From NCBI RefSeq assembly GCF_008831285.2, contig NC_045143.1, positions 24,370,302 through 24,434,301 of the forward strand: 64,000 nucleotides of DNA. Direction: 5' to 3'. This DNA is from Nymphaea colorata (Eukaryota > Streptophyta > Magnoliopsida > Nymphaeales > Nymphaeaceae). The notes beneath the pieces are model-generated. The model did not search any database. It had not been told where the DNA came from and saw only the letters and a program-made list of their open reading frames with translations. Both the position numbers and the translations under genes were made by a program. This document shows, piece after piece, positions 1 through 64,000 of the stretch (position 1 is its first letter; each line of letters opens with the position of its first letter).

Positions 1-373
1 GGCTTCAAGAGAGGCCAAAAAGAAAAAAGAGAGAAAGGAGATGTACCGGAGTTGCCAATAAGGATAAAAGATGAAGACAAATCAAGAATGGGCCCCACAA
101 GAGAAACTAATGCAACTCCCTTAACCTTGCCATCAATTTTATTCAATTTAATAATTAAATTTCCTTTTTTTTTGTGGGATACGGATAAGCCTCCCTAGTT
201 CAACAGTTTTTTTGGAAAACATGAACTCAATTTTTGTTTTCTCGATTATCTAGTTTCCATGATTGGACTAGGAGCCATCTATTTAAGATTGACCAACTTC
301 CTATGTTGCATGGACACATACATGGGTGTCAGTGTTGGACGCAGCAAGTCCCAAAAAATTAGACACTTGATCG

Positions 374-410
<37 letters not shown>
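1..410. other. left-edge AT-rich sequence, no gene seen
   Basis: No coding segment is recognised here. The stretch is AT-rich and ends in an (AT)n tract at about 376-411 that directly abuts the first Copia LTR. If the RAD51C gene model is right, this is part of its first visible intron, whose 5' end lies outside the window. Confidence 0.5.
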
Positions 411-414
<4 letters not shown>

Positions 415-700
415 AAGTCCGTATGTATAAGGGATCGGGTCTGTTCAGACCCGATCCACTTTCTTTCTATCTTAACGCCTAAACACATTAGGTGGTGGTA
501 TCTCTTGTAATTACTCCATGTTTTATTCCTTTTGTTGTAACCTGATTAGGTCATGTTAATAATAGAGATCAAGCATCGTGCGGCTGTTTTGGTTGACGGC
601 ATTCTTTCCTTCATTGCTTCCCTTCTATTCTCTATTCTCAATCCCTCTTATTTTCAGACGGAGAGACGTGGTTTTGTGGTATTTTGTGAAGATTCTTACA
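411..700 (+). repeat. 5' LTR of Copia element M1
   Basis: The segment starts TGTTAAG, ends TTCTTACA, and is followed at once by a primer-binding site of the TGGTATCAGAGC type (here TAGTATCAGAGC). It is clearly homologous to the LTRs at 56718-56986 and 60316-60593, which share the end GTGAAGATTCTTACA and the palindromic block GGATCGGGTCTG-TT-CAGACCCGATCC (here 432-457). No matching 3' LTR for this copy is seen nearby, so M1 is a 5' fragment. Confidence 0.8.
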
Positions 701-991
701 TAGTATCAGAGCCAGGTTGCATCGTCCTTCGGTGAGTGATTTCAGTTTGATGTAATCTGCCTTAAATTCTATTTTCTGCCGTGATTATTCCTAAGTTCTG
801 TTTTTGCCCTAAATCCCACGATTTGCCCTAATTTCGGTTGCTACAATTTGCCCTAATTTCTGTTGTGGCTTTTAAATTCTGCCCTAAATCCCACGATTTG
901 CCCTAATTTCGGTTGCCACAATTTGCCCTAATTTCTGTCGTTGCTTTTAAATTCTGCCCAAATTGCCTGCACTACTCCTCTCTATTCAGTC
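701..991 (+). other. primer-binding site and leader of Copia M1
   Basis: The first 12 bases, TAGTATCAGAGC, differ by one base from the usual initiator-tRNA-Met primer site of plant Copia elements. The leader contains two near-identical 75-bp tandem units (807-881 and 882-956), themselves built from the phrase TTGCCCTAA. The leader of element M2 (56987-57231) carries the same kind of phrase repeats. Confidence 0.7.
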
Positions 992-1914
992 ATGGATCAG
1001 CCGACTCCTTCTCTTCTATCCTCCAGTTTTCTCTCCCAACTCATCTCTCAAAAACTAAACCATAGTAATTATTTGACTTGGAAACGTCAAATTGTCCCAT
1101 TTATTAAAAGCCATAGACTGTATGGGCACATCGATGGTATTACTCCAGCACCTCCAAAGTATATTGACCGTGAAGTAAAGAAGACAGTCGTGGGAGATAA
1201 AGGTGAAATTAGTTTTGAATATGAAACTCTTACTGAGAACAATCCCGAATATGAAGTTTGGCTGGCTCACGACCAGTCTCTTGTTGCTTATATCACTTCT
1301 ACCTTGTCAGAGGAGGTATTGGGAGGTATTGATGATGATTTAACTGCCCTAGAGTTGTGGTCTACCCTTGCCACAACATATTCTCAAGTCTCGGAAGCAC
1401 GTTTTCTACAATTAAGAAGGCAATTTCAGGACATCAAGCGTGGGACGCGTACATTTTGGAATACTTGAATGAAATCAAGAGTGTTAGTGATAAGCTTGCT
1501 GCAATTGGACATCCCGTCAGCGACAAGGACAAAGTCCAACAAGCCTTGAGTGGATTGGGAACAGAATTTGATATTTTTTGCACAGCCTAGGAAGTCCTAC
1601 CTGTTCTCCCATCTTTTGAAGATCTGAAGGCCAAGCTTTTTCAACACGAAGCTAGTCGTGTTCAACGGCAGAATTTGATTCCTTCCAACAGCCACAATGT
1701 ACTGATCACAGGGACACATGCACTGCAAGGGAATCGCACTCGTCCTTGGACTTCTCAGGCAGGAATGGGAAGAGAGATTCTCCCAACACCACCAGGCATG
1801 AATACTACCTCTGCCACATCTAGAAGGGTTCCAACTTGTTTCTATTGCAACAAGAGGGGGCATGTAAAATCAGAATGTTGGCACAACCCTCAGAACAAAA
1901 ATAATCAGGTTAGG
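992..1914 (+). pseudogene. Copia gag fragment (element M1), broken
   Basis: The reading frame starts MDQPTPSLL at 992 and codes for a Copia-type Gag (UBN2-like), the capsid protein that packages element RNA. Near 1450 the frame shifts, and the second frame has one internal stop at 1588-1590. It then runs to a zinc knuckle of CX2CX4HX4C form (CFYCNKRGHVKSEC, about 1840-1885). The same start motif, MDQPTPSLL, occurs at 57232 in element M2, so the two are one family. The frame stops being Gag-like at 1914, where foreign sequence beginning TGTCACACC follows, so protease and everything downstream is missing. Non-functional. Confidence 0.8.
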
Positions 1915-3492
1915 TGTCACACCCCGACCTTTTGACACACAACCATTTTTTTTTCTAAACTCCAACATTGAGGTGTGACTACACATCAGTTCAAAAAGAA
2001 ATGAGCTAAGCAATTCAAAACAATGGGGCAAACTTTCCATTTTATATAGCCTTTCAGTTCAACTGTACATTTGACCAAAAATGCCCCAAAATCACAACAT
2101 CGATGCCTAATAAAAAACAAGGCATCAGTAAAACCAAAACCCGACGCGCCGGCACTACAAAAACCAAACCCAAAACCTCCCCAGTAGGACGTGAGTGTAG
2201 CCATCTGCTCAGTCTGCCGCCCCGGGTCCGCCAAAACCTGAAAAGAGAAACAACTGAAGGCTTAGCCTTCGCAGTATGGCAACTAACCAGAAAAAGTCCA
2301 AACCCTCTTAGGTAGGGCTCAATTATACAATCACACATCAGAACAATCTATCATTATGTCGTGTCAGGACACGACATGCAGAGGCCACTCCATGGCTACA
2401 ATAACATAATTTCAATCACATGCAAGGCATCCCCAACATGTCACTTGCATTCATAATCACAACAGTCACGCACAACAATCCTGTACATTTCAATCACATA
2501 CATTTCAGTTTCATTACCATCAGTGAATTTACAGTTCCTGTGGGTGCAAACACAGGCACGTGCACACCGCGGCCGAGAGACAACCCCCGTGGTGGCCCAG
2601 AACAATATGGATCCATCTATCCGCTGCAGCGGTAGAGCACTCATCCATGGATGTGTGAATTCCAAGGAGAGATACTCAGCCTTCCCTAGGACACCCAGGT
2701 TGGGAAGGCGAGAGCCTACGCTCCAAGCACATCACACAACAGAACCCTGGGGCCTTGCACCGCTTGCGCTCCAAACAGGCGTGACCAGTGGCGAAAGCGG
2801 GACAACTCCCAAACACATAGTCACTTCCCACTGGCCTCTCATCTCTTATTCTTTCATTCTTATACTTATACTTGCACAAACACACTTAACTGGCTAGCTC
2901 ATGAGGTTGATTCACTTCACTAGTGAACCCACACCTCCAATTGCCTTCACACGAGCATTACACATAACAACAGTTTTGGCTAGCCGTCATAACAAAATGG
3001 GTACAACTACCCTCTGTGCAATCATTTGCATCATTGCCTGCGGCAGTGTGCATTCAATGAACATAACATTCACATTCATCATTATAACAATCACATCTTT
3101 GAAAACTTAGCCAAACCACAGAGAGTAGTCTCAATCTGTGGTGGGCTCGTAGCTGTCCTATGCAGTTATCATTCTAGGATGCCTTCTAATGCACAATTGG
3201 GGTCAAGGAGACACTCGACTTGATACCCCGCCTCATCTGTCCTAAACAGTTATCAATTCTAGCATGCACATGCAAATGCGTAACATTTCCAAAACAATTA
3301 CTATAAGTCTTTCAAAACAATTCATATCATATATCAATTCATGCACATGCATACACACTTTCATTCACGGAACAATCAATCAATTCACATCACAAATCCT
3401 AGGATCCCATGATCCTAGGAACACACATTCACACCCTTGCCCAGGCAGGGATTTGCCTGGAATGTCGCCATACCTGTGGCACGCTCACAACA
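1915..3492 (+). mobile_element. probable long LTR or repeat inserted in M1, unclassified
   Basis: This non-coding block separates the Gag fragment of M1 from Copia pol sequence of another family. It starts TGTCACACCCCGACC and could end at ...GCTCACAACA, which would fit LTR ends (TG...CA). I find no convincing 5-bp target duplication: TTAGG precedes it and CTCTT follows. No protein domain is visible on either strand. A solo or partial LTR of a larger retroelement is my best guess; the end point is uncertain. Confidence 0.4.
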
Positions 3493-3497
3493 CTCTT

Positions 3498-4468
3498 CAA
3501 AATGCCATTCTAGTGGGTTATGTTGATGATATCATTATGACAAGTGACTCTGATCAAGAAATTTCTGATGCAAAGTTGTTTCTTCAAAAATACTTTGTGA
3601 CGAAAGATCTTGGTCTACTACGATATTTCTTGGGAATAGAGGTTGCTCGCAATAGGGATCATGTCGTTCTCTTTCAACGGAAGTATGTTCTTGATTTATT
3701 GCAGGACACCGGGATGCTAGGAGCTACACCGGCCAATCGCCTATGAATCCACACATACATCTTCATGATGACCAATCAGAATTAGTGGACTCTCCATCAT
3801 ATAGACCCCTTATTGGGAAACTCCTCTATGTTACTGGCACATGATCAGACATTAGCTTTGCAGTGGGGAAGCTAAGTCAATTTATGGGAAAACCCAGAAA
3901 AGTTCATTGGGATGCTGCTTTGATGGTGGTCAAATATCTGAAGTCGTCTCCTAGCAAAGGCCTTTTGTTCACAAAAGGCAAGACTCTAGAAGTGGAAGCT
4001 TATAGTGATGCTGATTATGCTGGCTCAGTCGAAGACATGAAATCTACCACAGGATTCTGTGTATTTGTGGGAGGCAACCTTATGTCGTGGAGAAGCAAAA
4101 AACAAGGTGTGGTGTCAAGATCTAGTGCAGAATCTAAATACAGAGCTATGGCTCAAACAACAGCAGAAATGGCTTGGGCTAGATCCATGCTATCTAGCCT
4201 AAGTGTGTCGATTCCGCTTTCCATGAAGATGTATTGTGACAATCGAGCAGCCACATACATTGCAAACAATCCAGTTTTCCATGAGAGAACTGGACATATT
4301 GAAGTGGATTGCCATTACATTCGAGATCTGGTTGAAGGAGGAACCATTGCCACTATTCATGTTCCTTCAGAAGATCAAGCTGCAGATATCTTCACCAAAG
4401 CTCTTCTTATTGGTAATTTTTCTAGATGTTGTGACAAGAGCATGTTTAATATGTATGCTCCAGCTTGA
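3498..4468 (+). pseudogene. Copia RT-RNase H fragment (element C1), broken
   Basis: The segment opens at the reverse transcriptase active-site motif (YVDDI, about 3517) and continues through the RT tail (FLGIEVAR) into RNase H with SDADYAGS, RSSAESKYRAMA and [20 protein letters not shown]. There is a frameshift near 3735 and a stop at about 3842. Everything 5' of the YVDD motif is absent. The frame ends at a stop just before a purine tract (CTTGAAGGGGAG) and the 3' LTR. It is closest to element C3 on the opposite strand at 37981-42621, which carries the same DSDQEISDAKLFLQK motif. Confidence 0.85.
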
Positions 4469-4475
4469 AGGGGAG

Positions 4476-4668
4476 TGTTGAATTAGAAGAGTTTATGTTT
4501 CTAGTGGGCTCTTTGTAATATTGAAGAGTTATAAGACCTCTTTAATCATTTTTTTATTTTTGATTGATGTAATCTGTAAATCTCTTTTCTACCCTAATCT
4601 CTTTATAATGGAGATTAGGGTTAGTGAATGAATTAAGCTTTCTCTCTCCAAGTCTCACGGCTGCAACA
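4476..4668 (+). repeat. 3' LTR of Copia element C1
   Basis: Begins TGTTGAATTAGAAGAG directly after the polypurine tract GAAGGGGAG and ends CACGGCTGCAACA. It is homologous to the minus-strand LTR of C3 (42388-42621) and to the split LTR of C2 (19303-19410 plus 24763-24876), which share the phrases AATATTAAAGAGTTATAAGA and CACGGCTGCA. Confidence 0.8.
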
Positions 4669-5039
4669 TATATAATGATCCCTCTTCACAATTTACAAGA
4701 ATCTAGAATGAAACAATCACAATAATCTCGAGTCTAGAGTGAAGCAGCACAATAATCTAGAGTCTAGAATAAAACAATTACAAAAATTACAATCATAACC
4801 CTGCCTAGATAAATGTGATCAGACATAGTTAGACGTGTTGGATTTGGATCAGATTAGATCCCACATTTTATCATTTATCCCTTTGTATACTTATTTCTCT
4901 ATCCACATGTGGAAGCTCTCTATTTGTGCCCATAGGTCCCTCATTAAGACGCTTTGTACTATAATAATGAGGATTAAGACTATGGGCCATACAATGAAGA
5001 TGAGTGTTGCTGTTGTTCTATCTATCTAACAACACCTCA
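4669..5039. other. gene-free stretch, possible solo LTR
   Basis: No coding signal is seen. The first part has short CTAGAGT-type repeats. The part from 4836 (TGTTGGATTTGG) to 5034 (TCTAACAACA) has LTR-like ends, but the flanking five bases (AGACG and CCTCA) do not match, so I only suggest a solo LTR. Confidence 0.3.
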
Positions 5040-5935
5040 TCAAAATAGTTTGACTTAACTATAAACACATTCTCTTTCTGATGCTCAAAAATGATACTTT
5101 GGACTTCTCTATCATGGAATCCCACATTTCATGAACTTTATGCAACATTGGTGCATCAGTGTCAGCTGCTCTTAACATAGATATTATGGGCTCAGTGAAC
5201 TTTAAAAGTAATCAAGTTTGTCTCACCATTTATCACTAAGAATGCATTCTTTAATATGTATTGCTTTCTCAGTATCTGATGCATCTTTATTTGTAGACCA
5301 TTCTTCGGACACAACCATTTGTAATAGTGGACACTTAACTTGTTGTGTTCTATTGACCATGATGATAGTAGATGCAAATCGTGTCTCAGCAACACCAAAC
5401 ATTCATAGATGAGAATGCCCGTGAAAAATACCGAGTGCCATCTGGTGATTAACAATGAAATTTCGTATGTTCTTGACATGTCTATCAATATCTGTTATCC
5501 ACTTGCATGCTTCATATCTTCTATTTTCTGTAGTATTGGTTGGTGCACAACTGCACATAAGTTCTTTAATCCCAAGTTTAAGGTGTGAACCACACATGAT
5601 ATCCAAAATATATTTGAATGTATAGCCTCCACAGCTAGGGCAGCAAATCTACAAACCGGAGCATTATCAGTGATAGTCTGAACTACATTTTTTGAACCAA
5701 CTTCTCTAATCACTTCTACAAATAACTTTGTCAAATATGTGTTGTCTTTAACTTCCCCAGATGCATCTACTGATTTTAAAAATAAAGGTCTTGCTTGAGA
5801 AATAAGTGGTCTCCTTTGCACATCTGTCCATCCATCTGAAACAATGCTCACCCCTTTTGCTAGCCAAGATAGCTTTAAGCTTTTGTCAATCTTTCTATAT
5901 GTGTTTTTTCTTGAGAAAGAAGTGTACTTCACAGT
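5040..5935 (-). pseudogene. hAT transposase remnant (DUF659 region)
   Basis: Read on the minus strand from about 5935, this shows the DUF659/hAT core: LAKGVSIVSDGWTDVQRRPLI, then ITDNAPVCR and VVHTLNLGLK, and later KNIRNFIVNHQ and ETRFAS in a shifted frame. These align by eye with the intact hAT transposase at 43277-45540 (SDGWTDLQRRPLI, ITDNAPVCR), so the two are relatives. The zinc-finger N-terminus and the C-terminal dimerisation part are missing and there are frame breaks near 5490 and 5200. No terminal repeats are visible next to it. Confidence 0.75.
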
Positions 5936-5959
5936 TTGTCATAAGTTGGGTGTATCCGA

Positions 5960-6480
5960 TGTAGTGTATATGGCTGGTCAGTGTCAGCGACTCAGCATGT
6001 ACCTACTTCTATTCACACGAGTGTTGCTGTTTGTGTTATTCGATATGTCAAAGGAACATCAAACAAGAGAATGTTTCTATTTTCTATTTCTTGATTAAAT
6101 CTAGTTGCTTATGTCAATGCTAATTTGGGGTTAACCCAAACGCTAGATACCCCACCATAAGATTTTACATCTTTAGGAGAGTTTTTGATATTGTGAAAAT
6201 GTGAAGAAAAGTGATTCTTTATCCAAAAAAGCTGAACATTGAGCAATGGCTATTAGTATATGGAGATCATACCATTTGTACAATTGTTAAAGGATTTCTC
6301 CAAAGATCTATTATGATATGTTGTGACAATAAAAGTGCTTTTTACGTAGCACAAAACATTTTCAAATGTTAAGCATATGGAGTTAAATTATAACTTTGTT
6401 CCAAAAAGGTACTTGAAGTTTATCATTGATCTTCCTTATGTTGCCTTCTAACATCAATTGGTAGATTTGTTTACCCAGGC
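5960..6480 (+). pseudogene. decayed Copia RT tail-RNase H remnant, copy 1
   Basis: Fragments in changing frames resemble the Copia RT/RNase H join (HVPTSIH..., VKGTSNKR) and RNase H itself (SKKAEH.AMAI, CDNKSAFYVAQN, and DLFTQAL after the tract ATTGGTAGATTTG). Many stops make it non-functional. It is interrupted at 6490 by a 625-bp element and resumes at 7123 with the end of the frame and the purine tract TTGATGGAGGG (to about 7190). A second, partial copy follows at 7262-7600. Confidence 0.65.
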
Positions 6481-6489
6481 ATTGTGCCC

Positions 6490-7114
6490 CATAGTTGGCA
6501 AACTCAAGAATCAGACTTGGATCAGCAACCAACCGAGTCAGCAAGTCAATGGGTTGACTCGGTGACTCGGCCTGGTCAAGTACTAAGAATCAGACCATCG
6601 ACATGCAACCGAGTTACCAGACTATAGCTCTGTCTTGCTTTCTAATTTTCCCCCAAATGATCTAATTAACTAATCAATGCTTAAAGACTTGGTAAAATCG
6701 TCAAAACGTGAAAAAAAAAGGTATGTTCTCTACGGTGTTGAGAGGTCACCAATGGCCCGACTGACCACCTTGGGGGCATTAAAAGGGAGAGGGAGATCGA
6801 GAACAAGGACGAGGCTGGTTTGGGGTTTTGGGTTTGGGAGTTGCGAGAAAGGAAAAAAACCCCAACAAATGGTCCAACCTCCCACATAAAGGAATATATA
6901 TATAGATAGATAGATAGAGATAGAGAACCAACCGATTCAACCTCCTCCCTTTTTTGGTCTTTCCATATTGATTTAAGAAAAAAAAAACTGGATCAAAAGC
7001 AATTTTTATCATTAATTTAGTTTTGTATCGCCAAAACTCATATTGTGCCTGACTCGGCTGAGTCAATCGAGTTTTGGCAATGTCCAAGTCGGATTCTCGG
7101 GTTTGCCAACTACG
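6490..7114. mobile_element. non-autonomous hAT-like element with 8-bp TSD
   Basis: The ends are inverted repeats of about 30 bp: CATAGTTGGCAAACTCAAGA on the left, and the reverse complement of the right end reads CGTAGTTGGCAAACCCGAGA. It is flanked by the perfect 8-bp direct repeat TTGTGCCC (6482-6489 and 7115-7122). Eight-base duplications are typical of hAT elements. Inside are repeated GACTCGG and GAGTCA motifs and no transposase, so it must depend on another element. It sits in the middle of a Copia RNase H remnant. Confidence 0.8.
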
Positions 7115-7122
7115 TTGTGCCC

Positions 7123-7232
7123 TCTTGAAGTTCAAGTTTCCTATTAGCAAACTTTGGGTTGTAGTACTGTAATTTTGATGGAGGGTGTTATAATATATTT
7201 ATATATATGTATATATGCACACACACACACAC

Positions 7233-7265
<33 letters not shown>
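7123..7265 (+). repeat. end of Copia remnant copy 1 and AT/AC microsatellite
   Basis: The first part continues the broken RNase H frame from 6480 and has the purine tract GATGGAGGG. It is followed by mixed (TA)n, (CA)n and (TA)n runs at about 7195-7265. Confidence 0.6.
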
Positions 7266-7269
<4 letters not shown>

Positions 7270-7640
7270 CACAAGTGACTCTTTATCCAAAAAAGCAGAA
7301 CATTGGGCAATGGCTATTAGGATATGGAGATCATACCATTTATACAGTTGTTAAATGATATCGAAATTCCTTTGGAAAGATCTACCGTAATATGTTGTGA
7401 CAATAAAATTGCTTTTTACATAGCAGAAAATATTTACAAATGTTAAGCATATGGAGTTAAATTATCATTTTGTTCCAAAAAGTTACTTGAAGTATATCAT
7501 TGATCTTCCTTGCCCCCTCAAGGTTCAAGTTTCCTCTTAGCAAACTTTGGGTTGTAGCAGTGTAAATTTGATGGAGGGTGTTATATGCACCCATCCACAC
7601 AGACACACACACACACACACATATATATAGATATTTCTGC
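7262..7640 (+). pseudogene. Copia RNase H remnant, copy 2
   Basis: About 300 bp closely repeat 6205-6480 plus 7123-7190 (for example TGACTCTTTATCCAAAAAAG and GATGGAGGGTGTTAT). This copy lacks the 625-bp hAT-like element and also the short stretch next to its insertion site. It ends in a (CA)n/(TA)n run near 7600-7630. Non-functional. Confidence 0.65.
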
Positions 7641-8274
7641 TTTTTTATATTTTATTCTTTGATCTTTTCTCAAGGTTATACTTTAACCCTTGGCATTGAC
7701 ATTGGGTTCGACTAGCTGTTTTCTAAGTATAGTGGCTCCAAGTGAAGCCATTGGAGCTTGGCGAACAGCTAGATCAATCTCCTTCTTATGTATAAATTGG
7801 GGTCTTCCTCATAAAGGTTATGCTTAACTAAGCATATTGGCTGAAATGCAAAATTTATGTTTTGTGTGCTTTGTTATGCTATTTGCATTTATTGTGAAAA
7901 TCAATTTTTGGCCGTTTTTGGTTAGTATTTTGAATGTGGAACTTTTCAATCTTGGGCTGTTTGAGCATGTTTGGTGTGGATATTGATGGTACTTCAGTTA
8001 ATAAATGTGATCTTAACATGTAGTCAAGAGACTGGATTTGTGTATGCATTGTCTGCTGTAGCAACCAAGGATTGAAAGTTATGTTATTGACATAGGAAAA
8101 GAGTTTCGTGTGAAGGTTATTTGATGTTCGCAACCGTGGAAGCAACTGTATGATGACTCATATTGTTTATGAATTAAGGCCACTTTTCACAGTTATTGAT
8201 GTTTCCAATGTCATTTTTATTCAATGATCTAATTGAGTTCTGAGCTCACCTTATGCTTTTTTGTAGTTTTTCAG
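7641..8274. other. intron sequence before RAD51C exon, nothing recognised
   Basis: No gene or repeat is recognised. The last 30 bases are T-rich and end TTTTTCAG, a good splice acceptor for the exon at 8275. I looked here and upstream for the N-terminal RAD51C exon and did not find it. Confidence 0.5.
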
Positions 8275-8308
8275 GTGGGGTTCCAGGAATTGGTAAAACA
8301 CAACTAGG
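8275..8308 (+). CDS. RAD51C: RAD51C exon with Walker A motif
   Basis: A 34-nt exon coding [10 protein letters not shown] plus split glycines at both ends. The acceptor is TTTTTCAG and the donor GG|GTATGG. The phosphate-binding loop GxxGxGKT is complete. Confidence 0.88.
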
Positions 8309-9973
8309 GTATGGGATGTTGCTTCGTCTTTGGCCATTATGTTTGTTTTGTTTATCCCCTTCATCTCCATGATGGTACTTTGCAGGATTCAGTTAGCAAT
8401 TAATGTGCAGATTCCTGTAAAATATGGTGGTCTTGGAGGCAAAGCAATTTATATAGGTACTTGCTAGCCTCTTATTATTGCATTTCATCTCCTAAACATT
8501 GCCTTTACTGAAACTGTCGTTGTGCCTGACAGACACAGAAGGCAGCTTCATGGTTGAGCGTGCACAGCAAATTGCAGATGCATGTGCCAATGAAATAGCA
8601 TATGGTGCTGCTGTTCAAAGAGAACACTTTCAACCATCTGAAGAAAGGATTAATGCTAACTTCTTTCTGGAAAATATATTCTGCTTTCGTGTCTGTAGTT
8701 ACACTGAGCAAATTGCAGTGGTAAATAACTTGGATAATTTCATTGCCTCCCAGGATAATGTGAGTAATTGTGATACTACTGTAGTTCTTCATTAACAGTC
8801 GGACACTTTGTACTGTTCTGTGGATATGTGCATGAGTGATGTTTGTGTATACATGCGTACACGTCTTCATTTGCTTGTTTTAGGACAATGGAATTCAGAG
8901 CTGAAGATCTGATGGCAAGCAGGGTGTCACCGTGGAGAAATAAAAGGAGAGATCATGAGAAAGCTTAAAGGATGAATAGGGAAGAATGGGAATGAAGAGA
9001 GATTAATAACCAGAAAATAAAAAAAGGCTGAGTTGAGGCATTTTGGTGGAGTCAGTGAGGGTGGCTGGATAGAGGTCAGATCAGAAGCAATCTGGTGATT
9101 AGCTTTGTCATTGTCAAAAGAAGCACATGGCAAGATGGAGTAAAGGCAAAAGAAGGATTGAGGGTGGCGGGAGGGAGAAGGGAAGAGATGGATCTGCCTT
9201 AAGATTATAAAGAGAGACCTAGAATAAAAACTTACCATGGAACTCTATCTAACCTGCGTTCACTATTTTCTACTTTTATTAGTTTATATATATAGTACTT
9301 AACTTGTCTATATTGTGGCAACCAGTTTTCAACCACTGGGTGAATGATTAGCTTTCAAGAGAAAAAGCTTTCTCTTTTTGGGGGTATTTTTGTTTTTCTA
9401 TAAATTGACCAACTTGTTTTCTTGTTTGGCAACACATCAACTGCATACCTTTCTTCCTTCAAGGGCTGAAGGGTAGTTTGTGTGCTGTCAATAAAAAGGG
9501 ACAACAACCTATCTACACATGTATACTGTATTAAGTACCCAATTGTGTCAATTGTATCGATCACTTTTCAGTTATTGAAGGAAGACAGATGTGGGGATAA
9601 GAATACCCTAAATAGAAAGAAGGATTCCTTTTATCTTAAAAGTTGAAGCTGCACATCTCTATTGTCCAACGATTGAGAGGTGATTGACACATTAGGCACA
9701 TTCAAGAAGTTCACTCATCTAAGGACCATATATGAGTATATAAATTTCATGCACTATTAAATGGTGTCCAACCCTTAACTGTTAGATGAGTGAGTTTGTG
9801 CATGAGATGTCCTTATAAATAAAAAAATCCTCCTTTTTTTTCAAGGTAATTTTGTCCTTTTAAATGTAAATAACCTTTGACTTTTTTTGTTAAGGACATT
9901 CTAGCCATAAATTTCTCCTTATACAATGACTTAGTTTGACACTAATAAATAGCTGAAACATTCAAGGGATTTA

Positions 9974-10025
<52 letters not shown>

Positions 10026-10372
10026 TTGACAGCCAATCATTACCAGAACTCAAACAACTCTTTCTCTCTCTTTCAGTTCTGAACGGGGAGTTCAATGATG
10101 CCATGTGCCCGATGTTGTTGGACGACAATCTTTCTCTCTCTTTGAGTGCTGAACAAGGAGTTCAATGTTGCCATTTGCCGGATGTTGTTGGATGGTTAAA
10201 ATTTAAAAATTTGTTGCTAAAAACCAATTACTTAATTGGCATTAGCCATGGTTTATGGTACCACAATTGTTTATGATGACTTTAGCAATGATTTATGGTG
10301 TTTTTAGCAATGAATTTTTAACTTTTAACCATATAGCAACTATCCGGCACATAGCAGCATCGTCTTTTAAGA

Positions 10373-10404
<32 letters not shown>

Positions 10405-11772
10405 ATCCATCCATAACTAAGGTACTAAGAACCATCATTTTATTATGTCATGTTATGCTACTCTTTGAGAGATGATGGTGGGTTTTGCGAATTGCACACT
10501 TCATTCATATAATGAATAATTGCTGGCAGCCTCCTATCATAAGAGTCATCGGGCTGCTCCCAAGACATGATTAAACTGAAAATATATGCTAGAGGACACA
10601 TTCTAGAAAGGAACATTGGAGAGACTGTTTCACTGTTGAGTTAAGCTCTATTTGTACATAATTTCATGAGAAAATAATGTTACGAATTTCATGGGTATGC
10701 ATGTATAGTCTTCACTCTTATGAATAAACATATACATGCTTTGCATAGGCACACATTTTTCTATCTCTTCATTCTTTATTTTTCTTGATCTCTTAGTCTT
10801 TTCTTCTAGTTTGTTCTACATGTCCCAGTGCTGTAGTGTCAACAAATAATGTTGGTTTTGTTATGTGCAATTTCCAAATTTACCATTTTTTACATTTCTT
10901 TTTTAGATGATTTGTTATTACGTTCTATTATATTCATCTTGTGGGTATGATTATTCAGATAAGAATTGTCATTATAGACAGTATCACTTTCCATTTCCGT
11001 CAACATTTTGAAGATTTGGCCCTTAGAACTCGAGTCCTGAGCAGTATGGTTTTGAAGCTAATGAAGGTTGCGAAAAAGTACAAACTTGCGGTAAGCTTGA
11101 GAAATCTTCTGCCTGTTCATTTAATGCAGTAAACGTTAGCTAATAATTATTGTACTTGTCAGGCAATGCTAATCACAATGAACTTTTCCTGTTTGGCAGG
11201 AAATGAATTGTGGAATTTCTACTGGATGCATAACGTATAATTTATTTAATCACTTCCATCTGCAGAGCTTAGTTCTAGTATTTGTTGAATTCAATGATCA
11301 ATGATTTCAGAGCTTTAGATGATAGCCAAACCATAGGTCAAGACTTCATGGCTAGTGAAGCATGCATTGAGGATTTCGCTGGTCTTTGTTTTTTCTTTTA
11401 CTGAAACCTGTTTGTTGGTAGTTGAGCAAAAGACAGTATGTCCATCTTTACTAGAAAACAGGACAAAATTGACAATCCTTTTCAGAGCACAAGGGATCAA
11501 AATGTGGAAGACGATATCTCTGACAGCTGTACTTATGAATGTTATGCATATCTGATCATGGAAATCTTAACTATTATGTTTTCACTGGTTTAAAGAGAAA
11601 TTGTCAAATAAAAAATCACATGTAAATGAATACCAGTAACCTGTATCTGTCAAGCATGTGGAAGTAATGCTAAACTGCATTACGGATGATATGAGTGTGC
11701 GTATGTGTGTATATAACTATATATTGATCTGTAGGTAATGTGTATACTTCTGTAAATACTTATAACAATTGG

Positions 11773-11831
<59 letters not shown>

Positions 11832-13556
11832 GTATGGATATATGTATTTCTATTTCTTGGTTCTTTTCATATTTATTTTTCTTTTTCTTTTTTTTATCAG
11901 GCCAAGGTTGTATCTCGACTGTTGACTGAGCTAGCCATTGGGCTAGCTCAGCCCCCCTATTCTTACATATTTAGGGGCTGTTTGAATGTGGGTTAAGAAA
12001 AGTAGGATAAAGAAGTGAAATTTCCTTACGTGCTGGGAACAGAAGTTTTTTCTGAGGGAGAAAATTTCCTCCTGTCTATATTCCTACTTATTTTTAACCT
12101 GAAAATATTTCACAATGTTGGGTTCAACTTTTTTTTTTTGGCATATGAATCTTGCTCCCCACATTTGATGAAAATTTTCTCACTCTATCTGTTATGAAAA
12201 CTGTCTAAACTGAGAATGGCAGACAATGAGTCCTGATTTCTTTTGTAAAACCCTAAATTACACTTATCTGACTGCAGTAATGCCCAGACTATCCCTAATG
12301 AGTCAACATATATGCCTCCTAATTTACTGAGTATATAAAATTAAGGACAATAAATAAATAAATGCAAGCTACCCTATCCTACATTATGCTATAAAATGAT
12401 GACAGAAATTAATGCCTTAATTGACCTAATGTAATCTAGTGAGGAATCTAGCTGGCTAGGACTGGAATACCCTTGACCTATTGCAAAAACCTTAGCTATA
12501 CCCAGCAATAGCTGCTGCCCCTTTTAAAGGAGAATACAGCACCTAACTAGCCCTAAAGCTCAATTCAAAAATAAGTTAACAACCGAATATTAATTGCTAA
12601 ACTTGTTAACAATTGAAAATCTATTGTAAAACATGAATTAGACCCCTAAACTAGGACAAAACATGGTAGAATCAGATTGTAAAAATCTGATTTGCAGAAA
12701 TCAAATCAAACACTAACTACACCTAGGACTTGACTTAGACTATGCGAAAGAACTACTACCTACCTATTTGTCCGACCACTTTGTTGGTCCTGTGCTGGAG
12801 ATTCTCCACGTTCTCCACGACTTTGCTTCTGCTCCTACACATCCTAGCAACTCTGATGGATGAAGAATGAATGGGGAAGAAAGGTTGATGAAAGAAAATA
12901 TGCCAGGAACCTTCCTACACTGATACTTGCTACTCAATTATGTTGAACGTTGCAACTACAAAGTAGCAACATCTATTTAATTGTTTGGTTTCCTGTTATC
13001 ACATGATTAAATATGACTTAATTATTACTTATTTCATATTAACTAATTTATTTCTAAATTATACTGTCTTCAAGTCATTTTACTGCATTCTTTATGTTGA
13101 CGTGACAAATTAAAAACAATAGTTAAAAAAAACCGGCCCAAGTCACCAAGTTGACCCGCTGAGTCATGAGTTAAGGATTGGCGGGTCGAGTTCCAAGCAC
13201 TGGGTTTTAAACTAAGTCACATGGGTACTTCAGTAAGGTCCACGTACCCGTGTCGCCGTATCCGTACCCAAAATGGGTACTTTGACACTTGGGTACCTAT
13301 AGATCCAAACTGCTTAATTTTACTTTGATTTAATTTTTTCCACCTTACTTTTTATTCTATTCTTTGGATGTGAAAATTCGATTGATGTTCATATTTGACT
13401 TAGGAGCTGCTTGGTTGTCCATATGTTTAAAGTTTTTCATAGGTTTCTTAAACACACTGCTGCAAGAGCCATTGATATATATTTTCTATGTTATTTATTT
13501 GTTTATGTTGATGTATATTCTTTATTTTGATACATATTTTCTAAGTATTTCTTATT

Positions 13557-13596
<40 letters not shown>

Positions 13597-16500
13597 CCAT
13601 ACCCCCGCACACAAGTTTTTTGAAAATGGTCAGTACTCGTACCCGCACCGGCACCCGTACCCATACCTATGTGACATATGTTTTAAAACATTGCCTCCAA
13701 TTGCGAAAATTTTAGCTATCAAGAGCTAGCCAATGGCTTGCTTAGCTCCTCTCTTTGCATATATTTAGAAGATGATTCCCATTGTAAACTACTGCTGCTT
13801 GTGCTAAGAACTTATTAATATAATTATATTTCTTATCTCTGTTCCATGTTCCTTTGTGGACTTTATGTGTTGAGCCTCTGTGCTTTAAGTTGGGGAGATG
13901 CTTCATGAGATATAAGCCATGGTTTGTTGCTTATGCATTTCTATTTTGGGTGTATTTTCACAAATATTGTGTTCTTCTCTTTCCTTTAACAGGGTTCATG
14001 GTTTATCTTTTGCAATCGTAAGATTATGTGTGCTCAACCACATCTGCTGCTTGCTTAAATCCTGGCATGACTAGCGAAGAGATGTCAAGGATTTGTTTTT
14101 GACTATTGTCTGTGCCATTTTAATGATTGGATGTAAAGCTGTATTTTTCTGTTTAGCCTGGGACAGTTCTTTGAAGCTACCTGGTGATATTGTAGAAATT
14201 TTGATGTTAGGCTAATAGCTAGTTAACTGCTGGTGCATTTTCTGATGCATCTTGTCATGACTTTGTTTTCTTTTGTCAAGACTGTTTAGCAAAATTTTTA
14301 AAGAGTTTGGATTCAAGGGTTTGGGTTGGATCCAGCATTTACCAAATTCAACTTAATCAGATTATTGGGCTCAGATTAAGATTTAGGTTCAGATCCCATT
14401 TTTTAAAACCAAAATTGGATCTGAAAGGATAATATATATAATCAGATTGGATTATTATGGCAGTTGGATATTGGGCTTGATTTGGATTACGGAACTGGAT
14501 ACTGGATCTGAATTCAGTTAGTAATTGGATCTTGTTTTCTTTTCCATATTTGGTAGCTAATCCATTGACATCCCTCAAATTGATGTTCCATTGCTACATT
14601 TCTGGTCACTATGTATGACACTGTTGATGTTGTTTGACAGGTTGTGCTACTGAACCAAGTTACTTCCAAGTTTGCCAATGGCACATTTCATTTAACTCTT
14701 GCATTAGGTAATTTTTTTCTCTTTTATTGTTTTTTGTTTCTGTTATTACTAAAATTCATGATTGTTACATGTAAAGAAACTTGTTTCATGGATAAAGGCA
14801 CTGATGCATGGTATCCTTGTATAACACAGCTATATTTGTTCTGTTAATGTTTCACAGATAAAGATATACTGTACAAATGGAGGTCTTTGCAGTAGAAAAG
14901 ATATCTAGAAGCTTTAAAATGTTCGCAAATTTATATGGTGTATTTTGTCTACGAGCATCCATTTGAGCACCTAATAATACGAGCATCAGCATGGGTATGC
15001 TAGCCTGCCATGTACTCGTGGTACATTTGAGATGTGATTGTCATTGTTCAAATTGCTGAGAAGAAACTAGAAAAGTCAGTATTCAATAATCCTAATCTCT
15101 GTTTGAATACAGATTCATAAGAAGTTGCAAAGTAGTCCTCCTAATTACAAGAAAATAATAATAAAGAACTCTTAATAAAATTTGTAAAAACACCATGGAC
15201 TAATAATTAATTTCTCTTAACCACCAAAAAAATATAAATATCTCTCGTGACACTCCCCTTCAAGCTGGAGCATAGATACGTATCATGCTTAGCTTGTCAT
15301 AATACCTCAAAAAAATAGAACTTGCAATTGATTTGGTGAATATGTCGGCCACTGATGCTCTGAGGGACATCAATTGTAGATATGTATCTTCATTGCACTA
15401 TGTCATGAATATAATGACAATCCACCTTAATATGTTTTGTCTTACAAAAGAGTGGATTATTTGCAATATACATAGTGGTTTTATTCAAACTTCATCACCA
15501 TGAGAGTAAAAACTTTAACATTCAAATTCATCAAAATTTGACCCACATCATTTTCGATACTGGGGCTATTTCTCTATTTTGATTCTGCATTAGACCTGAC
15601 AATCAGAGTCTTTGCTCTTCCTACACTAGTGCAATAAATGCTTAACATATATGGGTTATTGTTTTAATGGTTGACGTCATAGGCATATTTGTGGTGCATA
15701 GTGACTTGTGAACCTGTACAAAAGCTTTGTTGAAAAGCAAAGCAAGCAACTAGGCTTTTTGAAAACAATAAAACTCTGGCATATGCATTTTATAATAGGT
15801 CTATAGAATATAGGGAGCTCAAATAAATGTAGTAGATTGGTGTTCCCTTTTTGAATGCAAGATTTATACCCTCAAACAAAACATGGAATATATGTGTGTG
15901 AAAGGAACTTCAACATTAAATCTGTCAATATAGATTTGACCCACATCATCTTCAATGCTATCGGAGCCATAGCTCTTTATTTTGATCATGGACTAGACCT
16001 TGCAACTGCATTATGTTTCTTACTCTTCCTACATTAGTGCAATAAATGCCATAACCATGTAACATAAATTGGAATAAAATCCTATGAGTCAATGTTTTTA
16101 ATAGTTGATGTAATTTAACAATAGGCATATTGATGGTACATAGTGACTTGTGAACCTGTATAAAAGTTTTGTTGAAAGGCAAAGCAAGCAACTAGGCTTT
16201 TTAAAAACAATAAAACAAGAGTATAGGCATTTTATAGAAGTTTTGTAGGGAGCTCGAGTAAATGCAGTAGATTGGTGTTCTCTGTTTGAATGCAAGATTT
16301 ATATCCTCAAGTAAATCATGGTATATATGTGTGTATGTTTATGTGCCCGCATGCCTATGTATGTGTGTATGCCTTGCTATATTTAGGTTTCTCAAGGTGT
16401 TGTACCAAATTGAACATGATTAATATTTAGCTTCAGTTTGAGAGGGAGTGTTAAGAAAGTAGGATCTTGTTTGTCCTTAAATGCTAGGGGCTTTACTGTT

Positions 16501-18602
16501 ATTATTGTTTTAAAATTTGAACTAGTCCTTATATAAATCCGGGATTGGATCGATTGAATAAAACCTTCTCTCTTATGCTGCATCCATGTAATGTCAACAA
16601 ATAAGTGCCATCAATGCCATAATCGTTTAATATCAAACAGGTATTTGTGCCTATGCGACTTACATTAAGGTAGGAGAAAATTAATAAAAGGTGAAGACTT
16701 GAAGGAGTGAAAAGAGAGAAGAAGCTAGAAGAAAGAAGAGAACATCGAAAGAGAACAAGAGTTAGAGATTGAGAGATAGAGAGGGAGAGGAACGGAGAGG
16801 ATCATCAAATCCTTTAGGGTCCTAACTCCATTCCCATGCTTGATTCAAGCCTCAAGCTTTCCCATGTCCTTCATGTTCTTAATATCAAGAAAAACATTAT
16901 TTTTGTTTCTAAACTTGTTTCATTCCAATTCTTTTGTTGAATTGACTTCTTCTGTTTGTGTCAAGGATCTTCTAATGAAAACGACATACCCTAGAAGCGA
17001 GCGTCATGGGGACATGTACATCCTTAAGGAAGATCCTACCTCTGTTAATGGGGACTTGAAGCTCGGTTCTTCATCTTTGTCACCTAAGGATTATAGTCTT
17101 TTCAACATAGATAAATGTAATAAGCCATTATGGCATTCTCGTCTTGGTCATTGTAGTCGAGTCTTTATTGAAAAACTTGTGTGTTCTCATTTCATTTCTA
17201 AGTCTAGTTTGGAATTTCCTACAAGTGAGAAAATGTGCTCTAGTTGTTAAATATGTAAGTCATGTCCTTCCTTTCAATTCAATAAATGAAAGAGCTTCAA
17301 GACCTTTTGAAATAGTTTGTTCAGATGTGTGGGTTCAGCTCCTGAAAAATCTAACTCAGGAAGCAGATTTCTGTCACTTTCATTGATCATGTTTCACGCT
17401 TCACATGGATTTATTTCTTAAAGAATAAATCCAAGGTCTTTTCATGCTCTTGTTAAAAATCAATTTCTCAATATCCTTAACTTTCAATGTGATGGTGGGG
17501 GGGATGTTCCTCTCGTGACTTTGTTCATTACCTCCAAGTTAATGGAATTAATCGACAAGTATGTTTCCCGCACAAACCTCAACAAAATGGCATTGCAGAA
17601 GGAAAACATTGACATATTGTTGAAAGTGCTATGACTATGATGCATGCCAGTGGTCTTCCCATGGGATTATGGACAAATGCTTTTCACACTGCAGTCCATA
17701 TTATAAATCATCTGCCTTTGTCTATTTTGAATCATGAGTCTCTATATTTTGTTCTATTTCATAAGGATGAAAATTATGATACTTTACGTGCTTTTGGTTG
17801 TATTTGTTATGTTCATGTTGCTTCTTTACTGAGAAATCAATTTCAGCCCAAAGCAATCAAGTGTAGGTTTGTGGGGTATGTAGGCGATCACAAAAGATAT
17901 AGATGTTTTGATCCTATAAGCAAGCAAATCAAAATTTTAAGAAATGTGATATTTGATTAACATAATTTTGATGATGGAGATGGTATTTTTGTATCACATG
18001 ATTCTCGCATGACTCACTATAATCTTTGGCTCAATGCAAGACTTCTTTCCAGTGCTGATACTCAAGGTATATGTCCATGCATTTCAGATCCAGGTGTTCC
18101 TATGACAGCGCAAAATCATATTGTAGATTATTCAGCTGCCAATATTGACAAGTTTTTTGGACAGATTTATGTTAGAGGTGATAGGAGAATTTTTCCTATG
18201 GTCAATATTGAGCAAACAGTGTGCCCCTCTATAGGAGAACATCCTTCAGCATCATCTACTTTACCTGTTAGAAGATCAGTGAGAGTTCGTCATCCTGTTG
18301 ATTGATGGGTTTGTTATGAGAATTTTAGTATGGACTTTCAGCTGTTTTTATCTCACATTAAGAATGAGGTTGAGCCAACATCATTTTCCCAAGGTGCCAC
18401 TTCTATAACATGCTCCTTTTGATGTCCAATCACAGACATCATAAACACACGAGACCAAATCTCATAGTTAGATCCATCTAACTTTACAGTAGAACCATAC
18501 GAAAATGGATTTCCTCCACTTTTAACTTCATGAGAAAAATCAGATTTATTACTTTCGGCCATCATAAATCTGTCCACAAGAGATCAACCACCAATAGCGA
18601 GA

Positions 18603-18648
<46 letters not shown>

Positions 18649-21600
18649 CTATTGAAAAAGAAACTGATCAACAAGAACAGACGTCCCACACGGCAACGTT
18701 AGATGCGCAGAAACAATCAACCTGCTGTCCAACTGTTGACAGCAATACCACAACAAAGAAGACTGCAATCTGAAGACAGAAAAACGCTGCTACCAGCAAG
18801 CCCACAACTGAAAACGAATCCCCACTGTTTGTATTGTTTGCGCTGACCAACGACTTATCTATTTATGCATCTAACGTTGTTGTACCACAGTTTATCCTTC
18901 ACAGATCATGAATAACGACAGCAAATAAAACCATCAACATAAACTTGCCATAGACGTCATAGATAGCAGTCCTCCACTTGGCTGCGTTGATCATATAACA
19001 TATCAAATCATAGGCGATTAATCAGCGCAGACTCCCACACAGCTGCGATACTATATACACTTCTGAAAAATCCACGGCTGGAGTCTATTCACGCATCTCT
19101 CCTAGCGTGAATAGACTCCTCCACACTGTTCCGTTGCTGGAAAACAGCAACTAGAACAGGCGAGAGGTGAAGGAGAAAGAAAACAGAGGAAGTAGAAGAG
19201 ATCAAGCCTGAAAGGAGACGGAGGATCGCCGACGGTGTGCGTCACGTCCGCGCGCTGGCTGTGTGCTTCAAGTCTCCAGTCACGTCCGTAGCTCTGATAC
19301 CATGTTGCAGCGGAGAAGAAGAGAGTGAGAGAGAGAAGCTGCCGTGAGATTGAACATTGAGAACTCTCTATTACGATAACCTTCATCTCTCTTATAAAAG
19401 AGATTAGGGTTGTTGATAGATTGTGGGTTTCGGGTCCGGATCCATACCCGACCCGCCTTGTAGCCCGTTTTGGGCTCTACTTAAGTCATGTAACCCTAAT
19501 CCTTATGTGTTAATGATAATCTTTAGAGAGAGAGAGTCTGGCTGCTAGTGGGCACCAACTCCTCCTCATTCGTGGTTTTTTCTCCCTCGTGTTGAGGGTT
19601 TTCCACGTTACATCGTGATCATTGTTTCTCTTCTTCTTCGTCTTGTTCGTATTTCTACATGGTATCAGAGCCGTGAAGTTCCGGCGTTTTTGGTTGTCTT
19701 TTGCCCGTGTTAGAGGAGAATCGCCCGACACTGTTCATCGTCTCGCCCGTGCCCGACGCTCGTGCCCGAGCGTCGTCTGTCACCCCGCCGCCGTCTCCGC
19801 CCAGCGCCGCCCTGATCAACGCCGATCAGGATTCCGCCGTCTCCGCCTAGCGACAACCGGCCCAGCGACGCCCTGGTTAGCGCAGCCGCTTCCGCCCAGC
19901 GTCGGCCTGCCCAGCGGCGTTCCCGTTCTGCTGCTTCCGCCCAGCGTCGGCCTGCCCAAACGACGACCTGTCCAGCGGCGGTCTTTTTCCGCCCAACGCC
20001 GTGTCCTTTTCCGGCGCCGTGCCGCTCTGCCTGGTCTGTTTCCGCCCAGCGCCGCGCCGACTGCCTGGTCTGTTCCCGCCCAGCGCCGCGCCGCTTTGCC
20101 TGGTTCTGTTTCCTACTCTCTGTCCGTTTTTTGGTGTTGTATCGTGTGATTGCTTCTTGCTGCCCTTGCTGCCTACTGGTCTGTGATTATGGCAGCCTCT
20201 TCCTCGTCAACCGTCAACACCAATCCCACTGAAATAGGGGCTTTTAGAACGGAGAATGTTCCCATGCAGGACATCACTCTTCGCCTCACCAAGGATAATT
20301 ATTTCTCGTGGTCGCCTGCTATGACCATGGGGATTGCTGGCCGTGGTCGCATGGCCTATATTGATGGGAGCAACCCCGAACCAGCAAGAACAAGTGATGT
20401 GTGGCATACTTGGTTTCTTGAGGATAATCAAGTGAAAACTTGGATTGTCAATTCCGTTTCCGCCGATATTCAGCCCCTTATCCTTCGGAAGAAGACTGCT
20501 AGAGACATGTGGGTGGTCCTCGAGCAAATGTATGGCCAAAAGAAGACCGCAATTCGTACTTACCAAGTAATGAAGACAGTCTATGGCATTCGACAAGGGA
20601 CCTCGTCTGTTGCAGAGTACTATGGGGCTTTGAAAGCCAAGTGGGAAGAGCTTGACTATCATTCTGATATTCCTTGGCATTGTCCCCATGATCAGGCGCT
20701 CTATGTTGCTCATGAATGGGAAAACAGGGTGTTCCTATTTTTAGCAGGTTTAAATGATGAGTTTGAAGGTGTTCGAAGTCAGATTTTGAATTCAGGGGAG
20801 GTGTCCAGTATTGAAGATGTGTACTCCTGTGTTGAAGCGGAAGAACAGCGAAGGCTTGTTACAAAAGAAGGGAAGAGGGAACTTGTGCCCTATAACGAGA
20901 GATCTGCTCTCGTGAGTCGTGGTCCTGGCGGCCCATCTAGGTCTCTTCGCCGGTGCACTCACTGCAAGAAGACAGGTCACACTGTGGATTATTGCTGGGA
21001 TCTTCATCCAGAAAAGAAGGGGAACAGAGGGAGATCTTTGACTGGGAGAACGCCCGTGTCTGAGGTGCAAGCCTCTAGTGGAGAAAAAGTCTCCATTTCT
21101 GCTGACCAGCTTCGTGAACTAAGGGCTTATTTGGGCAGGCTCGATGTCAACAAGACTGAGACCTCAGAGGGAACTACAGCTAATCATGCTCTTGCAGCTA
21201 TTGGCAATCAAGGTAACTCTTCTGTGGGGGAATGGATTGTCGATAGTGGTGCTACTCATCACATGACAGGTAACCCAAAATTGTTTCATGAGTATAAGTT
21301 GTCCTCGGGAAGGGAACGTGTTTCTCTTGCAGATGGTTCCTCTACCTGTGTGGCAGGCGAAGGCACTCTGTCCTTGTTGGACAAATTTCATGTGCAGGGC
21401 GCTTTACATGTTCCCCAGTTTCCTTTAAATCTCTTATCAGTCAGTAGACTTACTAAAGAATTGAATTGTGAACTTATATTCTCTGCCGATCGTTGTGTTT
21501 TGCAGGACTTGGTGACAGGGAAGAGGATTGGGATTGGTTTAGCTTCTGATGGATTATATCATCTTCCCATACGTGTGGCTACTGCTCTGTTGACAGCGAT

Positions 21601-24600
21601 CCGCAAGACAGATAAGAGAAGAGAAGATTGTCTTCAGTCTTTTATGTACTGGCATGAACGTTTTGGGCATTTACCTTTTGGGATTTTGAAACATTTGTTT
21701 CCAGACTTGTGTTCCTCCTTTGATGTGTCTTCCATTTCTTGTGATGTTTGTCAGTTTGCCAAACATGTGAGGGCTTCGTACCCTCTTTCTTCTAGTTGTG
21801 CTAATGAAGCTTTTTCTCTGATTCACTCTGATGTATGGGGACCTTCGGGCATTCATACCCGTCAAGGTTTCCAGTATTTTATCACTTTCATTGATGATTT
21901 CTCTCGTGCTACATTTATATACTTGTTAAAAGACCGCAGCGAGGTTCCTCGAATCATCGAGACATTTATTCTTCTTGTGCATACCCAGTATGGTGCGAAT
22001 GTTAAAACTTTCAGGTCCGATAATGCCCGTGAGTACATGTGTCGGCCTGTTGAGGAGTTTCTTAGACAACGGGGGATTGTTCACGAGACATCCTGTAGTT
22101 ACACCCCCCCTCAAAATGGGGTAGCTGAAAGGAAAAATCGTCAACTTCTTAATGTCACCAGGGCTCTTTTGTTTCAGAGAAATCTTCCTAAACACTATTG
22201 GGGTGATGCAGTTCTTACTAGTGCCTATCTTATTAACCGCATGCCCAGTCGTGTTTTGAATGGTAGGACTCCCCACTCGTTGCTTCCTGGCAGTCGTCCA
22301 CCATTTCCTCTTCCTCCTCGTGTTTTTGGTTGTGTATGTTTTATCCATGATCACAGTCCAAATGTCAAGAAACTTGATCCTAGGTCTATCAAAGGTGTCT
22401 TTGTTGGATACTCCCCTACGCAAAAAGGATACAAATGTATTGATCCTATTACTGGTCGAGCTTATGTTACGAGGGATGTTACCTTCTTGGAACATGCCTC
22501 TTACTTTGGTGTGAATCCTCTTCAGGGGGAGCAGTCTGTGGGCAGGGAAGAGTATTCTCAGAGACAGGAACTTCAGTTTATAGATTTTTTGGACTACAAG
22601 AAAACAGAATCACTTAATACTGTTGATGTGCCTGAGAATGAGGAAAGGGGTGACAATAGCATTGAGAAGGAAGGCCCTCAGTTGTTTGGACAGTTCTACT
22701 CTAGACGAGGTACTCGGACAGAGGTGATGACTTGTGATGCTAGATCTACTTCCAATCCCAATGCCACTCCTTCCCTGGATGAACCAAGTCCTACCGAGGA
22801 GACCGTGGAGACCCATGATGAGGTTGAAAAGAAGAATGACGATCTTCCCATTGCCCTGAGAAAGGGTGTCAGGTCATGTACTCAACACCCTATTGGTAAT
22901 TTTGTTTCTTATTCCAGACTTGGGAAAGATTACAAGTGTTTTGTTTCTACTCTTTCTTTGGCTGTGATTCCCAGGACTGTCGCTGAAGCTCAAAGTGACT
23001 CCAAGTGGGCCGATGCAATGAAAGAAGAAATAGATGCCCTAAGAAGAAACTTGACATGGGAAGTGGTGAAGATTCCTGAAGCCGCTCACCTAGTTGGATC
23101 CAAATGGGTGTATACCATCAAGTACAAACCAGATGGGAGTGTTGAAAGATATAAAGCTCGACTTGTGGCCAAGGGATTTAGCCAGAAATATGGAATTGAT
23201 TACTTGGAAACCTTTGCTCCTGTTGCGAAAATGAAGACTGTGAGGGTGGTTATATCCCTAGCTGTGATGAAGGAGTGGAAGATGTATCAACTGGATGTTA
23301 AGAATGCATTCCTCAATGGTGACCTCGAAGAAGAAGTATATATGCATATGCCTCCAGGATATGAAGAACCAGAAATGTGTTGTAAGCTGAAAAAGGCATT
23401 GTATGGCCTTAAGCAATCGCCCAGAGCGTGGTTTGAACGACTGAGAAGAGTGATGATACGTCATGGATACAAACAAGGAAATGGAGATCACACTCTGTTT
23501 GTGAAGAAGAAGGAGAGCAAGGTTACTCTCCTGCTCGTCTACGTAGATGACATGATTGTTACTGGAGATGATGAGGAAGAGATTATCAAGCTAAAAGGGT
23601 TACTGGCTACAGAATTCGACCTCAAAGATCTTGGAAAACTAAGGTATTTTCTTGGTATGGAGGTTGCTAGGTCTAGTACTGGTCTTGTACTAAACCAAAG
23701 GAAATATACATTAGACCTGCTGGAAGAAACTGGTAAATTGGGATGTAGACCTACTCCTACCCCTTTTGACACTGGGCACAAGTTGAGTCTCAGAGATGGA
23801 GAGCCTCTCTGTGAAGAAGACAAGGGAAGATATCAACGTTTGGTTGGGAAGCTAATTTATCTTACCCTCACGAGACCTGATATCACCTTTGTGGTGAATG
23901 TTTTGAGCCAATTCATGCATGCGCCAACCGATGCACATCTGAAGGCTGTGGACAGAGTGCTATGCTACCTGAAGAAAAATCCTGGTAAGGGACTCCTGTA
24001 TGTGAAACAAGAGACTGTGGAAATCGAGGGCTATTCTGATGCGGATTGGGCAGGTTGTGGTGATACCAGACGATCCACTACAGGGTACTGTGTCTACTTG
24101 GGAGGAAACCTTGTTGTATGGAGGAGCAAGAGACAGGATGTTTGCTCTAGATCCAGTGCAGAGGCAGAATATAGGGCAGTTGCTATGGGAGTGTCAGAGT
24201 TATTATGGTTGAAGATATTGTTGACTGACATTGGAATAGAGATTGAAGGACCTATGAAGATGTATTGTGATAACAAGTCTGCAATCAACTTAGCCAACAA
24301 TCCTGTACTTCACGACAGAACAAAACATGTTGAAATTGATCGTCACTTCATTCGGGAAAGGATTGATGCGAAAGAGTTGATCTTACCTTACATGAAGTCT
24401 GAAGACCAAACTGCTGATGTTCTGACGAAAGCTCTTCCTTCAGCTTCATTTGAGAGGAATGTATCCAAGTTGGGCATGTTTGATATGTACGCCCAACTTG
24501 AGGGGGAGTGTTGATAGATTGTGGGTTTCGGGTCCGGATCCATACCCGACCCGCCTTGTAGCCCGTTTTGGGCTCTACTTAAGTCATGTAACCCTAATCC

Positions 24601-27600
24601 TTATGTGTTAATGATAATCTTTAGAGAGAGAGAGTCTGGCTGCTAGTGGGCACCAACTCCTCCTCATTCGTGGTTTTTTCTCCCTCGTGTTGAGGGTTTT
24701 CCACGTTACATCGTGATCATTGTTTCTCTTCTTCTTCGTCTTGTTCGTATTTCTACAAGGGTAAAAAGGGATTTACAAAATAACTCAATGGAAAATAAGG
24801 AAAATATTAAAGATATCTTATAACTCTTTAATATTACAAGGAACCTCCTAAAACATAAAACTTTTCTTGTTCAACAGTAATGGCAATCAACTTCAATATG
24901 TTTGGTCTGTTCGTGGAAGACCGCATTATTTGCTATATAAGTAGCTGCTTTATTATCACATTGCATTTTTATAGGCAGTTCTACCTGAATTCCAAGGTCT
25001 TCTAGCATGCCTCTCACCCACGTGATTTCAGTGGCTGTTTGAGCCATGGCTCGATATTCTGACTCCGCACTCGATCGAGCAACAACAACTTGTTTTTTAC
25101 TTCTCCAAGAGACGAAGTTGCCACCAACAAAGATACAGAATCTCATAGTGGACTTTCTGTCATCAATTGAGTCTGCATAATCTGCATCAGAATAAGCTTC
25201 TATCTGAAGTGAGGTGCTTCTTCTAAATAATAAACTCTTTCCAGGGGAGCCTTTTAGAAATTTCAATAATAACATAGCTGCATCCCAATGGGCTTTTCTT
25301 GGCTTATCCATAAATTGGCTTAGTTTTCCCACAGCAAAGGATATATCAAGTCTAGTAATTGTTACATATAGTAGCTTTCCAATGAGAAACCGATATGATT
25401 TGCTATCAACAAGTTCAGATTTGTCATCATATAAATGAGTGTGAGAGTTCATAGGAATAGATGCTGGTTTAGTTCCAGCCGTACCTGTTTCGTGTAGCAA
25501 ATCAAGAACATATTTTCTTTGAGAAATGACTAGACCTTCTTTACTTCTTGCCACTTCTATCTCCATAAAGTAGCGTAGAGAGCCAAGATCTTTAGTAACA
25601 AAATACTGTTGTAAATACTTGTGTCTTGTATTTCTTGTTCATTGTCACCAGTTAAAATAATATCATCCACATATATCACCATAACAACTATACCTTTTGA
25701 AGTCCTTTTTATGAACAATGAATGATCTAAAGGCGATCTTTGAAACTCAAACTTAGACACAACGTCACACAACTTTTGAAACCATGCTCTAGGACTCGGT
25801 TTCAAACCATATATAGCCTTCTTTAACAAACAACCCTTGGTACACTCCGTCTGTTTCTCAAAGCCGGGTGGTTGCTGCATATAAACCACTTCAGTTAAGT
25901 CCCCATACAGAAAAGCATTTTTAACATCGAGTTGGTACATGTTCCAACCATAATGAACTGCAACAGATATAATGAGGCGTATTGTGCCCAAACGTGCCAC
26001 AGGAGAGAAAGTTTCAAAGAAATCAACACCATATGTCTGTGAGTACTCTTTTGCTACCAACCGTGCCTTGTAGCGCTCAACTGTATCATCTGAGTTGTAC
26101 TTGATAGTGAAAACCCATTTCGAGCCAACAATATCTGTCCCAGAAGGAGGTTCAACGAGATCCCAAGTGTGATGAGATATTAGAGAATCCATCTCCTCCT
26201 TGCCTGGTACCACTTAGAGTCCAACATAGCTTGTTTATGTGAAATAGGAATAGATGTAGCTAACAAGGCATCAATAAATTTGCACATATGATCTCCCACA
26301 TGAGCTGTACTAACAAACTTAGAAAGAGGATGAATTGTGCATTGTCTAATCCCTTTACGCAGTGCAATAGGTAGTTCATCAGAAACAGGAGCATCAAGGG
26401 AACACTCAAGCATGTCATATAATTCAAAACTACTTACCTCCCGAGAGCAAGATGGTGCAGGGTCATTAGATGATGGATTCCTTCTTGAATATGTGACAGG
26501 AGGATCTTTAAACCGTGGAATGGAACAGGTGGGTGATGATGATAAGAGAAGGGACTCAATTGGAATTGGAGGAATTGGAAGAGGAACAGAAGAGGGCATC
26601 TCAGACTTTAGATATGAAGGACTTGCAGGAAAGAATGGAGACGACTCGAGAAAGGTTACATCGGCACTGACAAACTCTCGATTAGATATAGGATCTAGAC
26701 ATCGATACCCCTTTTGATTTTTAGAGTATCCAACAAACACACATTTACTTGCTTGAGCAGCTAGTTTATCTCGATTGGGACCAAGTTTATGTACAAAGCA
26801 TGTGCACCCAAATATACGTGGGGGTAAAGAAAATAAAGCTCTATTTGGGTATAGAATTGTATTGGAATTTTGTTGTCTATGGAAGATGATGACATTCTAT
26901 TTATTAGGTAACATGCAGTCAAAATTGCATCTCCCCAAAATTTGGAAGGCATATGAGAATGAATCATGATTGTGCGGGCTACATCCAACAAATGACGATG
27001 TTTTCTTTCCACTACACCATTTTGTTGAGATGTGTGAGGGCAGGTAAAATGTGGCACAATACCATCGGATTTATAGAATTCAAGTAAATGAGAAGATTTG
27101 AACTCGAGAGCATTGTCAGTGCGAACAACCTTGACACAAGAATTAAATTGAGTCTTTATTTTCAATATGAAAGATTTCAAGATACAAGGAACTTCAGTTC
27201 TGTCTTTCATCAAAAACACGCAAGTGACACGAGAAAAATCATCAACAATGGAAAGATAATAACGAGACGACAACTGACTTGGAACCCGACTAGGCCCCCA
27301 AACATCAACATGAACTAAATCAAATAGAGTTTGACTAGACTGACTTTGACTCGATGGAAAGGAAGTACGACTATGCTTGCCCAGTTGACAAGCTTCACAC
27401 TCAATAGATGTCGTGGAAGAAATCTGAGGACATAGCAGCCGAAGTTTAGGAAATGATGGATGACCCAATCTGAGATGCCAATGGAAGGCACTTGAAGAAG
27501 AATCAACTAAGAATGACGCCTCCTTATTGGATGTATCCAACATGTATATTCCATCTATCTCATGGCCTCCACCAATCTTCCTCCCAGTCGATAGATCCTG

Positions 27601-30600
27601 AAATACACAAGTACCTCTGCAATTCATCTCTTTAGTTAGTTTGCTTACAGATAACAAATTTTTCGGGAATTCAGGGGTATATAGCACATCATGAACATGC
27701 AAAGATGGATAAAGATAAACATCTCCATGTCCTTTTACTGGCGATAGTCTTCCATCCGCCAATCGAACATGTTGGGGTGAATCAAATTTCTGCAGGTTTG
27801 AAATACTAGTATCTCCACAAAAGTGTTTAGAGGCTCCAGAATCAATTATCCAACAACCTTTAGAAGTTGTTTTACTTGCAGAGTACATTGAACTTGTGAC
27901 AGCTGTAGATGCCGATGAGGTAGAAGGAGTATCATTTGATCTATGCTCCATAATTAAATCAATTTCAGCTGGACTTAAGTTAAGAGATGTAGCATCTACT
28001 GAAGCAGCAATGGGATTCGGCTTATGAGCTATACTGATAGACTGTGGGTTTGGAGTAGAACTAGATGAAGATGTCACAGTCGAAGAAGTGGATGAGTTAG
28101 GTTTACCCACTTTGTTCCAACACCTATCCTCTAAGTGACCAAGTCGACTACAATATGTGCACTGAAGTCTTTCACGTCCTCCAGGACCTCAGCCTCTTCC
28201 TCTACCACGGGAAGAGTATAGTCCACTTCTTCCTCCTCCAAATGAAGCAAGGGCAAAAGGTTGTGAGTTGTTCGAGGATGGAGGAAGAGTAACAGCCAAT
28301 TTGTTTAGTCTATTGAAGGCCTCATCAAGGTCAGGAAAATCTGAACCTGTAAGCATTTGAGCCTTGGATGCAGAATAATCAGAAGATAGTCCAGCAAGAA
28401 ATTTAACCACAATCATTTGCTCCATGTGAGATATGAGACAATGCTTACAGGGCCATTTTAAGAAATTCATCTTTTCATAAGTAAACTTCAACTTTGTAAA
28501 ATATTCCGTCAAATTCATGTCACCTTGTTGCATTTATAACAATTCTTGTTAAACCTGTAAAATTTTGCTGATGTTTTTATCTTGAGAGTACGTCTGCCGA
28601 AGAGAATTCCACGTATCTTTGGCTGTATTATAATAACAAAGCCCTGCTGCAATGTGGGACTGAGTGCTATTCATAAGCCAAGCACTAATAATGTTGTTTT
28701 CTTCCTCCCACCGTGCGTATTTACCAGTCTTTTCAACTGGTTCATCTTCTTCCAATATATATTTATTTCCATGTCCAACGACTGACAACATGAAGGTTCT
28801 AGCCCATACATCATAGTTGGCTCCATCAAGTTTGATAGTAGATCCAAACGAGAATGGATTTGAGAAAGCTTTGTATTCAACACCTGCCTCTATATTCTGA
28901 TTTCCAGATTCAGTTCTATCAAGTTGTATAGATCTGTTGGCAGCCATGATACAATCTCAAAATATGAAAATATGAATCTCGGCAGACTGAATATTAACAA
29001 ATAAGAAATCAAGCCAGTCACCAATAGGGAAAAATATCTCTGCAATAGTTATTTCTGCAGCCCCACGACAGACCCACTGCTACAGCAGTACTACACAAAT
29101 TTCCAGATGCGGATAGCTGGCAGCTAACGTGCACAGTTTTGACAGCAGACTTCAATACTAACCTGTCTGCGTCACTCAACTTCAACAATGTTTTGACTTT
29201 GATGATCCACCAGGCATCACACGACCAAGCAGATCAGTCCAGCAGGTCTGAACTTCTTCAACGGCAGCACACAACGAAGCAGATCAGAATTTCTCTGATC
29301 TGAACTTCTTCACCACAGCAACAGAATCAGATCTAATACACTGCAACATGTAGATGATCTAAACAACAACATCAGATTTTATTTTTTTTCAGCAACAGAA
29401 TCAGATCTGATACACCCACCGCAACATGTAGATCTGAACGACGACATCAGATTTTGTTTTTCAGCAACTTCACGACTTCGACAGCAACATAAGGGTGTTA
29501 ATCACGTTTTTACATGTTAAACGTGATTAACCCCTTTCCACCAAACAGTCCCACCGTATCTTTTCGCAGGCAGCAGCAGCTTTAGACGTCCAAGCTTGTC
29601 ATGAATGAGGGGATGAGAAAAAAGAGAAGAAGGGAAGCTGCGTGAAACCCTAGATGGCACGGTCCTAGGTCCGATGCTCTGATACCATGTTGCGTAGAGA
29701 AGTAGAGAAGAGGGACAAGAGAAGAACGTGAGGAAGGAGGAGAGAATAGGTCACAGTCCACTTACGGCTGCTCCTCTTTCATTAGACTAAATAATGATTA
29801 GGGTTATGTTTAACCCTTTACATAAAGAGTCCAACAAAATTTTAAAATTCAGAAAGCTACTTAATATTAAATCCCAACATACATAAAACAACACGTTTCC
29901 TCAACAAAACCATCAAAGATTCTACAAAGGAGCACCAAGCTGCCCTGTTGGGCTACTAACTGGCAGTACCAGCGGATGGCTGGTCCTTCCAGGTGAACCT
30001 CTGCCTGAGAGACGTTGATCTCTTCAGATATATTCAATCATTCGAAGTACAGCTCCACACGAAATACCAGCTCAGTACTCAGTAGGTCATCGCCCGAGAA
30101 TTTTGAAAAGTCCAGTTTCGGCATTCTTACCCCTGCTGGCATCTCCCTGTTTCTCCTATTTGGGTCTACCATAGACACTTGTGGAACTGTTAAAGGCATA
30201 CCTGAAGCATTGGAGGGTCTGGCAAGCGGCGGAGAAGACAGCAACCCGTTCCTATTGCCGTCAGCACCCCCCCCCCCACCCCTTTACACAGTGTTCGGCT
30301 GGAGGAGTTTGGGTTGTTTCTCTGTCGCCCGACCATCTCCCGTAGCAGAGAAGTGATGGTCTGCTGCCCTGCCATGATCAATTGCTTCTCTGCCCTTTGC
30401 ACTTGGATGTGCTGCTCTACCGCCAATAGTTGCTGTCCCACCTCCCGCTGTTTTTCTCCAGACCTTCTAGTCGTCCCGCAAATGCCTGTTGATCGAGCTC
30501 TGCCTGTTTCTTGACAAGCTCCACCTCAGCAAGGGTTTCCGTGCCTGCCATCACCTGCTCTGATACCACTACTAGCTGTCGGCCACCTTGAGCACCTGTC

Positions 30601-32125
30601 GTATTACGTTCAGAAATCTCACTCACACATTTACCCTCTCTGAATAGGGCTAACCAATTACAATTTCCAAAAACATAACTGGATCACCCAACCCTAAACT
30701 ACTTACATGGGTGATCAATACGCGGGTCTCAGGGTACTAGCCCTGATCCTATCTGATTCGATCCCCTCTTATTCTGTATTCTATTGTCAAAATATTTACA
30801 ACTTAGTCCCATGATTAACACAAGGTCTAAAGATGAACAACCCTTGTCAAAGAAATGGCAAAAGAATCAACTTCAGCATGTCCACCCAGTAAGGCAGCGA
30901 TTAAATCCTTAGTGCAGTTTCTCAGAAAGATGAACAGCACGCCTGCAGTAAAATCACCAAACAGTTGGTGAGCAGCACATATTTGAGACAAAGGATGCAA
31001 ACTTCCAAGGCACACTAAGCTTTGGGAAGAAGAGATCAATCAATATGCAGTGAACCTGGATCAAATCTAACAATATCAACAGCAGAACACTACTGCCAAC
31101 CATGTTTCAGATCTGATCCCAAATTGCTGTCAGAACTTTTCACGTCATTTTTTTTGGGGTTATCTCTTTTATCTATCCATCATATTCACATCAAAAAACT
31201 GAGATTAATTTCCCTATCTCCGATCTGTAGGAGATTCAACGTAGACATATCTCCTCATTGGATACCATCTTTTAACTTGCACTTAGGTAGGAGAAAATCG
31301 ATAAAATGTGAGAACTTGAAGGAAGTGAGAAGAGAGAAGGTAGAAGAAATAATAGAGAAAGGAAAGTAAAGAATGTTAGAGAGAGAGAGAGAGAGATGGA
31401 GAATCATCAAATCCGTTAGACTCTTAATCCTACTTAAATAGAGATTAGGGTTAAGACAAAATATTATTCTGGTATTTATTTACTTTAACAAAATTGCGAA
31501 TGACACCCTTAACTAACCTTTTAAAAATGCTTATTTTGACTCAGTATAACTTTAATAAATGCCATAACCGTTTAATAGCCATAAATGTCTATGAGTTAAT
31601 GTTTTCAATAGCTGATGGCATTTAACAATGGGCATATTGATGTTTCATAGTGACTCGTGAACCTGTTATAAAAGCTTGTTAAACGCATTGTCACAAAAAA
31701 CGTGTATAGGTGTTATAAGGCGAGGAATTTCTCGGGTATAATATGGCAAAATTGTATATCTCGGGAATAAAATGGGAAGATCTTGGCAAACTTTAAAAAA
31801 ATTAAAACATTTAATAAATCTTGAAAAGTATAAAAAAATAAAAAATCATAAAACATACGAAAAAACGCAGAAAAACACGTATAATACGCATTTTTTTTAA
31901 AAAAGACGTGTTTTTTTCAGGTTTAATACGACTGACTCTGTTTTGGCGTATTATATGCATTTTTTTTCCAATAGTACACGTTTTTTGTGACAGTGGGAAC
32001 TTAAAAGTGAAAGCAACAAGGATTCCTAAAAACAATATGACGCATAAGCATTTTACTGCAGGTTCATAGTGAGCTCAAAGATCGGTATTCTCTCTTTGAA
32101 TGCTAGATCTGTACCCTCAAACAAA

Positions 32126-32161
<36 letters not shown>

Positions 32162-32600
32162 TAAACCCTGCCATATCATCATACACATCTTTTAATATTG
32201 ATGTGGTAATTAAGTTACCTGTGAACTTTTTTGGTTCCTCTCCTCAAGTTATACCAAATGATTTTGGTTGCCAATGTGCTTCACAAAACTCAAGCTGGGT
32301 AAAGATATTCTGGTCATTTTCTGCTTATTTTTGTCCTAAAAGATTGATATTTGAGCTTTTATATAATTACCCAATAGGGAACATTGGTCCTCCATTCTTG
32401 TTTGCTGATCACTGGGATGTGCAGGGGAGAGCTGGTCGCATGCATGCACAAATCGAGTTATCTTGTATTGGAGTGGAAATGACCGGTTTGCCTCCATTGA
32501 CAAGTCATCATCTTTACCCGCTGCTTCAGCACCATATTCTGTCACAAGCTTGGGAATCCGAAATGCTGCTACCCCATGCAAAAGAATCCGGATACAGTAG
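8275..32600 (+). CDS. RAD51C: RAD51C homologous-recombination ATPase, C-terminal two thirds
   Basis: RAD51C is a RAD51-like DNA-dependent ATPase. In the family it forms paralogue complexes with RAD51B/RAD51D/XRCC2 or with XRCC3 and promotes strand-exchange repair and meiotic recombination in the nucleus. Exons seen: 8275-8308, 8386-8456, 8533-8759, 10959-11090, 14641-14707, 32425-32600. They splice in phase to 235 residues: Walker [10 protein letters not shown], then [31 protein letters not shown], Walker B IVIIDS with [13 protein letters not shown], and finally [15 protein letters not shown]. All junctions are GT/AG and there is no internal stop. The start of the frame is 1 nt into a glycine codon, so an upstream exon with about 125 residues is missing from the window. 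Introns are 77, 76, 2199, 3550 and 17,717 bp; the last is full of retrotransposons. It looks functional by sequence, but whether the 17.7-kb intron is spliced is not shown. Confidence 0.92.
8386..8456 (+). CDS. RAD51C: RAD51C exon ([10 protein letters not shown])
   Basis: A 71-nt exon between TTTGCAG and G|GTACTT. It codes [20 protein letters not shown] plus IYI, a stretch highly typical of plant RAD51C. It ends one base into the aspartate codon. Confidence 0.9.
8533..8759 (+). CDS. RAD51C: RAD51C exon ([10 protein letters not shown])
   Basis: A 227-nt exon coding [19 protein letters not shown] and on to [20 protein letters not shown]. The acceptor is CCTGACAG and the donor AAT|GTGAGT. The first aspartate is shared with the previous exon. 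Confidence 0.92.
8760..10958 (+). other. RAD51C intron with MITE and (AT)n tract
   Basis: This 2199-bp intron has no gene. From about 8851 on, it is present a second time at 33266 onward. It carries an (AT)n run at 9974-10024, a 63-bp near-duplicate CTTTCTCTCTCTTT...GTTGG pair at about 10060-10190, and a MITE-like inverted-repeat element at 10165-10360. Confidence 0.6.
10165..10360. mobile_element. MITE-like element with imperfect inverted termini
   Basis: The left end ATGTTGCCATTTGCCGGATG matches the reverse complement of the right end ATGCTGCTATGTGCCGGATA, and similarity continues to GGTTAAAA (about 40 bp in all). The interior repeats GCAATGATTTATGGT-like text. A decayed copy lies in the duplicate at about 34530-34745, so it predates the duplication, and a relative is in the APUM23 intron at about 51905-52075. 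No coding capacity; superfamily unclear. Confidence 0.55.
10959..11090 (+). CDS. RAD51C: RAD51C exon with Walker B motif
   Basis: A 132-nt, 44-codon exon from ATTATTCAG to GCG|GTAAGC. It codes [20 protein letters not shown] and [23 protein letters not shown] is the Walker B strand. A broken copy of this exon lies at 35273-35390. Confidence 0.92.
11700..13211. other. RAD51C intron sequence, microsatellite, no gene
   Basis: A (TA)n run occupies 11777-11829. The rest is AT-rich with no reading frame or domain I recognise. The phrase GGGGCTGTTTGAATGTG near 11,970 is reminiscent of MITE ends, but I cannot pair it with an opposite end. Confidence 0.4.
13212..13679. mobile_element. non-autonomous hAT element with perfect 8-bp TSD
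   Basis: The element is flanked by GTTTTAAA on both sides (13204-13211 and 13680-13687). Its ends are CTAAGTCACATGGGTAC on the left and, reverse-complemented, ATATGTCACATAGGTATGGG on the right, with subterminal GTACCCG repeats. The same end style (CTATGTCACACGG plus GGTACGGG repeats) marks the intact hAT at 43013-46465. There is no transposase inside, only an (AT)n run at 13559-13592. It lies in the 3550-bp RAD51C intron. Confidence 0.8.
13680..14640. other. RAD51C intron sequence with GGATCTGA-type repeats
   Basis: No gene is seen. The part at about 14289-14580 is a degenerate repeat of TTGGATC and GATCTGAATT motifs and ends AATCCATTGACATCCCT, which resembles the end of a known style of plant hAT MITE. 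A similar end, GGATGTCAGTGGATCAAA, is at about 36497. The last bases TTGTTTGACAG form a splice acceptor. Confidence 0.4.
14641..14707 (+). CDS. RAD51C: RAD51C exon (LNQVTSKF)
   Basis: A 67-nt exon coding [20 protein letters not shown] plus AL and the first base of a glycine codon. The acceptor is GTTTGACAG and the donor TTAG|GTAATT. The split glycine is completed by the exon 17.7 kb downstream. Confidence 0.9.
14708..15038. other. start of the 17.7-kb RAD51C intron, nothing recognised
   Basis: AT-rich sequence without any recognised gene or element. Confidence 0.4.
15039..15480 (-). mobile_element. 3' remnant of a Copia element with LTR
   Basis: On the minus strand, 15480 down to 15253 reads as a broken RNase H tail ([23 protein letters not shown], then ...SSLK) followed by the purine tract CTTGAAGGGGAG. 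From 15252 (TGTCACGAG) to 15039 (CAATGACA) the sequence has LTR-like ends. This is a 3' end only; the rest of the element is not seen upstream of it. Boundaries of the LTR are tentative. Confidence 0.6.
15505..16330 (+). repeat. two tandem copies of a ~410-bp non-coding repeat
   Basis: Unit 1 (about 15505-15905) and unit 2 (about 15906-16330) share long stretches such as GACCCACATCAT, AGTGACTTGTGAACCTGTA, GCAAAGCAAGCAACTAGGCT and TTTGAATGCAAGATTTAT. A third, more decayed unit lies at 31555-32125 near the other end of the same intron. No coding capacity. They may derive from untranslated parts of a retroelement. Confidence 0.7.
16431..16599 (+). repeat. possible Copia 3' LTR with polypurine tract
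   Basis: TTTGAGAGGGAG at about 16437-16448 looks like a polypurine tract. It is followed by TGTTAAGAAAGTAGG and ends at about GTAATGTCAACA, LTR-like ends. The coding part upstream is not recognisable, so the call rests only on this arrangement. Confidence 0.4.
16660..16835. repeat. purine-rich repeat shared with 31283-31450
   Basis: The block TTAAGGTAGGAGAAAAT...AAGAGAGAAG...GGATCATCAAATCC is matched by 31283-31450 in the same orientation. On the minus strand it looks like a pyrimidine-rich LTR or leader end. The two copies flank the retrotransposon nest. Confidence 0.5.
16840..18402 (+). pseudogene. Copia pre-integrase to integrase fragment, decayed
   Basis: The fragment codes, in changing frames, for the Gag-pre-integrase and integrase zinc region (WHSRLGHC ... 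MCSSC), part of the integrase core ([18 protein letters not shown]), then [20 protein letters not shown] and the linker [14 protein letters not shown]. It ends in the linker before RT ([11 protein letters not shown], then [18 protein letters not shown]). Stops occur at about 17249, 17386, 17630, 17960 and 18305. The wording is close to element M2 at 57320-58850, so it belongs to that group. At 18402 it joins abruptly to minus-strand Gag sequence of family C. Confidence 0.8.
18403..18562 (-). pseudogene. Gag N-terminus of Copia C2, truncated
   Basis: Minus-strand frame starting [17 protein letters not shown] at 18562 and continuing [19 protein letters not shown] and [11 protein letters not shown], where it stops at the junction with the plus-strand integrase fragment. 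It matches the Gag start of C3 (41328 downward). Only about 53 residues remain. Confidence 0.8.
18563..19302 (-). other. leader and primer-binding site of Copia C2
   Basis: An untranslated leader with an (AT)n run at 18606-18646. At its 5' end, 19285-19302 on the minus strand reads TGGTATCAGAGCTACGG, the initiator-tRNA-Met type primer site, immediately next to the LTR end CTGCAACA. Confidence 0.75.
19303..19410 (-). repeat. 5' LTR of Copia C2, 3' half (split by Y)
   Basis: This half of the LTR ends CTGCAACA next to the primer site. Its other half is 24763-24876. The break is at AGGGT, which is duplicated on both sides of the inserted Copia Y. Rejoined by eye, the LTR would be about 220 bp, close to the 234 bp of the C3 LTR, and the order of shared motifs agrees. 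Confidence 0.85.
19411..19659 (+). repeat. 5' LTR of Copia Y
   Basis: Runs from TGTTGATAGATTG to CGTATTTCTACA. As the 5' LTR it should hold the element's promoter; I do not see a certain TATA box. It contains CGGGTCCGGATCC and a GAGAGAGAGAG run. It is directly followed by TGGTATCAGAGCC. Confidence 0.95.
19660..20188 (+). other. primer-binding site and GC-rich leader of Copia Y
   Basis: TGGTATCAGAGCC at 19660 is the initiator-tRNA-Met type primer site. The leader from about 19790 to 20110 is strikingly GC-rich and built of about seven imperfect units around TTCCGCCCAGCGYCG. One frame stays open across the leader (19622-20149) but has no ATG, so I do not call it a gene. It may be structured RNA used for packaging or translation control, which is inference. 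Confidence 0.75.
20189..24514 (+). CDS. Copia Gag-Pol polyprotein, intact
   Basis: One frame of 1441 residues with no stop or shift. The frame is open back to 20150, but the first ATG is at 20189 ([15 protein letters not shown]). Order of parts: Gag with [13 protein letters not shown]; zinc knuckle [14 protein letters not shown] at residues 256-269; protease with [11 protein letters not shown], catalytic Asp 352; integrase zinc region from [10 protein letters not shown] (His 489) and core D548, D611, E647; reverse transcriptase with YVDD at 1118-1121; RNase H with SDADWAG (Asp 1284) and SSAEAEYRA (Glu 1325). The order protease-integrase-RT-RNase H defines Ty1/Copia. The stop lies within the first bases of the 3' LTR. 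It makes the capsid and enzymes for cytoplasmic reverse transcription and nuclear integration. Confidence 0.95.
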   Translation: MAASSSSTVNTNPTEIGAFRTENVPMQDITLRLTKDNYFSWSPAMTMGIAGRGRMAYIDGSNPEPARTSDVWHTWFLEDNQVKTWIVNSVSADIQPLILRKKTARDMWVVLEQMYGQKKTAIRTYQVMKTVYGIRQGTSSVAEYYGALKAKWEELDYHSDIPWHCPHDQALYVAHEWENRVFLFLAGLNDEFEGVRSQILNSGEVSSIEDVYSCVEAEEQRRLVTKEGKRELVPYNERSALVSRGPGGPSRSLRRCTHCKKTGHTVDYCWDLHPEKKGNRGRSLTGRTPVSEVQASSGEKVSISADQLRELRAYLGRLDVNKTETSEGTTANHALAAIGNQGNSSVGEWIVDSGATHHMTGNPKLFHEYKLSSGRERVSLADGSSTCVAGEGTLSLLDKFHVQGALHVPQFPLNLLSVSRLTKELNCELIFSADRCVLQDLVTGKRIGIGLASDGLYHLPIRVATALLTAIRKTDKRREDCLQSFMYWHERFGHLPFGILKHLFPDLCSSFDVSSISCDVCQFAKHVRASYPLSSSCANEAFSLIHSDVWGPSGIHTRQGFQYFITFIDDFSRATFIYLLKDRSEVPRIIETFILLVHTQYGANVKTFRSDNAREYMCRPVEEFLRQRGIVHETSCSYTPPQNGVAERKNRQLLNVTRALLFQRNLPKHYWGDAVLTSAYLINRMPSRVLNGRTPHSLLPGSRPPFPLPPRVFGCVCFIHDHSPNVKKLDPRSIKGVFVGYSPTQKGYKCIDPITGRAYVTRDVTFLEHASYFGVNPLQGEQSVGREEYSQRQELQFIDFLDYKKTESLNTVDVPENEERGDNSIEKEGPQLFGQFYSRRGTRTEVMTCDARSTSNPNATPSLDEPSPTEETVETHDEVEKKNDDLPIALRKGVRSCTQHPIGNFVSYSRLGKDYKCFVSTLSLAVIPRTVAEAQSDSKWADAMKEEIDALRRNLTWEVVKIPEAAHLVGSKWVYTIKYKPDGSVERYKARLVAKGFSQKYGIDYLETFAPVAKMKTVRVVISLAVMKEWKMYQLDVKNAFLNGDLEEEVYMHMPPGYEEPEMCCKLKKALYGLKQSPRAWFERLRRVMIRHGYKQGNGDHTLFVKKKESKVTLLLVYVDDMIVTGDDEEEIIKLKGLLATEFDLKDLGKLRYFLGMEVARSSTGLVLNQRKYTLDLLEETGKLGCRPTPTPFDTGHKLSLRDGEPLCEEDKGRYQRLVGKLIYLTLTRPDITFVVNVLSQFMHAPTDAHLKAVDRVLCYLKKNPGKGLLYVKQETVEIEGYSDADWAGCGDTRRSTTGYCVYLGGNLVVWRSKRQDVCSRSSAEAEYRAVAMGVSELLWLKILLTDIGIEIEGPMKMYCDNKSAINLANNPVLHDRTKHVEIDRHFIRERIDAKELILPYMKSEDQTADVLTKALPSASFERNVSKLGMFDMYAQLEGEC
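24509..24757 (+). repeat. 3' LTR of Copia Y
   Basis: Same sequence as the 5' LTR. It is preceded by the polypurine tract TTGAGGGGGAG. The polyprotein stop codon TGA overlaps its first bases. The flanking AGGGT follows at 24758. Confidence 0.95.
24763..24876 (-). repeat. 5' LTR of Copia C2, 5' half (split by Y)
   Basis: On the minus strand it starts TGTTGAACAAGAAAAG at 24876 and has AATATTAAAGAGTTATAAGA, as in the LTRs of C1 and C3. Its outer end lies inside the RNase H frame of Copia A, so C2 inserted into A. Confidence 0.85.
24877..28947 (-). pseudogene. Copia A Gag-Pol, nearly complete but broken
   Basis: Minus-strand coding region starting [17 protein letters not shown] at 28947. Gag runs to 28549, has a stop just after, continues 28533-28189 (zinc knuckle [14 protein letters not shown] at about 28115-28160 in another frame). 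From 28110 to 26761 come protease ([13 protein letters not shown]), integrase zinc region and core ([27 protein letters not shown]). From 26740 come the linker, RT ([21 protein letters not shown]) and RNase H ([20 protein letters not shown]). Frame breaks lie near 28550, 28190, 26750, 26200 and 25560. RNase H is cut at HIEVDCHY by the LTR of C2, so the tail and 3' LTR are lost here. Not functional. Confidence 0.9.
28948..29687 (-). other. leader and primer-binding site of Copia A
   Basis: Untranslated leader with several near-repeats of CAGATCTGA and CAACAGAATCAGATCT at about 29270-29470. At its 5' end the minus strand reads TGGTATCAGAGCATCGG (29671-29687), the usual Copia primer site. Confidence 0.75.
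29688..29836 (-). repeat. 5' LTR of Copia A
   Basis: On the minus strand, TGTTGGACTCTTTATG at 29836 to CTACGCAACA at 29688, next to the primer site. About 149 bp, shorter than the family C LTRs and different from them in sequence. The 3' LTR is not in the window. Confidence 0.75.
29937..30551 (-). pseudogene. Ty3/Gypsy Gag remnant
   Basis: Minus-strand frames from an ATG at 30551 ([20 protein letters not shown]) through a coiled-coil-like stretch to [26 protein letters not shown] and [10 protein letters not shown], the typical start of a Gypsy-type Gag. The frame changes at the poly-C tract near 30270 and again near 30430. It abuts the LTR of Copia A. No protease, RT or integrase follows. 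Confidence 0.7.
30552..30820 (-). repeat. possible primer site and LTR of the Gypsy remnant
   Basis: The minus strand reads TGGTATCAGAGCAGG at 30568-30554, a primer-binding site, right before the Gag ATG. Sequence from 30820 (TGTTAATCATGGG) to 30577 (GGCCGACA) could be its LTR. No second copy is at hand, so the ends are a guess. Confidence 0.4.
30821..31282. other. intron sequence, nothing recognised
   Basis: The minus strand keeps a 70-codon open frame at 30827-31039, but I recognise no domain in it. The plus strand has nothing convincing. Confidence 0.35.
31283..31450. repeat. purine-rich repeat, partner of 16660-16835
   Basis: Homologous to 16660-16835 in the same orientation (TAGGAGAAAAT, AAGAGAGAAGG, ATCATCAAATCC). 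It includes an (AG)n run at about 31378-31396 and ends with GAGATTAGGGTTAAG, LTR-like wording if read from the minus strand. Confidence 0.5.
31555..32125 (+). repeat. third copy of the ~410-bp repeat, interrupted
   Basis: Matches the tandem units at 15505-16330 (AATGCCATAACC, AGTGACTCGTGAACCTGTTATAAAAGC, GCAACAAGG.TTCCTAAAAACAATA, CTCTTTGAATGC, TACCCTCAAACAAAACATG). It is broken by a short inverted-repeat element at 31689-31992. A (TG)n run (32130-32160) follows. Confidence 0.65.
31689..31992. mobile_element. MITE-like element with 18-bp perfect inverted ends
   Basis: TGTCACAAAAAACGTGTA at the left end is the exact reverse complement of the right end. The interior is AT-rich, with TACG and CGTTTTTT motifs and no coding. 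I cannot find a matching target duplication. Similar text occurs in the AT-rich repeats at 61325-61565 and 62505-62885. Confidence 0.65.
32425..32600 (+). CDS. RAD51C: RAD51C last exon with stop codon
   Basis: A 176-nt exon after the acceptor GGGATGTGCAG. Its first two bases complete the glycine split from the exon ending at 14707. It then codes [20 protein letters not shown], a stretch with [11 protein letters not shown], and [10 protein letters not shown], ending CKRIRIQ and TAG at 32598-32600. This is the conserved C-terminal part of RAD51C (family wording [13 protein letters not shown] and VTS.GIRN). A longer open frame on the same strand (32128-32676) overlaps it but is in another frame. 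Confidence 0.92.
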
Positions 32601-33265
32601 GTACTACTTGAGAAAAAAAACCAAGCTGTCATACCATGTAGGTTCTGCTAATATATTAAGGTTGAAAATTTGTTAGTCAACAATTTTGGGCTACATTTAA
32701 CCTCGTCTCAATTTTGAATTAGTAAAATGCACTTGTAGGGAAAGAATTGCCAATGTGTCATGACCGATCTTGTATAAATTTGAATTTGTGTATTCAATTT
32801 TGGGATGGATCCTGTTTCTTTTGTTTTGTCTGTTTGTATAAGACAGTTGAAAATTGACACATGATGTTTGTCTTAGCATATCAGAGAGCAACAAGGTTCA
32901 TATCCTATTGCTATTTGTCTTTCTTGGTAATTATATTCAGTTGCCGATAACAAACTTGAATATCTTTCAAATTTTATGGAATTCATCTGCTTTCAATTCA
33001 TCAACTGCTGAGCAAGTTATATATGAGAAATTACTGCAGATAACAGAGTGACCACATCTTGACACCCTTTGCAAGCTGATGTCCTTTGGCAACTTCATCC
33101 TGGATCAGAAGCACAATATTTTGTGGAACAACAGTTTGATAATTCATGGAAACAGTTTGCCTTTTTACTGAATACGGATCAGATCCAAGAGTCTCAGGCA
33201 AAAGATGGCTGAAGACATCTTGTTGAAGTTGTTTCATTGCAGATGAACGGATTCAAAAGATGTGG
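32601..33265 (+). other. sequence 3' of RAD51C, no gene seen
   Basis: Presumed 3' untranslated region and spacer. I do not see a textbook AATAAA signal close to the stop codon, and no domain is recognised. Confidence 0.4.
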
Positions 33266-35272
33266 ATACATGTCTTCGTTTGTTTGTTTTAGGACAATGG
33301 AATTCAAAGCTGAAGATCTGATGGCAAACAAGGTGTCACTCTGGAGAAATTACAGGAGAGATCAGGAGAATGAGGAAAGGATGAATAAGGAAGAGGGGGA
33401 ATGAAGAGAGATTAATAACCAGAAAATAAAAAAGGCTGAGTTGAGGCATTTTGGTGGACCCTTGGATTATGGAAGAGGAGTCAATGAGGGTGGGTGGATA
33501 AAGGTCAGACCGGAAGCAATCTGCTGATTAGCTTTGTGATTGTCAAAAGAAGCACATGGCAATATGGAGTAAAGGAAAAAGAAGGATTGAGGGTGGCGGG
33601 AGGGAGAAAGAGAGACCTAGAATCAAAACTTCACAAACTCTATCTAACCTGTTTTCACTATTTTCTACTTTTATATGTGTAGTCCTTAACTTGTGTATAT
33701 TCTATCAACCAGTTTTCAACCATTGGGTGATGGAAGCTGGGTGAATGATCAACTTTCAAAAGAAAAAGCTTCCTCTTTTTTGTGGTTTTTTTTTTTTTTA
33801 TGAATTGACCAACTTGTTTTTCTTTTTTGGCAACACATCAACTACACATCTCTCTTCCTCCAAGAGCTGAAGGGTGGTTAGTGTGCTGTCAATAAAAAAG
33901 GGACAACCTACCTACACTACATATATTGTATTAAGTACCCAATTGTGTTAATTGTATTGATCACTTTTCAGTCCTTGAAGGAAGAAAGATGTGGCTTGTT
34001 ATGCAGCAAAACAAGAAGGACAAGATGTTGGGTAATTTTATAAATGGATAACAATACCCTAGATAGAAAGAAGAATTCCTTTTCTCTTAAAAAGTTGAAG
34101 CCAGGCATCTTGTTATCCAATGATTGACAGGTGATTGACCCATTAGGCACATTCAAAAAGTTGACACAATCTATGGTTTATACATTTGTATAGATTTCGT
34201 CCACTATTAAATGGTATCCAACCCTTAACTGTTAGATGAGTGAGATGTGTGCATGAGATGAGCTCATAAAATAAAAATTTTCTCCTTTTTTTAAAGGTAA
34301 TTTTGTCATTTTAAATGAAAATAACCTTTGACTTTTTTTTGTTAAGGACATTCAAGCCATAAATTCTCCTTATACAACGACTTAAAGTTTGACACTAATA
34401 ATATATATATATATATATATAAAAACTAAATCTTGACAGCCAATTATTATTAGAACTCAAACAACCCTTTCTTCTCTCTTTGAGTGCTGATCCCTTTGAG
34501 TGCTGAACAAGGAATTCAATGTTGGCGTTCACAAGAGGGCTTTGCTCGTGACGTGACATTCGCTGGATGTTATTGGATGGTTAAAATTTAAAATTTTTGT
34601 TTCTAAAAACCAATCATTAAATTGACATTAGTCATGGTTTATGGTACTGCAATGGTTTATGATGACTTTAGCAACGATTTATGGTGTTTTTAGCGTTGAA
34701 TTTTTAAAGCCATATGGAAACTGTCCGGCACATGACAGCATTATATATAGACTCCATCCGTAACTAAGAACCATCATTTTATTCGGTCATGTTATGCTAT
34801 TATTTGAGAGACGATGGTGGGGTTTGCCAATTGGACACTTCATTCATGTAGTGAATGGTTGCTGACAGCCTCCTATCGTAAGAGTCATCGGGCTGCTCCC
34901 AATACATGATGTGGATGATCTAGTAATTGAAAATATACGTTACATTCTTAGAAAAGAACATTGGAGAGACGGTTTCACTGTTAAGCTCTGTTTGTACATA
35001 ATTTCATGAGAAAATAATGTTAAGAATTTCATGGGTATGCATGTATAGTTTTCGCTCGTATGAATAAACATATACATGCCTGGCATAATTTTTCTCTCTT
35101 CATTCTTTATTTTTCTTGATCTCATAGCTACATATCCCGGTGCTGTAGTGTTAACAAATAATGTTACCTTTGTTATGTGCAATGTTCAAATCTCACCATT
35201 TTCTACAATTCTTTTGTTAGATGATTTGTTATTACAATTATATTATATTAATCTGGTGGGTTTGATTCTTCG

Positions 35273-35390
35273 GAGAAGAATTGTCATTATAGACAGTATC
35301 ACTTTCCACTTCTATCAGCGTAAGATTTGGTCCTTAGAACTTGAATCGTGAGCAGTATGGTTTTGAAGCTATGAAGATTGCGAACTTGCG
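35273..35390 (+). pseudogene. dead copy of RAD51C exon 10959-11090
   Basis: Still recognisable by GAATTGTCATTATAGACAG, ATCACTTTCCA and GAACTTGCG|GTAAGC. It is 118 nt against 132 in the true exon. The acceptor CAG has become CGG, and small deletions shift the frame and bring in stops. It cannot supply a functional exon. Confidence 0.85.
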
Positions 35391-35539
35391 GTAAGCTTGA
35401 GAAATATTCTGCCTATCCATTTAATGCAGTAATCATTAGCTTGTACTTGTTAGGTGATGTTAATCACAAGTAAAAATATATTGTGGAATTTCCAGTAGAT
35501 GCATAACGTCGAAATATTTCCTTATTTAATCACTTCCAG

Positions 35540-36065
35540 CTTGATGCATAGCATGACTGGACACCTCATGTATCTGGCTCTAGTTCTAAGCCTCATGTCT
35601 CACCTTCGCACTTCAATACTGACCATGAGACCTTGGCAGTGAAATTCCCTATAGGTTTGGAGCACATTTGAGATGGGGCTCCTCTGTATAGGTACTCGAG
35701 ACGGACGAAGGGGCAACCACGGCGTGCTTATAGCCCTTCATCTACTTGATCCATGTTTTGGTTTGTAATTTGGATTATATTTTGTTTTGCATCCATCTTG
35801 TATTAGATTCAGGCTTGTACATGTATTTGGATCTATCTTGTATTAGATCGTCGTTCACCCATATATAAGGTGACGAGACTCTTTTTATAGTTCAATTGAT
35901 TGTTGAAAAATGTTAAAATGCTGTCTTTATTGCTCCTTTTTTTTTTTACTTTTGAAAATTCCTTTACTTCTTTTAGTTTTTTGTCCTTCCTCGTACATAC
36001 CGCATAACAGTAGCTGATAAAACAGAAAAGGTTCTGTGTCTGCAACCTGGAGCTTGCATCACAGC
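35540..36065. repeat. insertion in duplication copy 2, LTR-like
   Basis: The stretch is absent from copy 1. It includes CATATATAAGGTGACGAG, which resembles a TATA box, and repeated CTTGTATTAGAT phrases. No coding domain is seen. A solo or partial LTR is likely but the ends are not fixed. Confidence 0.4.
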
Positions 36066-36489
36066 TGCAGAGCTTAATTCTAGTATTTGATGAATCCAAT
36101 GATTAGAGCTTAAGATGATATCCAAACCGTAAGTCAAGACTTCATGGCGAGTGAAGCATGGTTGAGGATTTGGCTGGTCTTTGTTTTTTTCTTCTACCGA
36201 AAACTGTTTGTCGATGTAGTTGAGCAAAACTCATTGTCCATCTTTACTAGAAAACAGGACAAAATTGACAATTCTTTTCAGAACACAAGGGATCAAAATG
36301 TTGAAGACGATATCTCTGACATCCATACTTAGGTCTGATCATGGAAACCTTTACTATGATGTGTTTAGTGGTTTAAAGAGAAATCGTCAAACAAAAGATC
36401 ACATGTAAATGAAGACCAGTAACTTGTATCTGTAAAGCATGTGGAAGTAACGTTAAACTGTATTACGGATGATGGAGTGTGTGTATACA

Positions 36490-36900
36490 ATTACGGATGT
36501 CAGTGGATCAAATTTACTCCATCATATCTGATTTTTTGGTATATTTTCAGATTTGAATGCAGATGAAAAAAACTCTATACAATATCTGATTCCAACTTTC
36601 AAAACCATATCCAGTTCAATCTGAATCTGACTTTTAAATCAAAATTCGGATTTGAATCTGCATCAAACTTTCAAAACCAAATCCAGTTACGATCCAAATC
36701 TGATATTCAAATTGAAATCTATTTCCAATTTGAATCCAACTTTTAAATTCAAAAATCAGATTAAAATCCGATCTGACTTGCTAATTCATTGTCCCATTTC
36801 AATCAGAATCCAAGTTTTGTATTCAAAACCTGATTTTGATTAGAAGACTTTCAAATTTGATATCCAAATCTAACTTTTAAATTACTAAACAAATTCTACC
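36490..36900. repeat. degenerate ATCTGAATT/AAATCC repeat, MITE-like
   Basis: Starts ACGGATGTCAGTGGATCAAA, then many short repeats of TTTGAATCTG, AAATCCAG and their complements. Resembles 14289-14580, whose opposite end reads AATCCATTGACATCCCT. A clear second terminus and target duplication are not found. Confidence 0.4.
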
Positions 36901-37980
36901 ACTTGACAGGTCAAGAAAGGCCCTATTAGGCAATACCTAAGACATTGTCTCTACAATAACTGCACATGCTTCACACCAAAGCATCATATATTTGGGAAAA
37001 TCATCCCATGACCGAAATATGAAAATCATATGCCCCAATGACACGATCTAGTCCAAGGATACTTTAACCATCTAAAAATAACTTGTCATTGTTCTATTGA
37101 AGACTGACTAGCGAGATAATCCAAGCCAACAAGAACGTTAATTACCAATGGTTTTCTTTTCTTTAAACGCCCAAAGCATAAAGGCGAGCCACCCCATAGA
37201 CTTCCTATAAGTTTCCATTAAATGAATATCTAGCCATCTGCAAAAAACTATATAGTCTGAAGCCTTTGGTGCCTCAATTCATGGACTTCAGAATCACAAC
37301 ATTCATTGAGTCTTCAGTCACTTGAGGTTGTCAAAAAAAACTTGATTGAATCTCTCTGGAAGAACTTAAGATTGATATAAGACAAATTTCATAATCAGTT
37401 ATAAGTTTGTAACTATGAGTATGACCCCTTGCAAAAGTGGGATCTTTAAAAAAAAAATTGCATAACAAACACATATAAACCAGAATATCTCAGTAAAAGC
37501 AACCTTTAACAAATGAACTATAACCTTTAACAAATGAACTATCTAAATGCAACAGGATCAGCATTTCAATTACAAACAGCATAAGGTATTACCAACCAAG
37601 GCTCAGTTGGTGTATTACAGCATTGTCTATCAGATCCAATGATGTGAGGATTTAGTATTCATTCTGATTTCTGCAGATTCAATCTAACACATCAGTAGCT
37701 TTCCAAGGCATGCATGGAAGATGGATAGATTCAAACTAAAGTAAACACCACATTTTAGTTTAATTGACAGTAACTTTGACAAATTCATACTGCTGTCACA
37801 AGTTTGCCTTGTTTCCCCAAAAAACACATTAAAAACAGTAAAAATAAGAAGAACAAATTACAGAAAAAATGCTTAACATTTGGGAAATAACAAATTACAG
37901 TTCAACTTGTAAAAGATAACTAATAAGCATTCAACTTTTGAGAGAACTTCACAATGAGTTGTCTGCCAAAACAAAACATA
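36901..37980. other. intergenic, nothing recognised
   Basis: AT-rich, no domain on either strand. A short tandem repeat, AACCTTTAACAAATGAACTAT, occurs twice at about 37500-37542. Confidence 0.4.
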
Positions 37981-40900
37981 GTGGACCAAGATCTTTCGGC
38001 ACAAAGTGTTTTTGAAGGAACAACTTTGCATCAGAAATTTCTTGATCGGAGTCGCCTGTCAGGATAATATCATCAAGCATAAACCACTAGAACGGTTATA
38101 CCCCTGGAAGTCTTCTTGATAAACAAAGAATGATCAAGAGGAGATCTCGCAAAGCCACACTTTGAGACTACCTTAGAGAATTTGTGAAACCACGCACGAG
38201 GACTCTGCTTGAGTCCATAGATAGCTTCCTTCAGTTTGCACACTTTTCCACACTCTCCCTGTCGTTCAAACCCTGGGGGTTGTTGCATATAGGCAGTCTT
38301 ATCAAGATCACCATACAAAAAGGCATTTTTGACATCAAGCTGATACATGTGTCAGTCATGATGTACAGCCACTGAAATGATAAGACGAATGGTTCCCAAC
38401 CGAGCAACTGGAGAGAAGGTCTCAAAGAAATCCACCCTGTAAATCTGTGTGTAGCCCTTAGCAACCAACCGAGCTTTGTATCGTTCCACAGAACCATCAG
38501 AATTATATTTCACTGTGAATACCCACTTAGAGCCAATAATGTCACAATCAAAAGGAGGATCAACAAGTTCCCAGGTGTCTCGCTGAACTAATGCATCCAT
38601 CTCATCTTGCATAGTCTGCCTCCACGGGGTATCTAATAAAGCCTGCTGATGACACGTAGGAACTACATGAGTAGTTAGAGCTTGAATAAACTGTTGCATA
38701 CTTTTACCAACACCATCAGTAGACACAAAATGAGATATAGGATGCAGAGTACATTATCACTTGCCTTTGCGATGAGCAATAGGTAAGTCTTGACAGGGAT
38801 CAGACGGACTAAGGCTACTCACTTCAGATGAACTTACCTCCTGAGAAGCGGTTGGCGAAGGATCCTGAAAAGGGTCCTGTCGACGTGTGTAGACTAGCGG
38901 AGGATCACGAAACTTGGACACTACAGCCGGAGATTCAAAAGGGAATGACTCCAAAGGAATAGGAGGAATAGGTAGTGGGTCTGATGACCGTGGCATCTCA
39001 ATAGAGATAGGAGTGGAGCTATAATAAGGTTGAGACTCAAAGAATGTGACATCCGCACTGATATATTCTTTTTGAGTCAAGGGATCAAAGCATTTGTAGC
39101 CTTTATGGTTTCTGGAGTAGCGAATAAAGATACATTTAATGGCTTGGGCCCCCAATTTATTACGTGTGGGTCCAAGTATGTGAACAAAGCATGTGCAACC
39201 AAATACTTTGGGAGCTACTGGAAACAAGGGTCTTTGTGGGTGCACAAGTTTAATGGGAACCTGGTTGTCAATGGATGATGAGGGTAAACGATTGGTCAAA
39301 TAACAAGCAGTGAGAACGGAATCTCCCAAAAAATATGAAGGTAGATTAGTATGAAGCATAAGGGAACTAGCCACATTTAAAAGTTGGCGATGTTTTCGCT
39401 CAGCTATTCCATTTTGCTAGGAGGTATGGGGACATGTAAACTGAGGAGAAATGCCATTATCAGAGTAAAACTTCATTAAGGTAGATGCCTTGAACTCAAG
39501 AGCATTATCAGTGTGAATGCTTTTAACAAGAATACCAAATTGGGTCTTTATTTCAATAATAAGGTTTTTAAGAGTACATACGACTTCAGACCTTTCCTTC
39601 AGAAGGAAAACCCAAGTGACTCGAGAATAATCATCAACAATGACAAAGAAATAACGAAATCTTGACCTACTAGCAACTCTGCTAAGACCCCACACATCAA
39701 CATGAAGAAGATCAAATAGTTCACAACTGGACCTACTAAGACTCGATGAATAACTGCTACGGGTGTGTTTGCCAAGTTGACAGGCTTCACATTGGAACGA
39801 CTCTAGTATTGAAAGATGTGGAAGAAGATAACGGAGCTTGGAGACAGATGGATGACCAAGTCTGAGATGCCACTAGAAGGAGGAGGACAACATGGTGATC
39901 GATGATGCTGCAATACCCACTGGATCCGACAGGAAGTAGATGCCCCCTTTCTCATAGCCTCCACCTATCGTCTTCCCAGTTTGCAAGTCCTGAAATGAAC
40001 ATAAACCAGAGTCAAACGTAACACGACAGTGTAAATCATTAATCAATTGACCAACCGATAACAGATTTGTGGGAAACTTAGGAGCATATAACACATTGGG
40101 AATAGTCATAGACTGAGAAATCTCGATATCTCCATAACCCATAATAGGTGACTATCTACCATCTGCAAGTCTCATATGACGTGTCTGAGGTAATGAGTGT
40201 AACACAGTAAACATAGAAGGTTTACTACAAAAGTGTCTTGATGTCCCTGAATCAATAATCCAAGTAGTACCTGTATCATGTGGGATAGTATCAACGGACA
40301 TAGCGCTGTCGATCATGACTGTGGAGGCCGACGGCTGAGTAGATCTGTGTACTAGGAAGTCCTCATACTATGACTTGTTGATACTCACAGTCACTGTCTC
40401 AGGGTGAGAAGAAGATAAAGACCCGTCTATAACTGATGACGCTGCCTGGATAGATCCAATAGGAGACTGTAAAGAGTTCTTGCCCTGCTTAGGTGTAACA
40501 TTTCTTTCTAGGGAAGCAGCGGAAGGACGACCATGTTTATCCCAACATCTATCTTCCAAATGCCCTATTTTCTCACAATAGGTGCACTGAAATCTCCCCC
40601 GACCTCCTCCTAACCCTCGACCTATTCCTCTCCCCCTTAATGAACTGCGTCCACGACCACCTGAGGCTACCAAGGCAGAGGCATGGATATCACAGGCGGA
40701 GAAAGGGTCACAACAAGGCGGTTGAGTCTGTTGTAGGCTTCAGATAGGTCGGGGATTTCTGCTCCAGTCAACATTTGCACCTTTGCTACTGCATATTCAG
40801 GAGAGAGACCCTACAGAAACTTCGCAACCATAGTCTGTTCACCATGAGTCTTATGACATATTGGACATGGGGGACGTAAAGCTTTAAGTCGTTCATAGAT

Positions 40901-41328
40901 CGACTTGAGGGAAGCGAAATACTGAGCAAGACTCTGGTCACCCTGTTGCAAATTAAGTAATTCCTCCTCCACCTGCAATATCGTGCTAACATTCTTGTCA
41001 TTCGAGTAAGTTTGTTTCAAAAAATCTCACATTTATTTGGCAGATGTATAGAATGCAATAGTAGAAGTAATCTGTGATTGCACGCTATTCATGATCCAAG
41101 ACATGACAATATTATTATCTTCCTTCCATAAAACATACTTCCCACTTTTTTCCACAGGCTCATCTTCTTCTATAACATGCTCCTTCTGATGTCCAATCAC
41201 AGACATTATAAACACACGAGACCAAATCTCATAGTTAGACTCATTTAACTTTACAGTAGAACCATAAGAGTTGGAATTCCTCCACTTTTAACCTCATGAG
41301 AGAAATCAGTTTTGGGATTTTCAGCCAT
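37981..41328 (-). pseudogene. Copia C3 Gag-Pol, broken
   Basis: Starts [17 protein letters not shown] at 41328 but shifts frame within 25 codons by a small deletion. Further parts: [20 protein letters not shown]; zinc knuckle CTYCEKIGHLEDRC (about 40560-40605); protease IIDSGTSRHFC (about 40230-40260); integrase zinc region, WGLSRVASRSRF, HTDNALEF and QNGIAERKHR, with a stop in the PHTS.QNG motif at about 39417; linker [38 protein letters not shown] to SRGITVLVVYA, stop, then [14 protein letters not shown]. Stops or shifts are also near 41033, 40811, 40368, 39873, 38750 and 38350. Not functional. Confidence 0.88.
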
Positions 41329-42387
41329 CGCAAAACAGTCAACAAAAGATCAACCACCACCAACCCACAACAATAACAATATATATATCTATAGAAAATG
41401 CGACTGGTCGGCAATAATGAAAGTCCAACACCACACAACAGAGGTAAACACTATCAAGCAGTACGCAACACTTCTCCCAAACAAATTACGAACAACCAGA
41501 TAGTAGAATTGAATATTATCGTGAGGAGAAAGCAGCCATTCTTAAGAAAAATTACCTCCATAGTAGACCCACGACTGAGGAATGTTGTAACAATGTTATC
41601 CACCTACTAACATAAACCTCACGACAGCAGAAACCAATCCAGAACTGCTAGATTCTGCGATTACACCTGCTAGTTGCTGATTTCTGCTATTTAGGAGACA
41701 GAAAATTGAAACTGTTGTTGTTTTCAGTCTCCTATCGACGGAATCTTTGCTTTATGCTGCCTTCAAAAAGTTGAAAACTGTTGTTGATTTCAGAAGACTG
41801 TTGATTTCTGCATATTACAGCAGAACGGAATCTTTGCTTTATGCTGCCTTCAAAAAGTTGAAAACTGTTGTTGATTTCAGAAGACTGTTGATTTCTGCAT
41901 ATTACAGCATACTATTGATTTCAAAGACTGTTGCTGGCCCACGTACAAACTTTCAGACGATTGCTGCTGATTTCTGCATATTACAAATTTACAGCAGACT
42001 TGTTGTCGCTCTGTTTTTAGTCGTCCACCTACGATCAGCAGAGCACCATCCACGATGACAACAAGGTTGAAACAGCCTTCACGATCAGCAAATCAACTCT
42101 GCTCCACATGCCAAACGTTGCTCGACACGATCTGATGTTTTCATACCAAACAGCAGGCACAAGCCCCACTTAAGGATCTGATCACATAGGCGTGATCAGT
42201 CCTTCTCCACGCAGCATACCCAACTTTTATCTCTTTTATTACCTCCCTATTGGTGGGTAAGAAGAGATGAAGATGGGTGACGGGAAGAGTAAAGAAGAAA
42301 AAAGTCGCCGGAGAAAGGAGGTCGCCAGAAGAGAAGGTCGTCGGAAAACTTACTTGACTGTTGCCGCAGGAGACTGCTCTGGTACCA
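41329..42387 (-). other. leader and primer-binding site of Copia C3
   Basis: On the minus strand TGGTACCAGAGCAG (42387 downward) is a one-base variant of the usual primer site. The leader carries a tandem repeat of an 87-bp unit, 41739-41825 and 41826-41909, that is almost unchanged between the two copies. Confidence 0.75.
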
Positions 42388-42621
42388 TGCTGCAGCCGTG
42401 AGTCTTGGAGAGAGAAAAGTTATCTTTATGTTAACCTTAATCTCCATTATAAAAGATATTAGGGTAGAATAAGAATTTACAGATTACATCAATGAAAAAA
42501 TAGGGAAAATATGGAATTTACAAATTACATCAATGAAAAATAGGGAAAATATTAAAGAGGTCTTATAACTCTTTAATATTACGAAGAGCTACTTAGAAAC
42601 ATAAACTCTTTTAATTCAACA
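42388..42621 (-). repeat. 5' LTR of Copia C3
   Basis: Starts TGTTGAATTAAAAGAG (42621) and ends ACGGCTGCAGCA (42388) on the minus strand. It contains a roughly 40-bp tandem duplication of TTTTCCCTATTTTT/CATTGATGTAAT text, so it is longer than the C1 LTR. Confidence 0.85.
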
Positions 42622-43012
42622 GTTTCCAAATGATATTTGTAATTTTTCAATATAAAATCTTTCAAACCAAAATGGTTTATACTCTTAAATGATTCTTTTC
42701 TCAAAAATTTAAAACATCAAATTTTCAACATTTTCTCCAAACACCACACCACATTTAGAATGAAAAAGATGTTTAAGCAAAACTGAATTGCACCAAGAAT
42801 AAGCATACCCCTTGGATTGGTTACCCCTAACAAATGTATCAGGAATGGTCAATCCTCGTACCGACGGCCTTTCTTTCTCATTTCAAAAATCAAAGTAAAT
42901 TTTGAGAATGCAAATAACCTCGCATGGCATAGTAGCCCTAAAAAAATTATGACACATACATACAAAAAACATAATATAAACAATTTGGGCTATTGTTATT
43001 ACTAGTACTAAT
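42622..43012. other. spacer between C3 and the hAT element
   Basis: AT-rich, nothing recognised. The last eight bases GTACTAAT (43005-43012) are the left copy of the hAT target duplication. Confidence 0.5.
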
Positions 43013-46000
43013 CTATGTCACACGGATACGGGTACGGGTATCCTATGGATACGGGTACGGGTACGGGGACACGACATTTTCAAAATTTTAGGATACGCGG
43101 ATACGGCGAATATTATATTCAAAAAAATTAAAAATGATAATAAAGAAAGTCTCAAACAAAACATTGTTCATCACCAATCTCAAAAGTGATAACTACTAAG
43201 ACATAAGGAAGAAAGTCTCAAAGAAAGTTACAAAACATTATTCATCAATCATCACAAAACATTGTTCATCATCATTCTAGTCATCATCAATGCCCAAATC
43301 ATCGTTCTCCCCAATCTCCTCTTCTTCCACAATAGAAGATGTTGAGGGAATACAAGGTTCTTCGAATCTTGAATTAACAACTTCAAGTTCATTCTCTTGT
43401 TCTAAGTTAAAGTCGTCAACATTCACGTCCCAATATTTAGTTTCTCCTTCCCTACAAGACAAAAAAATTGTAATTATTATGATGTTAGCGAATAAGAAGA
43501 GAAACATCTAAATCAATAAATCATATACTTAATTTACCTATATTCTTCTTTGTTCCGTGATAGAAGCCGAAGGTTAGAATGCACATAAACCAGATTTTCT
43601 GCACGTTTGCTTGTGAGATTATTTCGTTTTATAGTGTGGATTTGTGAATATGTACTCCAATTTCTCTCACTGCATGAAGATGTAGCAGGTTGAACTAGCA
43701 ATCTGAAAGCAAGGTATTGAAGAGTAGGATAAGCAGTTCCATGTTTAATCCACCAAGATAAAGATGGATAATTATCTTTGTCTACAGTTGCACCTACATC
43801 TTCTCCAATTCCAGTAGAAAACCTTTCAAACTCATCATTAGCTCGGCGATTTTGATGTACATCAATGAAAATCCTATTAATACATGCTACTCTGTTTGTT
43901 GATAATTCTAGATCCAGATGTGGTGGGGTTCTTCCAACACCCCCTGTAAGCCACTTTTTTCCATAATATTTAGGATTTAATGTATGTGCCATGCATTGAA
44001 GAGGATTGCTACTTTTATCCCATCTTGCAATCAATATTCTATGCACATGATCAAAAAATGCTGAATCTTCAAGTGCAATACTTTTTTTTTCATGCTTAAA
44101 AATAACCTCTTGGATTTTTTCAATCATAGTGTCCCACATCTCATACACACAGTGCAACGTTGAATTATCACAATCAAGAACTCTCAACATCTCCCAGATC
44201 GGCTCTGTGAATGCAAGAAAATAAAAGATTTGATCCCACCACTTGTCTTCAAGAATCATTCCTTTGATTGCTTGAGCTTTGTCATCATCATCAGCACGGT
44301 AGAAACTCCAATCATCATCAGTCACCATACTGATCAATGCACTTTTCACCCTTTTTATCCTTTTGACCATAACAATTAGAGATGCAAAACGTGTCTCTGC
44401 AACTCTTAATAATTTTAGATCAGAATGCTTGTTATAAATGGAAAGTGCATGTTGATGATTTACTATGAAATTTCTGATGTTCCTCACATCCTTTTCCAAG
44501 TCTTCAATCCACGAACATAATTCATAAGCATGAGGATCTTGCTCTTTACTTGGTGGATTGCATATACTCTTTAGAGCCAAATTTAAACTATGAACTGCAC
44601 AAGAAGTCCAAAAGATATGAGGGTACTCCTTTTCTATCGCAATACCAGCTGCTCTACATACAGGTGCATTGTCTGTAATTAGCTGAACAACGTTTTCTTT
44701 TCCCACTTCTTCAATTATTTCCATAAACAATCCTTTCAGATACTCAGCACTTTTGTATTCACCAGATGCATCTATTGCTTTCAAGAAAATTGGTCCATTT
44801 GCTGAAGTTGCAATGAAATTAATAAGAGGGCGTCGTTGCAAATCTGTCCAGCCATCAGAAACAATAGAAACTCCGTGTTGATCCCAAGTGAACTTTTGAG
44901 ACTCTAACAATTTGTTCACTCGAGTCATCTGTTGTTCTAGTAGTACAGTGCGAAGCCTTTCAGAACTAGGGGGAACATACCCAGTCAAGTTAGAATTTGC
45001 AATAGATGTAACTAAGTCTCTCCAATATGGACTTCTAGCTACATTAAATGGTATGCAATTAGCATAGAAAAATGTCGCCACTTTTAGATCTAATTCTCGC
45101 CGTCCTTGTAAACTAAATGAATCCTTAATTGATTTCTGATGAACATCAACAACTTTTCTTTTTTTGGTAGGATTATGAATATCATCATGTAAAATTGAAG
45201 CAATGTCAATGAAACCAGATCCAGATGATGTGCTTTTCTTATTCTCAAAGGCTTTTTGTTCTTTCTTCAACTGAGCCAAAGTCTCGTTAGTGATTTTCTT
45301 ACATGGTTGAATTCCTTTTTGACTGATTTTTAATAGATGTGCTTTCACTCTTGTATATGATCCATTGAACTGTCCTTCACAAAAATTACACCTAAAAAAA
45401 GCATTTCCACCGCCTCCAGGAGGTTTCCCCATTAGATTCACGTATGACCATAATGGTGGCTGAGGTGTAGCTGATCCAGAACCACAACTTGTAGGTTGAG
45501 AGTCTTGAGACTGAGACACTGTTTTTCCTTTGCTCGCCATACTAGATTAAACATAATAAAAAACGGAAAAAACGTATAATGAACATAAAATTTATGAAAT
45601 AAAACAATACAACAAATGACAAAGTATAAACATGCACTGCAGTCACAAAACTTCAGATATTCAGAAGCAGAACGAAGGCTGAATAGTGAACAGGAACATC
45701 CAAGAATTGTAAATGATAGTACTGCCAGACTGAATAGTGAACAGGAACAGAAGCAGTTCGTTAAAGCCTAAAACTAAAAGAAACATGAACAATAGCGAAG
45801 GCTGAAGTGAATAGATTAGTGAACAGTGAACAAGAACATTCACGAATGGTAAATTATATGTTAATGTCATCTAGATATCACGTATTCATCATTGTCTAGC
45901 ATCATGAACAACAGCTAAGGCAAAATCCCCAAATCGGTTATACACCCAAAACGGCAAAATCCCCAAATCCCAAAATCAAACAAAAACAAGAAAACATCGC

Positions 46001-46465
46001 ACATAGCATTGAAGAATATGATTCTAAACCGTCCAATCTTCAAACCAAAACATCCCCAAATCAGATTTTAATACCCAATGTAAAAAATCCCCAAATAAAA
46101 GTTGAAACCCTAACTTCTATTATCGAAAATAATCGACAAAACACCTACCTGCCTGTCGCTGGCTGCCGCCGGACGCCACCGGAAGTCGCCGTCGATCGCC
46201 GGAGCTCGCCGTCGCCCGCCATTGGCTTACTGTGCTGCCAGCCTGCTGCGTTAGCCGTGGAGGGTAAACGAAGGTCGAGCGTCGAGGGTAGATGTTAGTG
46301 CGTAAAACAAAACGCGGGTTAAAAAATCAGTTATACAAGTAGTTTGGATCGGGTCTGACCCAGACCCGATCCAAAACGTATCCAGCCGTATCGCCGTGTC
46401 GGGATCCCCGTGTCCGCGTGTCGACACCGGTACTCGACCCAGTCTGCCGTATCCGTGTGACATAG
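43013..46465 (-). mobile_element. complete hAT DNA transposon
   Basis: A 3453-bp element whose two ends are perfect 19-bp inverted repeats, CTATGTCACACGGATACGG, flanked by the 8-bp direct repeat GTACTAAT (43005-43012 and 46466-46473). Subterminal regions hold repeated GGTACGGGTA on the left and CCGTATC/CCGTGTC on the right, typical of transposase binding arrays. One transposase gene of two exons fills the inside on the minus strand. Everything needed for self-mobility appears intact by eye. It sits between Copia C3 and APUM23. Confidence 0.93.
43277..45540 (-). CDS. hAT transposase, two exons, apparently intact
   Basis: Exon 1 is 45540-43538 and exon 2 is 43451-43277. The 86-bp intron has GTAAAT...TTGTAG ends and joining keeps the frame (...NKEEYR|EGETKYWDVN...), giving 725 residues. 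N-terminal BED-type zinc finger with C51, C54, H68 and C80; a basic patch PTKKRKV at 124-130 that looks like a nuclear localisation signal; DUF659/RNase H-like core with SDGWTD (D229) and ITDNAP (D290); CAVHSLNLAL; C-terminal dimerisation region with SSCSERNWST (E625) and a very acidic tail. D229, D290 and E625 fit the hAT catalytic triad. It would cut and paste this element through its terminal repeats. The acidic tail exon could be wrong if the intron is not used; the frame would then stop at 668 residues. Confidence 0.9.
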
Positions 46466-46473
46466 GTACTAAT

Positions 46474-49400
46474 ACTAGTATGAGGAGAAGCCGCAATATT
46501 CAGTTTGGCAACCTTCAGATCAATGAAAGAAAGGACAACTATATGACCTTTTTATATTGAGATGCAACAATAGATAGAAGTAGAAATGGAAGCAGAATAT
46601 CTCTTTTGGCCATACCTTTTCCCAAATCCCAAAACGGTGGAGCAGGATAGAGACGATGGGTGAAATGAGAGTCTGAGAGAGAGAGAATGCATGTGTCAGA
46701 GGGAGGAAGGCATACATAACAGCGGCAGTTCGGGGGAGCCTTAGAAGCAATGCTCCAGCAGGGAAGACTGAAGACATAGACGAATGGCAGTGCTACTGTG
46801 CAGAGCCCTGAAGCCATAGGGTGCTGCGTTCATTTGAAACCAACAGAGGGCACTATCATAGTGTGAGAAAGAATCAAAGAGAGGCCACTACAATGGCCAA
46901 TAAGTCAGATGTGAGAGACATACCAGTGGCAAGAGAAGACACAAGGGCTCGACAACCCTCCCTCCACCCTCTCCTCCACTCCTTATCTGTACAGCTAAAG
47001 AGTTGTCGACTGGATGCCGAATATTATCCCAACACCCCCTTTTCCTTTTGATTCTGAGAGACAGGGGTCTGATGGCATACACATCACATGATCAGCCATC
47101 TCCATGGTCTGCGATGGTTCTCTCTTTCGACTAGTGACCTATGGCAGCAGCAAGAATAGGAAGTGTAGTCGGCGAAGCAAAAGCCTTCTACCAAAAAGGG
47201 AGATGAAAGTTGGCTTGAGGGAACTGGAAGGGTGGTTGACATGAGAGAGACAGAGCAGATGGAAAGAAATGGATTGACCACCCAGTGAACAGTGAAGTGT
47301 TTTTACCCTAAACCAATGAACCGATTTATGTCATTTAACTGGTTTTAATTAAGGAGTCGGGTTAAACGAGTTGAGTTCTGGCAGCTCAATCTCGACTTGT
47401 TATCATTTCAAGTTTAAGTGTAAGCTGGAACCCAACTCATTTGAGCTGACTTTTTTTAGGTGAGTGCGAGTTGAGACTGAGTTGGCAGCCCTAATGCAAT
47501 GGGGTGAGGGATCAACGTTAATATTACCCACCAATGCTACCAAGATAGTGCCACTAGCATTCCCCTATTTTCTTGTAATAAATGCCAATGTGTACATGTT
47601 TTATAATGTATATGCTCTATAACATGCCTTCAATATTATAAAGTACACTTGCAATAAAAATTCATATGGTGTCATCATCAGAAATACATGCATTTATTCC
47701 AAAGAGAGTTGGAAAAAATCAAGTGGAAATCCAGCATCATGTTAATATGTAGTCAATAAGCGAGAATAGTGATAGGAAAACTTCTAAATTCAAATTGGAA
47801 AGATGATGTGCATATGTTCTTATCTAATCATAACCAATAGGTGAATTAACTGGCAATGTTGATACCATATTGAAGGACATTTACAAACGAATTTCTTAAG
47901 CCAAAAGGTGGTCATCAGAATATGCTCTTCACAACAATGAACAATAGAAACCACTTATATAGAAAAAAATAAGGATGATAAACAATGGTGAAATATGTGT
48001 CTTCGTTGATTACTTGCAGAAGGAATCAAGTAAAGACGTTGGTTTCTACATGCGATGCACTTAGATGAAGATTGAGATTACCATATATGTTTTAAGCATA
48101 TTTGTGGTCAAGAGTAGACTATAAATATTTCTACAATGTCTTTGTTCTTGACACGATAATAAACATCAATATCCATCTATGGTCATTTGCTAGTTTGTAG
48201 GCATTAACCATCCCTCATGGAGTTGCAAGTTTGGAGGCATACTTTTATACTACTAGACTATGAAAACATTTGAGCGCTTGTTTAAAGTCTTTATAGAAGC
48301 GAAGCAATGAATGGGAAGCATCCTCATGTAGTACTAAAAGGTGTTGACAAACTATGAAAGTTTTTAGAATAGAAGCGACATACTTAGTTGAAAGCCATGC
48401 TTTGAGAACAGTTTTAAATGGTGCATACTTTAGTGCAATGACGATTACACTTTGACTTGCATGGAAATAGCTGGTTTGTCAAGTTATTTGTGTGTATGGT
48501 AAGGGGGCTTTGCATTCTTGGCCATTGATCATTGGTAAAACACTTGTCACTGCCAGAGATGAAAATGGGGTATACGCCATCAAAGATGGAGAGAGAAGCA
48601 CTAAAGGAACACAATGTTGGGAAGCCATGAAACCTACTAGAATGCAGGGTTGAGAATTATGCACTGCCAGTTACCGACCTAAGATTTAGAACCTTTTCAC
48701 CACCAGAGGGAGAGGGATGTAACACCAGAGCTGGAGGGGAAGTACAGGGTCACTACCAGAGCACAAGGTTCCATGGTATCACACCGCTGAAGTAGAGGGT
48801 CGCTACAAGAGCACCACCACTTAGTAATCTCTAGTCTTACCTACAGTTGTCTCCACAAATTCAACAGAAGGAAAGAGGGATAGAGGAGAAGGGAAGAGGG
48901 AGAGAGGAGAGGGAATAATTAGTTGCAGGGAGAAATCATTCTCCACATACTTGTTTCATGATAAACCAAGAATGTTGCAGAACATGTACGCCTTTTATAT
49001 GAGGGGTCCTCAAGTTTTGCTCGCTCCACGTGTTATGTGTCAAACGTTTGTTTGAAATTTGGTTAAATGGATTGGGTGCTTTTAATTTCATAGTGTTCTA
49101 CACCAATCAAACGAGCCCTACAAATCATGATGGTAGCTGGCTGGAGGGGGAAGGGGTAAAATCATCTACAACAATTTGACACTTGAATTGTATTTCAAAT
49201 TTCATAAGTAGGGGTTGCATGTGTGGAGCACTCATATACAGGTTCTTCAAATCTATGCATCCTTATATGAAAGCACATTTGTGAGTGTCTTATGAATCTA
49301 CTCTAAAAATTAAAGAAGAGAATGTTTATGAAACAATGAATCTACTCTAAAAATTAGAGAAGAGAAGGTTTATGAAGCAATGCTACTAATGTCTAACAAT

Positions 49401-49837
49401 CCTTCTATTCTATTTTGAAGCAGCTTCATGATATATTTACAAAGTATCTTCGCTCCCAAGCTCCCAAACTACCTCACTAAAACTCATATAAAGGGACATG
49501 ACGTGGCAGGAATGAAGGGCGAATCAATTTATCGTAAGTTCGGCACTTAATCACCCGTGCAGGAGGGTAAAATTGTCCTTCAATAATTGAAAACCTAACT
49601 GTCCGTACCCGTAGGTTCCAGCGGTCGGCCACAGAATCATCCTTCAAATTTCGCGCGACAAGCGGCATGCATCATCGTCCTTCGAGTCTCGCCGTCTAAC
49701 GAAGGAAGGCGGTCAGGATGGGGTCGTGGTCGGCAGGGAGACGTCCGAGCATTGGTTTAAGGTCAAGCATTTAAACTCCTTCCATGAATCATATACAGAA
49801 ACAGTAAAAACTGTTGCGAGGAGGTAAGTACAAGGTT
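46474..49837. other. intergenic region upstream of APUM23, no gene seen
   Basis: No recognised protein or RNA gene. A segment at about 47290-47500 has GAGTTGAG/CTCAACTC motifs and ends GTTGGCAGCCCTAA, which resembles one end of a plant hAT MITE. At about 48710-48830 there is a short low-order repeat of ACCAGAG and GGGTCRCTA. The last 400 bases are richer in GC and CG than the surroundings and are the likely promoter and 5' untranslated region of APUM23. Confidence 0.45.
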
Positions 49838-50070
49838 ATGGCGTGCCATGGATCGAAGGTTCTGCAGAGTGGGCGCCGGAGAGAAGCTGGTTCCGACGAC
49901 GACGTTCATCGAAGAACGAGAACACGAGGCGGCAAGAAGGGTAAGCATGGGAAAGGGGAGCGCAGAGAAAGGGACCAACAAGGTCGAAGGGCTTCATCGG
50001 GAGGAACCTCGAGGCAGAACCTATCTTTTCGCAACCCAGAAGCACAGTCACAAGAAATCACCGATCTCAG
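49838..50070 (+). CDS. APUM23: APUM23 exon 1 with start codon
   Basis: 233 nt; codes [20 protein letters not shown] then [18 protein letters not shown] and ends SQEITDL plus two bases of an arginine codon. The donor is CTCAG|GTTGTT, a less usual but acceptable site; the next exon supplies the third base in phase. Confidence 0.8.
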
Positions 50071-52920
50071 GTTGTTCTTATGGTTACATGGTGCTTTTAT
50101 TTTACTTTCTTTCTTTTTTGTACCAGCCGTCCTTCTTTCTGCTGCAAATCCTCTGTCGCCATTCTATTGCATCCAGTTTCCGTGTACAGGGGGCTGCACG
50201 ATTCCAATGGTCGTGCGTCGAGTTGTACTACTTCTAAGCTGTTTGGGTTTCCGAACTGTCCTTTGGCTTTACCCTAAGTGGGGGCAGGGAAACCTTTTTT
50301 TGATTAGGAGAAAGTGCTTTTGGGGTTCCGAATAAGAATTCACTTGTCGATAAAGGAAGAGAACATGAGAGATTTAATGGACGAACAGTGAATGTAACTT
50401 ATTTGCTTGATGTGTTACATTCTTCGCTGAGAGGTGCCTATTATAAGGCTCTGAGCCCTGAGGATACCAAAGGTGTCTCTGGTTCTCTAATTTTTAATTC
50501 TCTTGATTTCGTGAGCACTACGCGTTATGATGCGTCTTTTTGGTTGGATCCATCCTGCAATGTATTTGATACAATATAGTGGACTTCTTAATATCTTGAA
50601 GAAGGATTGCAAGAATACACAGGTAGTTTTGAGTTTGCTGGCCCCTTGGATTTGTAGTATTAAGTATACTACTCCTTCAACCACTTTCACGAATCGCATT
50701 TTCTAGAAAATCTAGTGAAATCTTAAAAATCCTTTTTCCCCTCACGAACGTACTAGCGTACACATTATGTGCAAAATGAAAGAAATAAAAAATAAAAAGT
50801 ATAATGCATGAATGTGCACGTATGGTTATGTACCTACGAGTTACACAAACATGTATACTTGCATGAAGGTTCTCAAACCCAATAACTTTTCAATTTCATA
50901 AACAATTAAGTAATTTTATTCTTTTAGAATAATCAGCTTAAAGAAATAAAAAGTAAAAAGTATAATGCATGAATGTGCACGTATGGTTATGTACCTACGA
51001 GTTACACAAACATGTATACTTGCATGAAGGTTCTCAAACCCAATAACTTTTCAATTTCATAAACAATTAAGTAATTTTATTCTTTTAGAATAATCAGCTT
51101 ATTCTTCAATGCACGGAAGCTCTACTCAAGAGCATCTATCCTCTCAAGTTTTACTCCCTTCCATAGTGACTTAGTCATGGGCAGAGCTATTTGTGAGAAC
51201 CCTTAGATGAATCTCTTGTAGGGTGTGGTTGATAGCCTCAGATGTAAGATCTAAGGCTGATCTGCTGTGAGAAAAAAAGGATTAGAGATCCTCATTTTAT
51301 AGCCAAAACATCAGATCTGACATCAGATGGGAGGAGGGTTTGATCTTAAATCCATGGATCTGAAATTGTCAATGATCTCAAATCACCTCGCATCTCAGAT
51401 CTGGTGCTATCAAATGCCCTGTAATGTCGTACAAGACCTAAGAGGCTGTTACCTCGGTAGGTGTAGTAGGTGTCTTCCATCATTGAACTACTTCTACCTA
51501 GACTAGAGCGACTGAAACACCTTGGCCAGAGATAATATGCCCCAAAAAGCTGATTTCTTCAAGCTAGACCTCACACTTGGTGAACTTGGCATACTATTTG
51601 TGTTACCTGAAAGTGCGTAGCACTATCTGCAGATGTCTTGCATGCACTAAATGATTAGATGAGTAAATCAGCTTGTCATCAAAAAACACAATTACAAACT
51701 GATCTAAATAGTCCTTCACAGCTGGTGCATTGAATAAAATTGCTTAGTTGTTTATGAAGTTGAAAGGTTACTGGGTTTGAGAACCTCCATGACTAGTTGA
51801 GCATATGGTTCATGTACAACTTTATTTCTTTTTTATGGTGCTTTACTTATGTCTACGTGCATATATACATGTTTGTGTAACTTGTAGGTATATAACCATA
51901 TGTGCACTGCCGGATGCCAGATGTTGCCAGATGGCTTGAAATTTGTCACTAAAATAAAAAGTCATTACTCTGGGATTTTATGACGATGGTTTATTGTTGC
52001 TTTAGTGATGGTTTATACGTAGTCCTTTTAGTAATGAATTAAAATTTAGCTATTCAACATTTGACAACAGACTATATATATTATATATATATATATAGAC
52101 AGACAAATACAAACAAGATGAGACTGGATTTTCAATTCCATTTTCTTCCTTCGGATTGGTGGAGAGGAGGGCTCCATAAAGGTACAATGAAAAAGAAGAA
52201 GAGAGAAAAGTATGACAGAGAAGAGAGAGAAACAAGGGTGTGAAAAACCAGTCCAAAATGGGACTATGTGACTGCATTCCCCATATATGCCAAATGATTT
52301 TAAATCATTTGTTACATTACTTTTGGCACCTTAAATATTGTGTTTCTATACCTCATTGTTGATTTTCTTTTAGTCAACTGACTTAGGCTAATTAACCTCA
52401 ACAAGTGTTGATTAGTGGTTTTTTAGAGCCTTAACCAATCTGTTTCTGTTTCCAATTTTGGCAACTCAGACCACCGAAGACCTTCCAGTGACTGCCAGTA
52501 ACATTCCTGCAAGATTCTTTCTTCTGATTTTTTGTTAATTGTTTCACTCATAGGCTGAATATACTCACCTAAGGGTTTCGTTACAGAGAAAAACCCTTTT
52601 TTTGAGGTTTCTTCTTGCTTTTAGATTTTTAGGTGAGGGTATTGTTTTTCCATTTTTAGCTGTTTAAAATATGAAAACCTTTGTTTCTTTTCTTTCTATT
52701 GTTTTTTATCATTTACATATGAACTTCTACTATGTTGTTTTGCTAAAATCTCATGCATGACATTGACGGCAGATATATGTTCTCTATCCCTCTACCCATA
52801 TTTTTTGAAATTGCTGTTTCTTACCTTCCATACCTGCACCTATGTGACATAGATAGTTTTGAGCCTCCATTGTGTGATGAACGTAATGTATGGGTTCATG
52901 CTTGTATTGAATGAGGACCA

Positions 52921-52978
<58 letters not shown>

Positions 52979-54933
52979 TGTGTGTGTGATCACCATGAAT
53001 TCCTCTGTTGAAGGCATTTATATTTTTCTCCTGATTTTCAAATGGCTGAAGTTTCCACGTTTCTTCCATGACATTGTTGGTAAGAATATGAGAGTTTTAG
53101 TTTTTAACTGCATGCTGTGCTGTTTCTTATTTAAAATTTGAAGCAGTTTCATTTGTGCAATTTCATGATAAGATATAGTTTGTTAGGAATTGTGATTCAG
53201 AATTTGATGTCTGGTATTTCCAATAGATAAATTTTAAAATCTAGTATACTTTCCCAGATCTTGAAATACCAGTGGGAACTGTACTTCTTTAGAACCTTTA
53301 AAAATATAATTTTTCAGAACTCAAGGGGCAAAACAGATGAAGGTAAGTTTCCAGTTACACACCCAACAGGTTCAGGATTCTGGCATAACTTTGTCTTGTT
53401 TGGATGAGAATAACTCAAAGATGCTATTGCATTTGTTACAGATCATTCTTTGTGACTGAGATTCTCACCTGAAAAAGTTTGCTTCCTGGCCATTATAGGT
53501 AGATGTAGAATTTTTAAAATTTGTTCTGGAAAATGGCTTTTTCTGCATCGTGTGTTAGGGACATTAATCTTAGAATTGTTTAGAGTCTCTAGGCAACTAA
53601 AGAAACAAAAGTTGCTTCAATATCCTTTTTATGTATACTGAATTGGCATCACATTCATACTGGCCTGCTCTTCATCTAAGAAAAGAGATGAAACGTTTTC
53701 AGCTTTGCTGCAATTATGCAGTTTGAGCCTTTGAGGTTGAATGAACAGTTTTTTTGCTTTCAAAATTTGATGCAGAAAGAAGGTTGATTCTGATACAGTA
53801 AAGTATTTCTCTGAGATTGGTTCTCTTCTTGAAGGGAGTGAAATGGACTTTGAGCAAATAAGTGCAATCTGTAGTAATGCCCTAGAAGAAACAAGGGGTA
53901 AGGAATTGCAGCTTGCCTCTGATAAGATTCTTAGCCGAGTGGTAGAAAGGCTGCTTGAAAATAGTAGCCTAGGTGAACTATGTGGTTTTCTTCGAAGCTG
54001 TGCCCCACATTTCCCAGACATTGCAGTGGACCAGGCAGGTTCACATGTTGCCGAGACTGCTCTGAAATCTTTGTCTAATTTTCTTCATGATGAAGATTGT
54101 TATTCTGCTGTTGAGCACACATTAGCTAAGGTCTGCCAGGTGTGTAATCTTCACCAGCTATGCTGTACATGACATTGATCTAGTTGCCAAAGAAATCGTC
54201 TTCATAATTGTGACATGTTTGTTTTGTTGGTTCCTTCAGGAGGTTGCTGCAGTTTCTGGGCGCATAATGCTTAGCAGCTATGGCTCACATGTCTTTAGAA
54301 GTCTTCTTTGTGTGTGTAAAGGAACAAAGTTGGATGATTCAGAAAAAATTCATGTGTTAAAGCGCACCTCTAGTCTAGCAGAACGCTTGAGTGTTAAGTC
54401 AGTTCGGTTGGCAGGGAACTATCTCACTCAAGATCGTCAGGGATTTCCTGAATTGTTCAAATGTTTAATAGGAGGAATCTTGGGATATGCAAGAGATAAT
54501 ATTGCAGACCTGCAAGTTAGTAGTTACAGTAGTCTCGTGCTCCAGGTATGATTTTCTAGTGCTGGTAAAATTCATTTCATTTGCAATAACATATTATGCA
54601 CATGTACTCCAACCTGTGCATAGGAACCTGTACCACATAAAGTCCAAATGAAATGCACATTCCTACCAGTAATTTCCCCCTTTCTGGGATAAAAGGGATA
54701 CAATATACTAATGCTGCCTTTTTGAGCTTGCTTTAATAAAGTAAACAACCTTGCTTTTCCCTGTGTCAATAACTGTGTTCAACAAAACGGTTACTTTGCT
54801 GCAGACACAAGTCCGCATTCAGGCCTATTTAAACTGAGTTGATCCATGGACATGGCAGGTGGTCATTTGGATCTAACACAAGAATGAGAAGGAGACTAAA
54901 ATTCCGCTCTTTCAATGCCTGCTCTCCTCCATA

Positions 54934-54984
<51 letters not shown>

Positions 54985-55715
54985 TGTTGGTGTAGTCATG
55001 TTATTGTCAAAGAGAAGATGAGAAGAAGAGGTATGAGAGTTGGAAGCAAGATGGATGAACCTTCCTTCTGAGGTCATTCAGTATAAAAAAAAGAATTAAG
55101 TCTAGATCAGTCAGAATTATCCAAAGCCATACTTGGATGAAGTAAAAAAAAGGTGCATGCTGTACTTGGTTAAAATAGCAGTATCAGGGCCCTGTACAAG
55201 ACTGTACCCATTTCCTAGAATGTCAAAGTGGGCATATTCACTTTTTAAATGAGTTCATGTGACATAGGTATCACAAAATAAATTAGCTAGCAAGGGTGAG
55301 CCATTCTCTCAATGAAAACCAAAATAATTCACTTTCTTATATTAGATTATTATTTTATTTTCTTCCGTATTTATCCCTGTGAGTGGTTCTATGTCATTTT
55401 AAGATCTATAACATGGTTTTTCATTGCATATTCTCTTGAAGACCATGTTGAAGTTACTAGCAGGAGATGATCAAGAGCTTTTCAATGTAATCCCTATCCT
55501 CCTCGGATGCAATCATTCTAGTGCTGCTAAAGATGAAGAATACCTGGAAACTGCAAAAATCCATGAAATCTTGGTTTTACTTAAAGATACTGCCTTCAGC
55601 CATTTAATGGAGGTAATTTCCATCCTTTAAATTGTATAATAGCCTATGTCATAGGGGTGCCGGTGCGGGATGCGGCAAGTTTCGAAAAAAAATTGGGTGC
55701 GGGTGCAGTGAGAGC

Positions 55716-55749
<34 letters not shown>

Positions 55750-56624
55750 GTTATTTGTTATTTGTTATATAAGTAATTTTATTTGTCTATATTTTTAAAC
55801 TTTTTTTTATCAAGGTTACCTTAATCTCATACAAAATCAAAGTTTTATTAAATAAAATAAGGGGGGAGAAAGAAAAGAGGGAAAAAGAAGAGATAGGAGA
55901 AGGAAAAAAATGAAAAAAAAAAACAAGAGAAAAGAAAAATGGGTGTGGTCAGCAACACCCAATTTGGTTTGACCGAGTCGGGTGCCGTGTTGGGCCGCAC
56001 CTGCACCTGCATCGGTGCGGGTGAGCCACTATAGTTGGCACACCCGTATGACTTAGATGATAGCTTGTCATATAGAACCATGAGGTATGAAAGCATTCTT
56101 TCTGCTCATTTACTTATTAAAAGCATGCTGCCTTCAGCCATTAATGCAGATATTTTTCCATTTCTTTGTGTAATTTTTTTTGTACAATTTGAGATGCAGC
56201 TGTTATAGATACATGCTATGTTGCTAAAGCAGAGCTGAAGGGACAAATACATTCTTCTTTCTTTTCTTGTTAAGACATCTCCCTTGCAATTGTGCTATCG
56301 TTCTGTCATTCTGCTTTTCCTTCCTTTTTGAAAATTGTGATGAACTAAAAGAACTTAACATTGATAAGTGATATGCAGTCTTAATATGCTGCCTAGGTTT
56401 TGGTACATTGAGATATATGGCAATTAAAAGTTATTTGGCATGTAAGCAAATTATTGACAGTTAAGTTTGCATTGTTGCAGGTTATCCTTGAAGTGGCGCC
56501 TGACACTTTATACAATGAAATTTTTCTGAGAGTTTTCAGAGGCTCCTTATTCGAAATATCCTCCCATAACAGTAGCAATTTTGTCAGTCAGGCATTATTG
56601 TCTTCTGTAAGACATGAAGATCAA
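49838..56624 (+). CDS. APUM23: Pumilio-repeat nucleolar protein, NOP9/APUM23 type, 5' part
   Basis: Family members bind RNA through Pumilio repeats and act in the nucleolus on pre-rRNA processing and small-subunit assembly. Exons seen: 49838-50070, 53776-54139, 54240-54545, 55442-55612, 56481-56624; joined in phase they give 406 residues with no stop. The start ATG at 49838 is the first after an in-frame stop at 49805 and opens [15 protein letters not shown], followed by a basic Lys/Arg/Gly-rich stretch. Exon 2 has [13 protein letters not shown] and [13 protein letters not shown], then the repeat-like [16 protein letters not shown]. Exon 3 has [18 protein letters not shown] and QGFPELF. Exon 4 has TAFSHLME, and exon 5 [15 protein letters not shown] and [13 protein letters not shown]. 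All splice sites are GT/AG. The C-terminal half must lie beyond 64,000. Introns are 3705, 100, 896, 868 and over 7376 bp. The orthology call rests on recalled family wording. Confidence 0.92.
50779..51100 (+). repeat. 161-bp tandem duplication
   Basis: Two adjacent copies, 50779-50939 and 50940-51100, that agree almost base for base (AAAGAAATAAAAA... to ...GAATAATCAGCTTA). The near identity points to a recent duplication. Confidence 0.9.
51440..51745 (-). pseudogene. Ty3/Gypsy reverse transcriptase remnant
   Basis: On the minus strand: [33 protein letters not shown], stop, then YAKFTKCEV, stop, [18 protein letters not shown]. This is the RT segment around the active site (FFDD in place of the usual F-I-DD) and the conserved AKFSKCEFW...SFLGHVIS block of Gypsy elements. 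Several stops; nothing else of the element is seen around it. Confidence 0.8.
51768..52075. repeat. inverted copy of 50815-50890 text plus MITE-like piece
   Basis: GGGTTTGAGAACCTCCATG and CATGTTTGTGTAACTTGTAGG are reverse complements of text in the tandem duplication upstream. The following CCGGATGCCAGATGTTGCC...TTCAACATTTGACAACA part resembles the MITE at 10165-10360. Confidence 0.5.
52918..52987. repeat. (CT)n(GT)n microsatellite
   Basis: A run of about 20 bp of CT repeats passes into about 40 bp of GT repeats inside APUM23 intron 1. Confidence 0.9.
53776..54139 (+). CDS. APUM23: APUM23 exon 2
   Basis: 364 nt from GATGCAG to CCAG|GTGTGT. Codes [40 protein letters not shown] and the first Pumilio-like repeat ([19 protein letters not shown]). 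An ATG at 53843 lies inside but is not the start. Confidence 0.92.
54240..54545 (+). CDS. APUM23: APUM23 exon 3
   Basis: 306 nt (102 codons) from CCTTCAG to CTCCAG|GTATGA. Codes [19 protein letters not shown], a second Pumilio-like repeat core, then [28 protein letters not shown] and SSYSSLVLQ. Confidence 0.92.
54546..55441 (+). other. APUM23 intron 3 with (TG)n(AG)n tract
   Basis: No gene. A (TG)n(AG)n microsatellite lies at 54932-54981. The acceptor is TTCTCTTGAAG. Confidence 0.6.
55442..55612 (+). CDS. APUM23: APUM23 exon 4
   Basis: 171 nt (57 codons), TTGAAG to GGAG|GTAATT. Codes [20 protein letters not shown] and, after an acidic loop, [11 protein letters not shown], which continues directly into VILEVAP of the next exon as in the family. 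Confidence 0.9.
55644..56056. mobile_element. non-autonomous hAT-like element in APUM23 intron 4
   Basis: Left end CTATGTCATAGGGGTG and, reverse-complemented, right end CTAAGTCATACGGGTG. Flanks are ATAATAGC (55636-55643) and ATGATAGC (56057-56064), an 8-bp duplication with one change. The interior has GGTGCGGGTGC motifs, an (AT)n run (about 55716-55742) and no coding. The ends resemble those of the elements at 13212 and 43013. Confidence 0.75.
56481..56624 (+). CDS. APUM23: APUM23 exon 5
   Basis: 144 nt (48 codons), TTGTTGCAG to TCAA|GTATGT. Codes [19 protein letters not shown] and [19 protein letters not shown], with the Asn-Phe-Val core typical of a Pumilio repeat. No further exon is found up to 64,000. 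Confidence 0.9.
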
Positions 56625-56717
56625 GTATGTGTTAATAATCTGTTCCTAAGCTGATATTTACGTCTGGTTTCATTGTGCGTGCAGGTTTTTTTTTGAATTT
56701 CAAGATTAAGTAATTTT

Positions 56718-56986
56718 TGTTAGCGTATGGGGATCGGGTCTGTTCCGATCCATTCTCTTTATATCCACACGCCTAAGGATACTAGGCGGTGGCTCTCTTG
56801 TAATATTTTATATTTTTCTGTACAAATCTATTGTAACCTAATTAGGGTTATTGATTAATTAAAAGATTAACGCAGGGCTGTGTTAAGTTGGCTGCTCCCT
56901 TTCCTCCATCGCGCTCTTTCATCCTCTCTTTTCAATATACCTGATTTGCAAAATGGAGAGACGAGTTCTTTGTGAAGATTCTTACA
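56718..56986 (+). repeat. 5' LTR of Copia M2
   Basis: TGTTAGCGTATGG to GATTCTTACA, 269 bp. It has lost five bases from the palindrome present in the other family LTRs, plus four bases near 56870. It is followed by TGGTATCAGAGCCAGG, the primer-binding site. Confidence 0.92.
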
Positions 56987-57231
56987 TGGTATCAGAGCCA
57001 GGTTGCATCGTCCTCCAGTGAGTGATTTTACTTTGATGTGATTAGCCCTAATCTGCCCTAAATTCTTTCTTTTCTAGCATGGTTATCCCTCTTTTCAGTT
57101 TCTGCCCTAAATCTTGCGTGATTTGCCCTAATCGATTTGTCCTAATCGATTTGTCCTAATTGTTTTGCCCTAATTTCTGTCGCTGCCCTAAATCCTGCTC
57201 TTGTGGTCTGCCCTAATCATCTTTATTCAAT

Positions 57232-60200
57232 TATGGATCAGCCGACTCCCTCTCTGTTGAATTCACACCCTTTTCTGTTTATGTCAAGAGTGCTCGAACC
57301 AAGAAGACATTCGTTGAGGGCACTCGCAAAGGAGAGATGTATGTCCTTGAAGAAGCTCCACAGATGTCAAAACCTCACCCTTCCGATTCATGTTTTCCAA
57401 GTCATAGTGAAGTCAATGTCGCAGAGTATAATAAGCCATCCATTTGGCATGGTCGGTTAGCTCATTTTTGTCAATCTTTTGTTCGAAGTTTTGTTGCAGA
57501 CGAGCTCTTAGATAAGTCCAGTCTGAGTTCAGTCAGTGAGTCCAGCATGTGCTCGAGTTGTCATATCTGTAAGAGCCATGTAAGTCCAGTCTGAGTTCAG
57601 TAAGTCCAGTCTGAGTTCAGTCAGTGAGTCCAGCATGTGCTCGAGTTGTCATATCTGTAAGAGCCATGTCCTTCCCTTTCCATTAATAAATAAAAGAGCT
57701 TCAAAGGCTTTTGACACCATATATTCCGATGTTTGGGGGCCTGCTCCGGTTTCTTCTTCTTCAAGGAGTAGATACTATGTCATTTTTGTTGATTCATATT
57801 CTCGATATACTTGGATCCATTTCATGAAACACAAATCAGAAGTTTTTCGCTTATTCACTCAATTTCATGCCTTGGTTTGAAATAAATACTCCAGTAATAT
57901 TGTGCATTTTCAATGTGATGGTGGTGGTGAATTTATTTCTAATGAATTTACTGAGTACTTACTAGATAATGAGATCACTAGACAAATTTCATGTCCGCAT
58001 ACACCTCAGCAAAACGGAATTGCTGAAAGGAAACATAGGCATATTGTTGAAAGTGATGCATGAAATAGACTTACCTATGACATTGTGGACCGAGGCTTTC
58101 CATACGGTTGTCCATGTTATAAACCGATTGCCATTGGCCTTGTTTGATGGAAAATCACCATTTTTTCTCTTACATCAAGAACAGCCACGTTATGAGGAGT
58201 TGCATGTTTTTGGATGTGTGTGCTATATGCATGTTGATGTTTCCTTGCGAAACAAATTTCAAGATCGTGCTGTCTTATGCAGACTTATAGGGTATGCAGA
58301 AAATTACAAGGGTTATAGGTGTTACAACCCTAAAACTGGGCGTGTACATATTTCACAGCATGTTGTCTTTGATGAAAGCAGGTTACAGGATCCCAAGGCT
58401 ACTTCTGTGACACTCAAGGACAAAAATGAAGTTTATGATACTTGGCTTCATGCTGAAATCTTAAGACAAGGGGCAAAAATGTTGACTGAGCACAAGGAGC
58501 AAGTTGTTAATGAGCCCGAGACACCTGTAAGTAGTTCCTTGAGCAGCACTACTTCCTTGGATAGCATGCCTTCATCTTCTCAGCCCAATGAGCCACCTAT
58601 ACATAATCGGTTCTCAGGCCTGGTGTATTTTAGGCGATCAGTTCCTACTGCAGTTCCATGCCAATCACAATGCGTGCGACATCCTATTGATAGATGGGTG
58701 AGCTATAACAATTTTTCTTTGGATTTTCAGTTGTTTATGACAGAAGTCAGCAAAAAGGTGGAACCAAAATTTTATCACCATGCGAGTAAGAAAAAATGTT
58801 GGGTTGAAGCTATGAATGAGGAAATGGCAGCCTTGCATGAATGTCAGACTTGACAGATTGTCCCTCGTCCAGCTGATAAGAATGTTGTGGGATCCAAATG
58901 AGTTTATAAACTGAAATATAAGCCAGATGGTAGCATTGATCGGTATAAAGCACGACTTGTGGCGCGCGGTTTCACTCAACAATATGGGGAAGATTATGAT
59001 GAAACATTTAGTCCAGTCATCAAGATGAGAACAATCTGTGTGATTATTTCTCTTGCAGTCTCGTATGGATGGCCTCTTTATCAGTTAGATATCAAAAATG
59101 CTTTTCTTCATGGATTCTTAAGGAAGAGTATACATGGAGCAACCTCCCGGCTATACTACTCATGATCCTCAAAAATGGGTTTGCAAATTACACAAGTTTC
59201 TATATGGGTTGAAGCAAGCTTCTAGATCATGGTTTGATCGTTTTTCTCATCATATACAAAAAGTTGGTTGTCTCCTAAGCTCTCTCGATCACTCTTTGTT
59301 TATCTATCATACTGGAGAAGCTACCACCTGGTTACTTATCTATGTTGATGATATTGTTATAACTGGGAATTCTTCTTCACATATATCTTATGTTAAAGGT
59401 ATGTTGAAGCAAGAATTCAAGATGAAGGATCTAGGTGAATTACGATATTTTTTGGGTGTTGAACTTGACAGGACGAATGATAGTTTGACTCTTACACAAC
59501 ACAAGTATACCCTTGATGTTTTGGACATGGCAGGTATGACCAATTGCAAACCCATCACTACCCCCAGTGTTCTGAATACTAAATTGACTGCATCTGATGG
59601 AACTGCTGCATATTCCAATCCTATATTCTATCGCAGCATTGTTGGTATGTTACAATACCTTACCTTTACTCGCCCAGACATAGTATATGCTGTAAATCAG
59701 ATCTCTCAGTTTATGCATGCACCTATTGAAGGACATATGGATGCCGCTAAGCGGATCCTACGGTATCTCAAAGCTACTCTTGGAGATGGACTAGTTTACA
59801 CGAAATGTCCCAATGTTTCTCTTGGACATAGCATATATACATATACTGATGCCGACTGGGCAGGCGATCTCGATGATCGACGATCAGTTTCAGGTTTTTG
59901 TCTCTTTCTTGATTCTAATCTCATTTGTTGGAGCAGTAAAAAGCAGCGTGCCGTTGCACGATCTAGCACTGAGGCAGAGTATAGAGCAATGGCTGCCAGG
60001 ACGGCTGAAGCGTCATGGTTACGTCATTTACTTGGAGAGCTCAATCTTCCTATTGTTCGGTCATCATTACTATGTGACAATCAAAGTGCGATAAAAATTG
60101 CTTTCAATCCCATTTTACATAATCACACCAAACATATAGAGATTGATCAACACTTCATTCGTCAGAAGGTTGAAGAAGCCGAGATCTTGCCTACTTATAT

Positions 60201-60321
60201 ATCCACCAGTGAACATATAGCTGATCTTTTTACCAAAGGTCTCACAGGGCAGCATTTTTGGGACTTGAAGAACAAGTTGTGCATGATCAAATCTCATGCA
60301 CAACTTGAGGGGAGCTGTTAG
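57232..60321 (+). pseudogene. Copia M2 Pol with Gag deleted, broken
   Basis: MDQPTPSLLN at 57232 joins almost directly to pre-integrase sequence (KKTFVEGTRKGEMYVL), so Gag and protease are gone. Integrase zinc region HGRLAHF...CSSCHICKSH is followed by an 88-bp tandem duplication (57514-57669) that shifts the frame. The core IYSDVWGPAP, QCDGGGEF and [12 protein letters not shown] remains, with breaks near 57880 and 58040. The linker runs 57969-58853 to a stop. RT starts [15 protein letters not shown], shifts near 59140 and reads on from MEQPPGYT through IYVDDIVITG to RNase H (YTDADWAGD, SSTEAEYRAMA, DNQSAIKIA) and the stop inside the LTR. Needs helper proteins to move. Confidence 0.9.
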
Positions 60322-60593
60322 CGTATGGGGATCGGGTCTGTTCAGACCCGATCCATTCTCTTTATATCCACACGCCTAAGGATACTAGGCTGTGGCTCTC
60401 TTGTAATATTTTATATTTTTCTGTACAAATCTGTTGGAACCTAATTAGGGTTATTGATTAATTAAAAGATTAAGGAACGCAGGGCTGTGTTAAGCCGGCT
60501 GCTCCCTTTCCTCCATCGCCCTCTTTCATCCTCTCTTTTCAATGTACCTGATTTGCAAAACGGAGAGACGAGTTCTTTGTGAAGATTCTTACA
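60316..60593 (+). repeat. 3' LTR of Copia M2
   Basis: 278 bp, TGTTAGCGTATGG to GATTCTTACA, preceded by the purine tract TTGAGGGGAGC. It keeps the complete palindrome GGATCGGGTCTG-TT-CAGACCCGATCC (60329-60354). Confidence 0.93.
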
Positions 60594-60749
60594 ATTTTAT
60601 CTGAACATTTTGTTTGATGTTTGAATATTAGGCACTCCTGTGTCTCTCAAGTTTATTTTGCACATGAACTACTTCTTACATTTGAACAACTTGGGTAGAT
60701 GTATTTTATAGGATTCACTAGTACAATATGTTATTCCTCATTTATAGCC

Positions 60750-61856
60750 TATGTTGTCAAAGCCGCCCCTAGGTGCACCTGGAATAAAAAGGCGACTGAT
60801 TTTTTTTTGTTTTTGGTTTTTTAGTTAACTATTACATAATAAAAAGTTATGTACTTACCGACTGAACTGTCAACTTCTATTCCAAGTAAAACTTGAAAAT
60901 CTGTTCTGTTCTGTTCTAATTGAATGATTACACTTTATAGGTAAAGCCAAAAAATAAAACATGAAAAATTGTTCTTCTGTCCTTGTTTACATGACAGACT
61001 AACAGTACATTTCCAGGTTGTTGACATACGGCCTAGGCTGGACTAGGCACCAGCACACCTAGTCCATGGGAAGGTATATACTTGTGATTTTAATACATAT
61101 ATTATGTACAAAATGTAATAATGTATAAAATATGTACAATCTGAGATAATATATGTTTACATATTGTATATTAATGTGTTATATATGTAGTTTAGTACAA
61201 TCTGAAGCAATTTTTAAAGTGGTTCCACCTGCAGTTGAATCTGTTACAATGTATATTCTATGTACTGATTTGTACAATTTGTTATAATGTACTGGCACCT
61301 AATCCATGCCTAGGCGACAATAGTTACAAATAACGTTTCAGAGTTTTAAATGACAAAGTTTTTCTTGGGTATAATACGACGAGCTTAAAAAAAAGCACGG
61401 TAAATTTTTAAAAATTTAAAAAACTAAAAACGAGGAATTCTTTGGCATTAAAAAAACGTAAAAAAGGAAAACAAGGAAAAAAGCATTAAATTTTCGTTTT
61501 TAACGCGTTTTTTAAAGTTTTAAACGGCAATTTTCTTTATCACGTTTTTTTGCATTTTTGTGACACTGATTATATGTTATATGTACAATCTGTTGTAAAC
61601 TTGTAATGTATATTATATGTACTTGATTTGATACGATTTTTGTCTGAAATGATTCAAATGACAGTCTATAAGGTCCTATAAGAAATGCAAGCATTGTGTC
61701 CAGTATGTAAACAAGAAGGACGTCTTCCTTTGTGTATCAAACTAAGGCATCAGCTAGAACAGAACAGCACACCATAACCATCGCCTAAGTGATGGACTTA
61801 GGCGATGGGTGTGGACTGGCACCTAGTCCATGCCTAGGCGACAACTTAACAACATA
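60750..61856. mobile_element. possible MITE with GTTGTC ends, carrying inner insertions
   Basis: Left end TATGTTGTCAAAGCCGCCCC; right end reverse-complemented TATGTTGTTAAGTTGTCGCC. Inside, GGCACCTA.TCCATGCCTAGGCGACAA occurs twice (about 61290 and 61820) and ACCTAGTCCATG in between, so several related pieces seem to be nested. No clean target duplication. No coding. Confidence 0.45.
61325..61565. repeat. AT-rich CGTTTTT repeat, copy a
   Basis: AAATAACGTTTCAGAGTTTTAAATGACAAAG text matches the reverse complement of 62840-62880. It ends TCACGTTTTTTTGCATTTTTGTGACAC. It is likely inserted in the element around it. Non-coding. Confidence 0.5.
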
Positions 61857-62326
61857 GCTGATAGTCAATTGGAAAGTGTTTGTATAGCTCCTTCCTTTTT
61901 CCTTTAAGGGCATGTCAGTGGAAATTGATTCAAAAGAACCTGATTCATCACACGAGATCTCAAGAAATGAGCTGAACCCCAAATGCTTTCGAAATGAGAA
62001 TCAAATGCGCTAAGGCATGCATCACAAAGCTCAGACAATGCACTTAAGCACTCGAAAACAAAACTAGAAGCTAAGTTCATTGTTTAATAAAAAGGTAAAC
62101 AAAAATCTTAGTTTGCACTAGGAACTAAATCCCTTTACATAGTCCAAGACAAGGAAGGGGGCTAGCTGCTGGCTATTTTGTTATGGTTATAGCTGTTGGG
62201 AGCTAGCCAAAGACTATCTTGAAACAATTAAAAAAGACAAAAGACAAAGAAAATGGAAAATAATATATATGTAAATATTAATCTATATATGTTATTATAT
62301 ATATATTATGTATTTTAAGTTATAGT

Positions 62327-62489
62327 AGGGGTGGGCATCGGGCTGGGCCGGGCCGGGTCGGCCCGTAGGGCACGAAACCCGGGCCCAGGCCCGATGGGGG
62401 GAAGGGGGAAGAAGGAGAGGGGGAGGAGGTGGAGGGGGGAAGGGGGAAGAAGGAATATGGTGGCTTCCCGGCCCGACGCCCAGGCCTAA
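62327..62489. mobile_element. short GC-rich hAT-like MITE
   Basis: Starts AGGGGTGGGCATCGGGCTGG; the reverse complement of the right end reads TTAGGCCTGGGCGTCGGGCC. Flanks GTTATAGT (62319-62326) and GCTATAGT (62490-62497) form an 8-bp duplication with one change. A purine-rich GGGGGAAG repeat fills the middle. Only 163 bp, no coding. Confidence 0.65.
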
Positions 62490-62504
62490 GCTATAGTCAT
62501 AGAA

Positions 62505-62885
62505 AATGTGTTTTTTTCGAAAAAAAAAAAACGAAAAAAATGATAAATTAACTAGCAGTTTAAAACTTTAAAATCATTTTTTTTGAAAAAAACGTTAAAA
62601 ACGAAAAAAGCACGTTTTTAATGCGTTTTATACGCTTTTTTTTCAGTTTTTTATAATATCTTTTAAGTTTTTTTAGTGTCAAACAATTTTTGTTTCATTT
62701 TCTATTTTTTATTTATTGCAAATCTACTTACCTTTTGATCTTTGTGTTATTATTTTCTTATTTTATTTTTTCTCCATTTATAGTTTTTAAATTTTTTTAA
62801 AAATTTACCGTATTTTTCCTGTATTTTTCTTTACCTGAGAAAACCTTGCCGTTTAAAACTTCGAGACGTTATTTCTGACTATGAT
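62505..62885. repeat. AT-rich CGTTTTT repeat, copy b
   Basis: Long T and A runs with AACG/CGTTTTT motifs, ending CTTGCCGTTTAAAACTTCGAGACGTTATTTCTGAC, whose reverse complement matches 61325 onward. Related wording is in the MITE-like element at 31689-31992. Non-coding. Confidence 0.5.
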
Positions 62886-63570
62886 TTTAACAACCCTTCT
62901 TGAACTAATGATATTACAACTGCAAGTTGAAGAAGAACACAAAATCTAGGAGTCAAAATTGGCTTGATGAAGAATCTACAAATTGAAGTTCAGAAGATAA
63001 AATAAGTCCATGGTCTTCATCAAGTGGTGCTCTTTGACATAGTATTAGTCAATTTCATTGTGCTTTATTTGCTCATGCAAGGTATGATTACTGGCATTAT
63101 GGACGAAACCGATGTTGTAAAAAGCATATCGTAAGTTGTATAGGGCCAGCCAATAGATATTTTGTATTGCACAATATCATAATGTATCATAACAATACCA
63201 TAAAGTTATTTTTTAATTCAAAAAATAGAAAAAATAGAGAAAAATAATATGTTCCTTATAAAAAACATGTTATACAAATGATATGCTTATTATAGCTATG
63301 AAGTTATGATTCATTATTCATGAACATTCGTAATCATAATTCATAACACCATACAATATGATTCTAGGCTTTGAACACATCAAGAAACATAACTAACATG
63401 ATCTATATCACAGACATAGATTCATAAGGAAGTCATAAGGTCCATTAGCCATATAACACATCAAAAAAGCAAGTTTTAATTGTTATGCATTACATTACAA
63501 GATGAACATGAATGAAATGATGAAACTTTTCATGTAAATACAAATAACAATTAAAAGCACTCTTGACTCT
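62886..63570. other. APUM23 intron 5 sequence, nothing recognised
   Basis: AT-rich; no exon of APUM23 and no other gene is seen. Confidence 0.4.
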
Positions 63571-63589
63571 CATTCATAATCTTTATCAT

Positions 63590-63880
63590 CTTCATTCTCA
63601 TCTTAATTTTCATCTTCATTTTCATTTCCATCTTTATCTTCATGAAGTTGAGCATCCTCACCGACATATCCAACAAGCTATCCTTCATTAGCAATTTTTG
63701 TTCCTGTAGTTTCAATGTTGAAGCATTGAAAATCATCATCATCAAATAATTTGGTTGGTTCTTCCTCAATCCATGATTCCAACACATCAAAGTTGTCTAA
63801 GCTAATAGGATCATCAAACTGAGATGTGTGTTTGACTGCTTTCTTGCTGTGTTTTTTGTAATTACCTATATTAAATATTA
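63590..63880 (-). pseudogene. possible C-terminal fragment of a hAT transposase
   Basis: The minus strand from about 63860 reads NYKKHSKKAVKH, DDPISLDNFDVLESWIEEEP and DDDDFQCFNIE before a stop, with an acidic tail repeat of GAAGATGAAAAT. This resembles the tails that follow the dimerisation region of DUF659-type hAT transposases, and the acidic character matches exon 2 of the element at 43277. The rest would lie beyond the right edge. Tentative. Confidence 0.35.
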
Positions 63881-64000
63881 GAAAGTTTGTTCATGTATAT
63901 ATTATAAAGCAAATGGGTGCTACAATACTTAATTACTTATGAAACAACTTTGTAGTTTATATAGGTTGCATTACCTTTGTTTCAACTCATGTTATATCGA

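What the first reader, a model, noticed from the sequence alone, without database searches (positions are those of the whole stretch)
14641..32600. RAD51C carries a 17.7-kb last intron filled with retrotransposons
Seen: the exon ending at 14707 stops one base into a glycine codon, and the segment 32425-32600 after a good acceptor completes it and continues with [14 protein letters not shown] to a stop. Between them are at least four Copia elements or fragments, a Gypsy remnant and MITEs. Family knowledge: these two stretches are adjacent in RAD51C. Inference: the gene still splices across about 18 kb. This matters because RAD51C is a DNA-repair gene, and premature ends in the intron LTRs could reduce it. 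The last exon is easily missed since a longer open frame overlaps it.
Basis: partly seen in the sequence, partly recalled or inferred. Interest (0 to 1): 0.7.

Follow-up and report, generated by a model that had tools for sequence, protein, structure and literature searches.

The report
Plant RAD51C with transposon-filled last intron
This stretch of what looks like a plant chromosome holds most of the DNA-repair gene RAD51C, whose last coding piece is separated from the rest by a 17.7-kb intron packed with retrotransposons (one of them very recent), with a dead partial copy of the gene just downstream; it is a clear example of a known kind of plant gene.

Summary
Exon 14641-14707 ends one base into a glycine codon; exon 32425-32600 completes it and ends in TAG. 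With four upstream exons the join gives 235 residues whose best solved relatives are animal RAD51C proteins, aligned without a gap at the junction. The 17,717-bp intron holds five Copia pieces and a MITE; the Gypsy remnant was not confirmed.

Two things were missed. First, one Copia (19411-24757, same strand as the gene) is brand-new: LTRs identical at 249 of 249 bases, target-site duplication AGGGT, one open frame. Without it the intron is about 12.4 kb. Second, 8858-11704 is duplicated as a decayed copy at 33267-36486, just after the gene. Its exon lost its acceptor and gained a stop and two frame-breaking deletions, while the main copy agrees with animal RAD51C at 6 of 7 differing residues: the main copy has been under selection.

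Best reading: a functional RAD51C that splices out a transposon-filled last intron, probably by read-through of intronic heterochromatin. Splicing was not shown, the N-terminal exons were not found in the window, and other copies could not be sought because the genome search did not complete. New member of a known kind.

The parts
8275..8308 (+). RAD51C exon with Walker A ([12 protein letters not shown], first base from an exon not found); first exon found in the window
8386..8456 (+). RAD51C exon ([23 protein letters not shown])
8533..8759 (+). RAD51C exon ([13 protein letters not shown]...IASQDN)
10959..11090 (+). RAD51C exon with the Walker B region ([25 protein letters not shown]...; motif name recalled)
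14641..14707 (+). RAD51C penultimate exon ([22 protein letters not shown] + first base of Gly)
14708..32424 (+). last intron, 17,717 bp, GT-AG
15242..15485 (-). old relic of a Copia 3' end
   Evidence: DNA similarity to 4256-4478 and 24878-24954 only; frames full of stops; no Pfam test
16780..18302 (+). Copia fragment, frame-broken: SH3-like domain above Pfam's cut-off, GAG-pre-integrase match below it
18356..18583 (-). Copia gag fragment (Pfam match below the curated cut-off); overlaps 18400-18593, which is 88% identical to 41167-41359
19411..24757 (+). very young full-length Copia: LTRs 19411-19659 and 24509-24757 identical 249/249; TSD AGGGT at 19406-19410 and 24758-24762; tRNA-Met-type primer site after the first LTR (motif recalled); one open frame 20150-24514; inserted into an older Copia LTR (parts 19338-19405 and 24763-24876)
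24763..28956 (-). frame-broken Copia: integrase, SH3-like and RT domains above Pfam's cut-off, a gag match below it, in separate pieces
31689..31992 (.). MITE-like element with 18-bp exact terminal inverted arms
32425..32600 (+). RAD51C last exon: rest of the split Gly, [15 protein letters not shown]...KRIRIQ, stop
8858..11704 (+). source segment of the partial tandem copy (intron DNA plus exon 10959-11090)
33267..36486 (+). decayed partial RAD51C copy, interrupted at about 35541-36061 by other sequence; K2P 0.11-0.14 from source
35274..35390 (+). pseudo-exon: acceptor AG changed to GG, deletions of 4 and 11 bp, Arg codon changed to stop

Best explanation
A plant RAD51C gene whose last intron has grown to 17.7 kb by repeated, nested retrotransposon insertion, the latest very recent. 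Shown: intact exons with GT-AG borders and a continuous RAD51C frame; the transposon content; an identical-LTR Copia; a decayed partial tandem copy that gives an internal neutral yardstick. Inferred: RNA polymerase II transcribes through the (presumably methylated) transposons, the 14707 donor is spliced to the 32424 acceptor, and, as for other plant genes with heterochromatic introns, read-through may depend on the IBM2-EDM2 machinery suppressing proximal poly(A) sites. Transcripts that fail would stop inside the intron and encode a protein lacking the last 57 residues.
For: Six exons join in one frame to 235 residues; RAD51C chains are the top four hits, ahead of the other RAD51 relatives listed. 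The last-exon product alone finds only RAD51C. In the exon shared with the dead copy, 7 of the 32 codons compared differ by residue (2 more are synonymous); the main copy agrees with the 8gj8_A RAD51C row at 6 of 7, the dead copy at 0 of 7, so the changes lie on the dead copy while the main copy was kept. In PMC6861927 (passages, section 6 read) a Gly-to-Asp change at CDS nucleotide 629 of maize RAD51C, placed in exon 8 of 8, goes with sterility; 629 is the second base of codon 210 of 268, the 59th residue from the end, against the 58th for the split Gly here: probably the same glycine and intron position (inference by arithmetic). PMC7145194 (sections 7, 10) and PMC10241880 (section 12) show plant genes read through heterochromatic introns, and premature poly(A) when IBM2/EDM2 is lost.
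Against: No RNA or methylation data. The roughly 120 residues before Walker A were not found in bases 1-8274 (query recalled), so completeness is unproven. Intactness of the last exon alone is weak: a neutral simulation keeps it intact with probability 0.52, 0.31, 0.20, 0.10 and 0.04 at 0.02, 0.035, 0.05, 0.07 and 0.10 substitutions per site. The 32424 acceptor has the lowest pyrimidine fraction of the gene's six acceptors (0.47). The selection evidence concerns the exon upstream of the long intron, not the last exon. On the IBM2 part: rice OsJMJ718, the published case with last-intron heterochromatin, was not among the genes affected in all OsIBM2 lines, and its authors suggest such a position may be more resistant (PMC7145194 section 10).
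Confidence: 0.83

Rival explanations
1. The locus is a recently silenced or 5'-truncated RAD51C, and the working gene lies elsewhere in the genome.
For: N-terminal exons not found in the 8.27 kb upstream; a neighbouring partial copy is already dead; a fresh Copia has just landed in the intron.
Against: The six exons found, their ten internal splice borders and the first acceptor are intact, and one upstream exon has been conserved since the partial duplication. The upstream region itself holds Copia and hAT relics, so a long upstream intron that leaves the window is an easy explanation.
Confidence: 0.1
2. Most transcripts end inside the intron, and the main product is a RAD51C shortened by the last 57 residues, with 45 intron-coded residues ([10 protein letters not shown]...C) after the glycine. 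This can coexist with a minority of full-length, working transcripts, so it is not exclusive of the best explanation.
For: Reading on past 14707 stays open for 45 codons after the glycine before a stop; Copia and Gypsy sequences are known termination sites of plant gene transcripts (PMC10241880, section 12).
Against: A single residue change in what is probably the corresponding exon goes with sterility in maize (PMC6861927), and the last exon still encodes a RAD51C-like C-terminus.
Confidence: 0.12
3. The long intron or the duplication is an assembly error.
For: Repeat-rich DNA assembles badly (general knowledge); no reads were available.
Against: The window has no N; the two copies of the duplicated segment differ by K2P 0.11-0.14 with many indels, too much for haplotypes; the young Copia has a perfect TSD.
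Confidence: 0.03

Closest known systems
MSH1 genes of green plants (PMC10487979; abstract, section 4 part 1 of 2 and section 7 read)
   Different: Different gene (organelle MutS homologue); intron here shorter (17.7 kb), in a RAD51 paralogue, and it is the last intron.
Rice genes with heterochromatic introns, including OsJMJ718 (last intron) (PMC7145194; abstract, sections 7 and 10 read)
   Same: Transposon-bearing intron in a gene presumed expressed; OsJMJ718 also has the heterochromatin in its last intron.
   Different: Methylation and IBM2 dependence were measured there and not here; in rice such introns are biased to the 5' end of genes; OsJMJ718 was not affected in all OsIBM2 lines.
Arabidopsis RPP7 with COPIA-R7 (PMC7529245 abstract; PMC10241880 section 12)
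   Same: Copia inside a gene, with possible control of full-length transcript by intronic heterochromatin.
   Different: RPP7 is an immune-receptor gene with tested EDM2 dependence; here no expression evidence.
RAD51C of maize and rice (PMC6861927 passages and section 6; PMC4019848 one passage)
   Same: Same gene family; maize has 8 exons and a last exon of about the same coding length by arithmetic.
   Different: No long transposon-filled last intron is mentioned in the passages I saw.

Membership tests
RAD51C (RAD51 paralogue) | Best match to RAD51C rather than RAD51, DMC1, RAD51B or XRCC3 | tested here: met
   Top four distinct sequences are RAD51C or 'RAD51 homolog 3' (= RAD51C, recalled), E 1.3e-56 to 1.4e-50; next RadA 2.8e-29 (60 of 66 matches shown)
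RAD51C (RAD51 paralogue) | Rad51 ATPase core with Walker A and B | tested here: met
   Pfam Rad51 PF08423 E 4.7e-29, 101.8 bits, profile 37-243 of 244; Walker names recalled
RAD51C (RAD51 paralogue) | N-terminal domain before Walker A | tested here: inconclusive
   Not found in window 1-8274 with a recalled plant query; best pre-Walker hit 20.4 bits at 482-508; the window ends
Spliced gene with a heterochromatic transposon-filled intron | GT-AG borders and frame kept across the intron | tested here: met
Spliced gene with a heterochromatic transposon-filled intron | Transposons inside the intron | tested here: met
Spliced gene with a heterochromatic transposon-filled intron | Spliced transcript | not testable with these tools
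   no RNA data held
Spliced gene with a heterochromatic transposon-filled intron | CHG/H3K9 methylation of the intron and IBM2/EDM2 dependence | not testable with these tools
   no epigenome data held
Copia LTR retrotransposon (19411-24757) | LTR pair, TSD, gag-integrase-RT order | tested here: met
   4 of 5 pieces of the element matched Copia-type or retroelement Pfam families, the 3'-most piece 23900-24511 none
Gypsy remnant (about 30041-30525, minus) | Gypsy gag or pol domain match | tested here: not met
   no Pfam family at E 0.01 for 2 of 2 pieces; of two shorter peptides, one none and one a below-cut-off Arc capsid match E 0.025

The most novel reading that the evidence does not exclude
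The transposon-filled last intron acts as an epigenetic switch on meiotic recombination: when transposon silencing (or IBM2/EDM2 read-through) is weakened, RAD51C transcripts end in the intron, the C-terminal exon is lost, and homologous recombination falls, tying recombination competence to the state of transposon silencing. The very young Copia would make the switch polymorphic within the species.
Probability: 0.07. Interest if true: 0.75.

Novelty: new member of a known kind. Interest (0 to 1): 0.3.

Why it matters
RAD51C is needed for fertility in maize and rice (abstract starts of PMC6861927 and PMC4019848), and in maize one residue change in its last exon goes with sterility. Here that exon depends on splicing across a growing transposon pile, one insertion of which is so new that it is probably still polymorphic (inference). 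That gives a natural with-and-without comparison for how much intronic transposon load an essential gene tolerates. For annotation, it shows a last exon that gene finders could miss or replace by the overlapping 182-codon frame.

Tried and rejected
Searching the window's own genome for other RAD51C copies and for the first exons: 8 identical requests, none answered. Rfam and tRNA scans of the window: nothing. N-terminal exons in the window: not found. Dating the older minus-strand Copia by its LTRs: the right-hand LTR could not be matched reliably (only about 55 bp at 80%, partly the primer site), so no age is given. Treating intactness of the last exon as proof of selection: rejected after the simulation, which itself assumes 55% transitions and 75% frame-breaking indels. 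Reading 15511-16345 and 31554-32156 as the two LTRs of one old element that contains the whole pile: the blocks occur in a different order and number on the left, so left open. Gypsy remnant: looked for, not confirmed. Copies of exon 14641 or of the last exon in the downstream duplicate: nothing above chance level (one search printed at most the best 59 hits for the RAD51C query). A nuclear localisation signal in the C-terminal tail, and a known short RAD51C isoform in Arabidopsis: both recalled ideas, looked for, found no support in what I saw, dropped. Papers on a transposon-filled RAD51C intron in plants: one search listed all 14 papers holding its terms, none described as such in title or abstract start; one search listed 12 of 73, and none of those 12 holds the word RAD51C, so it says nothing about RAD51C. 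No claim of absence from print is made.

Full report
Check of the observation. Exon 14641-14707 follows ..TTTGACAG and ends TTAG|GTAATT; exon 32425-32600 follows ..GATGTGCAG and ends CAG TAG. The join completes a glycine codon and reads ..[63 protein letters not shown]. With the upstream exons 8275-8308, 8386-8456, 8533-8759 and 10959-11090 it gives 235 residues in one frame, the first base of the first glycine being supplied, since it lies in an exon not found; the five introns are GT-AG. Against the Protein Data Bank the four best distinct sequences are RAD51C (8gj8_A 1.3e-56, 8gja_A 1.3e-56, 8faz_C 4.8e-51, 9zzr_C 1.4e-50; the last two are named RAD51 homolog 3, which is human RAD51C by recall, and 8gj8 is from the worm Alvinella by recall); the next is RadA at 2.8e-29 (60 of 66 matches shown). 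The printed 8gj8_A alignment has no gap at the junction. The 58-residue last-exon product alone matches four sequences up to E 1, all RAD51C, best E 2.9e-8; Pfam gives Rad51 at 4.7e-29 for the join and only 0.047 for the last-exon product alone. So this is RAD51C, and the last exon is real.

What is not in the window. The match starts at residue 125 of chain 8faz_C, so roughly 120 residues are missing at the front. A query recalled from plant RAD51C found nothing convincing in bases 1-8274; the best pre-Walker hit, 20.4 bits at 482-508, lies in a stretch similar to the ends of the Copia-like element at 56.7-60.6 kb. The first exons probably lie upstream of the window behind another transposon-rich intron, but truncation is not excluded.

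The intron. 14708-32424 is 17,717 bp. Pieces were searched apart, 10 and 9; 13 of the 19 had a Pfam family at E 0.01 (one of these is the hAT frame at 43.5 kb, outside the intron). The element at 19411-24757 is a complete Copia on the gene's strand: LTRs identical over 249 of 249 bases (the single mismatch of the 252-base repeat lies outside the LTR), 5-bp target-site duplication AGGGT on both sides, a primer site TGGTATCAGAGC after the first LTR (motif recalled), gag, integrase and reverse-transcriptase domains in 4 of the 5 pieces searched, one open frame 20150-24514. Zero differences in 249 sites puts K below about 0.012 (rule of three, by hand), under about 1 million years at a recalled rate of 6.5e-9 per site and year, which may not fit this unidentified plant. 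It sits inside an older Copia LTR whose two parts, 19338-19405 and 24763-24876, match the LTR of another copy at 42.4-42.6 kb at 74% and 81%. Without it the intron would be 12,365 bp. Further Copia pieces: 24763-28956 minus, broken into several frames, integrase, SH3-like and RT above Pfam's cut-off and gag below it; 16780-18302 plus, broken, SH3-like above the cut-off; a gag piece 18356-18583 minus (E 0.0015, below the cut-off; 18400-18593 is 88% identical to 41167-41359); and an old 3' relic at 15242-15485 minus, by DNA similarity only. A MITE-like element with 18-bp exact inverted arms lies at 31689-31992. The Gypsy remnant was not confirmed. Hand-drawn repeat intervals cover 15,467 of 17,717 bases, 87%; this is a rough count by eye, includes unconfirmed stretches, and no transposon library was used.

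Bases 8858-11704, which include exon 10959-11090, occur again at 33267-36486, in the same direction, with 666 bases between the stop codon and the copy. K2P is 0.1415 over 2143 sites and 0.110 over 422 sites. The second copy is dead: its exon (35274-35390) lost the acceptor (CAG to CGG), has deletions of 4 and 11 bp, and an arginine codon turned into a stop. Of the 44 codons, 34 lie before the second deletion and 32 of these were compared (2 fall in the first deletion): 2 differ silently and 7 by residue. The main copy agrees with the 8gj8_A RAD51C row at 6 of 7 and the dead copy at 0 of 7. So since the duplication the main gene has been conserved while its neighbour decayed. This is the only evidence of selection obtained; it concerns one exon upstream of the long intron and one outgroup row. 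Copies of the two last exons were not found downstream.

How it works. Most likely the gene is transcribed through the pile and spliced from 14707 to 32424. Step by step: intact splice borders and frame are shown; constraint on the main copy is shown for one exon; transcription, splicing and methylation are inferred. Published work gives the mechanism: in rice and Arabidopsis, genes with heterochromatic introns need IBM2 (and EDM2) for full-length transcripts, and without them polyadenylate early in the intron (PMC7145194 section 10; PMC10241880 section 12). Rice OsJMJ718 also has heterochromatin in its last intron, but was not affected in all OsIBM2 lines, and its authors suggest such a position may be more resistant (PMC7145194 section 10); heterochromatic introns are biased to the 5' end of rice genes (section 7). 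A transcript stopping in this intron would add 45 intron-coded residues after the glycine and lose the last 57. In maize a Gly-to-Asp change at CDS nucleotide 629, placed in exon 8 of 8, goes with sterility (PMC6861927, passages and section 6); codon 210 of 268 is the 59th from the end, and the split glycine here is the 58th, so it is probably the same residue (inference). The last exon is therefore very likely essential, which argues for working splicing.

Weak points. A neutral simulation with the indel-to-substitution ratio measured on the duplication keeps the last exon intact with probability 0.52 at 0.02, 0.31 at 0.035, 0.20 at 0.05, 0.10 at 0.07 and 0.04 at 0.10 substitutions per site, so its intactness alone proves little. 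The 32424 acceptor has the lowest pyrimidine fraction of six. The genome search for other copies did not complete. The plant is not identified; that it is a plant is inferred from the protein and the transposons.

Comparison. [quoted passage not shown] This locus is a new member of that kind, in RAD51C, with an intron of modest size by that scale. What lifts it slightly is the last-intron position, the probably essential exon behind it, the very young sense-strand Copia and the built-in dead copy as a neutral yardstick.

Noticed in passing
33267-36486: Decayed partial tandem copy of RAD51C intron-exon DNA just downstream of the gene; source 8858-11704.
   Followed up: yes
43534-45540 (minus): Open frame of 668 codons with DUF659 and hAT dimerisation domains, a hAT-type transposase in one frame; a 65% identical stretch lies at 5350-5845.
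   Followed up: partly
18356-29690: One Copia LTR (split by the young insertion) seems shared by two minus-strand Copia units: a primer-site-like motif and gag piece on its left, the 3' end of the next unit on its right, as could follow unequal recombination (inference).
   Followed up: partly
56718-60593: Another Copia-like element on the plus strand with end repeats 94% identical (K2P 0.030); domains not searched.
   Followed up: no
431-4670: Old Copia-like element upstream of the first RAD51C exon found, seemingly interrupted at about 1917-3480 by unrelated sequence (by reading; similarities).
   Followed up: no
50779-51101 and 41738-41909: Tandem doublets of about 161 bp (99%) and 85 bp (100%).
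   Followed up: no
15511-16345 and 31554-32156: Related repeat blocks near both ends of the intron, doubled in tandem on the left; identity unknown.
   Followed up: partly
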